In this document: piece by piece, positions 1 to 64,000 of the stretch
Numbering within the stretch: the first letter of the stretch is position 1
Layout: each line of letters starts with the position of its first letter
Assembly (NCBI GenBank): GCA_009746045.1
Contig: RPFO01000102.1
Coordinates: forward strand, 876,322 to 940,321
From: Mesostigma viride
Lineage: Eukaryota > Streptophyta > Mesostigmatophyceae > Mesostigmatales > Mesostigmataceae
Direction: 5' to 3'
Length of the DNA: 64,000 nucleotides
Translations under genes and position numbers: made by a program
Notes under the pieces: generated by a model
The model's database searches: none
Told to the model about the DNA's origin: nothing
What the model saw: only the letters and a program-made list of their open reading frames with translations

Positions 1-1594
1 GCACGATCTCCGCTGAGGTCAGCCGGTCGTAGATGTTCTCCGCCTTCTGCTTGTCCTCCGGCTTGGTGGCGGTCTCCATCCGCTCCACGTAGAACGCCAG
101 CAGCGCGTCATACTCCTCGATGACACGCTCTAGAGCCCCACAAATAGACACCCACCGCACATCGTGCATGGCTTTGATTTGCAGCGACTTGCAATGCCCG
201 CGCACCAGCTGCTGCAGTTGGAACGCGCCGGTGCGCACGGTGCTCTTGCGAATGTCGGCAGCCACGTCGGCGAGCAGCAGCTGCAAACGTTCCACGATGT
301 CGTGCTCCAGCGTGGTCTTGTACACCAAGCTATTGCGATGCGCGGGGCACCACGAGGGCAGCGCAAACGGCGCGAACCACTCGCGGCAGAGGGTGATCGC
401 GCCCTTGTCTTCCCCTTGCATGACGTTGGCGCCGTCGGCTGCAATGGCGGTCATCTTCCTCGCCAGGGTCTTCAGATCAAAGCCCCCCGTGGTGGTAAGG
501 CACTGAAGGATGCCCTTGGCGACGTTCTCAGCAGTGGCGACCCCGTTTGGGAGCTCGTGCAGCTCGAGGAACTTGGTGGTGCGGAAGCCGTCCTCGAGCG
601 GGTAGACCATGATGCACTCCTGCTCCTTCTTGCTCAGGTCGCTGCTGTCATCCACGCTGATGCCGAAGAAGGGTGTGCCATGCAGCACTTCACGCAGGTC
701 CTCCTTCTGGACCTCGTTGATGCATTCAGCGAATACCCAACCTGCGTCGTCATTCTCGTACTTCTCAGGCAAGGGGAGGCTGGCTGTGCTGCCGTCGCGG
801 CGGCTGATGTATTTTACAGCCTCCATGGTTTGTTCGAAGCTCAGCATTGGCCGCGCGTTGAGGAGCGTGGAGTACGCGAGAGTGAAAGCATTTGTCATGC
901 ACTCATGCTCGCGCTCGGTGCTGCCCTGTGCTGCAGCACGAAAGGCCTTTCCAGCTGTCCCGAAGAGTCGTGTGCTCAGGGTGAGGTCCTTGACTGGCTG
1001 GCCCTGTGCGACTTGCTTGTCGAGCTTCCTTTGGTATGTCGTGTGCCCTGTTGACAGCTCGTGCATCGCCATTCGCTGTTTCTTGCACGCCAAAAGGTAA
1101 GGTGATCCACTGCCATTGGAACAGACGGTGCACTCGATTTGCCACTTTCCACCTTGTGTTATCGGCGGCACCTTCTTCGCCCAGGAAAACTTGTCATCCT
1201 CCCACCATTCGTCCCTGGGTTCACGCTTTCCATCATACGTGCGTCCCCGTTGCTTCTTTTTCTGCTTCCTCAGCTGCTCCTTGGCTGCTTCGTCGTCACT
1301 GCTGACATCGATAGGGTTGCCCTGCCCGCTGCCAGAGTCCGCAGAACCCAATGCATCACCATCTTTCCCAGAATCTGGCTCGTCCAATAATGTTTCCTTC
1401 TCGGACGACCGGCCTGGGGGCTCACCAGCATTGCCGGACTGAGCCGATGCTGCTGCTACACCACTGGCAGCACTGCTATCATTTCCCCTTTTCCTCTTGC
1501 TGCGGTTCAGCTCGTTTGCTGCCTGGCCTACGCCAACAATGGCACGCGGACTAGGCGCAGGCGCTTTGGCCATGTCGGCGGCCTGTTTCGGCAT
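1..1594 (-). CDS. hAT-like transposase/ZNF862-type RNase H-fold protein, 3' end cut by window
   Basis: An open frame of 531 codons starts at the ATG complementary to 1592-1594 and runs off the left edge without a stop. Residues 1-120 are low complexity with a basic stretch (SKRKRG) and a lysine-rich segment (KQKKKQRGR). About residue 150 comes a TTF/BED-like zinc finger (ECTVC, then MHELSTGH). The body matches hAT/DUF4371-type domesticated transposases: FFGISVDDSSDLS with the first catalytic Asp, AADGANVMQG with the second, CPAHRNSL, and DVRWVSICGALERVI. The C-terminal dimerisation region would lie beyond the edge. I see no terminal inverted repeats nearby, so it may be an immobile or domesticated copy. 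No frame breaks are visible. The family placement is from motif order; whether it is active is unknown. Confidence 0.82.
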   Translation of the reverse strand, partial: MPKQAADMAKAPAPSPRAIVGVGQAANELNRSKRKRGNDSSAASGVAAASAQSGNAGEPPGRSSEKETLLDEPDSGKDGDALGSADSGSGQGNPIDVSSDDEAAKEQLRKQKKKQRGRTYDGKREPRDEWWEDDKFSWAKKVPPITQGGKWQIECTVCSNGSGSPYLLACKKQRMAMHELSTGHTTYQRKLDKQVAQGQPVKDLTLSTRLFGTAGKAFRAAAQGSTEREHECMTNAFTLAYSTLLNARPMLSFEQTMEAVKYISRRDGSTASLPLPEKYENDDAGWVFAECINEVQKEDLREVLHGTPFFGISVDDSSDLSKKEQECIMVYPLEDGFRTTKFLELHELPNGVATAENVAKGILQCLTTTGGFDLKTLARKMTAIAADGANVMQGEDKGAITLCREWFAPFALPSWCPAHRNSLVYKTTLEHDIVERLQLLLADVAADIRKSTVRTGAFQLQQLVRGHCKSLQIKAMHDVRWVSICGALERVIEEYDALLAFYVERMETATKPEDKQKAENIYDRLTSAEIV

Positions 1595-2119
1595 AAAAAA
1601 AGCTGCGATCCCCCCAGATTTAATTTTCCCCAGTATTCCTTCCGGCGCCATCCCTTCACCCAAAAACTTCCACCCCCCAGGTCGCTAAGACGCTAACTTT
1701 TCTAGTTGACTATCAGACTAAGCCATGAACGTTGTTAAATGTTTATACAATATATCTGACCCGGCCCAAAATTTCACCTACGCATCTAGTAATGAATGGA
1801 TCCAACAAATCTAAAGCGTTAATAAACACACCTGGAATCCGATTCAAAGCAATGTACAAGGAAAGGATGTTCGTCTAAATCAGGCAACCTCGCAAAGCTG
1901 CGTCAATCGGCTCATCAATCATATTCCGGACTGAGGATCGACCATTGCCAGTCGTCCTCGGCTAGGTATTGTGCAACCACTTTGCATTCGTCTCGAACAG
2001 TGGTCTAGACTCTAGAAGTCTCGTCACTCTCGCCGCCAAGCAGGCAAGGGCCGGCAGGTCTGGCACTTGGCATGGTAACGGGCTGTTCAGGATTCCGCAC
2101 TGTCTGACGCATAGACTCG
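1595..2119. other. Intergenic, no recognisable gene
   Basis: This is the upstream region of the minus-strand transposase-like gene. It has no convincing frame and no repeat that I can see. A promoter for the gene would be expected here, but I see no clear TATA box at a fixed distance. Confidence 0.5.
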
Positions 2120-2129
2120 GTGCACATGA

Positions 2130-2290
2130 GTACTGACGTGCTGCCTAAATTTACGCGTCAGACGACTGACGTTCAGTCAAAATTTACGCGTCGGACGACT
2201 GACGCGGGGCCAAAATTTACGCGTCAGCTGTCTGACGTGCGGACGAAAAAGTCGGACGCGTCAGACACTGACGCGTCAGCGGCTGACGTA
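2130..2290. repeat. Clustered TGACGCGTCAG-type motif repeat
   Basis: Short, near-palindromic motifs of the form (T)GACG-CGTCAG recur about every 20-40 bp, alternating with AAAATTTACGCGTC. Roughly ten degenerate copies are visible. TGACGT/ACGTCA cores resemble bZIP (CRE-like) binding sites, so this could be a regulatory cluster. It could equally be a decayed minisatellite. The order and spacing are irregular. Confidence 0.55.
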
Positions 2291-2300
2291 TACGTCCCGT

Positions 2301-2770
2301 TACTAGAAACACTGTATTACACCCGGTGGTGCTTGGACAGAAGCAAGAAACCCCGCCCACCGCTCAAATGTGGCGCCCAACAAAGCCCCAAACTGATTTC
2401 TTCAATAAGTCTACTGTTCTACATCCGGTGGTGGATGGACACAAGCAATAAAGGCCCCGCCCACACCTCAGATTTCTTTAGAAAATCTACTGATCTACAT
2501 TCGATGGCGCCTTCACAGAAGCAGGAAACTCCGCCCACCGGTCAAATGTGACGCCCAACAAAGCCCCAACTGATTTCTTCAAGAAGTATCAAAGAGACAA
2601 CCAGCGCAGGCCAGAAATCGGGAGAATCCGGACCATGGATTCAAGAAGTATACTGTTTTACACCCGGTAGTGCTTGGGCAGAAGCACTATGTAAAGCCCG
2701 CCCACACATCGGATTTCTTTACGAAAAACCTGTTTTACATTCGATGGGGTCTTGACAGATTCAAGCAGCA
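2301..2770. repeat. Degenerate alternating tandem repeat (about 100-bp and 78-bp units)
   Basis: Units begin with variants of CTACTGTTCTACATCCGGTGG and alternate between a longer form (ending CAACAAAGCCCCAACTGATTTCTTC) and a shorter form (ending CAGATTTCTTTAGAAAAT). About five units are visible, forming a dimeric repeat of roughly 180 bp. Copies differ by many substitutions, so the array is old. One unit is interrupted by a 50-bp insertion described separately. Confidence 0.7.
2588..2638. other. 51-bp segment identical (inverted) to 7302-7352
   Basis: This 51-bp stretch is a perfect reverse complement of 7302-7352. It interrupts a unit of the degenerate tandem repeat and is flanked by direct copies of TTCAAGAAGTAT (2578-2589 and 2640-2651). 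That pattern resembles a templated insertion made during break repair: a short copy of a sequence about 4.7 kb away, with a 12-bp flank duplication. Confidence 0.8.
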
Positions 2771-2846
2771 ATACTCGTTTCTACCTGCGTGCGACTGCTG
2801 CGGCTGAGTGCTGCAACTTGTCTTCACGTCCCAGTCTTCATGTGAC

Positions 2847-3225
2847 AGTCCTGGTCTTCACGTCTTCACGTCTTCACGTCTTCACGTCTTCACGTCTTCA
2901 CGTCTTCACGTCTTCACGTCTTCACGTCTTCACGTCTTCACGACTTCACCTGAACTTGCCGCGTATCGTATCTTTGATACCTTGCATGCACGTCTTCACG
3001 TCTTCACGTCTTAATTCACCGCGTCTTCACCTGTCTTCACCACGTCTTCACGGCTTCACGTCTTCACGTCTTCACGGCTTCACCTGAACACCTGAACTTC
3101 ACCTGAACTTGCCGTATCGTGTCTTCACGTCTTCACCGCGTCTTCGATCACCTGTCTTCACCACGTCTTCACGGCTTCACGGCTTCACGTCTTCACGGCT
3201 TCACCTGAACACCTGAACTTTGCGT
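2847..3225 (+). repeat. CTTCACGT 8-bp microsatellite
   Basis: An 8-bp unit (CTTCACGT) is perfect over about 2857-2940 and then breaks into diverged stretches mixed with CACCTGAACTT and CGTATCGTATCTTTGATAC segments, which themselves occur twice (near 2961 and 3223). The frames across it encode only repeated Ser-Arg-Leu-His and are not taken as genes. Confidence 0.85.
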
Positions 3226-3391
3226 ATCGTATCTTTGATACATTGCATCATTTGCATGCCTTGGAGCTGCACGTCTTCAAGCAGTGTCACCCAGTTCCCG
3301 CTTGATTCATTCAAATGCACTTAATTCGCGCTTTAATTCGTGACTTCGCCCCGCTCAAGGTGGAAGGTGATGGGCACTAGCCACGGGAACT

Positions 3392-4870
3392 ATGCCCGAT
3401 GCTGATAGCCGAAGCGATGACATGGACGAATTGATTGATTTGTGTTATGCCGGGGAGGATTGTAGAAAATGGGTGCTAGGAAAGAAATCTGGTGCCATGA
3501 AAGTAGATTTTTTGGCTGGAGCAAACCACCAATGCGCCGGCCGATGTGGCAAGGTCCTGCGCGGCATCTGTACGCATATTTTCAGGCACGCAGACGACGG
3601 TGACGGCACGGAATGGCAATGCTCTGACTGCGGCGGCCCTCCACGATGCCCGCCGTGCGCCACGCTCGAGCAGCCAGGGCACACTAGCAACATTAAGCCC
3701 ACGGAGCCTTCCACTATCAGCCCAGATCGAGTGCGCCCGGATAATTCGTTTCGCACGCCCGTCACCGAGGATGACCTGAATTTCGATGATGATGTCGGTT
3801 GTGATGATGAAGCTGCAATGGCAGAGGATGACTTCCATCATGATGGGGCTGCAAATGCGACAAACGAGAAAGATTCCGCGATGTCTCCTCAGCGTCCTGC
3901 CGACGAGCATGGTCATTCAAACCCGGGTTCGGGGCTGGACGCCACTAAGGAGGCTCTGTTCTCTTCCCCTCTACCTGAGGCCGGCGTTCCTGAAAAGCGG
4001 GACGATGGCACGCCGGTCCCTACTGCAAGGTCTTTTAGCCGCAGTGGACCGATGGCACTGTCTGTCGTGGAAATTTCCGGCTGGGATACCCTCGGGGTGG
4101 TGGTGGGGGGCCTCACCATCGACAAACAGCTGCAAGCGGTGCTGGTCGCCCAAACGACCTACACAACAAAGAAAACATTAAAATCGGCATACACAAATGC
4201 GGCACGGGGGAGATCCTCTACCATCAAGATGACAGATGTGGTGTGCATGGTCGTCGATCGTGACCCTGCCACTGGGCACATCCCCGGATTCAAGGTAGTT
4301 GACACATTTCCGGAGAGTGCGCGAAACGAGCGTATGGAGCGCACTCTCGCCTGGGCCCAGTCGCACCAAGGTGAGCTGGTGTCCCAGATGACATGGGACT
4401 TCCTCGCTGAGGCCCCATGCATCTTGACAACAGGATTTCCTAGGGACCCCGCCCTTGCCTTGTATTCAGGTCCTGCTGCAGCGGCGTGGTCTCCGGCGCC
4501 TAGCCGGGGGATGCGAGTGCGTGCCCCCCCGCCCACAGTGAAGCCCCCAGAGGCAGCCACGCCTTTGGTGGACGTCACCAACGCACAACAGCGACCCAAG
4601 CGGAACAGCATGCAAAGCCAAGTCCTCCCAGCCGGCAGAGAAACGCCGGCAGCCAGAGCGCACCCAGCCAGAGCGTACCCAGCCGCTGCCGCCGCCGACC
4701 CCCGTACTGGTGGGCGTGGAACAGACGATGAGAGAGATGCAACGAGCTATGGAGAACCAAAGCAAGAAGGTTGAAGAGCTTGGTTTGCAGCTGCGTCAAG
4801 AGGTGCAGAAACAAGTGGTCCAGCTGGAGCAGCAACTGCAGCAGCAGCAGCAGCAACTGCAGCAACAACT

Positions 4871-4935
<65 letters not shown>

Positions 4936-5979
4936 TGAGCAGCAGCAGCAACAACAACAACAGCAACAACAACAGCAACAACAACAGCAACAGCAACAGC
5001 TACAGCAACAGCAGCAGCAGTTCCCGCAGCCGCCGCCGCCGCCGCAGCAGCAGCACCAGCAGTTCCCGCAGCAGCAGCAGCAGTTCCCGCAGCAGCAGCA
5101 GCAGTTCCCGCAGCAGCAGCAGCAGTTCCCGCAGCAGCAGCAGCAGTTCCCGCAGGCATCGTCGGCAGTGCTTCATCTACAGCTGGCGTCACCGGCAACA
5201 CAGCAGTTCCCGCAGGCATCGTCGGGAGCACTTCAGTTACAGCTGGCGTCGGTCACCAGCAGCGCTTCAGTTCCCGCAGGCAGCGTCGGCAATGTGGCAG
5301 ATTCCACAGGCATGGTCGGCACTGCAGCAGTTTTCGCAGGGACCGTCGGCAGCAGAGCAGTTCCCGCAGGGATCATCGGTGGTGCAGCAGTTCTTTGTGA
5401 GTCATTCGTGTAGTGTTGAGTGGGTGGCCCGGTGGGGGGTGGGGTGGGTGGGTGGGGTGCATGGGTGGGTGGGGTGGGTGGGTGGGTGGGTGGGTGGGGT
5501 GGGGGGTGGGGGGGGGGGGGTGGGGGGGGGGGGGGATGGGGGGGTTGACTGTGTGACTGCGTGGCTGCTTGGCTGGAAAGGAGGGTGCGTGGCTGTGTGG
5601 CTGCGTGGCTGCGTGGCTGCGCTGCTGCGTGGCTGCGTGGCTGCGTGGCTGGCTGGCTGGGGGGGGGTGCCGGGTGCGTGGATGCGTGGATGTGTGGCTG
5701 GGTGGGTGCGTCACTGCGTGGCTGGCTGGCTTTGTGGCTGCGTGGGCGGCTGGATGGCCGGGTCAGCGTGGCTGCGTGTTCAATGGGATGCTAATATGTT
5801 GTTGCCTTTGGATGCCACAATTCATGGATTCTTTTGTTCACATGCAGGTGCTGCCGTCTTCCCCATCGACGTCGTCAAGACCGATGTCGCCAAGAAGGAT
5901 GATGCAAATCATGCAATCACTCTCGGCCATGTTTAACCCATACTCCGTCAGGCGATTTTTGGCACTTTCAGACCCCTAA
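3392..5979 (+). CDS. Polyglutamine-tract protein, unknown function, two exons with frameshifts
   Basis: The first exon starts at the ATG at 3392. Near residues 48-90 is a cysteine-rich, zinc-ribbon-like segment (HQCAGRCGKVLRG, then CSDCGGPPRCPPCA). An acidic stretch follows, then a folded-looking region around residues 225-345 (SVVEISGWDTLGVVVGGL onward) that I do not recognise. A frame change between about 4600 and 4774 is needed to enter a coiled-coil (TMREMQRAMENQSKKVEEL) and a long Gln tract. Two more shifts, in the CAG repeat (near 4935) and about 5250, restore the frame, and QQFPQ repeats continue to a GTGAGT donor at 5397. The intron (5397-5847) ends CATGCAG, and exon 2 (5848-5979) joins in phase 0, ending MFNPYSVRRFLALSDP. 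The exon-intron model is inference. The Gln-rich coiled coil suggests a nuclear or assembly role, but nothing specific. Confidence 0.6.
4831..5157 (+). repeat. CAG/CAA trinucleotide tract
   Basis: About 300 bp of CAG and CAA codons, including an uninterrupted CAG run near 4872-4932, then alternating CAACAACAACAG, then TTCCCG(CAG)5 units. It lies inside the polyglutamine gene. At about 4933 the text reads CAGCTGAGCAG where CTGCAGCAG would keep frame, so one base looks lost. Slippage is expected here. Confidence 0.9.
5403..5790 (+). repeat. G-rich and TGCGTGGC minisatellites inside the intron
   Basis: Two different simple repeats fill the intron of the polyglutamine gene. The first (5412-5540) is GGTGGGTGGGT-type with runs of up to about 13 G on the coding strand, a strong G-quadruplex candidate. 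The second (5555-5770) is a GCGTGGCTGCGTGGCTG repeat. The open frames across both are artefacts of composition. Confidence 0.85.
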
Positions 5980-8159
5980 AATTGCCAAAAATCATAACTC
6001 ATAGACCAGAACTCCAAATACCCCCAACCAAGATGCTAGGAGTATCTACACTTCAAGGGCTTTCATAATATGCAATAATATCATGAGTCTAATTAGTCCT
6101 TTGGATGATACCTTCAGTCAAAGTGAGCCAAAAGACGATCATTTTGTGCCAAGAAAAAGTATACCCCCCCCCCTTCTACTGAGGGGAGGGTCAGAAACCT
6201 CAAACCCAACATTGGACAATTTAGTTGGATAGTCCAATGGTGCATTCCTTTGGTCAAACTACCCGGATAGCCCATTTGACCCATACCATGCCCGCGTTTA
6301 CGTGTGTGGCTTACGCGCGCGCAAACAGCCAACTATGCCATGCCATACAATGATGCAATATAATTGACCACAATAGACTGCCAAATATGCTGGAATACAA
6401 ATATGAAGCCACCTGACACTCACTGAATGGTATCCCCCCAAGAAATGCCACAAACTGTGCAACATAATGGCTAATACCCCTCCTTGAGCAGGCATGGAAG
6501 GCAGTTGCAATTACCACTAATATATCCACCATCAGACATGCATGAACGTACGAGTTTCCATGCAACCAACACGGAAACGAATGGCCGCACCTGCCTCGAT
6601 CACGACCTGGCCGGGTTCCGCTGGCCGACATGCTCATACGTCCCGGATACTGATGCTAGTGGCACAGGCAGCCATATCCGCTCTATCCATGCATCCGTCA
6701 TGATAACCATGTTGATTTATCTATGCAAAGATGACGTCTAACGCGTCGACGTTCCCAGCAGATGGTGCCTGCGGACTTCCGTAAAACAATGTAAGGCCCA
6801 GGCGGAAAGAAGCTACCAAGAAACCAAAAAGAAACCGGCGATACCAAACGGGACGTCTCTTCTGATGGTGGCGACCAAGACAGAGATAATGGCATCCGCG
6901 GGCTTTTGGTTCCCGCCGCACATTTGAAAGTGCTGTCCTCCGGCTTTTTGCCTTTGCACCGTGTGCAGTTCTTGGACGTTTGGAATCATGGCATGGCTAA
7001 CGTGATGACTGACTAGCTAGACCTTTTCAGTGGTTTTCCATTTGCGGGTATTTCCTCGTAAATGGTGGGAGAGCGATCGCAGCAATGGTGCTCACCACTA
7101 GACACTCCCGGCCAGTTAGGCTAGAAACACACGCCCTGATCAAGCATGCTGTTTCCGGCCCCACCGTCTAGGTCATCTAGTCGCTCCACACGTAAGCCAG
7201 CCATAATTTCAATGCACAAGGATACACATTTCCATCACCATTCATCTTCATCATCCTGAACGACTCGAAAACGCGGAAAAGATAACGGCAGGCTCGAGCT
7301 ACCATGGTCCGGATTCTCCCGATTTCTGGCCTGCGCTGGTTGTCTCTTTGATAATAACCACTGCGTATTTTCACAGTTCCGTGAATCTGATAATTCTTGA
7401 CGAACCAACATAATGCATCATCGTTCAGGGGTCATCATCTGACACATTTCAAGCTGCGGAACCCCAAATTTCCACCAAATGGCACGTTGACAGCCATATC
7501 TCGCTATCCGCGCGCGCAACGGTCAAAAATGTTAGCAAAAGTCACGTGATGCACAGCCTGGCAACGTGGTATTTAGGTGGCTATGGCGCAATTATCCCAC
7601 CAACCTATGCATTCACGTTCACATTGGGTCTGTCCCGAGTTGCCTGACCACTTACATCCGTACCCGATGGCGCGGCGCTCGCGCAATATTTTGCCACGTG
7701 GCGGGGGGTGCAAGTGTATCCAAATGGATACACTTGACGGAGTATGGGTTAACTCATGTGGGCCTTCATGGCCACACGGGAAGTATGATTGAATCAGTTC
7801 TTTGACACTGAGTTGGCACTAGACGCAACACCTTTGATGCACATGAGTGCAGGGCGCATGCGTTGAAACCATGCAACCATGGCGATCCCTCAAAAAGTTT
7901 GGTTATGTAATAAGTGAGACAATTATTCCGGACGTATGATGGCCCAACGTCCTGTAAGGTTGAGTTGTCTTATTCAATTGGCATATGTTGTCTTATTGAT
8001 GTTGTCTCATTGCGTTAATGGGTCAATTGTCTTAGTTTATATCATGTATATCTTGGGAAACTCATTGCTTCAATAAAATGCATGTTAGGCGCAATCAACC
8101 CCCTCAAACACATCTGAAAACTGCACAGTGCATCAAATGAATGTATCCTAGACAAAAAA
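5980..8159. other. Intergenic, no supported gene
   Basis: About 2.2 kb of mid-GC DNA with only short frames and no domain I recognise. The one notable item is 7302-7352, the likely source of the inverted 51-bp copy at 2588-2638. Around 7940-8040 there are several GTTGTCTTATT/GTTGTCTCATT near-repeats. Confidence 0.5.
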
Positions 8160-8162
8160 ATG

Positions 8163-8545
8163 TATCCTAATCCGGTAAAACCACCCGTGCAAAGGGGACT
8201 CACCAGGCTGAAGGCGTTGCAGTTCCTCCACCAGGCGGCGAGTAGCGAAGAGCGCCTGTACTGTGTTGCGACCTGAACGGATTCAACGGAAGCCGTGCTG
8301 AGTCTCGCTGAGGTGACCGTCCTGGGCCGTGCGCAGGCGGTTCAGGATGAGCCGCATAAGAAGCTTGAGGGGGGCACTTTGAATGCACACCCCTCTGTAG
8401 TTGCCGGGGTCGGCAGGCGACCCCTTGTTCTTGTACAGCATCGTGCGAAAACTGTGTTGCCAGGCCGCTGGAGGTGGTTGCGACGACAGCAGAAGGCGGT
8501 TGCAGATGTCCCGGAAGAGCAGCAGTTGACGAGATACCTTAGATA
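8163..8545 (-). pseudogene. Non-LTR retrotransposon (LINE) reverse transcriptase fragment
   Basis: Read on the minus strand this encodes a fragment of a LINE reverse transcriptase: LLLFRDICNRLLLSS, then MLYKNKGSPADPGNYRGVCI (the classic NYR-G/P-I/V box), then LKLLMRLILNRLR, then LSETQHGFR followed by an in-frame TGA, and then SGRNTVQALFATRRLVEELQ in the same frame. The order matches fingers motifs 0-2a of LINE RTs. The palm catalytic YxDD region is absent. The internal stop and missing ends make it a dead fragment. It would normally encode RT for target-primed reverse transcription. Confidence 0.82.
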
Positions 8546-8639
8546 TGATCCTCGCGATGTCAACCCTATAGGTTCTGGATTGATTACTAAATTTATTATT
8601 TACAAGCGGTCCCGTTGGGGAGTTGCGGATTAGGCCTCA

Positions 8640-9014
8640 GAACGATATGCCGAAGGCAAGAATTAATTAATTAATTAATAAGCACGTGACTGCGTCACGT
8701 GGGTGCCAATACAGAGTAAAGGAACCTTCAACCCTATATACACAGCGAGAAGGAGGGAGGGCGCCCTAGCTTCTCTCACTGCCGCAGGTGGGCAGGCCAC
8801 AGAGCGCTATCTCCACGGCATGGTGCCGGGGCGCAACACTGTAGGTGCAATACAACCAGTGCAATACCATAGGTAGGCTGACGCATAGCTTATCCTACAA
8901 ATGGGAGGTGGGCTCAAGACGTCGGCTAATTAAGGCGCAAGCTGATGGCCACAAGGTGCCAGAGCTAATTGAAGGTACTATAACGCTGTGCGCTAATATC
9001 GTGTATGCCTAAGC
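8640..9014. other. Intergenic with AATT microsatellite and CACGTGAC palindrome
   Basis: An (AATT)n run lies at 8661-8680, similar to the tails of the LINE-like elements elsewhere in the window. Just after it is a near-perfect palindrome, CACGTGAC-TGC-GTCACGTG (8683-8701), containing two G-box (CACGTG) cores. A CCTATATACA TATA-like box follows near 8735. This could be a promoter on the plus strand, but I find no gene directly downstream. Confidence 0.4.
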
Positions 9015-9485
9015 TATTAAATTAAATTAAATTAAATTATAACATGCCTCCGTTGGGGGGTCATGTAGCACATATTCCTTGATGGGTGGTGGAAAGGAGA
9101 GAGCCGCGTAAGCGGACTATCCTAACGCTAAGCTACCTAGTCTAGAAAATCCTAACTGCCCTACTCGTCAAAACGCCTCCTCCTCTTGGGGGGAGGGGGC
9201 TTGCCCACAGGGTCGGGCGTGTGAGCCTTGACAATCTTCTGCCACCGCGTCTTGTTCGATCTGCATGGCAGTCAAAAGAAGGGAGAGAGAGTGGATGCGG
9301 TATTCAAACTGGGCTGGGACCAGTAGGTCATCCACCAGCACCTGTACGTAGTTCGTGACAGGGCGTCCCCAACATCTACTGCTCCAATTTTGGTACTTTT
9401 GAAATTCCATGCCTGGAGCGCAAAGTTTGCAATATATGTGCCGTTTGTAGCTCTAGCTCTATAATAACCTGACCAACCCCGCATT
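9015..9485 (-). pseudogene. 5'-truncated LINE copy, 3' end of ORF2 plus tail
   Basis: On the minus strand a reading frame ends with a basic, proline-rich C-terminus (KPPPPKRRRRFDE, stop at 9161-9163). A short 3' UTR follows, containing TATGTGCTACAT and CCAACGGAGG, and then an (ATTTA/AATTT)n tail at 9015-9040. The intact LINE at 59017-61011 has the same 3' sequence blocks (TATGTGCTACAT, CCCAACGGAG, ATGTTGATAATT), so both belong to one 3'-end family. The upstream part may be spliced or frameshifted; the 5' limit is uncertain. Confidence 0.55.
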
Positions 9486-9489
9486 CCTC

Positions 9490-10024
9490 AAAGTAGCACT
9501 TGTTGCCTATTCTCAAATGTTATGCGAATCACATGATTAGGATCTGCTTCACGATTGCTATTGCTCGAGATTCAATTAAGAATGATTGAGATCAATAAAT
9601 GATGAACCAAATAAACCAAATTAGGCCACTTGACAAGTTCATGATCCATTTAAATTGTACAATTAAGCGATTAATTAATTCATAAATCATACATTACATG
9701 GGATACCCCCGTCGACGAGCTAGTGGTACGTACCATGAAACATTTGACCATTTGAATTTGTAACATGTCTCCATGGATATATACATGTATGCTGGACCTC
9801 GCGCATCTCAGCCCTCTAAGAAATGTTATTTGAACTCAGGTCTAGATCTAAATATATACATGATCTGGATAATATTATACACTTCCTTAAAAGAGCATGA
9901 ATCGAGCTTTACAATTCAGGACAAGGAACTCGTTTGCAAATCACGGCTGAAAGGCAAGTGCTCACAACGAAGCACGTGCTGTCAAGGCTGTCCACCTCGT
10001 CCAACCAAGCCCGGGCGAGCTGGC
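9490..10024. other. Intergenic, AT-rich, no supported gene
   Basis: AT-rich DNA between the LINE fragment and the transposase-like gene. It holds only short frames and no recognisable repeat. It is the 3' flank of the minus-strand gene ending at 10025, so the polyadenylation site should lie here. Confidence 0.5.
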
Positions 10025-13000
10025 CTACTGAACAGGTCTCTTCTTGGCCAAGTTCGTGAGCCGTTTCCCGACGTCTGTCGGAATGGTCAAGATGGCCTGG
10101 CGATTGTTAGCTGGGTTGACAACAATGGTGTGTTCGAACCCTGCGTCCATGCACAGGTAGCAATTGACCAAGTTTGGCTGTTCAGGTTGGGCATCGGCGT
10201 CCATTTTGAACATCGTCGCCATACCCGGAAATCTGTCCCAGTAGCGCACCCCCACCACCCATTGTCCCTTACGGAACAACTCCCTATCGACCTTGCCGTT
10301 TCTGTCGGCCACTCGCCTCACGAAAGTAGCGGCCACCTGATAAGGCTCCTGCAAGACTTCCGCTAGCCAATATGGATGATCTGGATCGTGGGACTCATCA
10401 CCAGAGTAGGACTCGACGGCAAAAATGTCTCGCAGCTTCAGTCTCCTTCCCATCATCGTCCTCTCTGCCTGTAGTCTGTTCAGTCGCGTCCCTGCGTGCC
10501 CCCCTTGTCCGTTTGGGTTCCTTTGCACTGGCTCCCCCAGTTTGTGGAGCTTCATCCGAGCACCTCCCACATTCCAGCCGTCCATGTCGGTCCACTCCTT
10601 TCGACAATCCCACCACCTTTCCTCGGCGCACGCACCGCCACAATAGCAGGAATACTGGCGCAGCATTAAGCGCGTCACATTCGACTTGTCCATGCGCCAC
10701 CAGTGCGCCTTCTTCACTCCTTTGATTTCGCCGCGCCCTGGGCTGTAAGGAAGCACCTGCGCGTCGAATTCAAGATTTGCACAAGGGAAAGTTGAAGTTA
10801 CGAGACCATCGAGCTATAGTTGTGTTTTATTAAGCACTCCTGATCGCCAGGACTCCAAGAACGCCCTAGAAACGACGGCCGGCGTAACTATTCCCTGAAC
10901 GAGGACTGTACACTTAATTACCTCGGGGAACTCGAAGAAGTTACGCCTGGTCGTTGTGGTCCCGCCCACCGCCCCCGACGCCAGATTCTCCACCAACTGG
11001 GCGGCCGTCTGTTTGTCCTGGTTCTCTTCCCTGATGTGCCACCTCCTCAACATGCACTTCACAGTCCCACCAGCTCCATCCACCTCCCCCTTTCCGTGCT
11101 GCTCCCCAAAGTAATTCCACTCAAATGACTCCAGGTGCGGATCCTCCGTCAGCAGCCGGGCCATTTCCGCGATCACATTCCTTGACTTGAACTGCATGGA
11201 GCAATTGTCCGACCACCCAATGAAGCGCTTCACCTCTACCCCTTCTGACCGTAGTGTCGCCAGGATTTTGAGGATAGCAAAACGGAGGGCCCGCCCGTCC
11301 CTTTTCATTCCGCCCTGTCCGATGAAGTGAAACTCCCTTCTCACGACCTTTCCCGACGCTGGATCCAAGTAGCGCACGATCCAGGGCATAAGGACGAATG
11401 TGACTGGATGCCAATACTGTGCTTGGAGATTGTGATAGGTGTAAGACTGGTAGTTCTCGGCGTAATCTGTGTGGCATACAAGGTCCCCCACCCGCATCCT
11501 TGAGAGACATTCCTTGGAGGCGTCCGCTTGCCACCACGCGTTGAAGCAATGCTGGATGAAGTCCGGCCACTTTTCCACAATCGCCTCCTTTAGCTCCGTT
11601 GGTGTGGACTTGACGTCGACTTGCGTCAATCGCTGCCCACCAGCCTTTGCGATCTCGTCACAGTCGTCCTGCATATGCGCAATGTGCACATACAGAAAAG
11701 ACATCAACTTCGACCCACCAATGACCTGTAGGAAGAAAAAAGACAGGACCTCAGGAAAAATTGAAAAAGAAACGCCTTGGGGCGCAACCACTCCACTAAA
11801 AATTACCTCTGGCCCAAGAACCTCAGGAAACATTGCAAAAGAAACGCCTTGGGGCGCAACCACTCTACTAAAAATTACCTCTGGCCCAAGAACCTCAGGA
11901 AACATTGCAAAAGAAACGCCTTGGGGCGCAACCACTCCACTAAAAATTACCTCTGGCCCAAGAACCTCAGGAAACATTGCAAAAGAAACGCCTTGGGGCG
12001 CAACCACTCCACTAAAAATTACCTCTGGCCCAAGAACCTCAGGAAACATTGCAAAAGAAACGCCTTGGGGCGCAACCACTCCACTAAAAATTACCTCTGG
12101 CCCAAGAACCGCACCCGGCGGCACATCCTGCATCTCGTATCTGGTCCATGAAATCAGGTGGTTGGAAGCCTCCTCCCGTTCGCATAACATGAAGTTCCGA
12201 ATTCCACACTTGGGAGCCCGGCAAGTGCCCAACACACAAGCCTTACGCCGGATCGAGCAAACCCCCAACTCCTCGCCCAGGTCATGATCGGGCACCCCTT
12301 CCTCGTCGTCCAGCACCCTCCCATGCATGGGCAGATCCTCAAGTTCGCCCTGAAAAGGCTGAACCTGCGGCCGCGACGACCCCACAGACGACCTCGAACC
12401 TCCCCCCTCCCTCATCCCCTCCACCTCACAAGTAAACTTGTTCACCCACTCTGTCGTGTGAGTGGCTTTGAAAATGGAACATGTGGGCACGGAGGACCCC
12501 ACGTCGAGCTGGCTACCATGATCGCACGCGTGGCATTCAGGTCCGCACTCGCATCTGGCATGAAAAGTTGCACGAAATTTGGCCAACCCCCCAACCATGG
12601 ACTGCATGGTACATAGTGTGGTGCTGGCATGCGCACAAGTTCCGCATTTTCCACCGCCCCTTGACGCATGCGGGCATATGCTTGCAAAAAGAAGTGTATC
12701 CCACATGAACTGTGCTCTTCTGATTCGTGCGAGGCATTGACATCCCCTCCTCCGTCTCCATAATCACCTGATTTCCCCCCCTCACGCCCTCCTCTCCCTC
12801 CACCCCCCCCCCTCCCTAGTGTCCATCCGCCGCGGTGGCTTCAACTCCGGATGGCGGGAAATGAACACTTCGTAAATCTTCGACTTGGAGACAGTATAGT
12901 AGCGCGCACCCTCCGAAAACGCTAGTGTATGTTTGTAATCCTTTCTTGTCCATTCACAATGAACATCCTTCATGTTCGGAGACGCCCGCGTCAAGTTATC

Positions 13001-13598
13001 ATCCCTCCAGCACGCTTGTATCAGGGCAATGACTTCCGTCGGAAGCTCGTCTTTCCTCCTCCTCCTCTCTGGCGCACTCATCAAAAGGTCGTCCTCCCCT
13101 TCTTCCATTCCATCCCTGTGACCCCGAACAGTTGCGACAAAGCGCCTGTCAATCCCGAACGCGCGCTCCACAATCCTGTCCGGGACGCCCTCCATTGCCT
13201 TCGTAACAAGTCCACACAAGGCCCACCTAAGCCCACGATCCTTCTCAGATGTTCCCAAGTCGCCAAAAGCCTTCTTGATGGTATCCCGAAGAGATTCCGC
13301 CCAACTTTCAGGAAGCCCGTCGTCACAGTTCTTCCTCTTCTTAATGCCGTTGCTCTCCGCCACCATGGCATTTAGTCTTGAAGCTGCGCAAGACAGAACC
13401 TCCGCGCTCATCTCTGGCGTCCTGTGGTTGTTTGCTTTCACGTGTTCCGCCATGATAGGAAAGATGGCATTGGCAATTTTGTACCCCTTGTTCTCGATGT
13501 ACTTGTCGCTCCAGGGACCGCAAAGTGCAGGCTCCCGGTCGTCCTTGGACAAGGGACGCGAACCATCGGAAACGGCCCCCCGCCCCGATCGCGCCATC
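10025..13598 (-). CDS. DDE-type transposase-like protein, at least three exons
   Basis: Minus-strand gene. The first block (ATG at 13598) is helical and basic, ending in a winged-helix-like ARYYTVSKSKIYEVFISRHP, and looks DNA-binding. A frame change near a nine-G run (about 12800) leads to YTSFCKHMPACVKGRWKMRN, then another to the 10814-12706 frame. The catalytic part has DYAENYQSYTYHNLQAQYWH, then FIGWSDNCSMQFKSRN, then NYFGEQHGKGEVDGAGGTVK, matching RNase H-fold transposase-like proteins with Asp, Asp and Glu/Asp. Two phase-0 introns are supported: 11726-12094 (GTAATTTTTAG donor, CTTCCTACAG acceptor) and 10757-10921 (GTAATTAAG donor, CGCGCAG acceptor). The last exon carries a Cys-rich segment (QYSCYCGGAC) and a BAH-like block (DHPYWLAEVLQEPY). 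Exact family unknown; joins are inference. Confidence 0.65.
11751..12110 (-). repeat. 72-bp tandem repeat filling a transposase-gene intron
   Basis: Five copies of a 72-bp unit, nearly identical, sit in the intron 11726-12094 and reach its 5' splice site. Each unit contains a potential donor (CCAGAG followed by GTAATTTTTAG) and a pyrimidine-rich stretch. 72 is divisible by three and no stop occurs, so the whole intron (369 nt) is also readable as a 24-residue repeat (VLGPEVIFSGVVAPQG and so on). Confidence 0.88.
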
Positions 13599-13739
13599 AG
13601 ACTTTGGTCAGACGGCAGCTGATTTTTTTCGCCTCTTAATCCCGCGGCACCGAAAGCCCTGAGGATGAGTAATGATAAATAATCACCATTAAAGACACGA
13701 CGAAAACGATGGGCATCAAACAAGAACGACAAGCGTCAT

Positions 13740-14125
13740 TAATAACGCCGGCCGGCGCAACTGGATACATGTAAACCATACAAAAGTGATTTTATGAAAC
13801 ACATACAGTTTGTCATTAATAACGACGGCCGGCGTAACTCGGGCGCAATTAAAAACCATTAAGAAGCAACTCAGGATATGCAGGCAGAAATCCTTCAGGT
13901 GTAAAAAAGATGTACAAACACACTTTTGGTAATCGGGCCTGATTGCGCAACTGCAAGATACCATTGGAAACGCCGGCCGGCGCAACTGGATGCATGTAAA
14001 CCATACAAAAGTGATTTGCACAAAACCCCTACAATTTGTCATGAGTAACGACGGCCGGCGTAACTCGGTTGCATTTGAAAACCACAAAGAAGCAACTCAG
14101 GTAGTGAAGGCGGAAATCCCAGAGG
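13740..14125. repeat. Tandem repeat of about 225 bp with GGCCGGC motifs, left part
   Basis: Units carry an alternating pair of motifs: AACGCCGGCCGGCGCAACTGGA (near 13745, 13970) and AACGACGGCCGGCGTAACTCGG (near 13823, 14046), with CATGTAAACCATACAAAAGTGATT and AAGAAGCAACTCAGG between. The array lies directly upstream of the transposase-like gene. It continues at 16105 after an inserted element. The same motif occurs in that gene's last intron (about 10872-10888). Confidence 0.85.
14016..14125. repeat. 110-bp direct repeat, left copy (partner 16105-16214)
   Basis: This 110-bp piece, from TTGCACAAAACCCC to CCCAGAGG, recurs unchanged as far as I can see at 16105-16214. The two copies bracket the LTR-bearing insertion. 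Because it is part of a tandem array it could be either a long duplication made at insertion or a repeat-unit duplication. Confidence 0.85.
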
Positions 14126-14301
14126 CCCCATGTAGCTCATTTCATGTCCCACGTAGCTCCCACAAAAACCAGCATCTTCATTAAAACAATAAGTGGAAGC
14201 ATACATGTGACACTAATTGACATGCCCGGAGGCACGCCGTTCAAGGCCCTTCATGAAGTACGTTGCCCTAGAGGCAACCAAGACACGGGTGGGTGGGTGG
14301 G

Positions 14302-14722
14302 GAGCAAAGAAAGAGGCCGACAAAACCAGCCAGAGCGGCTTTTAGTCGCAAAACCTCCCTTATCCCTAGCTAACTGACGTCATTAAACCCTTATGTTTAG
14401 TGGATGCTAGTAAGACGCTAACCGTACAGACCGGGGGTAGAATATCCCGAACCTGCACGGCTAGTATTAAATAATGCGTAGGTTGTTCTTTTCAGGGGCA
14501 CTGCACCTCACGCCCCGTTCCGCCCGGGTATAATCAACCCAAGCGCGGAACGCACATTTTATTTAATTCATTTTTCAACCATGCACTATATTGCATCTAC
14601 TAATCACAAAAGCTCTAGCCAAACAGCTACGAGTAAACACTACGACCTATAAGCCGCTCATCCAGCGGCCTCTTGTTCCCGCATTCACGTATAGAAGAAA
14701 CTCCGTTCAAAGAACCCCGATT
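14302..14722. repeat. 421-bp LTR-like direct repeat, copy 1
   Basis: Starts GAGCAAAGAAAGAGGCCGAC and ends GTTCAAAGAACCCCGATT. The termini are not TG...CA. It contains a TATAA-like GGGTATAATCAACCC (about 14527) and an AT-rich stretch. An identical copy lies 1384 bp downstream. Confidence 0.9.
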
Positions 14723-15685
14723 CATGTCCCACGTAGCTCCCACAAAAACCAGCATCTTCATTAAAACAATAAGTGGAAGCATACATGTGACACTAATTGA
14801 CATGCCCGGAGGCACGCCGTTCAAGGCCCTTCATGAAGTACGTTACCCAATCACCCCCGCCCTGGCTTTCCCTTGAAGCCGCACTCCACCTTGCTCGTTG
14901 TCACAAGTGACCGCCCTGCCGCAAAACGGGAGCCCCCCCACATCGGGAGGCGTGTGCCCGGCGGCTGTGGATGCATGGCCAGGCCCAAAAAGGCCCAGCG
15001 CATTTGCACTGCGATTGCGCACGGCCAGCCTATCATGACCCCTCTCGGGGCCCCGAGTCGGTACCGCTATGGCCGTCTCCCCATAGACCCGGGGTGCTTC
15101 GAGAAAAAACGTGGACCTAGCCCAGGCCCCGCCAGCCCGGATGCCCGAGGCCACAGCCCCAGGCACCTGGCTGAACGAGAGTCCGTTCAGCCAAGACCGC
15201 ATTCCCCCCCGAGGTTTCTATGCGTGGGGAAAAAATTTCTAGCTTAGGCGCTTTTCCCATCGCCGTCCCCAGCCCCAACCACCCCCCCCTCGGCGGAAGG
15301 CAATTGCAAAGTTTGCTGGCCAGCAGCAATTTCCGAAGAAAAAGCCGCAGGCCGCGGACCGAGACACGGGTCGCCAGTGCCAGCCATCCGGCTCCAACCC
15401 GGGGTGCAAGCATCCCCAGGTACGGAGCACCAGCTCGCGCACTGGGCCGACCAAGCGACAGTTGAGCACCTGTCACGGCATCCGGCCCACCAAAGACCCC
15501 AAGCTGGGGAAAAGGTGCGGACCGGAGGTAATCATTTTCTTTTCTTTTAGTTAACCGAGCGAGGAACTACGCCTGGCCGGTTAACAACTGGAAGTCTCAC
15601 CACTGGCCAAGTGGCCAGTGCAACCAGTGCTTTTGGGATTTTGCTCCGCAGCACCCATAGCTGCGGCTGCCGCCGCAACGACAAC

Positions 15686-16106
15686 GAGCAAAGAAAGAGG
15701 CCGACAAAACCAGCCAGAGCGGCTTTTAGTCGCAAAACCTCCCTTATCCCTAGCTAACTGACGTCATTAAACCCTTATGTTTAGTGGATGCTAGTAAGAC
15801 GCTAACCGTACAGACCGGGGGTAGAATATCCCGAACCTGCACGGCTAGTATTAAATAATGCGTAGGTTGTTCTTTTCAGGGGCACTGCACCTCACGCCCC
15901 GTTCCGCCCGGGTATAATCAACCCAAGCGCGGAACGCACATTTTATTTAATTCATTTTTCAACCATGCACTATATTGCATCTACTAATCACAAAAGCTCT
16001 AGCCAAACAGCTACGAGTAAACACTACGACCTATAAGCCGCTCATCCAGCGGCCTCTTGTTCCCGCATTCACGTATAGAAGAAACTCCGTTCAAAGAACC
16101 CCGATT
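15686..16106. repeat. 421-bp LTR-like direct repeat, copy 2
   Basis: Second copy of the 421-bp repeat. Its right edge abuts the second copy of the 110-bp flanking repeat, so the junction between the element and the surrounding tandem array is sharp. Confidence 0.9.
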
Positions 16107-16390
16107 GCACAAAACCCCTACAATTTGTCATGAGTAACGACGGCCGGCGTAACTCGGTTGCATTTGAAAACCACAAAGAAGCAACTCAGGTAGTGAAGGC
16201 GGAAATCCCAGAGGTGATAAAATGTTCACCAACACAAAATGTTGATAAGCGTGCAAGCTTTTGCAAGTGCGCGCAAGATACCATTGGAAACGCCGGCCGG
16301 CGCAACTGGAACACCAAAACAAAAAACTTGATTTGCACGAAACCCATTCAGTTCGTCATGGATAACGACGGCCGGCGCAACTTCATGGCA
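16105..16390. repeat. GGCCGGC tandem repeat, right part
   Basis: Continues the array of 13740-14125. The motif occurs at about 16138, 16290 and 16368. The last copy has the mixed form GACGGCCGGCGCAACTTCATGG, after which repeat similarity stops. Confidence 0.8.
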
Positions 16391-16399
16391 CTCACCACT

Positions 16400-17477
16400 T
16401 TCACCAAATGCCATGTCGCCATTATATTGAGGAAAGCGAAGTATGCCCACTTAAAGCTGTGGTCTGCAGAACATTGACACAAAATATGCATGGTATTTCA
16501 AGCAATGAATGCTATGTGTCAGGCATCAATGTCTTTATTGTATCCAAATGTGGTTAGGACGGAGGTTTACATTGGTTGCTATTTTAAGACAATGGCGTAT
16601 AACCAAACATTGCACACACTCAAGAGTGTACTTATGCTGAACTGGAAAGGAACAATAAACCCCAATAAGGTAGATATTTTTCTTTTACATTTTAATTTTT
16701 TATATACTAGTTTATATAATATTATATTATATTAATTATATTATGCTATATTATGTTATATGAAATAACATTAAAATTAACATAAAATTAAAATTATATA
16801 TTAATTATAGTATATTATATAATTTATATTATATATTATATTCACGATGCTCTGTGTATTAATGAGATATCAGACACACCTACATCACATCGCCTTGATG
16901 TTTCCGTTGTATGGGTCCGGTCGGGCGTTGGTAGCTGGTCGACAACAATTCTACATTTCCTAAAAAAAAATGCGACCGTGCCTACATTCGAAGGCGCGCT
17001 GTGGCTGACCTGAACTATCGGTGAACACCTCGGCGTCACTTGACCGGCCTAGGTTGACATTTCGGCAGAGTAACGCTGCTTAAAGGATCATTGCGTAGTT
17101 CGCGCGATTTGGCTCTTTATATATGTTTTTGGAGACGACGAGCAAGCATCCGATTGGTCAGCCAATTCCTGTCCAGTCCTCGGACAGTGTCCAATCCGGT
17201 GCTTGGGATCCAGAAAACGTGCTCGAGCCTGGCCACTCTGTCGCGGGCGCCGCGCTAGTGGCGTCGCGCCCAAACCTGACCAGGCCATAGGAAAGGGCGG
17301 GGGCGAATGCAAGAATTATTGTTATATCCTGACCTGTCCTGGGGAAGGTCCGGGGCGAATGCAAGAATTAATATACCTGCGTATGCAACCAACACGGCCG
17401 ATCCACATACATAATCCGACTGAGCTGGACGGTACGGACCAAATTTCGGTGCAAATTGAGGCCCAAAAGCTATGTCG
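16400..17477. other. Intergenic, with an AT-only island and short direct repeats
   Basis: 16680-16850 is almost pure A/T (TATATTATATTA-type) and could be a matrix-attachment or DNA-unwinding type sequence, or simple decay. Further right, CGAATGCAAGAATTA occurs twice (about 17304 and 17355), each preceded by GGGGG/GGGG. No gene supported. Confidence 0.5.
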
Positions 17478-19470
17478 GCACGGTGCGCGCACCCCTTGCG
17501 GTAGGGGCCATGGCGACTGCCTTTAGACGAAACGTGACAAATCTGGCACGCGGAAAGCAGAAATGCTCGATTGTTGGAGAAAATTAGTTACTGATTCTAA
17601 TTTATGGCGGGATGGTTGCGATCTATAATGTCGCGGGCTTTTTTTCTTTGCCATCGGCAGGGGGGGTCCGGCCTGAATTTCTGTCGGGATGAATAAAGTA
17701 TAATGGATGCCTGCCGGGTTGATTGTCGATTGTTGCCAGTTTTGATGGTCGTAAGGAAAGCTAGTTTAATGATGTTTCTAAAGCCGTAAAAATTCCCGCT
17801 GCTATCTTTACCTTTCCCGTCATTTTGCGGTAAGATAACATTAGCCCTGCGCGATGCGTACTGCCCAACCACTCCATGAAAGGGTGGACTTTCTTGTGCG
17901 CCTGGGCACGAATAAATGCCCGTTATGGTACGTTCTTGTGTTAAACGTCTTAAGCTAGCGTTTTCCTGCTTTCTTAGCTCGTTGAGCGTAAGCTTTTTGC
18001 CTTCTTTCCGGCCAGATGCAGCCAGAAAGTTGCGGGTCCTGGCGCTGCATCGCTGGATTCCTGGGTGTCTTTTAGCTAGTTAATCGTCTGTGACGTGGCT
18101 GGCTTTCTGCAGCGCGTGGCCCGCAACCTGTCGGGAAGGTGTAATGCTTTTATTTCCATGCTTCTCTGAAATTTCTTTTGCTTTATAGACAGTTGTGTTC
18201 GAGGAAATTCACGCGGTCTTCCTAAGCAGCGGCATCATTTTCCCCAGACACTGACGAGCTGGCACCTGTCTCCTAAAGAGAGCGGCTCGTGCTTGTTAGA
18301 AAGGAGGCAGTGTGCATTTTGCGGGACACAATGCTTTGGTGGCACATGCGTCAGGTAGGCTGTTCCAATGGTCTCTTCACCTTTCCCACTGAGTAAATGT
18401 TAGCATTTGTCATGCTAACCAGAGCAGCTAGCCACAGGTTGGCTGGATAAAAAGTCAGCTTATTTTCTCTTTATATACTGCGTGTGTGGTCCTCCACGTG
18501 TCCGGCTTGTTGGGCATTTTGGAAGAGGGTTTATAATGTGTTGTTGGGTGGAACAACTTGGTTGTTGGCACAAAATCACACATTATTAGCCTGAGATAGG
18601 CATGACATATGCTGCTCAGGCGTGTCGTCCTACCAGCCTTGTTGTTAAGGGTAGACTCACAAGGCTGGCTGTGCCGATGGAGGGGTGGGGCGTGCTAGCC
18701 CCCCCCCACACCCACGCATGCAATGATGCTAGCCCACCCCCACACCCACGCATGCATGCTAGCCCACACTCACACCCACGCATGCATGCTAGCCCCCCCC
18801 CACACCCACGCATGCATGCTAGCCCACACTCACACCCACGCATGCATGACAGCCCCCCCCCACACCCACGCATGCATGCTAGCCCCACACACACACCCAC
18901 GCATGCATGCCAGCCCCCATACACACCCACGCATGCATGCCAGCCCCCCCCACACTTACGCATGCATGCTAGCCCCCCCACACACACACGCATGCATGCC
19001 AGCCCCCCCACACACCCACGCATGCAGGCTAGCCCACCCCCACACCCACGCATGCATGCCAGCCCACCCCCACACCCACGCGTGCATGCCAGCCCACCCC
19101 TAGCTTGAGCGTGCTTGTAAAGTTTTTGCATGGTTTATTAAAATGAGTGGAATATGTATTTATTGCATTAAATGTTAATTTTATCATGAATGAAAATGGT
19201 CAACATTGCCGAAGTGCCCCTAAATTGCTCAATATTGTGTGCTCAAGAATTCAATGAGGATTGTCATCATGGAAACCCGCACAAATTCACGATTCCGGGC
19301 ATGCATGTGAAAGTATCAAGAACAATTTTCAATTAAGAATGGTATCTCATTGTTCCATGAATCAATATGACTCCATGTACGTAGACAAGCCATGATGACC
19401 CCATGGGAGCCTAAATCCTCATCATTAAATACATAAATGCCACCCATGTACGTAGACGGGCCATGATGAC
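17478..19470. repeat. Left arm of giant inverted repeat
   Basis: From GCACGGTGCGCGCACCCCTTGC inward, this arm is the reverse complement of about 61180-63142 at high identity with small indels. It holds about 1.2 kb of unique sequence, a 30-bp minisatellite, about 270 bp of AT-rich sequence, and the first units of the 71-bp satellite. The outermost 73 bp and the TTAA found on the right arm are not present here, so the left end seems truncated or different. A short frame conserved between arms (VILPQNDGKGKDSSGNF) is noted, but the two arms disagree in frame downstream. Confidence 0.88.
18703..19100 (+). repeat. 30-bp minisatellite, left arm (about 13 copies)
   Basis: The unit is CATGCATGCTAGCCCC followed by a C-rich CCCCCACACCCACG. 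C-run length varies between copies. The reverse-complement array is in the right arm at 61555-61935. Translations (MHASPPPHPR or reverse ACMRGCGGGL) are open because 30 is divisible by three; they are not genes. Confidence 0.93.
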
Positions 19471-22400
19471 ACCAATGGAGCCTGAATCCTCATCATTTTG
19501 TTTTCTTTGACATCCATGTACATACGTAGGCCAGCCATGATGACACCAATGGAGCCTGAATCCTCATCATTAATTACATACATGCCATCCATGTACGTAG
19601 ACAGGCCATGATGACACCATGGGAGCCTGAATCCTCATCATTTACTATTCCTTGACATCCATGTACGTAGACGGGCCATGATGACACCATGGGAGCCTGA
19701 ATCCTCATCATTAAATACATAAATGACATCCATGTACGTACGTAGACAGGCCATGATGACACCATGGGAGCCTGAATCCTCATCATTTACTATTCCTTGA
19801 CATCCATGTACATAGACGGGCCATGATGACACCATGGGAGCCTGAATCCTCATCATTTACTATTCCTTGACATCCATGTACGTAGACGGGCCATGATGAC
19901 ACCATGGGAGCCTGAATCCTCATCATTTTGTTTTCTTTGACATCCATGTACATACGTAGGCCAGCCATGATGACACCAATGGAGCCTGAATCCTCATCAT
20001 TAATTACATACATGCCATCCATGTACGTAGACAGGCCATGATGACACCATGGGAGCCTGAATACTCATCATTTACTATTCCTTGACATCCATGTACGTGG
20101 ACGGGCCATGATGACACCATGGGAGCCTGAATCCTCATGATTTACTATTCCTTGACATCCATGTACGTAGGCCAGCCATGGAGACACCATGGGAGCCTGA
20201 ATCCTCCTCATTTTTTTTTTCTTTGACATCCATGTACGTAGACGGGCCATGATGACACCATGGGAGCCTGAATCCTCATCATTAATTACATAAATGACAT
20301 CCATGTACGTAGACGGGCCATGATGACACCATGGGAGCCTGAATCCTCATCATTAATTACATACTTGCTGAGCTTCGCTCATTTTATATATGACGCGTGG
20401 ACGGGCTCAAAGGGGACCGACCTGCCGTAGGTAGCGTAAGACTAGCGCTTGTCACGAGGGTACTGCACCTTTTTGTGCCTAGGCTGAGTGTGGTTCCGGA
20501 GTGCAGGCCTAGGTAGCTTCTAACGTACGTCACTAGACCTTGTTACCTGCGCCAGCCGCCAGGCGTGGCGCAACTGTGATTGGCAGTCAGTACACCTTGT
20601 ACCTGCGCCAGCCGGCAGGCCTGCGTGGCGCAATGTGAATGATAGTCAGTACTTAGAGTGGTGTAGGGGACGTAGGGAGGCCTCTTTTCAGCTTCGCAAC
20701 TTGATCCCAGCATTTGCTGGCAAGGTCGGCTGGCCGCTATGGCGGCTGCGCTGAATGTAAGACGATGCTATCGGCCTCTCCGGGCGTGGAGAGGCCTGGA
20801 ATAAAATTCTTTATGTTCGCCACCCACCGTTACAGGCCACGGTAATGGTTGTTGGGTGGGGGGCTCTACGTTTTGAGTAAAATGGTGTGATTTCCGGCGC
20901 TGGGCCCACTGACGATTCCCCTCTACCCCTGGGTGCGGCAAGCGGCTTCCTGACACTGGGGAAGCTGCGATTTTAGTCGGACAACGTCAGGGAAGGAGCC
21001 ATACAGGCCAGGGCCAGCGGCTACGGTGGAAAGAATCACAGGTGGAGGCGAATCTGCCTTAAACGTGGAGATGGCTAGCGCGGGGTGCCAGGGTAGCCCA
21101 TAACTGCCAGGAGCCTGACAGCGGACCCGATCTTTCGGCCTGTGGCCAGACGGGAGTTTCGGGGAGGATGCGGGGCTGGAGCGAATCTTGGTGGGAGGAG
21201 CGCGCTCTTCATCATTGCCCAGTTTTTCAGCAAAGAATGTTCGCCTGGCGGGGCTGAAATTCTTGCTGTTTTATCGCCTTGTTTTTATCCTGTATGATGC
21301 ATTATAGGAAAAGCGATAAAGAGTTCGGTTCAGCCAGGGGGGCATATCTATGCCATAAAAAATTTCCTACAACAACACAAGCCCTGGTCAGGGCCTTGGC
21401 TAAGCAGTTTCCAAGCCAAGGCCTTGGTAGGGTAGAGGGCCTATCGCCACAAAGGTTTCAATGCCGGGAAATCCCAGCCTCGGGGGTGGGGCTGGTGATG
21501 GGTCCTGGGCTTGTGAGAGACGGTCCGGGGGCGTAAGGCCTAATGAGCAGCCGCTGGAAACCGCCCCCCTAACGGGGGGAACGACATGGGTGCCGCCCTG
21601 CGTCCGCCGGGAAACCGTAGCGGCCACACGGGGGCGGCAGTACAGCCGTGGCAGCGTGCAGGGGGGGGCCATGGGCGGAAAGAAAATCGGCACCAAGGTT
21701 GGCGACAGCCTTGGTGGCCAAGAAGGAGGTGTGGGGGCAACACCTTGTGTTCGAGTATGCTGGGCCCCCAGCATGGTGCTACAATAACCAACTTGATAAT
21801 GATGTGCACTGAGTTTGAAGGTGTGGTATAGGCTGTCCGTATAAAGCCTAGCACACAAAAATGTAAAATAAATGTTTCTCTTGGTGGGAAGGAACTCCAA
21901 TGGACCAAAAACAAGAAATGTATTTGCTGAGCTTCGCTCATTTTATATATGACGCGTGGACGGGCTCAAAGGGCACCGACCTGCCGTAGGTAGCGTAAGA
22001 CTAGCGCTTGTCACGAGGGTACTGCACCGGCCGGCCCTTTTTGTGCCTAGGCTGAGTGTGGTTCCGGAGTGCAGGCCTAGGTAGCTTCTAACGTACGTCA
22101 CTAGACCTTGTTACCTGCGCCAGCCGCCAGGCGTGGCGCAACTGTGATTGGCAGTCAGTACACCTTGTACCTGCGCCAGCCGGCAGGCCTGCGTGGCGCA
22201 ATGTGAATGATAGTCAGTACTTAGAGTGGTGTAGGGGACGTAGGGAGGCCTCTTTTCAGCTCCCACCCACCCACCCACGCTGCTAAGAGGGGCAACACCT
22301 TGTGTTCGAGTATGCTGGGCCCCCAGCATGGTGCTACAATAACCAACTTGATAATGATGTGCACTGAGTTTGAAGGTGTGGTATAGGCTGTCCGTATAAA

Positions 22401-25400
22401 GCCTAGCACACAAAAATGTAAATCATGTACGTAGACGGGCCATGGAGACACCATGGGAGCCTGAATCCTCATCATTTACTATTCCTTGACATCCATGTAC
22501 GTAGACGGGCCATGATGACACCATGGGAGCCTGAATCCTCATCATTAATTACATAAATGCCATCCATGTACGTAGACGGGCCATGATGACACCATGGGAG
22601 CCTAAATCCTCCTCATTAATTACATAAATGCCATCCATGTACGTAGGCCAGCCATGGAGACACCATGGGAGCCTGAATCCTCCACATTCATTACATAAAT
22701 GCCAACCATGTACGTAGACAAGCCATGATGACACCATGGGAGCCTGAATCCTCATCATTTACTATTCCTTGACATCCATGTACGTAGGCCAGCCATGATG
22801 ACACCAATGGAGCCTGAATCCTCTTCATTTTTTTTATGAGAGGATTCAGGTTACATAAATGCCAACCATGTAGGTAGACAAGCCATGATGACACCATGGG
22901 AGCCTGAATCCTCATCATTAAATACATAAATGCCATCCATGTATGTAGGCCAGCCATGGAGACACCATGGGAGCCTGAATCCTCCTCATTAATTACATAA
23001 ATGCCAACCATGTACGTAGACAAGCCATGATGACACCATGGGAGCCTGAATCCTCATCATTTACTATTCCTTGACATCCATGTACGTAGGCCAGCCATGA
23101 TGACACCATGGGAGCCTGAATCCTCATGATTTACTATTCCTTGACATCCATGTACGTAGGCCAGCCATGGAGACACCATGGGAGCCTGAGTCCTCCTCAT
23201 TAATTACATACATGCCATCCATGTACGTAGACAAGCCATGATGACCCCATGGGAGCCTGAATCCTCATCATTTTTTTTTCTTTGACATCCATGTACATAC
23301 GTAGGCCAGCCATGATGACACCATGGGAGCCTGAATCCTCATCATTTTCTATTCCTTGACATCCATGTACGTAGACGGGCCATGATGACACCATGGGAGC
23401 CTGAATCCTCATCATTTACTATTCCTTGACATCCATGTACGTAGACGGGCCATGATGACACCATGGGAGCCTGAATCCTCATCATTTTGTTTTCTTTGAC
23501 ATCCATGTACATACGTAGGCCAGCCATGGAGACACCATGGGAGCCTGAATCCTCCTCATTAATTACATACATGCCATCCATGTACGTAGACAAGCCATGA
23601 TGACCCCATGGGAGCCTGAATCCTCATCATTTTTTTTTTCTTTGACATCCATGTACGTAGACGGGCCATGATGACACCATGGGAGCCTGAATCCTCATCA
23701 TTAATTACATAAATGACATCCATGTACGTAGACGGGCCATGATGACACCATGGGAGCCTGAATCCTCATCATTAATTACATACTTGCCATTCATGTACGT
23801 AGACGGGCCATGGAGACACCATGGGAGCCTGAATCCTCATCATTTACTATTCCTTGACATCCATGTATGTACGTAGACGGGCCATGATGACACCATGGGA
23901 GCCTGAATCCTCATCATTAATTACATAAATGCCATCCATGTACGTAGACGGGCGATGATGACACCATGGGAGCCTAAATCCTCCTCATTAATTACATAAA
24001 TGCCATCCATGTACGTAGGCCAGCCATGGAGACACCATGGGAGCCTGAATCCTCCACATTCATTACATAAATGCCAACCATGTACGTAGACAAGCCATGA
24101 TGACACCATGGGAGCCTGAATCCTCATCATTTACTATTCCTTGACATCCATGTACGTAGGCCAGCCATGATGACACCAATGGAGCCTGAATCCTCTTCAT
24201 TTTTTTTATGAGAGGATTCAGGTTACATAAATGCCAACCATGTAGGTAGACAAGCCATGATGACACCATGGGAGCCTGAATCCTCATCATTAAATACATA
24301 AATGCCATCCATGTATGTAGGCCAGCCATGGAGACACCATGGGAGCCTGAATCCTCCTCATTAATTACATAAATGCCAACCATGTACGTAGACAAGCCAT
24401 GATGACACCATGGGAGCCTGAATCCTCATCATTTACTATTCCTTGACATCCATGTACGTAGGCCAGCCATGATGACACCATGGGAGCCTGAATCCTCATG
24501 ATTTACTATTCCTTGACATCCATGTACGTAGGCCAGCCATGGAGACACCATGGGAGCCTGAGTCCTCCTCATTAATTACATACATGCCATCCATGTACGT
24601 AGACAAGCCATGGTGACCCCATGGGAGCCTGAATCCTCATCATTTTTTTTTCTTTGACATCCATGTACATACGTAGACAAGCCATGATGACACCAATGGA
24701 GCCTGAATCCTCATCATTAATTACATACATGCCATCCATGTACGTAGACAGGCCATGATGACACCATGGGAGCCTGAATCCTCATCATTTACTATTCCTT
24801 GACATCCATGTACGTAGACGGGCCATGATGACACCATGGGAGCCTGAATCCTCATCATTTTGTTTTCTTTGACATCCATGTACATACGTAGGCCAGCCAT
24901 GGAGACACCATGGGAGCCTGAATCCTCATCATTAATTACATACATGCCATCCATGTACGTAGACAAGCCATGATGACCCCATGGGAGCCTGAATCCTCAT
25001 GATTTACTATTCCTTGACATCCATGTACGTAGGCCAGCCATGGAGACACCATGGGAGCCTGAGTCCTCCTCATTAATTACATACATGCCATCCATGTACG
25101 TAGACAAGCCATGATGACCCCATGGGAGCCTGAATCCTCATCATTTTTTTTTCTTTGACATCCATGTACATACGTAGACAAGCCATGATGACACCAATGG
25201 AGCCTGAATCCTCATCATTAATTACATACATGCCATCCATGTACGTAGACAGGCCATGATGACACCATGGGAGCCTGAATCCTCATCATTTACTATTCCT
25301 TGACATCCATGTACGTAGACGGGCCATGATGACACCATGGGAGCCTGAATCCTCATCATTTTGTTTTCTTTGACATCCATGTACATACGTAGGCCAGCCA

Positions 25401-28300
25401 TGGAGACACCATGGGAGCCTGAATCCTCATCATTAATTACATAAATGCCATCCATGTACGTAGACAGGCCATGATGACACCATGGGAGCCTGAATCCTCA
25501 TCATTTACTATTCCTTGACATCCATGTACGTAGACGGGCCATGATGACACCATGGGAGCCTGAATCCTCATCATTTTGTTTTCTTTGACATCCATGTACA
25601 TACGTAGGCCAGCCATGGAGACACCATGGGAGCCTGAATCCTCCTCATTAATTACATACATGCCATCCATGTACGTAGACAAGCCATGATGACCCCATGG
25701 GAGCCTGAATCCTCATCATTTTTTTTTTCTTTGACATCCATGTACGTAGACGGGCCATGATGACACCATGGGAGCCTGAATCCTCATCATTAATTACATA
25801 AATGACATCCATGTACGTAGACGGGCCATGATGACACCATGGGAGCCTGAATCCTCATCATTAATTACATACATGCCATCCATGTACGTAGACAAGCCAT
25901 GATGACCCCATGGGAGCCTGAATCCTCATCATTTTTTTTTTCTTTGACATCCATGTACGTAGACGGGCCATGATGACACCATGGGAGCCTGAATCCTCAT
26001 CATTAATTACATAAATGACATCCATGTACGTAGACGGGCCATGATGACACCATGGGAGCCTGAATCCTCATCATTAATTACATACTTGCCATTCATGTAC
26101 GTAGACGGGCCATGGAGACACCATGGGAGCCTGAATCCTCATCTTTTGCTATTCCTTGACATCCATGTACGTAGACGGGCCATGATGACACCATGGGAGC
26201 CTGAATCCTCATCATTAATTACATAAATGCCATCCATGTACGTAGACGGGCGATGATGACACCATGGGAGCCTAAATCCTCCTCATTAATTACATAAATG
26301 CCATCCATGTACGTAGGCCAGCCATGGAGACACCATGGGAGCCTGAATCCTCATCATTAATTACATAAATGCCAACCATGTACGTAGACAAGCCATGATG
26401 ACACCATGGGAGCCTGAATCCTCATCATTTACTATTCCTTGACATCCATGTACGTAGGCCAGCCATGATGACACCAATGGAGCCTGAATCCTCTTCATTT
26501 TTTTTATGAGAGGATTCAGGTTACATAAATGCCAACCATGTAGGTAGACAAGCCATGATGACACCATGGGAGCCTGAATCCTCATCATTAAATACATAAA
26601 TGCCATCCATGTTCGTAGGCCAGCCATGGAGACACCATGGGAGCCTGAATCCTCCTCATTAATTACATAAATGCCAACCATGTACGTAGACAAGCCATGA
26701 TGACACCATGGGAGCCTCAATCCTCATAATTTACTATTCCTGGACATCCATGTACGTAGGCCAGCCATGATGACACCAATGGAGCCTGAATCCTCTTCAT
26801 TTTTTTTATGAGAGGATTCAGGTTACATAAATGCCAACCATGTAGGTAGACAAGCCATGATGACACCATGGGAGCCTGAATCCTCATCATTAAATACATA
26901 AATGCCATCCATGTACGTAGGCCAGCCATGGAGACACCATGGGAGCCTGAATCCTCATCATTTACTATTCCTTGACATCCATGTACGTAGACGGGACATG
27001 ATGACACCATGGGAGCCTGAATCCTCCTCATTAATTACATAAATGCCAACCATGTACGTAGACAAGCCATGATGACACCATGGGAGCCTGAATCCTCCTC
27101 ATTAATTACATAAATGCCATCCATGTACGTAGGCCAGCCATGGAGACACCATGGGAGCCTGAATCCTCATCATTAATTACATAAATGCCAACCATGTACG
27201 TAGACAAGCCATGATGACACCATGGGAGCCTGAATCCTCATCATTTACTATTCCTTGACATCCATGTACGTAGGCCAGCCATGATGACACCAATGGAGCC
27301 TGAATCCTCTTCATTTTTTTTATGAGAGGATTCAGGTTACATAAATGCCAACCATGTAGGTAGACAAGCCATGATGACACCATGGGAGCCTGAATCCTCA
27401 TCATTAAATACATAAATGCCATCCATGTACGTAGGCCAGCCATGGAGACACCATGGGAGCCTGAATCCTCCTCATTAATTACATAAATGCCAACCATGTA
27501 CGTAGACAAGCCATGATTACACCATGGGAGCCTGAATCCTCATCATTTACTATTCCTTGACATCCAGGTACGTAGACGGGCCACGATGACACCATGGGAG
27601 CCTGAATCCTCTTCATTTTTTTTATGAGAGGATTCAGGTTACATAAATGCCAACCATGTACGTAGACAAGCCATGATGACACCATGGGAGCCTGAATCCT
27701 CATCATTATATACAAAAATGCCATCCATGTACGTAGACGGGCCATGATGACCCCATGGGAGCCTGAATCCTCATCATTAATTACATAAATGCCATTCATG
27801 TACGTAGGCCAGCCATGATGACACCATGGGAGCCTGAATCCTCATCATTAATTACATACTTGCCATTCATGTACGTAGACGGGCCATGGAGACACCATGG
27901 GAGCCTGAATCCTCATCATTTACTATTCCTCGACATCCATGTACGTAGACGGGCCATGATGACACCATGGGAGCCTGAATCCTCATCATTACTTACATAA
28001 AGGCCATCCATGTACGTAGACGGGCCATGATGACACCATGGGAGCCTAAATCCTCCTCATTAATTACATAAATGCCATCCATGTACGTAGGCCAGCCATG
28101 GAGACACCATGGGAGCCTGAATCCTCCTCATTAATGACATAAATGCCAACCATGTACGTAGACAAGCCATGATGACCCCATGGGAGCCTGAATCCTCATC
28201 ATTAATTACATAAATGCCATCCATGTACGTAGACGGGCCATGATGACCCCATGGGAGCCTGAATCCTCATCATTAATTACATACATGCCATCCATGTACG
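19380..28300 (-). repeat. 71-bp satellite array, minus orientation
   Basis: Tandem units have a conserved core (GCCATGATGACACCATGG, then GAGCCTGAATCCTCATCAT) joined by alternative linkers: ATTAATTACATAAATGCCATCC, TTTACTATTCCTTGACATCC, or T-run plus CTTTGACATCC, and then CATGTACGTAGAC. Linker choice creates higher-order repeats; for example, 22549-23023 recurs at 23921-24395, a period of 1372 bp. The array is interrupted by the non-autonomous PAT-like element at 20365-22422. Many open frames arise from the repeat and are not genes. Confidence 0.95.
20365..22422 (+). mobile_element. Non-autonomous PAT/DIRS-like element with split direct repeats
   Basis: Repeats occur in the order A1 (20365-20692), B1 (21733-21867), A2 (21924-22260), B2 (22289-22422). 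This A1-internal-B1-A2-B2 layout is the hallmark of PAT-type tyrosine-recombinase retrotransposons. A2 carries a 9-bp insertion (CGGCCGGCC-like) relative to A1. Between A2 and B2 is a C-rich block, TCCCACCCACCCACCCACG. The roughly 1-kb internal region has no RT, recombinase or Gag that I can see, so it would depend on an autonomous partner. A TTTTATATATG box lies near the start of A1. No target-site duplication is expected or seen. Confidence 0.85.
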
Positions 28301-28305
28301 TAGAC

Positions 28306-30190
28306 GGCACATACATGCGCAGCGCCTCGCGTGGCGCAGATTCGCATGGCACATACATGCGCGGCGCAGATTCGCATGGCACATACATGGGCTTCGCCTC
28401 GCGTGGCGCAGATTCGTATGGCACATACATGCGTGGCGCCTCGCGTGGCGCATAGTCTGGTGCCGGCACTGCTGCCAACTCGCGTATGCCCGCGGGCGCG
28501 GCCACCGGCGCGGCTGCACCTAGCAAGTCGCCTACGCCCGCGCGCGCGGCAGCTGGCGTGGCAGCACCTGCCAACTCGCCTGCGCCTGCACTCACGACCA
28601 CCGGCGCGGCTGCACCTAGCAAGTCGCCTGCGGCCCCCGGCGCGGCTGCACCTGCCAACTCGCTTGCATGCGCCTGCGCGCGCGGCAGCACCTGCCAACT
28701 CACCTGCGCCTGTGCGCGCGGCCACCGGCGTGGCTGCACCTGCCAATTCGCCTACGCCCGCGCCTGCGGCCACCGGCGCGGCTGCACCTAGCAAGTCGCC
28801 TATGTACGCCCGCGCCTGAGGCCACCGGCGCGGATGCACCTGCCGACTCGCCTGCGCCTGCGCGCGCGGCAGCCGGCGCGGCTGCACCTGCCAACTCGCT
28901 TGCGCCTGCGCGCGCGGCAGCACCTGCCAACTCGCCTGCGCCTGCACTCACGACCACCGGCGCGGCTGCACCTAGCAAGTCGCCTGCGGCCCCCGGCGCG
29001 GCTGCACCTGCCGACTCGCCTGCGCCTGCGCGCGCGGCAGCCGGCGTGGCTGCACCTGCCAACTCGCTTGCATGCGCCTGCGCGCGCGGCAGCACCTGCC
29101 AACTCACCTGCGCCTGTGCGCGCGGCCACCGGCGTGGCTGCACCTGCCAATTCGCCTACGCCCGCGCCTGCGGCCACCGGCGCGGCTGCACCTAGCAAGT
29201 CGCCTATGTACGCCCGCGCCTGAGGCCACCGGCGCGGCTGCACCTGCCAACTCGCTTGCATGCGCCTGCGCGCGCGGCAGCACCTGCCAACTCCCTTGCG
29301 CCTGTGCGCGCGGCCACCGGCGTGGCTGCACCTGCCAACTCGCCTACGCCCGCGCCTGCGGCCACCGGCGCGGCAGCACCTGCCAACTCGCTTGCGCCTG
29401 CGCGCGCGGCAGCACCTGCCAACTCGCTTGCGCCTGCGCGCACGGCAGCACCTGCCGACTCGTCTGCGCCTGCGCCCGCGGCCACCGGCGCGGCTGCACC
29501 TTCCGACTCGCCTGCGCCTGCGCGCGCGGCAGCCGGCGTGGCTGCACCTAGCAAGTCGCCTACGCCCGCGCCTGCGGCCACCGGCGCGGCAGCACCTGCC
29601 AACTCGCTTGCGCCTGCGCGCGCGGCAGCACCTGCCAACTCGCTTGCGCCTGCGCGCGCGGCTGCACCTGCCAACTCGCCTGCGCCTGCACTCACGACCA
29701 CCGGCGCGGCTGCACCTAGCAAGTCGCCTGCGGCCCCCGGCGCGGCTGCACCTGCCGAATCGCCTGCGCCTGCACGCGCGGCAGCCGGCGCGGCTGCACC
29801 TGCCAACTCGCTTGCGCCTGCGCGCGCGGCAGCACCTGCCAACTCGCCTGCGCCTGCACTCACGACCACCGGCGCGGCTGCACCTAGCAAGTCGCCTGCG
29901 GCCCCCGGCGCGGCTGCACCTGCCGACTCGCCTGCGCCTGTGCGCGCGGCAGCCGGCGTGGCTGCACCTGCCAACTCGCTTGCATGCGCCTGCGCGCGCG
30001 GCAGCACCTGCCAACTCGCCTGCGCCTGCACTCACGACCACCGGCGCGGCTGCACCTAGCAAGTCGCCTGCGGCCCCCGGCGCGGCTGCACCTGCCGACT
30101 CGCCTGCGCCTGCGCGCGCGGCAGCCGGCGTGGCTGCACCTGCCAACTCGCCTACGCCCGCGCCTGCGGCCACCGGCGCGGCTGCACCTT
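28306..30190. repeat. GC-rich 36/48-bp repeat at the palindrome centre
   Basis: First come 30- and 42-bp units (CACATACATGCG..GGCGCAGATTCGCATGG, 28306-28455). Then come about 1.7 kb of interleaved 36- and 48-bp units (GCAGCACCTGCCAACTCGC with GCGGCCACCGGCGCGGCTGC variants), with larger duplicated blocks, for example about 28645-28820 and 29050-29235. Several frames on both strands stay open for hundreds of codons (Ala/Pro/Ser- or Arg/Leu-rich). Since all are products of the same repeat, none is called a gene. Confidence 0.9.
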
Positions 30191-30396
30191 TTGGTTACAG
30201 CATATATCAGGCAACTTGTCATTATATAACACAATTATTGACTTGAAACTCCTCGACCAATGCAAAAATTTGCCAAAACCTTCTATAAAACTATTTTGGG
30301 AAGTCCACAGCATCCAAAAAACACATTTTTCAAATTTTCATTTAGGACAGACCTGCAGCCTCCCAAATCTCTCCTAACCCAAACAAACAACCCCCA
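30191..30396. other. Unique spacer beside the centre
   Basis: About 200 bp of AT-rich, non-repeated sequence between the GC-rich repeat and the plus-orientation satellite. It holds no gene. It has no counterpart on the left side of the GC repeat, so the palindrome centre is asymmetric. Confidence 0.6.
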
Positions 30397-33300
30397 TGTA
30401 CGTGTGGTTGGCATTTATGTTATAAATGATGAGGATTCAGGCTCCCATGGTGTCATCATGGCCCATCTACGTGTTGTTGGCATTTATGTTATAAATGATG
30501 AGGATTCAGGCTCCCATGGTGTCATCATGGCCCGTAGACCTACGTACATGGTTGGCATTTATGTAATTAATGATGAGGATTCAGGCTCCCATGGTGTCAT
30601 CATGGCCCGTCTACGTACATGGATGTCAAGGAATAGTAAATGATGAGGATTCAGGCTCCCATGGTGTCATCATGGCTTGTCTACGTACATGAATGGCAAG
30701 TATGTAATTAATGATGAGGATTCAGGCTCCCATGGTGTCTCCATGGCTGGCCTACGTACATGGATGTCAAGGAATAGTAAATGATGAGGATTCAGGCTCC
30801 CATGGTGTCATCATGGCCCGTGTACGTACATGGATGGCATGTATGTAATTAATGATGAGGATTCAGGCTCCCATGGTGTCATCATGGCTTGTCTACGTAC
30901 ATGAATGGCATTTATGTAATAAATGATGAGGATTCAGGCTCCCATGGTGTCATCATTGCCCGTGTACGTACATGGATGGCATTTTTGTATATAATGATGA
31001 GGATTCAGGCTCCCATGGTGTCATCATGGCTTGTCTACGTACATGGTTGGCATTTATGTAATTAATGAGGAGGATTCAGGCTCCCATGGCGTCTCCATGG
31101 CTGGCCTACGTACATGGTTGGCATTTATGTAATTCATGAGGAGGATTTAGGCTCCCATGGTGTCATCATCGCCTGTGTACGTACATGGATGGCATTTATG
31201 TAATTAATGATGAGGATTCAGGCTCCATTGGTGTCATCATGGCTTGTCTACGTACATGGATGTCATTTATGTAATTAATGATGAGGATTCAGGCTCCCAT
31301 GGTGTCATCATGGCTTGTCTACGTACATGGTTGGCATTTACGTAATTAATGAGGAGGATTCAGGCTCCCATGGTGTCTCCATGGCTGGCCTACGTACATG
31401 GATGTCAAGGGAAAAAAAATGATGAGGATTCAGGCTCCCATGGTGTCATCATGGCTGGCCTACGTACATGGATGGCATTTATGTAATTAATGAGGAGGAT
31501 TTAGGCTCCCATGGTGTCATCATCGCCCGTCTACGTACATGGATGTCAAGGAATAGTAAATGATGAGGATTCAGGCTCCCATGGTGTCATCATGGCTGGC
31601 CTACGTACATGGATGTCTCATAAAAAAAATGATGAGGATTTAGGCTCCCATGGTGTAATCATGGCCCGTCTACGTACATGGATGTCAAGGAATAGTAAAT
31701 GATGAGGATTCAGGCTCCCATGGCGTCATCATGGCCTGTCTACCTACATGGTTGGCATTTAATAATGTAATTAATGATGAGGATTCAGGCTCCCATGGTG
31801 TCATCATGGCTGGCCTACGTACATGGATGTCAAAGAAAAAAAAATGATGAGGATTCAGGCTCCCATGGTGTCATCATGGCTGGCCTACGTACATGGTTGG
31901 CATTTATGTAATTAATGATGAGGATTCAGGCTCCCATGGTGTCATCATGGCCCGTGTACGTACATGGATGGCATGTATGTAATTAATGATGAGGATTCAG
32001 GCTCCCATGGTGTCATCATGGCTTGTCTACGTACATGGTTGGCATTTATGTAATTAATGATGAGGATTCAGGCTCCCATGGTGTCATCATGGCCCGTCTA
32101 CGTACATGGATGTCAAGGAATAGTAAATCATGAGGATTCAGGCTCCCATGGTGTCATCATGGCCCGTCCACGTACATGGATGGCATGTATGTAATTAATG
32201 AGGAGGATTCAGGCTCCCATGGTGTCATCATGGCTGGCCTACGTACATGGATGTCAAAGAAAAAAAATGATGAGGATTCAGGCTCCCATGGTGTCATCAT
32301 GGCTGGCCTACGTACATGGGTGGCATTTATGTAATTTATGATGAGGATTCAGGCTCCCATGGTGTCATCATGGCTTGTCTACGTACATGAATGGCATTTA
32401 TGTAATTAATGATGAGGATTCAGGCTCCCATGGTGTCATCATTGCCCGTGTACGTACATGGATGGCATTTTTGTATATAATGATGAGGATTCAGGCTCCC
32501 ATGGTGTCATCATGGCTGCATGGCCTACGTACATGGATGGCATGTATGTAATTAATGAGGAGGATTCAGGCTCCCATGGTGTCATCATGGCCCGTCTACG
32601 TACATGGATGTCAAGGAATAGTAAATCATGAGGATTCAGGCTCCCATGGTGTCATCATGGCCCGTCCACGTACATGGATGGCATGTATGTAATTAATGAG
32701 GAGGATTCAGGCTCCCATGGTGTCATCATGGCTGGCCTACGTACATGGATGTCAAAGAAAAAAAAATGATGAGGATTCAGGCTCCCATGGTGTCATCATG
32801 GCTGGCCTACGTACATGGGTGGCATTTATGTAATTTATGATGAGGATTCAGGCTCCCATGGTGTCATCATGGCTTGTCTACGTACATGAATGGCATTTAT
32901 GTAATTAATGATGAGGATTCAGGCTCCCATGGTGTCATCATTGCCCGTGTACGTACATGGATGGCATTTTTGTATATAATGATGAGGATTCAGGCTCCCA
33001 TGGTGTCATCATGGCTGCATGGCCTACGTACATGGATGGCATGTATGTAATTAATGAGGAGGATTCAGGCTCCCATGGCGTCTCCATGGCTGGCCTACGT
33101 ACATGGTTGGCATTTATGTAATTCATGAGGAGGATTTAGGCTCCCATGGTGTCATCATCGCCTGTGTACGTACATGGATGGCATTTATGTAATTAATGCT
33201 GAGGATTCAGGCTCCATTGGTGTCATCATGGCTTGTCTACGTACATGGATGTCATTTATGTAATTAATGATGAGGATTCAGGCTCCCATGGTGTCATCAT

Positions 33301-36300
33301 GGCCCGTCTACGTACATGGATGTCAAAGAAAAAAAAATGATGAGGATTCAGGCTCCCATGGTGTCATCATGGCCCGTGTACGTACATGGATGGCATGTAT
33401 GTAATTAATGATGAGGATTCAGGCTCCCATGGGGTCATCATGGCTTGTCTACGTACATGGTTGGCATTTATGTAATTAATGATGAGGATTCAGGCTCCCA
33501 TGGCGTCTCCATGGCTGGCCTACGTACATGGTTGGCATTTATGTAATTCATGAGGAGGATTTAGGCTCCCATGGTGTCATCATCGCCTGTGTACGTACAT
33601 TTATGTAATTAATGATGAGGATTCAGGCTCCATTGGTGTCATCATGGCTTGTCTACGTACATGGATGTCATTTATGTAATTAATGATGAGGATTCAGGCT
33701 CCCATGGTGTCATCATGGCTTGTCTACGTACATGGTTGGCATTTACGTAATTAATGAGGAGGATTCAGGCTCCCATGGTGTCTCCATGGCTGGCCTACGT
33801 ACATGGATGTCAAGGAAAAAAAAATGATGAGGATTCAGGCTCCCATGGTGTCATCATGGCTGGCCTACGTACATGGATGGCATGTATGTAATTAATGAGG
33901 AGGATTCAGGCTCCCATGGTGTCATCATGGCCCGTCTACGTACATGGATGTCAAGGAATAGTAAATCATGAGGATTCAGGCTCCCATGGTGTCATCATGG
34001 CCCGTCCACGTACATGGATGGCATGTATGTAATTAATGAGGAGGATTCAGGCTCCCATGGTGTCATCATGGCTGGCCTACGTACATGGATGTCAAAGAAA
34101 AAAAAATGATGAGGATTCAGGCTCCCATGGTGTCATCATGGCTGGCCTACGTACATGGGTGGCATTTATGTAATTTATGATGAGGATTCAGGCTCCCATG
34201 GTGTCATCATGGCTTGTCTACGTACATGAATGGCATTTATGTAATTAATGATGAGGATTCAGGCTCCCATGGTGTCATCATTGCCCGTGTACGTACATGG
34301 ATGGCATTTTTGTATATAATGATGAGGATTCAGGCTCCCATGGTGTCATCATGGCTGCATGGCCTACGTACATGGATGGCATGTATGTAATTAATGAGGA
34401 GGATTCAGGCTCCCATGGCGTCTCCATGGCTGGCCTACGTACATGGTTGGCATTTATGTAATTCATGAGGAGGATTTAGGCTCCCATGGTGTCATCATCG
34501 CCTGTGTACGTACATGGATGGCATTTATGTAATTAATGCTGAGGATTCAGGCTCCATTGGTGTCATCATGGCTTGTCTACGTACATGGATGTCATTTATG
34601 TAATTAATGATGAGGATTCAGGCTCCCATGGTGTCATCATGGCCCGTCTACGTACATGGATGTCAAAGAAAAAAAAAATGATGAGGATTCAGGCTCCCAT
34701 GGTGTCATCATGGCCCGTGTACGTACATGGATGGCATGTATGTAATTAATGATGAGGATTCAGGCTCCCATGGTGTCATCATGGCTTGTCTACGTACATG
34801 GTTGGCATTTATGTAATTAATGATGAGGATTCAGGCTCCCATGGCGTCTCCATGGCTGGCCTACGTACATGGTTGGCATTTATGTAATTCATGAGGAGGA
34901 TTTAGGCTCCCATGGTGTCATCATCGCCTGTGTACGTACATTTATGTAATTAATGATGAGGATTCAGGCTCCATTGGTGTCATCATGGCTTGTCTACGTA
35001 CATGGATGTCATTTATGTAATTAATGATGAGGATTCAGGCTCCCATGGTGTCATCATGGCTTGTCTACGTACATGGTTGGCATTTACGTAATTAATGAGG
35101 AGGATTCAGGCTCCCATGGTGTCTCCATGGCTGGCCTACGTACATGGATGTCAAGGAAAAAAAAATGATGAGGATTCAGGCTCCCATGGTGTCATCATGG
35201 CTGGCCTACGTACATGGATGGCATGTATGTAATTAATGAGGAGGATTTAGGCTCCCATGGTGTCATCATCGCCCGTCTACGTACATGGATGTCAAGGAAT
35301 AGTAAATGATGAGGATTCAGGCTCCCATGGTGTCATCATGGCTTGTCTACGTACATGAATGGCATTTATGTAATTAATGATGAGGATTCAGGCTCCCATG
35401 GTGTCATCATTGCCCGTGTACGTACATGGATGTCAAGGAATAGTAAATGATGAGGATTCAGGCTCCCATGGTGTCATCATGGCTGGCCTACGTACATGGA
35501 TGTCTCATAAAAAAAATGATGAGGATTTAGGCTCCCATGGTGTAATCATGGCTTGTCTACGTACATGGATGTCAAGGCATAGTAAATGATGAGGATTCAG
35601 GCTCCCATGGTGTCATCATGGCCCGTCTACGTACATGGATGTCATTTATGTAATTAATGATGAGGATTCAGGCTCCCATGGTGTCATCATGGCCCGTCTA
35701 CGTACATGGATGTCAAAGAAAAAAAAAATGATGAGGATTCAGGCTCCCATGGGGTCATCATGGCTTGTCTACGTACATGGATGGCATGTATGTAATTAAT
35801 GAGGAGGATTCAGGCTCCCATGGTGTCTCCATGGCTGGCCTACGTATGTACATGGATGTCAAAGAAAACAAAATGATGAGGATTCAGGCTCCCATGGTGT
35901 CATCATGGCCCGTCTACGTACATGGATGTCAAGGAATAGTAAATGATGAGGATTCAGGCTCCCATGGTGTCATCATGGCCTGTCTACGTACATGGATGGC
36001 ATGTATGTAATTAATGAGGAGGATTTAGGCTCCCATGGTGTCATCATCGCCCGTCTACGTACATGGATGTCAAGGAATAGTAAATGATGAGGATTCAGGC
36101 TCCCATGGTGTCATCATGGCTTGTATACGTACATGGTTGGCATTTATGTAATTAATGAGGAGGATTCAGGCTCCCATGGTGTGACTCTCCATGGCTGGCC
36201 TATGTACATGGTTGGCATTTATGTAATTAATGAGGAGGATTTAGGCTCCCATGGTGTCATCATCGCCCGTCTACGTACATGGATGTCAAGGAATAGTAAA

Positions 36301-36970
36301 TGATGAGGATTCAGGCTCCCATGGTGTCATCATGGCTTGTATACGTACATGGTTGGCATTTATGTAATTAATGAGGAGGATTCAGGCTCCCATGGTGTGA
36401 CTCTCCATGGCTGGCCTATGTACATGGTTTGCATTTATGTAATTAATGAGGAGGATTCAGGCTCCCATGGTGTCATCATGGCCCGTCTACGTACATGGAT
36501 GTCAAGGAATAGTAAATGATGAGGATTCAGGCTCCCATGGTGTCATCATGGCCCGTCCACGTACATGGATGGCATGTATGTAATTAATGAGGAGGATTCA
36601 GGCTCCCATGGTGTCATCATGGCTGGCCTACGTACATGGATGTCAAAGAAAAAAAAATGATGAGGATTCAGGCTCCCATGGTGTCATCATGGCTGGCCTA
36701 CGTACATGGGTGGCATTTATGTAATTTATGATGAGGATTCAGGCTCCCATGGTGTCATCATGGCTTGTCTACGTACATGAATGGCATTTATGTAATTAAT
36801 GATGAGGATTCAGGCTCCCATGGTGTCATCATTGCCCGTGTACGTACATGGATGGCATTTTTGTATATAATGATGAGGATTCAGGCTCCCATGGTGTCAT
36901 CATGGCTGCATGGCCTACGTACATGGATGGCATGTATGTAATTAATGAGGAGGATTCAGGCTCCCATGGC
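30397..36970 (+). repeat. 71-bp satellite array, plus orientation
   Basis: Same satellite as 19.4-28.3 kb but inverted: GATGAGGATTCAGGCTCCC, then ATGGTGTCATCATGG, then CTACGTACATGG and a linker. Higher-order copies are present; 32938-33126 recurs at 34278-34466, a shift of 1340 bp. The array is cut at 36970 by the copia element and resumes at 44659. Confidence 0.95.
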
Positions 36971-37491
36971 AGTTATGGCACTCGTGCAATGGATGCGAAC
37001 GTGTGTTGGATTATGCAATGGCTGGCATAATATCAACCCATGCAAGCTTGCCAAGCTGGATTGCATGGGCACGTAGGTTAGGGTAACCTAGCTATCCTGT
37101 ACTAGTGCTAACCAATGAGGTGCTGGCTCCGTCCAGCTAGATCTACTCCAGCTAGGACTGATACGATGCCCGCAGGCAACGACTGCCTAACAGCACTACG
37201 TGGACGATCCTGGACCTCCCCTAGGACCTCCGTACAGGACTAGCACTGCAGCCACCTTGTGGTCTGCATCACAGCTCATAAACCCTACCACGTGAATACC
37301 CACGTGCGTGTGCACTACATATCTCAGTGCTAATATCTAGCACCCACGTGCCCATCATGGCACGTGCGGATCTAAATCCTAGTAGAGATATGTCCAGTGT
37401 ACTACACTACCGTCCATGTCCGTATCCCACTTGGGAGACGGGGACAACGCCACGTGTACTGATAGTCTAGGCCTGAAGCCCTAGAATAACT
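36971..37491 (-). repeat. Copia 3' LTR
   Basis: Downstream LTR relative to minus-strand coding. Contains CACGTG-type cores (CCCACGTGCG, CACGTGCC). It abuts the 5-bp ATGGC duplication. The sequence just inside it (37492-37860) is non-coding 3' UTR with a possible short polypurine stretch next to the LTR. Confidence 0.93.
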
Positions 37492-37860
37492 CCCATTATT
37501 ACTTTTCTTTGGGGAGTGAGGGGAAGACTCTTCCCACAACCCACTCATATGCCAACCACTACTGATAAGCAAGGTTCCCCACAGGGACAACCAGGACACT
37601 GAAAGAGATGCATTTATAAAAGCGCCCATAGCTCCTCCGTGTTGGATACAACATCCCCACTGGTTGGGTGCCTGTGTTAGGAAAACCATTGTCAGAAAAA
37701 TATGACCACACGTTTTATTGACAAAGAACAAGCCATCAATAAAGGAGGACCCTTCTGACCTCAATCTTTAATGACGCAAAGAGAGTCTTACGGGTGGGAC
37801 ACTTCAGACCCACCCCATGACCACCCTCCTATCTGGTGCTAAGCCCTAGGCTGAGGCACT

Positions 37861-38379
37861 TCACCCTCTGCCGTTATATGGGTTCATCAGCGTGTATAGG
37901 ACTCTGTACTGAGGCCCTGCAGCCTGTGGCACTTTTGTGAGTGCATCTGCTGCATTGTCAGGGTCTCGGATGTGAGTCTTGGACTCCAGATAGGTACACT
38001 CCTGCTTGAGGACAATCCAGTCCAAATCGGTGTGCACAGCCAAGGGGTTGTCCAGGAAAGAGAGAAGGGATTGACTGTCAGTCAGCAGATGGGATTTGAC
38101 ACCAGCATAACTACCAGCCTGATGCTGCAACCACACCAGCAGATGGTTCAAGTACCTGGCATGCAACACAGCTGATACCACAGCACGGCATTCTGCTACA
38201 TTGCTGCTGACTGCCTTGCGCTTGTGGAGTCTGCTGAACCAGGAAACCAAAGATTGCTTGCCAGTGGGGTTAGACAACATAAAGAGACCTGCCTCTCTGG
38301 CTTGTACCTTAGTGACTACCCGTGACTCCATGGAACTGTCCATCATGCATGTGATGTGGATGGGTTGGAACAGATCCAA
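37861..38379 (-). CDS. Copia RNase H domain
   Basis: C-terminal part of the polyprotein. RNase H cuts the RNA strand of the RNA-DNA hybrid during reverse transcription. Visible motifs in order: MMDSSMES (first acidic residue), SSNVAECRAVVSAVLHARYL (the Glu helix), LLTDSQSLLSFLDNP (third acidic residue) and RDPDNAADALTKV, the typical copia terminus (DxxTKxL-like). A stop at 37861-37863 ends the polyprotein. Frame differs from the upstream RT block, so one indel is needed near 38400. Confidence 0.85.
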   Translation of the reverse strand: MDLFQPIHITCMMDSSMESRVVTKVQAREAGLFMLSNPTGKQSLVSWFSRLHKRKAVSSNVAECRAVVSAVLHARYLNHLLVWLQHQAGSYAGVKSHLLTDSQSLLSFLDNPLAVHTDLDWIVLKQECTYLESKTHIRDPDNAADALTKVPQAAGPQYRVLYTLMNPYNGRG

Positions 38380-38434
38380 GCATGAAGAATAAGGGGAGGG
38401 CCATCATGCAACACCTGTTTAATAGCCCTAGACC

Positions 38435-39001
38435 CTACCTCCATGAGGACATCATCATCCACTCTGCTGACCACGCCAGGTGAGGAGCACAAGTGGCACA
38501 CAGCCAACCTAGCTTACCCCTAATAGTGGGACAGAGATCAGGAGTGATGTCAGAGGGAAGAACATCTTTGCAAGACATGACATACTCAGGGGATGCTTTG
38601 AGAGAACACACCCACTCCTTCTGCTCCTTAAACAGGTTCAGAATGATGCCACAGAACTTGACAGGATCTTTCCCCAGCTCCAGCTGCTTGCCTAATTCAA
38701 AGCTAGCAGACACTTGAGCAATGAAATCCTCCACAGCTGCCCTGGGACCAGTAATGAGCTGATCATCCCCATGCCACACAAACATCATCATACCAGCAGG
38801 ATGAGGGATGGTGAAGAAACAAGGGTCAATATCATCATACTGGGCCCCCAGCTTCAGGAAGACCTCTTGGGCAGACAGCCTAAAAATTTTAGGTGCTGAC
38901 TGAAGCCCTTCTACCCCCAAGTTAGGCCTTAGATGAGGTTCCTTGATGTCCCCAGACCAGACTTTGGGAGTGTTGACCACATAGACTTGACCCCTCCACA
39001 C
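38435..39001 (-). CDS. Copia reverse transcriptase, second half
   Basis: Continues the RT palm and thumb. GLQSAPKIFRLSAQEVFLKLGAQ matches the copia G-L-x-Q-S/A-P region, and MMMFVWHGDDQLITGP holds the catalytic Asp pair (GDD in place of the usual copia YVDD). DPVKFCGIILNL matches the fL-G block that follows. The frame is offset from the first RT half (38929-40341), with the change near 39000. Confidence 0.83.
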   Translation of the reverse strand: MWRGQVYVVNTPKVWSGDIKEPHLRPNLGVEGLQSAPKIFRLSAQEVFLKLGAQYDDIDPCFFTIPHPAGMMMFVWHGDDQLITGPRAAVEDFIAQVSASFELGKQLELGKDPVKFCGIILNLFKEQKEWVCSLKASPEYVMSCKDVLPSDITPDLCPTIRGKLGWLCATCAPHLAWSAEWMMMSSWR

Positions 39002-40341
39002 CTTTTGGCTATGTCAGGGTTGCCTTTAAGGAAGGCACGCTTAATGTCAGTGGCTTTACACACGTAGTCCTTACCAGCATTCAGATGGTGAAGGAAAGTG
39101 GCCAACAGGACCTTAAGAGACGTCTGCTGAATACCAGGGGTATACAGTTCAGCCTCTGTTAGCTCAGTGGAGCCCCTGAACTCCGTGACACAAGGTCTGG
39201 CATGAAAAATGGGAGGTGTCCCATCTGCCTGGGGTTTATGCTTGCAGACAAACTTCAGTCTGAGCTTTCTGGCCCCTTGTGGCAGTGCCTCAATCGGTGT
39301 TACAGGTGGTACCTGGGACTTACTACGTGGATCAGGACAAACCCATTCCTCTCTAGCCCTGTTAAAGGCTTCCATCCATTTCAGAAAACCAATCTGCGTT
39401 TGACAGTCTTTGACCACATCATCATAGGACAAGGGAGACATGGACGCAATGTCCCATCTACCAAGCCCAAACGCAGAGGGGTGTAGCTTCTGAGAATGAA
39501 TGAGGGAATCAACACAGGGTTCCTGACCTGGGAGGTATTTTATGTTGACAGCATTGATGGCTGCTTCCAGGCCATCACTGATCTGTGTTAAAGGAATTTT
39601 GAAATGGTCCAGGGTGACCTGCCCCACCCCAGTCACGCTCAACCTCCCAGCTGAGATGACAACTCCAGGGTATGAGACAAATGGTTCCCCCAGCAGTGCA
39701 TTCCCCTTGTAGCCCTCTACTACCTGGAAGGGAGTGGGCACACCCAGAATGGGAATTAGCACTTGGCCTTTGACTGCCATTTTTGTTTTGCCTGAAAAAT
39801 CTGACACTCTAGCCCAGGGCGAGCGTTGCAGACTTAGGCCAGATACAGCTTGTGCACTGATGATGCTCACCTGTGCCTGTGTGTCTACTGCCAGAATACT
39901 GGGATCCTGGTTAGATTCACCCACAGCATTGACTTGTGCTGCACCTGCTGCCATTTGTGCCTTGGCAGTGTGTGCTCTATGTAGAGCTTTTAGAGCCTCA
40001 GCAAATTTATTCCTGGGGACAACAGGATCTGCTGCTTCGTGTGGCTGTTCCTGAGATGAGGGAGGAGCGACCTGCTGCTCATCCAGTGCACGTTCCTCCT
40101 GCCCAGTTGGACCAGTGGGCTGTGGTGGGGCTGCACCACTGAGGAACACAGGAGCGTCTATGGTTGTGTTGCTTGCATCAGCTATGTCCCTAGCCAATTC
40201 ACTGGGTGAGACCAACCCACCAGACTGAGGCTCTGAATCCATGTCCAAGAATTCTACCCCTGACACGTCTGCCAAAGGAGGGTAATAAAGCTTCAGTCTA
40301 TGCTTGCCAACCATTCGCTCTCTGTGATGCTGAATAGTCAC
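38929..40341 (-). CDS. Copia retropepsin-like domain plus first half of reverse transcriptase
   Basis: A 470-residue block. Residues about 145-225 look like an aspartic protease: SILAVDTQAQVSIISAQAV (DTGA-like, with Gln for Gly), a beta-rich stretch, then NALLGEPFV (LLG box). Residues about 310-460 are RT: KWMEAFNRAREEW, PQGARKLRLKFVCKHK, FHARPCVTEF, and KATDIKRAFLKGNPD with the first catalytic Asp. RT copies the element RNA to DNA in virus-like particles. The protease would release the mature proteins. Its position between integrase and RT is unusual, since copia normally has protease before integrase. Confidence 0.78.
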   Translation of the reverse strand: MTIQHHRERMVGKHRLKLYYPPLADVSGVEFLDMDSEPQSGGLVSPSELARDIADASNTTIDAPVFLSGAAPPQPTGPTGQEERALDEQQVAPPSSQEQPHEAADPVVPRNKFAEALKALHRAHTAKAQMAAGAAQVNAVGESNQDPSILAVDTQAQVSIISAQAVSGLSLQRSPWARVSDFSGKTKMAVKGQVLIPILGVPTPFQVVEGYKGNALLGEPFVSYPGVVISAGRLSVTGVGQVTLDHFKIPLTQISDGLEAAINAVNIKYLPGQEPCVDSLIHSQKLHPSAFGLGRWDIASMSPLSYDDVVKDCQTQIGFLKWMEAFNRAREEWVCPDPRSKSQVPPVTPIEALPQGARKLRLKFVCKHKPQADGTPPIFHARPCVTEFRGSTELTEAELYTPGIQQTSLKVLLATFLHHLNAGKDYVCKATDIKRAFLKGNPDIAKRCGGVKSMWSTLPKSGLGTSRNLI

Positions 40342-40389
40342 CGTGTCCCTGTTTCTGAGAACCTGATGATTTCAGCTGGACCATGCCAT

Positions 40390-40899
40390 CTACCAGAGTG
40401 GGCTTTGTTCCCTTCCCCTCCCTATAGTAGAGTACCTGATCCCCCACTTCAAACACAGGCCTGGCATTACTCTTATCCTTTTTTGCCAGCAACTTGGCCA
40501 AGTGTTGCCTTGCGTGTTGTAGTGGTCTAGTACCTCCTGAGAGTAGCTACCTGATTGCAGGCCAATTGGTGTGATTTCACCAAAAGGAGAAGACATGAGG
40601 GGCTTGGTGTTCAGAGTTCTGCACACTTCAGCTGCCCACGCTGTCCTATCAGCATAGCTCCCAGACTCTGCTGTCCTGGACTCATTTTTCTTTATGAGGT
40701 CCCTGATAGCACGCATGGTACGTTCAATCATCCCCTGGCGTTCATGATCTTGAGCCCCAGCAATGTCTATCTTGGGCAGATCAGGATAATCTTGTATCCA
40801 CGTGAACTGCTGATCCAGCATTAATTTTTCCTGAGGATGATACCGTGCTAGTGCAATCAGCAGGGCTCTGTGCAGTTGTTCATTGGCCATGCCTGGCAA
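40390..40899 (-). CDS. Copia integrase, C-terminal part of the core
   Basis: Contains LMLDQQFTWIQDYPDL (second core Asp) and HERQGMIERTMRAIRDLIKK, matching the QNG-x-x-ER block with the catalytic Glu. The Asp-to-Glu spacing is about 30 residues, shorter than the usual 35. A later stretch, VLYYREGKGTKP (in the frame near 40430), resembles the basic end of copia integrases. The frame shifts relative to the upstream integrase block near 40895. Confidence 0.75.
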   Translation of the reverse strand: MPGMANEQLHRALLIALARYHPQEKLMLDQQFTWIQDYPDLPKIDIAGAQDHERQGMIERTMRAIRDLIKKNESRTAESGSYADRTAWAAEVCRTLNTKPLMSSPFGEITPIGLQSGSYSQEVLDHYNTQGNTWPSCWQKRIRVMPGLCLKWGIRYSTIGRGREQSPLW

Positions 40900-41600
40900 G
40901 GTTCTATCACCACAAACCTAGACCAGGCATCTTTTAGGACCAAGTAATACACCGTGTCCTTCACCAGGTGTATCACATCCCCTACTAGCTTTCCTCTAGC
41001 CAGTGGTGGGGTGGCCACATGCCATCTCTTGGGTTTAGGTGCATGCAGTTGGCACGCTTCACAGTGCTTCCTGACATGCCTGCACATCTGTTCCAGGTCA
41101 CGGCCATCAATTTTATTGGCCAGCCTTTCTGCCACTGCCTCATGCCCCATTGCCTTGTGTAGCTGTTGGGCTAACCTGGCATAGGATATAACCTTATCTG
41201 CTGCTGCGTCTAAGGAGGCTATAGTGGGATCTTGGGCCACCTGTGCTAGCGTCATGTCATAAGCCAGGTCCCAATCCACTTCCTCACTGTCAGGCAACAC
41301 AGAGCAAATGGAAGGTACACGGCCATTGAGAAACCAGGGTACAGGAGACTTACAGTCGTCCTGAGTGCTGGCTTGTTTGTTGGGGCGCCCCGTTGAGGCT
41401 CCCTTCCTGGGCTTGTTGCAGCGTCCCCCTGCAGGTAACGGGTGGCGGGGCTCCCAGCAACCTGGGCATACATCCACATCAGATCCAAGTTCGGGTTTGC
41501 CCTTCCAGCAATCATCCCTCTCATGCCCCTTGCATGAGCACCTGGTGCAATACAGGGTGGAGTCATGAGGCTTACCTTTCTGACTAGGCCCCTGGGAGGA
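40857..41600 (-). CDS. Copia Gag zinc knuckle and integrase N-terminal part
   Basis: The upstream end carries a CCHC zinc knuckle, CTRCSCKGHERDDC (C-x2-C-x4-H-x4-C), followed by CPGC. About 100 residues later comes the integrase HHCC zinc domain, QLHKAMGHEAVAERLANKI then CEACQLHAPKPKRWHV. The core starts with KLVGDVIHLVKDTVYYLVLKDAWSRF (first catalytic Asp). No DTG-type protease motif lies between knuckle and HHCC, which supports the unusual domain order. Integrase inserts the cDNA; the 5-bp duplication at the ends is its product. Confidence 0.8.
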   Translation of the reverse strand, partial: SSQGPSQKGKPHDSTLYCTRCSCKGHERDDCWKGKPELGSDVDVCPGCWEPRHPLPAGGRCNKPRKGASTGRPNKQASTQDDCKSPVPWFLNGRVPSICSVLPDSEEVDWDLAYDMTLAQVAQDPTIASLDAAADKVISYARLAQQLHKAMGHEAVAERLANKIDGRDLEQMCRHVRKHCEACQLHAPKPKRWHVATPPLARGKLVGDVIHLVKDTVYYLVLKDAWSRFVVIEPCQAWPMNNCTEPC

Positions 41601-44102
41601 CCCAGCCTTACTGCCTGGGTTCCCCTTTCCCCCCTTGTCTGATTTCCCCTGCTGCTTGGATGACCCCCTGCCTTCTTACCTTGCTGGGGACCCTTGAACA
41701 CCGCCTTGACCTGAGCTACCACCTCCTTGATGAGCTTCTTCCTGCTAGGACCTGCACCGTCCTGACCACCCCCCCTTGGACCTTGTTAACCTTGGGTTCC
41801 TTGACAGTTGAGAAGGGTTCTAGGCTCTGCTGAATGAACAACATGGCCCCCCTAAAATCATCCCACTTGTCTTTAAGGCCAGCCAGCAGAACTGCATTGG
41901 TGTTCTTGTCCAGCTCAGCTTTGGTGAGCCACTGATGGATCAGGTACTTAGAGTTGAGTTTCTTCAACTCCTCGTCCCTGTCTATGTACAGGACAAACTG
42001 TTTGTTATCACGTACGTAGTCAGACTTGTTGACTTTGTACGAGGCCAACCAGTGAACCCCTTGAGAGCCTGCAGGTGTTCCCCCTTGGTCAACAGCCCTT
42101 TTAGGTCTGCTATGAATTCTGTGAAGATTTGCACCTCCTCTGCCCCAGGTGTGCTGGCCCTCCTCTCATACATCTGAACCATTTGTTTGATGCTAGGTGC
42201 AGATTGGTGGATTGTGTTAGACACCCTGAGAGCAGGAAACCAATCACGGATGTTATCATGGGACCAAGAATGTTCTATCTTGAAAAGAAACTCAAGTGCG
42301 TCCTCCTGCACATATCCCTCAGCTAGACCTGGGAAGGTAATCCTATCTTCCCTGCGGGATGCATCAAACCTGGGTCGCTGTGGTACAGCGACAGTCGCTT
42401 GTGGATGAGGTTGCTGCTGCTGCTGCTGCTGCGGTTGCTGTTGCTGATGCTGCCGCTGCTGCTGGGTTGCCGCTCCAGCGTTGCTGCCGCCCGCCATACC
42501 CCCGGTGCTTGCTGGTGCCCCTCCCCCTGGTGCTCCCCCGTCCTTCCCCTCGTCACCATCCTCCTCTGGATGCGACCGCTGGGGCGTAGACGATGGTCCA
42601 CACCCCTCCTGCCACTTTCCTTGGCGGACCCGCTTGGCGGCCTTCAGCAGGTGCTCTACTGCCTCTGCTGCCCGCGCCCGCTTGGTCGGGTTGGCCTCCG
42701 CTGCATCCAGCTCCTGGTGGAGTAGTGCAGCGATGCGGTCCAGCTCCAGGTCCGTGTCGGTCTGCATGGTGTGTGTGGGTGTGGGGGGTGGGGGGTAGGG
42801 TGTGTCTGCGCCAGCGCGAACACGCTCACGCGCGTTTAACAAGGCCGTTCCTCGCTGGGCCCTTGCTGGCTGTGGGGTACGCATGAAGTCCAATACAGCC
42901 TCCTCAGGCAGCGGCTCATGTGGCGCCAGACCACGCTCAAACCGGATTGCGTCTCCGAATTCTCCCTGCAGAGCCCAGGTCCTGGCCGCCTCCTGATACC
43001 TGCGCAGAGCCCGCTCCTCCTTGCGCATGCGCCTGTCTAGGGCACGCGCATTACGCCGGCTCTTCCTCGCCAGCCGGGCCTCCTGCTCACGCCTCGCCGG
43101 GCCCACCATCGTTGCCAGTGTCGCCTCCGACCTCTTCAAGGCTGCGTCCAGCCGCGCCTGGTGACGCCGGGTCTTCTCCGCGGCGTCGTGCGCCTTCGCA
43201 CGAAGTCGCTTCATCTCCCGATGCTGCGCCTCCCTGGCTGCGCGCTCCCTAGCCAAACTGTTCTCCGCCATGGACCGCACCATTGCCCTCTTGGCCTTCC
43301 GCTGGCAATGCCTGGCGTACTCTATCTTGGCCAGACGCTCTGCCTCCACCATGGCCGGGTCCATCAAAACCAGCTCCTCTCCCCGCGCTCCTGGCTGCAT
43401 CTCCACCGACGAGTCGGTCTCCTGCAGCACATCTCCAGCCATTCGCCTAAAGGAGCGCGCTGTGCGCCTGTGCGCAAAGGTGTAAAGCTCGTTCTTCTTG
43501 CGGAGAACGTATGGGGGCGCCTCTCGCGCACCTGTCGGCCCCGCGCGCAGACCTGCCCTGGCCACGCGATCCCGCTCCTGCTGCCGCTCCGCGAGCACCC
43601 GGGCTGTCCTGTCCATCTCAGTCTCTGCCCGCAGCTGAGCCTCGCGCTGAGCCTCCAGCTCGCGCTGTTGCTCCAGCTCTCTGCGGAGCTGGGCCTCCTG
43701 CCGAATGCGCTCTGCCTCTCGGCGGAGCAGCTCCTCGCGTTTCTCCTTGTCCTCCGGCAACTCGAGATCCACGAGGTCCTCGTCCTCGTCGTAGCCATCT
43801 GACGGTATGTCCCCCAATACCGGCACCACCCTCCCCGGCCCCGTGACCAGCTCGGGGGCCGTGGGCTGCCCTTCCGCCGGTGGTGCGTTGGGACGCCATA
43901 CATTGTATAGCGGCGGCCGCGCCGCCAACTGATCCAGGAACCGCTGGTCCTCGTCCGAAGACGAGCGACCACTGCCGGCATCGCTGCCAGCGTGATCGTC
44001 CCGACCCTGCCGGCCCCGCACTGCCGCCCGGTAGTCCAAATCTTCGGACGATGGGGACAGGCTTGACTCCGAAGAGTAATCGGTATTGGAAACGTTCGAC
44101 AT
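41601..44102 (-). CDS. Copia Gag with long coiled-coil N-terminal extension
   Basis: Starts MSNVSNTDYSSESSLS at 44102. Residues 110-390 are highly charged and helical (EELLRREAERIRQEAQ and similar), predicted coiled coil, followed by a Gln-rich stretch (about residue 555). The Gag core begins near residue 575 (ITFPGLAEGYVQEDALEFLF) and continues through a frame change near 42055 into KSDYVRDNKQFVLYIDRDEE and WDDFRGAMLFIQ. A further frame change near 41750 leads to a basic linker and the zinc knuckle. Gag forms the particle and binds the RNA. The roughly 570-residue extension is longer than in most copia Gags. The plus-strand frames here are shadows. Confidence 0.75.
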
Positions 44103-44133
44103 CTTTAAAAATGAGAGAGTTTTTATAAATGCA

Positions 44134-44658
44134 AGTTATGGCACTCGTGCAATGGATGCGAACGTGTGTTGGATTATGCAATGGCTGGCATAATATCAAC
44201 CCATGCAAGCTTGCCAAGCTGGATTGCATGGGCACGTAGGTTAGGGTAACCTAGCTATCCTGTACTAGTGCTATGTAACCAATGAGGTGCTGGCTCCGTC
44301 CAGCTAGATCTACTCCAGCTAGGACTGATACGATGCCCGCAGGCAACGACTGCCTAACAGCACTACGTGGACGATCCTGGACCTCCCCTAGGACCTCCGT
44401 ACAGGACTAGCACTGCAGCCACCTTGTGGTCTGCATCACAGCTCATAAACCCTACCACGTGAATACCCACGTGCGTGTGCACTACATATCTCAGTGCTAA
44501 TATCTAGCACCCACGTGCCCATCATGGCACGTGCGGATCTAAATCCTAGTAGAGATATGTCCAGTGTACTACACTACCGTCCATGTCCGTATCCCACTTG
44601 GGAGACGGGGACAACGCCACGTGTACTGATAGTCTAGGCCTGAAGCCCTAGAATAACT
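44134..44658 (-). repeat. Copia 5' LTR
   Basis: Upstream LTR relative to coding. It differs from the 3' LTR by a 4-bp insertion. The Gag start lies only about 30 bp inside it, so the untranslated leader is very short. The sequence next to the LTR (complement of 44110-44133, TGCATTTATAAAAACTCTC) would be the primer-binding site region, but I do not recognise the tRNA. Confidence 0.92.
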
Positions 44659-46390
44659 ATGGCGTCTCCATGGCTGGCCTACGTACATGGTTGGCATTTA
44701 TGTAATTCATGAGGAGGATTTAGGCTCCCATGGTGTCATCATCGCCTGTGTACGTACATGGATGGCATTTATGTAATTAATGCTGAGGATTCAGGCTCCA
44801 TTGGTGTCATCATGGCTTGTCTACGTACATGGATGTCATTTATGTAATTAATGATGAGGATTCAGGCTCCCATGGTGTCATCATGGCCCATCTACGTACA
44901 TGGATGTCAAAGAAAAAAAAAATGATGAGGATTCAGGCTCCCATGGTGTCATCATGGCCCGTGTACGTACATGGATGGCATGTATGTAATTAATGATGAG
45001 GATTCAGGCTCCCATGGTGTCATCATGGCTTGTCTACGTACATGGTTGGCATTTATGTAATTAATGATGAGGATTCAGGCTCCCATGGCGTCTCCATGGC
45101 TGGCCTACGTACATGGTTGGCATTTATGTAATTCATGAGGAGGATTTAGGCTCCCATGGTGTCATCATCGCCTGTGTACGTACATGGATGGCATTTATGT
45201 AATTAATGATGAGGATTCAGGCTCCATTGGTGTCATCATGGCTTGTCTACGTACATGGATGTCATTTATGTAATTAATGATGAGGATTCAGGCTCCCATG
45301 GTGTCATCATGGCTTGTCTACGTACATGGTTGGCATTTACGTAATTAATGAGGAGGATTCAGGCTCCCATGGTGTCTCCATGGCTGGCCTACGTACATGG
45401 ATGTCAAGGAAAAAAAATGATGAGGATTCAGGCTCCCATGGTGTCATCATGGCTGGCCTACGTACATGGATGGCATGTATGTAATTAATGAGGAGGATTT
45501 AGGCTCCCATGGTGTCATCATCGCCCGTCTACGTACATGGATGTCAAGGAATAGTAAATGATGAGGATTCAGGCTCCCATGGTGTCATCATGGCTTGTCT
45601 ACGTACATGAATGGCATTTATGTAATTAATGATGAGGATTCAGGCTCCCATGGTGTCATCATTGCCCGTGTACGTACATGGATGTCAAGGAATAGTAAAT
45701 GATGAGGATTCAGGCTCCCATGGTGTCATCATGGCTGGCCTACGTACATGGATGTCTCATAAAAAAAATGATGAGGATTTAGGCTCCCATGGTGTAATCA
45801 TGGCTTGTCTACGTACATGGATGTCAAGGCATAGTAAATGATGAGGATTCAGGCTCCCATGGTGTCATCATGGCCCGTCTACGTACATGGATGTCATTTA
45901 TGTAATTAATGATGAGGATTCAGGCTCCCATGGTGTCATCATGGCCCGTCTACGTACATGGATGTCAAAGAAAAAAAAATGATGAGGATTCAGGCTCCCA
46001 TCATGGGGTCATCATGGCTTGTCTACGTACATGGATGGCATGTATGTAATTAATGAGGAGGATTCAGGCTCCCATGGTGTCTCCATGGCTGGCCTACGTA
46101 TGTACATGGATGTCAAAGAAAACAAAATGATGAGGATTCAGGCTCCCATGGTGTCATCATGGCCCGTCTACGTACATGGATGTCAAGGAATAGTAAATGA
46201 TGAGGATTCAGGCTCCCATGGTGTCATCATGGCCTGTCTACGTACATGGATGGCATGTATGTAATTAATGAGGAGGATTTAGGCTCCCATGGTGTCATCA
46301 TCGCCCGTCTACGTACATGGATGTCAAGGAATAGTAAATGATGAGGATTCAGGCTCCCATGGTGTCATCATGGCTTGTATACGTACATGG
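44659..46390 (+). repeat. 71-bp satellite, segment between copia and PAT-like element
   Basis: Begins with the ATGGC target duplication. Nearly the whole segment repeats the unit order seen at about 34414-36130 (for example 45629-46264 equals 35377-36010 apart from small indels). It is therefore a higher-order duplicate, not just more monomers. Confidence 0.93.
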
Positions 46391-46599
46391 TTTGGTGAGC
46401 TATGCTCATTTTATCTATGACTAACCTGCTGAGCGGAGAATGCAACGCCGTATAGCACCAAAAGAAAAAATAATTTTAGAAAAAATATTTTTTGTGCTGG
46501 CACCCGTACCCCAGCCACCCAGGTAGGGGTTGGCTGGAGAGGTGGTTGCTATAAAGGGTGGGCTTCCATTCTAGGGAAGCAGGTTGTTTTCTTTTGCCT
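46391..46599 (+). repeat. PAT-like element repeat A1
   Basis: Begins TTTGGTGAGCTATGCTC and is repeated at 54715-54923 (A2). It carries the likely promoter of the element. Confidence 0.92.
46550..46556 (+). promoter_or_regulatory. TATA box in A1
   Basis: TATAAAG lies 112 bp upstream of the Gag ATG (46668). A start of transcription around 46580 would leave a leader of about 85 nt. Position and sequence support a core promoter; no experimental evidence. The same box is present in A2. Confidence 0.6.
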
Positions 46600-46667
46600 G
46601 AGAACCTCACGTGACCACAACACAAAAAACAAAACGCAAGATAACACATCAAGCAGTATAACCTACC

Positions 46668-47770
46668 ATGTCCACAGTGACAGCCCCAGACCGGAATTTC
46701 CTAGCGAAACTCAAGCAAGCAGCCAAGGAGGGATGCACCCCAAAGGAGGCCGCCACTGCGGTTCAGAAGATCCTAGGGGAGGGGAACTGGCTAGAGCGGA
46801 TCCAGAAGCTCACTCCGGGGCGTGCCAAGAACGTCATGGACGTCCTGGAGGAACGGGGGTTTGTCAGCGACTGGGATGGGGAGGAGGCCCTGGCCGATGT
46901 GCTAGTAGCGCAACTGGGGGAGGCTATTGCAGAGCCGGACCCACCAGTGTCAGCAGGTGCGGTGGGAACGGGGGGTGTTCCCCCTTCGGCAGGTGGAAGC
47001 GGAGGGGCGGGGCATGGTGGAGCGGGCGCTGGGGAGGACGATGGCGCTCCTGGGGCGATCGACCAGGCTGTGGCGGACCTGGACCGAAACCTAGGTCGGC
47101 TGCTGGGGACCGAGACGGGCTATGCAACGCCAGCTGGAGGGCTTCCATCCCGGCCGGGCAACGCCCGCACTGGCGGAGATATTGGCGACCTAATATCGGC
47201 TATGTCGAAGCTGCTGGACCAGGCAAAGACTCCAGCAGCTGCAAGCCCAGCCGCAGCGACGGCTGCTGGCAGACTGGCGCGCACGAAGGGGGTGGCGCTG
47301 AGTGGGCATGCAGTGCCGGTGCTGGTGAGCAACATGCTGGAGGCGGTGCTGCCAGGAATGCTGGACTACGCGGAGAGCGTGGGGGGAAGTCCATCCGTGC
47401 ATCGTTAATGCTGACGATGCACGGCAGCTCAGCCAGCGGGGAGAGGCGGATGCTGCTCCTGCAGATGGCAGGAATTCTGGACACGATGGTGACAGAATTT
47501 GGCTACTGGGCCACGCCACGCTCCGAAGTAATTCTGGAGCTGGCAGCAGCCGAGTACCTGGCAAAGCTGATCACGGCATGCCAGCTGGTGGATGTGGGGT
47601 CGACGGGTTGGAAGGGGACGCCGTCGGCAATGCTGCCATTCCAGGAGGGTGGAGCAATGCTGGCGTCTCCGGCGGTGCGGGCGGCGATGAGCATGGGGAA
47701 GCTGCAGCACAAGCTGGAGCAGGGTCCCGGCAAGAAGGGGCAGGGCGGCCCGTCCAACAACAACAAGTGA
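46668..47770 (+). CDS. Gag-like protein of the PAT-like element, one frameshift
   Basis: The ATG at 46668 opens a 246-codon frame (MSTVTAPDRNFLAKLKQAAK). Its N-terminus is helical, followed by a Gly/Ala-rich linker and another helical part (SNMLEAVLPGMLDYAESVGG). A one-base change in the G run 47381-47386 moves into a second frame with a sensible continuation (GERRMLLLQMAGILDTMVTE, EVILELAAAEYLAKLITACQ) that ends at 47770 in a basic, Asn-rich tail (GKKGQGGPSNNNK). No zinc knuckle is present. The role as structural protein is inferred from position before pol. The frameshift could be an assembly error in the homopolymer. Confidence 0.7.
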
Positions 47771-48056
47771 GGGAGCGGTGCCTTCTTCCACTACCTCTTC
47801 CAGCACCCCTGCCACCTCGTGACTGGTGGCAGCAGGTACGCTCAGGCCGTAGGCGCGATAGGATGAGTCGGGCTTTTAATGCTCGCACACTAGCCTGTCA
47901 GACGGTTAGGGCGTTAAACTGGATGGGGGGGGGGGGCGAGACCCGCCTGCTGTAGATTCAGCCCGTGTGCCCGGGCCTCTGCAGCAGGCGGCCCTAGATG
48001 GGATCGATGATGCTTGCAGGTCCTTTGTCCGCCGGAACGGTGGTTCCGTAGCGGCA

Positions 48057-51000
48057 ATGGCAGGATCTGTAGTGGATGGGGGTGAATATGCTGAAGGAGC
48101 CCCTTACGAACCGTTAGTGGCCGCACGCTTGGCTTTGCCTGGACCGGGGGAAGGTGGCCAAGTGGATGTGCTGAACTTACTACCCCCCTCTTGGGGAGCA
48201 ATTTTGAATGATGAGAGTAGGATGGTACGGACGCTGAGCCCAGCAGAGCGGATCTTGCAGAAGTCGATGCGGATCTCGCGGGGGTGTAGCATGGAGGAGT
48301 TCGCGCGGGTTTGCACGGTGTGTGTGGAGAGGGGGATTTTGGGTGGATTTTTTGAGGAGGAGCCGCCTATGGTGAACGGTACTTTCGGGGTCGGAAAGCC
48401 CGACGGCCGTATACGGCTGATTGTGGACAACCGGCGTGGCAACATGCCACTACCTGATCCTATGCCCGCTTTTTTACCACACCTTGGCGTGATTTGCGAT
48501 TTGCCCACGCGCGCTGGGGAGGATGTTTTTGGGGGCGTATCAGATTTGGATTCGTACTACAACAGACTCCGCCTGCCAGTTTGGATGCGGCGGTACTGTG
48601 CGTGGATGCCGGTGTGGTCGGATCTGGTGGGCCTGAGTGGGGCTCGTCGGAAGGTGTGGCCGTGGATGTTGTGCTGGCCAATGGGCAACAAGCTGGCCGT
48701 CGCGGTGGCCCAGTGTGTGCATCAGTCTGTGTTGTACCGCTGTGGCCCCAAGCCGCCGTTGGAGGCTAGTCGTGGGCTGAGCATCAACATGTCCGCGCTG
48801 ATCCTGGTGGCGGAGGCCAACGAGGCGGGGGAGACCGTCCGGCTGAGGCTGGAGGAGGACCCTGCTGCGCCCTTGGCGCCCTCGCCGTGCTTCGAATCTC
48901 GGCAGGATCTGGAAGGTATGCATGCTGTGACGATCGATGATCTCCATTTCACCCACTGTGCGTCGGTGGATGGGGTGAATCAGCAGCTAGATCGTGTTCA
49001 GGCTGCCTACGCCGCTGTTGGGCTGGTGCAGAAGTCTGACAAGGTGGTACGGGCGACAGCAGAGCAGACTGGTGTGCAGGCGGTGGGGGTCATTCACCAA
49101 AGGGATGGTGACGTGGTGCCTGTTCCTGAGCGTGTGGTGGCAGTTATCGCCGCTACTCATAGAATCTTAGATCGCGGGTTTACATACTACCGCGAACTTA
49201 GTTCTGTGCTTGGGAAGTGGGTGTGGATGCATCTGCTGTGCCGCCCCATGCTTTCGGTGTGGTCTGAGACGTACCGGCTGCTAGCAGCCATGAATGCCTC
49301 CCTGCCTGGGCGCCGCTGGCGCCTCCCTGCGGGGGCCCGCCAGGAGCTTCAGGCGGCGATCGACCTGGCCCCCTTTTTGAGGGCGGCCAGGGCCCGGCCC
49401 CTTTCTGACCGGGTCGTCGCAAGTGATGCGAGCGGCTCCGGCGGTGGGGTGGTCTACAGGGACCTGCCTGGGGCCGATTGTGCCCGGCTGGCGACCCGGC
49501 GCGAAGCGCGGGGGTGGCGGACGACAGCTTTAACGTCTGGGGAGGACTGGGACCTGGAGCGCATGGAGGAGGGGGACTACAGGGGTCACCCGCAGTATCG
49601 CAACAAGAATCGCAACTCAAAAAAAAAAATTTTATCATCCACTTCGATTAAGGGCAGGTATGGGCACACCATGGCACCTTCACTTTTCAAAAGTGATGTT
49701 TGGATGAAAAATGGGAGCGTGCTCGAGTATCGCAACACCTAGTTCCGCAACTGAAAACCCACCAATTCTAGAGTTCCGCAATGCAACAGAATCGCAACAA
49801 ACCTGGCAAGTATACCAAAAGTACGCCGTACACGTGCGCCGGAAGGAATGAATTGTCGCCAATCGGCGTGCAGGATCCGATATGTACTTGCAATAGTTAC
49901 CGCCGTTGACGATTGATTGGCCGCGCGGTGTTCAGTTCAGTTCAGTGGGATTCATCGCGCGGAAGTCAGTGCAATAATGAACAAAAACATAAGTGTGCCG
50001 CCTCTTCATTGAATAATCAACGACCTATAATTAGTCTACAACCACTAACCTTTCGTTATCAAACAGTTCCCTAATCATCACGCGCGTCATCGTCTCGTCA
50101 TTGCGCGTCATTACCCCGTCATTGTCCCGCCGACATTACACAGCTATGGTCTTGAGGTATAGTCGGCGCCGTGGCATGTTAAACAAACTGCGTTGTTTCA
50201 TTCACAGTGTGGTTTCATTATGTCGCTCTTTCGAACGGGGATGCATTAGGCAACAATACTGGACAGATTCTGAAAGAGGGTGTGTTTGTGAAGTGGGGAT
50301 GGCAGCGGCCCAGCATTTGCTGGCCGTGCGGGTGCAACTTTGAGGCGACTACATATATCGCCCTGAACCGTCTTTGTTAAAGCGGTGAGACAGTCCAGTG
50401 TTACAGTCCGGCCGCAGGCCGGGCAAGGGAAATGCTGTGTTCACCCTGATGCTGCGGGCCGAGGATGGGTGGCTGCATGGAAACGTGAATGCTTGCATCG
50501 AATGGATGGCGGTGTCTGCATGCATGGATTGCACGTGGATGTTCGCAGGATGGGTGGTAATTGCATGGATGCTCGCAGGATGGGTGCTAACTACACGAAT
50601 CGATATTGCATTAATGCTTGCAGGGATGGATGGTGTTTGCATGCGTGGATACGTGAATGCTTGCAGGGATGGATGGTGTTTGCATGCATGGATACGTGAA
50701 TGCTTGCAGGGATGGGTGGTGTTTGCATGCATGGATACGTAAATGCTTGCAGGGATGGATGGTGTTTGCATGCATGAATGTGTGAATGCTTGCATGGGTG
50801 GATGGTGTTTGCATGCATGGATGGGTGGTGTTTGCATGCATGGATACCTGAAAGCTTGGGGTGGATGGTGTTTGCATGCATGGATACGTGAATGCTTGCA
50901 TGGGTGGATGGTGTTTGCATGCATGGATGCGTGAATGCTTGCACGGATGGGTGGTGTTTGCATGCATGGATACGTGAATGCTTGCCTGGGTGGATGGTGT

Positions 51001-54000
51001 TTGCATGCATGGATACGTGAATGCTTGCACGGATGGGTGGTGTTTGCATGCATGGATACGTGAATGCTAGCATGGATGGATGGTGTTTGCATGCATGAAT
51101 GTGTGAATGCTTGGGGTGGATGGTGTTTGCATGCATGGATACGTGAATGCTTGCGTGGATGGATGGTGTTTGCATGCATGGATGCGTGAATGCTTGCAGG
51201 GATGGAAGTGATTGCATGCATGGATACGCGAATGCATGCATGAATGTGACCGAGGACAGTGTAAGCACCTTTTAGGGATTAATATAGTGGTGAATATGGG
51301 CAGGCCCCCTGACCCATGTGAGTTATACATGTATTCAAGGAGACAACGATTCCAGTCCATGGCAGGATATATAAAGGATACCAACCCCAAGTCGGTGGGG
51401 GTATGCATGTGACCCAATTCAGTACAAGTGTAATAACAGTGATTCGGGCCGTGGTGTCAGCAACCCTGTCACTCAAGGTTACATTATAGATACTCATTCC
51501 ATCTCCGCCTCCACATCATTGAGGATGTAATATACGCGACAACTATTAATGTTCGCATGGCGGTCACGCGACGCCTGATCAACGCGTAGCGTCTGCGTGT
51601 CGTAATTTAATTTTTGAATATTAATGCACAGTCACCATTTTACCGCGTGCTGGCCTGCACTTAGCCCTTGGATGACCAGTGTGTAACTCTACCCCTAGTT
51701 ATGGCTGGTTGCACCTTGCATGATAATGTCCAGAAACCAGCCTGATAACAATCTAGTGTCCATACTGGGACCAAAGCACACGCATATAGGGAGTTACTTC
51801 GGGGTCATGTCATTAGTCATGTTGCAATGTCCTATATGTCCTATGGGTGCTAAATACAGCACTAATCTCAGGGGGTGCACGGGTGCGATAAAAAAGACAC
51901 TTACAATGCAATGTTAAGTGATAATGCAATATTGGACGTCTTCACAAACCAAGGCCCAAATGCACACGTAGCAAGGGGGTGCAAGGGGCGGTGTTACCCA
52001 TGCATCCAGAACATGAGAAATGACCTCCATTTGCATGCCTAGGATGAAAATATACAAACACTGCATCGAACTTCTTTTCTACGTCAGCAAGGCACTGGGG
52101 CCTCCATAGATGTTGCACGGACTGCACAACTGCACAGGCGTCCTTTACTAGCAAAGCCAAAAGGCTGACAAAAAACTGGCCATGATACCATCTTTCCTGA
52201 AGAATTTAGGCAATAGAAACCATCGTGCTACCATCTACAACTCCTTTAGATGTTAAATCAATCGTCATTCTAGAAAATTAGGTACAGACGCAGCTAATCA
52301 TGAACAAAACTGATGAAAATCTTACGACGACGGTTGTACAAAACCACAACCACAAACTAGTACACAGGAGTAGTAAGTTAGCGAACTTAACACCACAAAC
52401 CTTCAACAACGTGTCCGAGATTACTTACCGAATGATATAACGACTTTACCTTGTTGACGGTATCCGCAGGTACACTAAACTGCGCCATGCCGAAACCGCA
52501 AAAAGAAGGCTAGCGGAAAGCTAGCAATCTCATGACAGAAAGGCAATCTCATCACGGCGTCGAGACTTTCCTGGCCCTGAACGATGATGAAATACGCGAA
52601 ATACATCATACGAAAACTACTGGTTGCGAAAATTTCAATGATACAGAAGCTAATAACAAGTGCTGCCTTTCATCGTCACCCCCGTGATGATTAACGCGTG
52701 TAGACGCAGTAAAAAGTAAAAACCAGCCCGAGATAATGTGCGCATCATTAGATGTTGCGCGACTGCGGCTATAGCATTTTTCTGACGCCGCTCATTTCAG
52801 TTCGGTTGATTCTTCGCGCCGGTCAGCCAAGGAGTGACATACTTCACGTCGGGGTGTATCTTTAGTTGCGATACCACGCGTTTGCCGTTTCGCAACTTTT
52901 CGTCCAAATCGGTCCTCGCAAGAATCGCAACAAAAGTGTTTTTTGGTCCTCCTGGAAAGTTGCGTAGTTGCGATTCTTGTTGCGATACTGCGGGTGACCC
53001 CTGTACAGCCTGCTGGATAGTGGCCACTGGCGTACGGCACTGTCCTACCGGTGGCGGGGGCAGCCTAACCACATCAACGTCAAGGAGGCGATTGCTGCGA
53101 CACAGGGGGTCGAGTGGTCGTGCCGGACCAAGGCGTGTCGGGGTAAGCGAGTCGTCCGGCTCGTAGACTCCAGTGCTGTGGTGGGGGCGTTTGTCAGAGG
53201 GCGGTCGTCTTCCTACCGTCTCAACCAGCTGGTTCGACGCTACTGCGCTCTGTCACTGGCTGGCGACATGCAGAGCCACTGGGTCTGGGTGGCTACCGAC
53301 CACAACCCAGCTGACAAGGCCAGTCGGCGTGGCGCTTGGGTTCCTGACTTGACCCGGTGTGGTGACGTGCATCCCAACCCTGGGCCTGAGGGGGCGCGAC
53401 GCCCTCGGGACTTGGCACTTTTGGAGGGCACAGTCAACCCTGTGTCTACGTTGCCAGCGTACCGACGTGCGGCGGCTGTCTACGTGGCGTGGGCGCCACC
53501 TGGCCCTGTCGACCCAGCTGACGCCGAAGCCATTTTCTGTGAGTGGATTTCTGCTGTCTACCATGCCAGAGGCGGGCGGGGGCGTACCTTATGCCAGCAT
53601 GCCAAGGCCTGTCTGCACCTGTACTACCCCGACATTGTTCGGAATTGGGTACTGGCGGACCGCCTGCTAGCAGGTTGGCAGCGGCTTGTTCCGGCTGTCA
53701 GCCCTCCGCCTATGCCCTGGCGCCTTTGCTATTTCACTGCCCTGTTGCTAGTTTCACGTCGACAGGTGCATTTGAGTGCGTTGATTATTATTGCTTTCCA
53801 GCAGTATTTACGCATTAGCGAGGCGCTAGGGCTGCGGGTTCGGGATGTGGCTCATCCCGGCCACCCCCTTCTCGAGCCAGGGCCCATGGTCGGTGCCCTT
53901 GTGCTGCGCAACCCCAAAACTGCGCAGGGGGCGGCCCAGCACGTCCTCGTCCGGGATCCACTTTCCTTGTGGCTCCTGCGACGTCTGACGGCTGGCCAGC

Positions 54001-54323
54001 CCCCGGATGCACTCCTCTTTCGAGGCTTAACGTACAGCCAGGCTAGGCAGCAGTGGGAGGCTGTGCAGGCCCGCATGAGCATCCCAGGGATGTTTTCTTT
54101 TCACAGCCTCCGGCATGGGGGGGCGACGCACGACGCCATCGCTGGCGAGTCGCCGGAGGCCATCCAGCTGCGCGGCCGGTGGGCTTCGGCCCTCTCGGTC
54201 ACGCGCTACATTGGCCTCCACCGCAGCCTCCTGGGGCGCGACATCCCACCCGCCCTCTGGGCTCAGGCCCTGGGTTTTGACCCAGCGGTTTTCCGGCGCC
54301 ACTTCGGTGGCGTCGAGTTTTGA
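48057..54323 (+). CDS. RT-RNase H-tyrosine recombinase fusion (pol), split by insertion
   Basis: The first in-frame ATG is at 48057, though the frame is open from about 47910. The parts are 48057-49579 and 53006-54323; without the insertion they form one frame of 946 codons plus stop. RT motifs: GTFGVGKPDGRIRLIVDNRR, GVSDLDSYYNRLRLP (first Asp), MHAVTIDDLHFTH (catalytic TIDD). RNase H: VVASDASGSGGGV, then after the insertion RLVDSSAVVGAFVRG and WVATDHNPADKASR. Next comes CGDVHPNPGP, a 2A-like motif. The recombinase follows: YLRISEALGLR (catalytic Arg at 53811-53813), FHSLRHGGATH (His at 54102, Arg at 54111) and RWASALSVTRYIG (nucleophile Tyr at 54207-54209). RT makes the cDNA and the recombinase integrates the circle. 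As it stands, the gene is broken by the inserted element. Confidence 0.88.
49580..53003. mobile_element. 3.4-kb DNA element with 38-bp TIRs and TA target duplication
   Basis: The left end 49580-49617 and right end 52966-53003 are perfect inverted repeats of 38 bp (CAGGGGTCACCCGCAGTATC at the tip). TA is duplicated at 49578-49579 and 53004-53005. CGCAAC/GTTGCG motifs recur just inside both ends (for example 49733, 49745, 49777; 52865, 52891, 52925), giving subterminal repeats. Removing the element with one TA restores an uninterrupted pol frame. The interior has no transposase that I can see; it contains a 43-bp minisatellite (50600-51240). So it is non-autonomous, Tc1/mariner-like by its TA duplication only. 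Confidence 0.9.
50450..51245 (+). repeat. 43-bp GCATGCATGGAT minisatellite
   Basis: The unit is CAGGGATGGATGGTGTTTGC followed by ATGCATGGATACGTGAATGCTTG. About 14-15 copies with substitutions and a few shortened units lie inside the TA-flanked DNA element. The frames across it are open on both strands and are not taken as genes. Confidence 0.88.
53361..53387 (+). other. 2A-like motif GDVHPNPGP between RNase H and recombinase
   Basis: The nine residues GDVHPNPGP end in the NPGP that is essential for 2A ribosome skipping; canonical 2A is DxExNPGP, and here His replaces Glu. The motif lies after the RNase H NPADKASR block and about 45 residues before the first conserved part of the recombinase. 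Whether it is active cannot be told from sequence. Confidence 0.7.
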
Positions 54324-54520
54324 CGTCCTCCTGTTTTTACCTCTCGTCTTTTAGCTATCAACTGACCTCACCCTTGTGTGGGAGGTCAGGGGGGAAATGG
54401 TTTAACTAACCCGAGGGTGAACCTGGGTTGGGACAAAGTACCCCCATAGCTAGGTAGTTTAAGTTTTCTTTTTTGCATGTCCTACGTATTTTCGGCTGTT
54501 AGCCATGTAAGGAGATGTGG
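54324..54520 (+). other. 3' non-coding region of pol
   Basis: About 200 bp between the pol stop and repeat B1. It contains an inverted pair around GACCTCACCC/GGGAGGTCAG and a T-rich stretch. No gene. Confidence 0.5.
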
Positions 54521-54660
54521 GTAGAGCAGGGGCACAGCTGCTGTGGGCTGGCCCTGCACATTCACATAGTGTGCTCACCCTAGCATACAGATGGCCGTGT
54601 TGCCATCTGGTAGACATGTCTGTGTTATTCCACCGTATAGAGCTAGCACACATATTGTAA
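54521..54660 (+). repeat. PAT-like element repeat B1
   Basis: 140 bp from GTAGAGCAGGGGCACAG to CACACATATTGTAA, repeated as B2 at 54951-55090. It is followed by TAAATTTGATG with an AATAAA-like ATAATAAATTTG overlap, a possible polyadenylation signal. Confidence 0.9.
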
Positions 54661-54714
54661 TAAATTTGATGTTTTGTGGTGATGCATGCAAAGCAAGGCA
54701 AGGCCAGAAATGGA

Positions 54715-55090
54715 TTTGGTGAGCTATGCTCATTTTATCTATGACTAACCTGCTGAGCGGAGAATGCAACGCCGTATAGCACCAAAAGAAAAAATAATTT
54801 TAGAAAAAATATTTTTTGTGCTGGCACCCGTACCCCAGCCACCCAGGTAGGGGTTGGCTGGAGAGGTGGTTGCTATAAAGGGTGGGCTTCCATTCTAGGG
54901 AAGCAGGTTGTTTTCTTTTGCCTCCCACCCGCCCACCCTGGCAAAAGGGGGTAGAGCAGGGGCACAGCTGCTGTGGGCTGGCCCTGCACATTCACATAGT
55001 GTGCTCACCCTAGCATACAGATGGCCGTGTTGCCATCTGGTAGACATGTCTGTGTTATTCCACCGTATAGAGCTAGCACACATATTGTAA
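54715..55090 (+). repeat. PAT-like element repeats A2 and B2 with C-rich junction
   Basis: A2 is 54715-54923 and B2 is 54951-55090. Between them is TCCCACCCGCCCACCCTGG. The unrelated non-autonomous element at 20365-22422 has a very similar block (TCCCACCCACCCACCCACG) at the same place. After B2 come about 11 bp (ACGCATACTGT) and then satellite. Confidence 0.9.
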
Positions 55091-55357
55091 ACGCATACTG
55101 TATGGCTTGTATACGTACATGGTTGGCATTTATGTAATTAATGAGGAGGATTCAGGCTCCCATGGTGTGACTCTCCATGGCTGGCCTATGTACATGGTTG
55201 GCATTTATGTAATTAATGAGGAGGATTTAGGCTCCCATGGTGTCATCATCGCCCGTCTACGTACATGGATGTCAAGGAATAGTAAATGATGAGGATTCAG
55301 GCTCCCATGGTGTCATCATGGCTTGTATACGTACATGGTTGGCATTTATGTAATTAA
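55091..55357 (+). repeat. 71-bp satellite, segment before the TTAA element
   Basis: Matches 36116-36360 unit for unit, including the unusual GGTGTGACTCTCCATGG variant. It ends with the TTAA (55354-55357) that is duplicated on the other side of the next element. Confidence 0.92.
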
Positions 55358-57639
55358 GGGGAGGGGACACCCCTAAAGGGCACTTTTCTGGAAACCATAC
55401 CTATGCATGAGCTAAAAATCCAATTATGATTGGGGACCATAAATATGATAAAAAAAAAATTTTCCAGCCACTTGGGGGGGGTACTAGCCCCCACCATACA
55501 CCGGTAACGCGCTAAAAATAGAAAAAGACGCTATTTTAGTCACATTTTTTCTAGGACAATGGGCAAACATATTGGGACCAAATCATATATTTCCATATAG
55601 TTCCCTGACTTTTGAGAAAGTCTGCCTAATTTTGAGCACAAAATAACCATGTTTAGACACATTGATGGATTTCCCCGCAAAAAGGGTACTTTTTTAAACA
55701 AAAAAAAATAAAACAAATCATAAACACATGCAATAGTGCCAAATCATATATTTTCAAATATTACACGTTGGGAGACATGCAGCCCCAAATTTTCAGGTCA
55801 TTCTGACAAGCGCAGCCCTATTTGATGGATATTCCTAGATTGCCACCTGTGACGAAGCTAAGGGAGGTGTTAGCTAGTATTTAACCACACTAACACCCCT
55901 TTATACATCTAAGCCTCATGAAAACTGGCCAAACCACATACTACCATTCTCTGCACATATGGTACCTCCTATGTTCAAGGTTTGACGCCATTCTGACAAG
56001 AACTGCCCAAGTTGCAACCATTCCAAGACGGCCACCCATGTAGACGCTACAAGGAAATTAGAGTAACCATTTAGCCACACTAGCACCTCCTTCTTCATCA
56101 AAGACATCTGCAAACTGACCAAAGCACACATAATCAACTCTTGCACGCTGACGGCAACGCATGCTCAATGTGGGGGGTCATTGCGACAAGAACTGCTCAA
56201 GTTGATGGGTTTCCTATATGACCACATGACAAGGCGCTAAGGACCACTCAGTAAGTTAGTAACCCCACAGTGCCACTTAATATGCCATCCAACATGCACC
56301 AAAACCATGCAGAGTATGTTTACAAAGTACAAAGGGGTGGCCACGCACCTCATATGTCTTCATCATCCCTCCAGCATGGCCAGCCTTGTAAATATGTGCA
56401 TAGCCTTGACGATGGTAGCCCTAACATGCCTAAGCGGCATTTCCTATGTTTCTCCCAGGTTAGAGTGTAAGGTTGATGCCAACCAAGCTAATCAACACAA
56501 CAACACCTCCTAAACTGTCCTCCCCGGCATGGATGACAAACTGGGACTATGGAGGGCAAGGAACCAAGTAAGAACATGGTATATATAGCTTGCATGCAGT
56601 CATGCATGTCAACCATGGTTGGCTCAGCACATTGTAGTCTTGTCACATCATCATAACAAAGGAAAGCTCAAACAACCATTGGTGCCAGCTATCTACATGC
56701 AGTCACACAAATGCAATATCTCCAACATCATCATCACTATAACACTTCCATCCCTGCACGATAAAATGCAAAGAAACCATTGGCGGCCCTTCACCGCATG
56801 AGCGCTGTGATGCCGCTGCGGCCTGTGAGGGTGCGTCACTCTCAAACAACAAGAAGCGTCCATACGCACAACATCCTTGCCAGAACACGTTTTATGAAAT
56901 GCCTTATACCTTCCCGAAGAGCTATAGGCTGCGACTGAAGCGGCCCTGATCACGACATCAACGAAAACAATCTAAAGCTGCCAGGTATTCGACAACACAA
57001 CGGCAAGCGACGGCGAGCTAGCTGGCGGAAACTGCCCAAAAAGAACGCAAAAAACCTCGAACGATGAGCTCATAGAAGAAAGCACCGATAGCAGATAACG
57101 TTCGCGACAAATCTGTACCTTGCCCTCGTAAATACCTCGCCCAGGCGCGCAACAACAGCCGTTCTTCCATGGACAGGTCAGACACGCACTGCGCAGGTCT
57201 GAACAATTACTTACCGATAATGGCCGAAAATCTGGCAAAAAGCACCAGCTCGGTTTAGAATTCGATGCAACCGATATTAATGCCTGCTTCAAGGTCAGAA
57301 CAGCCCCCAAAACCGCTATTTTACAGCCGCTATCATAAATTCTATTTCATTCCGCGCGACCAAAAAATTCAGATTACCCCCCATGCCGATGGCATAAAAA
57401 AACAACAGCGATATTGTAAACCAGCTGATTTCCGCCACAAACTAACATCATAAACTCATCTACTTTTAGATTCGAGTAAAATTTTTGCATTTCGCCTGCC
57501 CTAGTGTGGTAGTTTCGCCTGAACGCAGTCGCCATGGCCACTTCCGCAAGGGGTGCGCGCACCGTGCACGTGAAATTTGTGACCTTCGGCTCCGGCGCGA
57601 ATTTTTTGGCGCCAAAAAATTCGGGGGTGTCCCGTCCCC
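55358..57639. mobile_element. 2.28-kb TTAA-flanked non-autonomous DNA element
   Basis: Ends are imperfect inverted repeats of 16-17 bp: GGGGAGGGGACACCCC at the left, and GGGGGTGTCCCGTCCCC at the right. TTAA is duplicated (55354-55357, 57640-57643), the signature of piggyBac-like insertion. No transposase is visible inside; short frames have no recognisable domain. The right end shares GCAGTCGCCATGGCCACTTC and GGGGTGCGCGCACCGTGCAC with the giant right arm near 63100-63142. The preceding few hundred bases also align with 62700-63000 at lower identity, so the two belong to one family. Confidence 0.85.
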
Positions 57640-59016
57640 TTAATGAGGAGGATTCAGGCTCCCATGGTGTGACTCTCCATGGCTGGCCTATGTACATGGT
57701 TTGCATTTATGTAATTAATGAGGAGGATTCAGGCTCCCATGGTGTCATCATGGCCCGTCTACGTACATGGATGTCAAGGAATAGTAAATGATGAGGATTC
57801 AGGCTCCCATGGTGTCATCATGGCTGGCCTACGTACATGGATGTCTCATAAAAAAAATGATGAGGATTTAGGCTCCCATGGTGTAATCATGGCCCGTCTA
57901 CGTACATGGATGTCAAGGAATAGTAAATGATGAGGATTCAGGCTCCCATGGTGTCATCATGGCCTGTCTACCTACATGGTTGGCATTTATGTAATTAATG
58001 ATGAGGATTCAGGCTCCCATGGTGTCATCATGGCTGGCCTACGTACATGGATGTCAAAGAAAAAAAAATGATGAGGATTCAGGCTCCCATGGTGTCATCA
58101 TGGCTGGCCTACGTACATGGTTGGCATTTATGTAATTAATGATGAGGATTCAGGCTCCCATGGTGTCATCATGGCTGGCCTACGTACATGGATGGCATGT
58201 ATGTAATTAATGAGGAGGATTCAGGCTCCCATGGTGTCTCCATGGCTGGCCTACGTACATTGATGTCAAGGAATAGTAAATCATGAGGATTCAGGCTCCC
58301 ATGGTGTCATCATGGCCCGTCCACGTACATGGATGGCATGTATGTAATTAATGAGGAGGATTCAGGCTCCCATGGTGTCATCATGGCTGGCCTACGTACA
58401 TGGATGTCAAAGAAAAAAAAATGATGAGGATTCAGGCTCCCATGGTGTCATCATGGCTGGCCTACGTACATGGATGTCTCATAAAAAAAATGATGAGGAT
58501 TCAGGCTCCCATAGTGTCATCATGGCTTGTCTACCTACATGGTTGGCATGTATGTTATTAATGATGAGGATTTAGGCTCCCATGGTGTCATCATGGCCCG
58601 TCTACGTACATGGATGTCAAAGAAAAAAAAATGATGAGGATTCAGGCTCCCATGGTGTCATCATGGCTGGCCTACGTACATGGATGTCTCATAAAAAAAA
58701 TGATGAGGATTCAGGCTCCCATGGTGTCATCATGGCCCGTCTACGTACATGGTTGGCGTTTATGTAATTAATGAGGAGGATTTAGGCTCCCATGGTGTCA
58801 TCATGGCTCGCCTACGTACATGGATGGCATGTATGTAATTAATGATGAGGATTCAGGCTCCCATGGTGTCATCATGGCCCGTCTACGTACATGAATGGCA
58901 TTTATGTAATTAATGATGAGGATTCAGGCTCCCATGGTGTCATCATGGCCCGTCTACGTACATGGATGTCAAGGAATAGTAAATGATGAGGATTCAGGCT
59001 CCCATGGTGTCATCAT
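57640..59016 (+). repeat. 71-bp satellite, segment between TTAA element and LINE
   Basis: Continues the array. Its first units match 36372-36519. The linker variants TCTCATAAAAAAAATGATGAGG and CAAAGAAAAAAAAATGATG are frequent here. The segment ends within a unit at CATGGTGTCATCAT, which is duplicated after the LINE. Confidence 0.93.
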
Positions 59017-59194
59017 TCATGGCATTCATGGCTTGTGCCTATACGAGCCACGAGCCACGAGGTAGCCATGGCTGACGGCGGCGCTCATAACTTTCACGTT
59101 TGAGCACCGAATTTAGTCGTGAATATCACAATCGCTTCGTCTTTCTAAGACGCACATGCTGATATAATTTTCCGACGCTATTACGCAATATACG

Positions 59195-60567
59195 ATGAGC
59201 AAACGCCCATCGACGCAACGCAGCCTGACGGCTGCGCTCGGCAATGAAAATACGTCCGCAGCTTCGGCTGCAGCTTCGCCCACCGGCCCAGAAGGCAGCG
59301 GCGCCACTAGCCAAGCTCTAGTGGTCGTCCAGCCCCCTGCTGCGCCCGCATCGCCAGCAGCGTCGCCCGAACCCAAGCGCAGTCGCCCTGACGGGCTGCT
59401 GGATGAGTACGACTTTGACGCCAGCCAGCCCGGCTATTTTGACAAGCTTACACCCGATCGCATCCTGGGCAATGTGTTTTTCGGGACGCATGCCTCTCTT
59501 CTAGAACTGTGCAAGCAGCTTTTCCACCAAGGTCGCCTTGTCAATGCCCGCCTCCAGAGGCGAGATTTCGGCAGAGACGTCCTCCACGCCCGCCGCCCCC
59601 ACCTCCAGCAATTCGCCCTCTTTTCCCTCCTTGGACGCTCCATGGAGGAGCTTTGGCCCCCAAAGCCCCTCACCACCACCTTAACCGAATCCTCCATCCG
59701 CTCACTCCTCAAGGAGGCCCTCGAGCAGCACGTGGCCCCATCGCTGCAGATGTGGCGGCCATGGGCAGCACGCTGGCTGCCGAGCTCCCCCTCCTCTCCA
59801 CCATCCCCACCGCCACCGCCACCCTCCTCGCCTCCTCCACCGCCATCACCCCCACCTCCGACGCCATCACCGCCCAGCTCCGTGAAATCGACCAGCGTCT
59901 TAAGGACAACGCAATCGCCATCGAGGTCCTGCAGAACACCGCCGGCCTCACCGCCCAGGCGGTGAAGGACATTGCCGCCAAGCCAGCCCCTGCTGGCCTG
60001 GCCGGCGATGCTCCTCCCATCACGACCTGGGCGGACATGCTTAAGCAGCACACCACCTCCACCACCTCCGCCGTCGCAGCACAGCTCCAGAGGCAGACGC
60101 TTGACCTCCGCGAGGAGGCCGAGCTCGCCAAGCGCAGCCTTAACGTCATTGTCAAGAATCTCAAGATGGAGGAAGGTGAGAATTCCGAGAAGCTTGCGCG
60201 TGCTTTTGAGAGAGAAATCCTTGATCGCATGGGCCTTACTGGTGAGATCGAGCTGGCCGCCCACCGCCTTCCCCGCGCGCGGGGTAAGGCAGGGCCGCCC
60301 CCGCTCCTTCTCACCTTTAAGACCCCGGCGGACAAGATTTCTTTTCTCAGACGCCGCAAGCGGCTCGAGAAGACTCTCTTCACCCTTGATGACGACCTGA
60401 CCCTGGCGCAGCAACAACGGCGACGGGAGCTATGGCCGGCCTACCTCCAGCTCCGGCAGACCAAGGCGGGGCAGCCGGTGTACTGGAAGGGGGCGGCCAT
60501 CTACGTCGGCCACAAGCCCTGGCAGGCGACCCCCGCGGCCCCAGCGACTCCAGACGCCCCAGCTTAG
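59195..60567 (+). CDS. LINE ORF1-type RNA-binding protein, one frameshift
   Basis: The ATG at 59195 starts a Ser/Ala/Pro-rich N-terminus (MSKRPSTQRSLTAALG), then a segment YFDKLTPDRILGNVFFGTHA. A one-base change near 59740 moves into the second frame, which has a helical stretch (AITAQLREIDQRLKDNAIAI), then SLNVIVKNLKMEEGE, an RRM-like start, and IELAAHRLPRARGK, PPPLLLTFKTPADKISFL, FTLDDDLTLAQQQRRRELW and QPVYWKGAAIYVGH. These follow the order of the L1 ORF1p RRM and C-terminal domain. Such proteins coat LINE RNA. Frames between 59509 and 59740 on the second reading are shadows. Confidence is moderate because similarity is judged by pattern. Confidence 0.72.
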
Positions 60568-61011
60568 GGGAATACAGCAGTAGTAGTGTAGAATAGATAG
60601 ACCGTGGCCATGTACATGTACGCCTCCTAGAGGCCCTATTCCAGCTAAGCCACGCGCTTTATGTAATCATGTACATGTGTGCCTATGATGAGCCACACTC
60701 CAGACGATGCCTAGTTTTATTTAGTAATGCTGTGCCCATGCAGAGAGCTGCTCTCTGCTGAGATGCCACGCTCTAGTTTTTGTATAGCCATGATGATCTT
60801 CCCCCTCACAGGCATGCTCCCCCCTTACCCGGGCATAGCGTGATAGACCATGAGGGTGCGGGTGCCCTGGTGCACCTAGAGCAGGGGTAGCTTACATTCC
60901 CACCCTTGCATGAAGTAGCCTAGAATGTATTAAAAGCCATATGCCCCTTCTCAGGGCTATGTGCTACATCTACTCCCAACGGAGTGATGTTGATAATTAA
61001 TTAATTAATTA
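60568..61011 (+). other. LINE 3' UTR and (AATT)n tail
   Basis: Non-coding. Blocks TATGTGCTACAT and CCCAACGGAG near the end match the 3' end of the truncated LINE at 9015-9485 (opposite strand). The tail 60993-61011 is AATT repeats, not poly-A. Confidence 0.75.
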
Positions 61012-61280
61012 ATGGTGTCATCATGGCTTGTCTACGTACATGGTTGGCATTTATGTAACCTGAATCCTCTCATAAAAAAAATGAAGAGGATTCAGGCTCC
61101 ATTGGTGTCATCATGGCTGGCCTACGTACATGGACGTCAAGGAATAGTAAATGATGAGGATTCAGGCTCCCATGGTGTCATCATGGCCCGTCTACGTACA
61201 TGGGTGGCATTTATGTATTTAATGATGAGGATTTAGGCTCCCATGGGGTCATCATGGCTTGTCTACGTACATGGAGTCAT
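61012..61280 (+). repeat. Last 71-bp satellite units before the right arm
   Basis: Starts with the LINE target duplication. It includes the hairpin variant (CCTGAATCCTCT...AGAGGATTCAGG with an AT-rich loop, near 61050-61095). The final units mirror the first units of the left array (GGGGTCATC and GATTTAGG variants), which shows the arms are continuous with the satellite. Confidence 0.93.
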
Positions 61281-63215
61281 ATTGATTCATGGAACAATGA
61301 GATACCATTCTTAATTGAAAATTGTTCTTGATACTTTCACATGGCTTCCCGGAATCGTGAATTTGTGCGGGTTTCCATGATGACAATCCTCATTGAATTC
61401 TTGAGCACACAATATTGAGCAATTTAGGGGCACTTCGGCAATGTTGACCATTTTCATTCATGATAAAATTAACATTTAATGCAATAAATACATATTCCAC
61501 TCATTTTAATAAACCATGCAAAAACTTTACAAGCACGCTCAAGCTAGGGGTGGGCTGGCATGCACGCGTGGGTGTGGGGGTGGGCTGGCATGCATGCGTG
61601 GGTGTGGGGTTGGGCTAGCCTGCATGCGTGGGTGTGTGGGGGGGCTAGCATGCATGCGTGGGTGTGGGGGGGGGCTGTCATGCATGCGTGGTGGGTGTGT
61701 GGGGGGGCTGGCATGCATGCGTGGGTGTGTGGGGGGGCTAGCATGCATGCGTGGGTGTGGGGGTGGGCTAGCATGCATGCGTGGGTGTGAGTGTGGGCTA
61801 GCATGCATGCGTGGGTGTGGGGGGGGCTAGCATGCATGCGTGGGTGTGGGGGGGCCGGGGCCGGGGCTAGCATGCATGCGTGGGTGTGGGGGTGGGCCAG
61901 CATGCATGCGTGGGTGTGGGGGGGGGCTAGCACGCCCCACCCCTCCATCGGCACAGCCAGCCTTGTGAGTCTACCCTTAACAACAAGGCTGGTAGGACGA
62001 CACGCCTGAGCAGCATATGTCATGCCTATCTCAGGCTAATAATGTGTGATTTTGTGCCAACAACCAAGTTGTTCCACCCAACAACACATTATAAACCCTC
62101 TTCCAAAATGCCCAACAAGCCGGACACGTGGAGGACCACACACGCAGTATATAAAGAGAAAATAAGCTGACTTTTTATCCAGCCAACCTGTGGCTAGCTG
62201 CTCTGGTTAGCATGACAAATGCTAACATTTACTCAGTGGGAAAGGTGAAGAGACCATTGGAACAGCCTACCTGACGCATGTGCCACCAAAGCATTGTGTC
62301 CCGCAAAATGCACACTGCCTCCTTTCTAACAAGCACGAGCCGCTCTCTTTAGGAGACAGGTGCCAGCTCGTCAGTGTCTGGGGAAAATGATGCCGCTGCT
62401 TAGGAAGACCGCGTGAATTTCCTCGAACACAACTGTCTATAAAGCAAAAGAAATTTCAGAGAAGCATGGAAATAAAAGCATTACACCTTCCCGACAGGTT
62501 GTGGGCCACGCGCTGCAGCAAGCCAGCCACGTCACAGACGAACTTGCTTAAAAACATCCAGGAATCCAGCGATGCAGCGCCAGGACCCGCAACTTCATGG
62601 CTGCATCTGGCCGGAAAGAAGGCAAAAAGCTTACGCTCAACGAGCTAAGAAAGCAGGAAAGCGCTATCTTAGACGTTTAATACAAGAACGTACCATAACG
62701 GGCATTTATTCGTGCCCAGGCGCACAAGAAAGGCCACCCTTTCATGGAGAGGTCGGGCGCGCATCGCGCAGGCCTAATGTTATCTTACCGCAAAATGACG
62801 GGAAAGGTAAAGATAGCAGCGGGAATTTTTACGGCTTTAGAAACATCATTAAACTAGCTTCCATTAGGACCATCAAAACTGGCAACAATCGACAATCACA
62901 CCTGCAGGCATCAATTATACTTTATTCATCCCGACAGAAATTCAGGCCGGACCCCCCTGCCGATGGTAAAGAAAAAGAGCCCGCGACATTATAGATCGCA
63001 ACTATCCCACCATAAATTAGAATCAGTAACTAATTTTCTCCAAGAATCGAGCATTTTTTCTGCTTTCCGCGAGCCAGATTTGTCACGTTTCGTCTAAAAG
63101 CAGTCGCCATGGCCACTTCCGCAAGGGGTGCGCGCACCGTGCACCCACTTTTCACGGTACGGAGGGTACCGCGGAATTTTTTTGGCGCGGAAAATATTCG
63201 CCGCGCCGAGTCCCC
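61180..63215. repeat. Right arm of giant inverted repeat, ending at TTAA
   Basis: Reverse complement of about 17478-19470 up to 63142. A further 73 bp, absent on the left, end in GCGCCGAGTCCCC followed by TTAA (63216-63219). The tip resembles the right tip of the element at 55358-57639 (both have AATTTTTTTGGCGC/AATTTTTTGGCGC and end in TCCCC or GTCCCC before TTAA). A 140-codon frame at 62572-62994 (AKKAGKRYLRRLIQERTI and so on) is basic, but it is not kept intact on the left arm, so it is not called a gene. Confidence 0.85.
61555..61935 (-). repeat. 30-bp minisatellite, right arm
   Basis: Inverted counterpart of 18703-19100. Copy variants and order differ between arms (for example an extra GGT near 61690 and GGGGCCGGGGCC near 61853), so the arms have not been homogenised recently. 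Confidence 0.92.
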
Positions 63216-63219
63216 TTAA

Positions 63220-64000
63220 CCATGCATGCATGCCCGTCGTCTCCAAACATTGCATTACATGCACGTGACGGCGTGTTCCCTCGGTCATGGTGCGCGGCGG
63301 TGCCAGCTGGACTGATGTCATGCCCTCCACGTAGGCTCGTTCTACATTTCAGAACTGATCCATGGCGCATAATTAGAATTTTGGAAGGTAGAATCAGGTT
63401 CTGAAGGTTCTACATAGTAGCCTAGTAAGGGTACACTAACATGTAGCCCAGTAGTTACTAATCCTGCGATCATGATGGAATATACATGTAGTGATACTAA
63501 TCGATACATGTAGTACACATGGTTGGCGCACAGAATGTTGTACAACCTGCCCTACATGTCGGAAAAACGCACACTCTGACAAACGTGATTGGAATATATT
63601 GTACAACATCATCACTAACGCTACATCCGGAACTGTTCTAGTGAATAGCATTACAATGTACTCCCCCGGCAGGTGTGGGTGCCCGAGTACTTGGAGTCTG
63701 AACACGCAGTGTCGACTCCTATTGGTGCAAAGGCATTTTTGTCGTCTCTTCATTTTTTATTCTCCGTTACCACTATATATTGTACAATAGCATGTAGGAT
63801 GGTACATCCAGAACTGTTCGAGCGAATAGCAGGGGGATCTACACCCCCGGTGGGGATCTACACCCTACCCAATACCTGGATGAGACCGGCAGTCGCCGTG
63901 TCGAATCCTTTTTGCGGCATGTCAGTTTTCAGGGTTCTTTTTTTTTAGTTTTTTTCCCTTTTTTTTTTTTTTCTCCATTTTTACAAATCAGATTTTTTCA
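63220..64000. other. Right flank, no supported gene; degenerate duplicated block
   Basis: Two diverged copies of a block of about 160 bp can be seen: one starts near CTACATCCGGAACTGTTCTAG (63621), the other near GTACATCCAGAACTGTTCGAG (63801). Each has CCCCCGG about 35-50 bp later and a GTGTCGA(C/A)TCCT box. TTGTACAA palindromes occur at about 63538, 63599 and 63779. The last 60 bp are T-rich. Confidence 0.5.

Follow-up and report, generated by a model that had tools for sequence, protein, structure and literature searches.

A satellite palindrome inside a larger dispersed element of Mesostigma viride, possibly a giant DNA transposon

Results

Anatomy of the locus

The window, by which we mean the whole 64,000-nucleotide stretch of Mesostigma viride DNA analysed here (C1580:876322-940321), was compared with the assembly of 439.9 Mb in 2243 sequences. 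Its features, in window positions, are the following.

9361..9400, no strand: left terminus of the large element, 5'-GGGCGTCCCCAACATCTACTGC, with the same start in 11 of 11 loci
10025..13732, minus strand: transposase-like gene of several exons (ORFs 10025-10756, 10814-12706, 12782-13732)
11748-12110: 72-bp minisatellite in a likely intron of the transposase-like gene
14126..16104, minus strand: non-autonomous PAT/Ngaro-like insertion with split direct repeats, not seen in the other copies that were read
17478..19367, plus strand: left arm, containing a 30-bp minisatellite at 18693-19100
19368..28305, plus strand: left satellite of a 71-bp unit, 95 monomers, 0 inverted, broken by 20362-22409
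20362..22409, no strand: non-autonomous insertion with split direct repeats (A1 20362-20693, B1 21734-21854, A2 21921-22261, B2 22289-22409)
28306..30404, no strand: centre, a GC-rich minisatellite at 28306-30190 (75% GC) followed by 214 bp at 37% GC
30405..61279, minus strand: right satellite, inverted, 143 monomers, 0 in plus orientation, in pieces at 30405-36969, 44679-46390, 55102-55364, 57642-59016 and 61079-61275
36971..44658, minus strand: Copia-like LTR element in the satellite, with 525-bp LTRs 99% alike and a weak RVT_2 match below the Pfam cut-off
46391..55090, plus strand: tyrosine-recombinase retroelement in the satellite, with PAT/Ngaro-like split direct repeats and a Phage_integrase Pfam match above cut-off
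55358..57639, no strand: small Kolobok-like element with TTAA on both sides (55354-55357, 57640-57643) and termini GGGG..CCCC
61280..63142, minus strand: right arm, an inverted copy of the left arm
63143..63219, minus strand: TTAA-type tip of the right arm, lacking in the left arm and now internal
63220..64000, plus strand: continuation of the large element beyond the right tip, passing the window edge, with a hairpin from 64048 outward

The original prediction described two arms of about 2 kb as reverse complements of each other, and this was confirmed by aligning the left arm (17478-19367) with the reverse complement of 61280-63142, which gave 94.8% over 1897 aligned columns. It also proposed that the 71-bp satellite reverses across a GC-rich centre, and monomer counts with a 26-base core word and up to 6 edits agree, with 95 plus-oriented monomers to the left, 143 inverted monomers to the right and none opposed on either side. 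Spacing of the satellite unit is mostly 69-75 bp, and the monomer showed no similarity to the arms or the remaining window (word size 7, E 1). By the sum of their lengths, inserts make up about 23 kb of the 45.7-kb block. Further out, the insertion at 14126-16104 is flanked by a 110-bp duplication (14016-14125 = 16105-16214). ARAGORN found no tRNA genes in the window or in the right-tip locus L065.

Both arm edges continue into shared outer sequence

The palindromic block had been proposed to be bounded by its arms and a TTAA edge, and this boundary was not upheld on either side. On the left, all 40 scored copies of 17280-17600 (the best 40 of 917 candidates) run the full query across 17478, and the best 40 of 994 candidates for 17478-18478 are all reported as 100% identical. 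On the right, all 40 scored copies of 63080-63260 (the best 40 of 1808 candidates) extend past the TTAA at 63216. Because both arm edges continue outward in this way, the block is internal to a larger element. Nor did the TTAA expected at a left end appear: there is none at the left-arm edge, where the final 73 bp are missing as well, and the homology extends outward as far as 9361.

Leftward homology beyond the arm reaches 13.7 kb in the loci read, skipping the window insertion at 14126-16104, and extends to 9361 in C453. The element begins there with 5'-GGGCGTCCCCAACATC in 11 of 11 loci (nine fetched chromosomal places, C453 and the window), each time in a different flank, so that a precise terminus in different flanks, a criterion for DDE transposons, was observed at the left end in every locus. 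This left end is a different sequence, lying 8.1 kb outside the left-arm edge. Over about 520 bp the ten other left-end copies average 99.92% alike, and the window copy stands at 99.06%. No common target word was recognised by eye among the 11 left flanks. The left tip in reverse complement, GGGGACGCCC, was not found in the window, in 63000-64500 of C1580 or in L084.

Rightward, 30 of the best 40 right-tip loci, the window itself among them, were cut out and followed. The homology is unbroken to 64500 in 18 of these, reaches 64251 and 64387 in two, rejoins after a missing stretch in eight and departs at 63663 and 63624 in the remaining two. The hairpin that begins at about 64048 spans about 750 bp at 88.7% (L065:2216-2967). 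The right end of the large element was not found in the sequence walked: homology continues to at least 64500, where the window contig C1580 reads N, and rightward walks in three other copies entered N in C1457 and C1324 and LTR-retroelement-like sequence in C544.

A candidate transposase gene lies between the left end and the left arm

The minus-strand transposase-like gene occupies part of the stretch that separates the left terminus from the left arm. The translated ORF at 10814-12706 shows 98% identity to the gene model P0001 of Mesostigma viride across 40% of the query; a likely intron interrupts the remainder, and by reading P0001 joins the first two ORFs. Its relatives comprise the paralogue P0003 (1018 aa, 40%), P0004 and P0002 (21-25%), and D283, D369 and HGK...DG.G are invariant in four sequences. 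The gene has no Pfam match. A structure model built from the four sequences has a mean pLDDT of 37.7, with an RNase H-like order of strands and helices around the invariant residues, and its weak fold matches are to RNase H, Argonaute and Hermes transposase (best E 0.0085, none at E 0.001 or better). Similar animal proteins exist that we take to be transposase-like. Judged by its motifs, its few relatives and this poor model, the gene at 10.0-13.7 kb likely encodes a DDE-type transposase.

The palindrome recurs at other genomic places

The sets of best matches for the left arm (40 of 917 candidates) and for the right tip (40 of 1808) share 10 contigs, 9 of which give 10 pairs in the same order and orientation. 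The distances from left arm to right tip in these pairs are 17.0 kb in C84, 15.8 kb in C82, 31.3 kb in C76, 12.9 kb in C63, 22.9 kb in C19, 13.7 kb in C14, 16.5 kb in C12, 28.6 and 69.1 kb in C1, and 45.5 kb in the window. The remaining contig, C2, occurs in both sets and has no fitting pair among the matches listed. Unpaired matches are expected, since both sets hold the best 40 only, and copy counts may be affected by small contigs, which may be alternative versions of one place. Pairing differs by class of tip: among the 29 listed right tips of the 98-100% class, only that of the window is paired with a listed left arm, and 9 of the 11 listed 95% tips are so paired. The single pairing in the closer class suggests that two subfamilies may have recombined to give the window copy, or that left and right parts may not always travel together.

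The interiors of C63 and C14 were sampled with 10 slices of 251 bp each, and each showed one flip of the satellite. Arm sequence was seen in the first and last slice of C63; in C14 it appeared at the right-arm end, where the next two slices hold inserted sequence, and the 17280-17600 matches supply its left arm. The flip falls in both copies within an unsampled gap of 750 bp, which could not accommodate the 2.1-kb centre seen in the window, and the GC-rich centre of the window is absent from every other fetched locus. Together with the ten arm-tip pairs, these flips between the same arms establish that the palindromic block occurs at other genomic places, and they exclude a chimera of this window. 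Assembly is difficult in satellites and hairpins, and several copies reach stretches of N, which would favour an artefactual inverted structure made by a chimera at the window contig; given the flips, the single orientation of all ten pairs and the inverted satellite that abuts the right arm in L054, L065 and L078, we regard such an artefact as extremely improbable.

Right arms vary among copies. In 9 of the 30 right-tip loci the right arm is matched only from 62116 outward, and the satellite directly follows the shortened arm in both such loci read (L054 and L065). Another class of right arm, exemplified by L073, lacks the minisatellite of the arm.

In C1945 two opposed satellite runs meet head to head at position 81475, without any spacer between them. 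Two left arms on this contig point the same way, and none of the 40 right tips listed falls on it, so that it was not used as a complete copy; a reading as two tandem copies was dropped. A single stray reversed monomer match was also seen in C1945, at 86192.

Amplification in segments or by rolling circle, with 9361 as a favoured breakpoint and no transposase at work, would be compatible with the right terminus, target duplication, terminal inverted repeat and empty site not found in the sequence walked, with the many short contigs that carry the same left part and with left and right parts that are seldom paired among the matches listed. Against this, the element starts at the same first base in all 11 loci in different flanks, and near-identical copies sit on different large contigs; we therefore consider amplification unlikely.

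Outer arm differences point to one ancestral palindrome

Full-length arms were compared across 34 left arms (of 36 loci, with at least two places counted twice and 6 distinct sequences) and 17 right arms (of 29 loci), all of the latter belonging to the 98-100% tip class. Over the outer 640 bp, left arms agree with one another at 99.94%, right arms with one another at 99.0%, and left with right at 94.5%, with 21 fixed differences. Over the inner 515 bp, left and right arms agree at 99.2%, with no fixed differences. C84 contributes a left arm to this comparison, and its right arm (L082), of the 95% tip class, carries the right-arm state at 19 of the 21 fixed sites and the left-arm state at none, the other 2 being different or gapped; the outer arm of L082 agrees with the right outer arm of the window at 586 of 588 sites, against 559 of 590 for the left one. 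The 21 fixed left/right differences suggest that the arms most likely parted before the copies spread, and hence, as far as sequence comparison can tell, that the palindrome likely predates that spread. The inner parts of the arms have likely been homogenised by gene conversion between arms.

These observations bear on the possibility that the satellite itself generated the palindrome as a macro-dyad symmetry, through fold-back replication or break-induced inversion, with mobile repeats only at its flanks. Kilobase-scale inverted subarrays, by which a macro-dyad is recognised, were found in the window, C63, C14 and C1945; the spacer-free flip of C1945 would suit such an origin, as would the kilobase-scale satellite flips known in Tribolium madens from the portion of PMC13081366 used here. 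In the window, C63 and C14, the same pair of inverted arms nevertheless encloses the flip, and the fixed outer-arm differences point to one ancestral palindrome, which leaves a self-made symmetry with little probability.

The right arm is related to a small Kolobok-like element

In the section of PMC9587614 on which we draw, Kolobok elements are described by a TTAA target duplication and 5'-RR and YY-3' termini. By this rule, as taken from that section, the small element at 55358-57639 has both the TTAA flanks and the RR..YY termini, and it holds no ORF of at least 200 aa. The right tip of the block, GTCCCC|TTAA (63210-63219), had been noted to match the tip of this small TTAA transposon; the match is real, and the homology is not confined to the tip but covers about 1 kb. 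The right arm and the right kilobase of the small element share 712 of 922 aligned bases (score 523; best of 50 shuffles, 215.5). This relationship was further strengthened by the copy at C1:6241541, in which the right arm is preceded by sequence like the left half of the small element (402 of 511; score 347, best of 50 shuffles 158), itself preceded by satellite. On the strength of these right- and left-half homologies, the right arm most likely represents, on sequence grounds, the right half of an element of Kolobok-like type; the left arm is an inverted copy of it without the last 73 bp and the TTAA. The homology makes a fold-back TTAA origin plausible, and the palindrome likely began as a fold-back relative of the small Kolobok-like TTAA element.

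The present mobile unit is another matter. TTAA at both ends, which a Kolobok element of the size of the whole palindromic block would show, was not found: the left edge has none, and homology continues outward. An arrangement in which arms and satellite form a giant non-autonomous TTAA transposon of fold-back type, still able to move independently, would accord with the Kolobok-like tip of the right arm at TTAA and its homology to a TTAA-flanked element, and with the inversion of both arms and satellite. The left arm has neither tip nor TTAA, however, and the 40 scored copies of each arm edge all enter the same outer sequence, with no copy bearing both arms at TTAA among the best 40 matches listed per edge. 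A fold-back TTAA transposon as the present mobile unit was rejected as contradicted by these copies, and we assign it only a small chance.

Discussion

Taken together, these results lead us to favour, with some reserve, the reading that a much larger dispersed element, likely a giant DNA transposon, has the arms and the flipping satellite in its interior and would carry the satellite palindrome as a passenger. The original prediction of a giant non-autonomous transposon thus stands in part: the palindromic block recurs and its right arm most likely derives from a Kolobok-like TTAA element, but the unit does not end at the arms or at TTAA. Its simpler alternative, a segmental inversion-duplication of one locus, does not fit because the copies sit in different flanks.

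Under the giant-transposon reading, a fold-back form of the Kolobok-like TTAA element would have resided within the larger element and been shorn of the tip on its left side. The satellite could then have lengthened and shortened by unequal exchange, with the inner arms kept alike, probably by conversion between them, and the transposase of the minus-strand gene at 10.0-13.7 kb would move the large unit. In its broadest form, which we offer tentatively and with not quite even confidence, a giant transposon of a streptophyte alga would have built a satellite palindrome of tens of kilobases into its body and would spread it genome-wide, the fold-back structure being an inherited, arm-guarded feature.

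It has long been asked how satellite families become dispersed. Dispersed, closely similar copies of one large element here enclose inverted pairs of satellite arrays several kilobases long, so that spread, length change and arm exchange can be traced copy by copy. If the palindrome has spread as part of a transposon, the satellite family would have a transposon as its normal carrier. No published account of this Mesostigma element was found by title or abstract among the open-access papers searched.

Among known systems, Kolobok elements, as characterised in the consulted part of PMC9587614, share with this locus the TTAA and RR..YY of the small element at 55358-57639 and the YY and TTAA at the right-arm tip; the present mobile unit differs in not ending at TTAA. 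The fold-back elements come closer in anatomy. Tetris of Drosophila virilis has, according to the passages of PMC4079207 used here, a variable middle, a flanking domain and, further in, tandem repeats that can grow into satellite-like arrays, and it resembles the Mesostigma element in its long inverted arms, its flanking domain outside and tandem repeats inside, and its kinship with a small non-autonomous element. According to the same passages, Tetris arms reach 1,735 bp, are terminal and have target duplications of 8-10 bp; here the left-arm edge and right tip lie 13-46 kb apart with inserts (69 kb in one possible pair), the arms are internal and the outer trace is TTAA. Galileo, of the P superfamily in Drosophila, is likewise similar in its long, internally repetitive inverted arms and its structural dynamism, as far as the parts of PMC3573991 and PMC4079207 drawn upon describe it, the present case departing from it, on the same partial sources, in its internal instead of terminal arms, its Kolobok-like TTAA trace and its transposase-like gene without a Pfam match. 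Long inverted arms, internal tandem repeats and a variable middle, the shared hallmarks of Tetris, Galileo and FB, are thus all present, but arms that form the termini of the mobile unit with target duplications are not, since the scored copies of each edge continue.

The macro-dyad arrays of Tribolium madens, as portrayed in the consulted portion of PMC13081366, measure several kilobases and up to tens of kilobases, with two opposed subarrays. They lie, by that account, in multi-megabase, likely (peri)centromeric regions, whereas the Mesostigma palindrome belongs to a dispersed unit and is bounded by transposon-derived arms. If the giant-transposon reading is true, the anatomy of the fold-back elements would here have been carried to far greater length and into the streptophyte lineage.

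Right-tip classes and the adjoining hairpin

The TTAA-type right tips (63143-63219) fall into two classes among the best 40 of 1808 candidates, one at 98-100% identity (n = 29) and one at 95% (n = 11), and among the matches listed, nearly all tips paired with the left arm belong to the 95% class. Taken together, the classes and this pairing bias hint at two subfamilies.

Beyond the tip, a hairpin of ~750 bp extends outward from 64048, as read in one right-tip locus (L065:2216-2967), and contains a GGTTCGAATCC-like box, which we take to be tRNA-like; ARAGORN found no tRNA in L065 or in the window. Beside the hairpin, at around 63.7-64.2 kb, differing stretches are missing from 8 of 30 right-tip loci (L055-L058, L065, L071, L081 and L082), a pattern resembling that of a deletion hot spot.

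Satellite structure and inserted elements

At C1945:81475 (L051:2475), on another contig of the assembly, the satellite flips head-to-head with the spacer absent, and a small hairpin is formed at the junction. The following features were located in the window:

11748-12110, 72-bp repeat, five copies 98% alike, in a likely intron of the minus-strand transposase-like gene
14016-16214, perfect 110-bp duplication enclosing an insertion of 1979 bp that has split direct repeats
20362-22409, element with split direct repeats (A1-B1-A2-B2), in satellite
36971-44658, Copia-like element within the right satellite, 525-bp LTRs 99% alike
46391-55090, element with split direct repeats (A1-B1-A2-B2), in satellite, with a Phage_integrase domain
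59195-60567, reading frames flanked by satellite pieces, similar in appearance to a LINE ORF1

The single frame scanned among the last (59195-59965) gave no Pfam match. Copy number of the 72-bp repeat is lower in contig C453. Of the two elements with split direct repeats inside the satellite, it is the larger that carries the integrase domain. The perfect duplication flanking the 1979-bp insertion is unusual for an element of the tyrosine-recombinase type.
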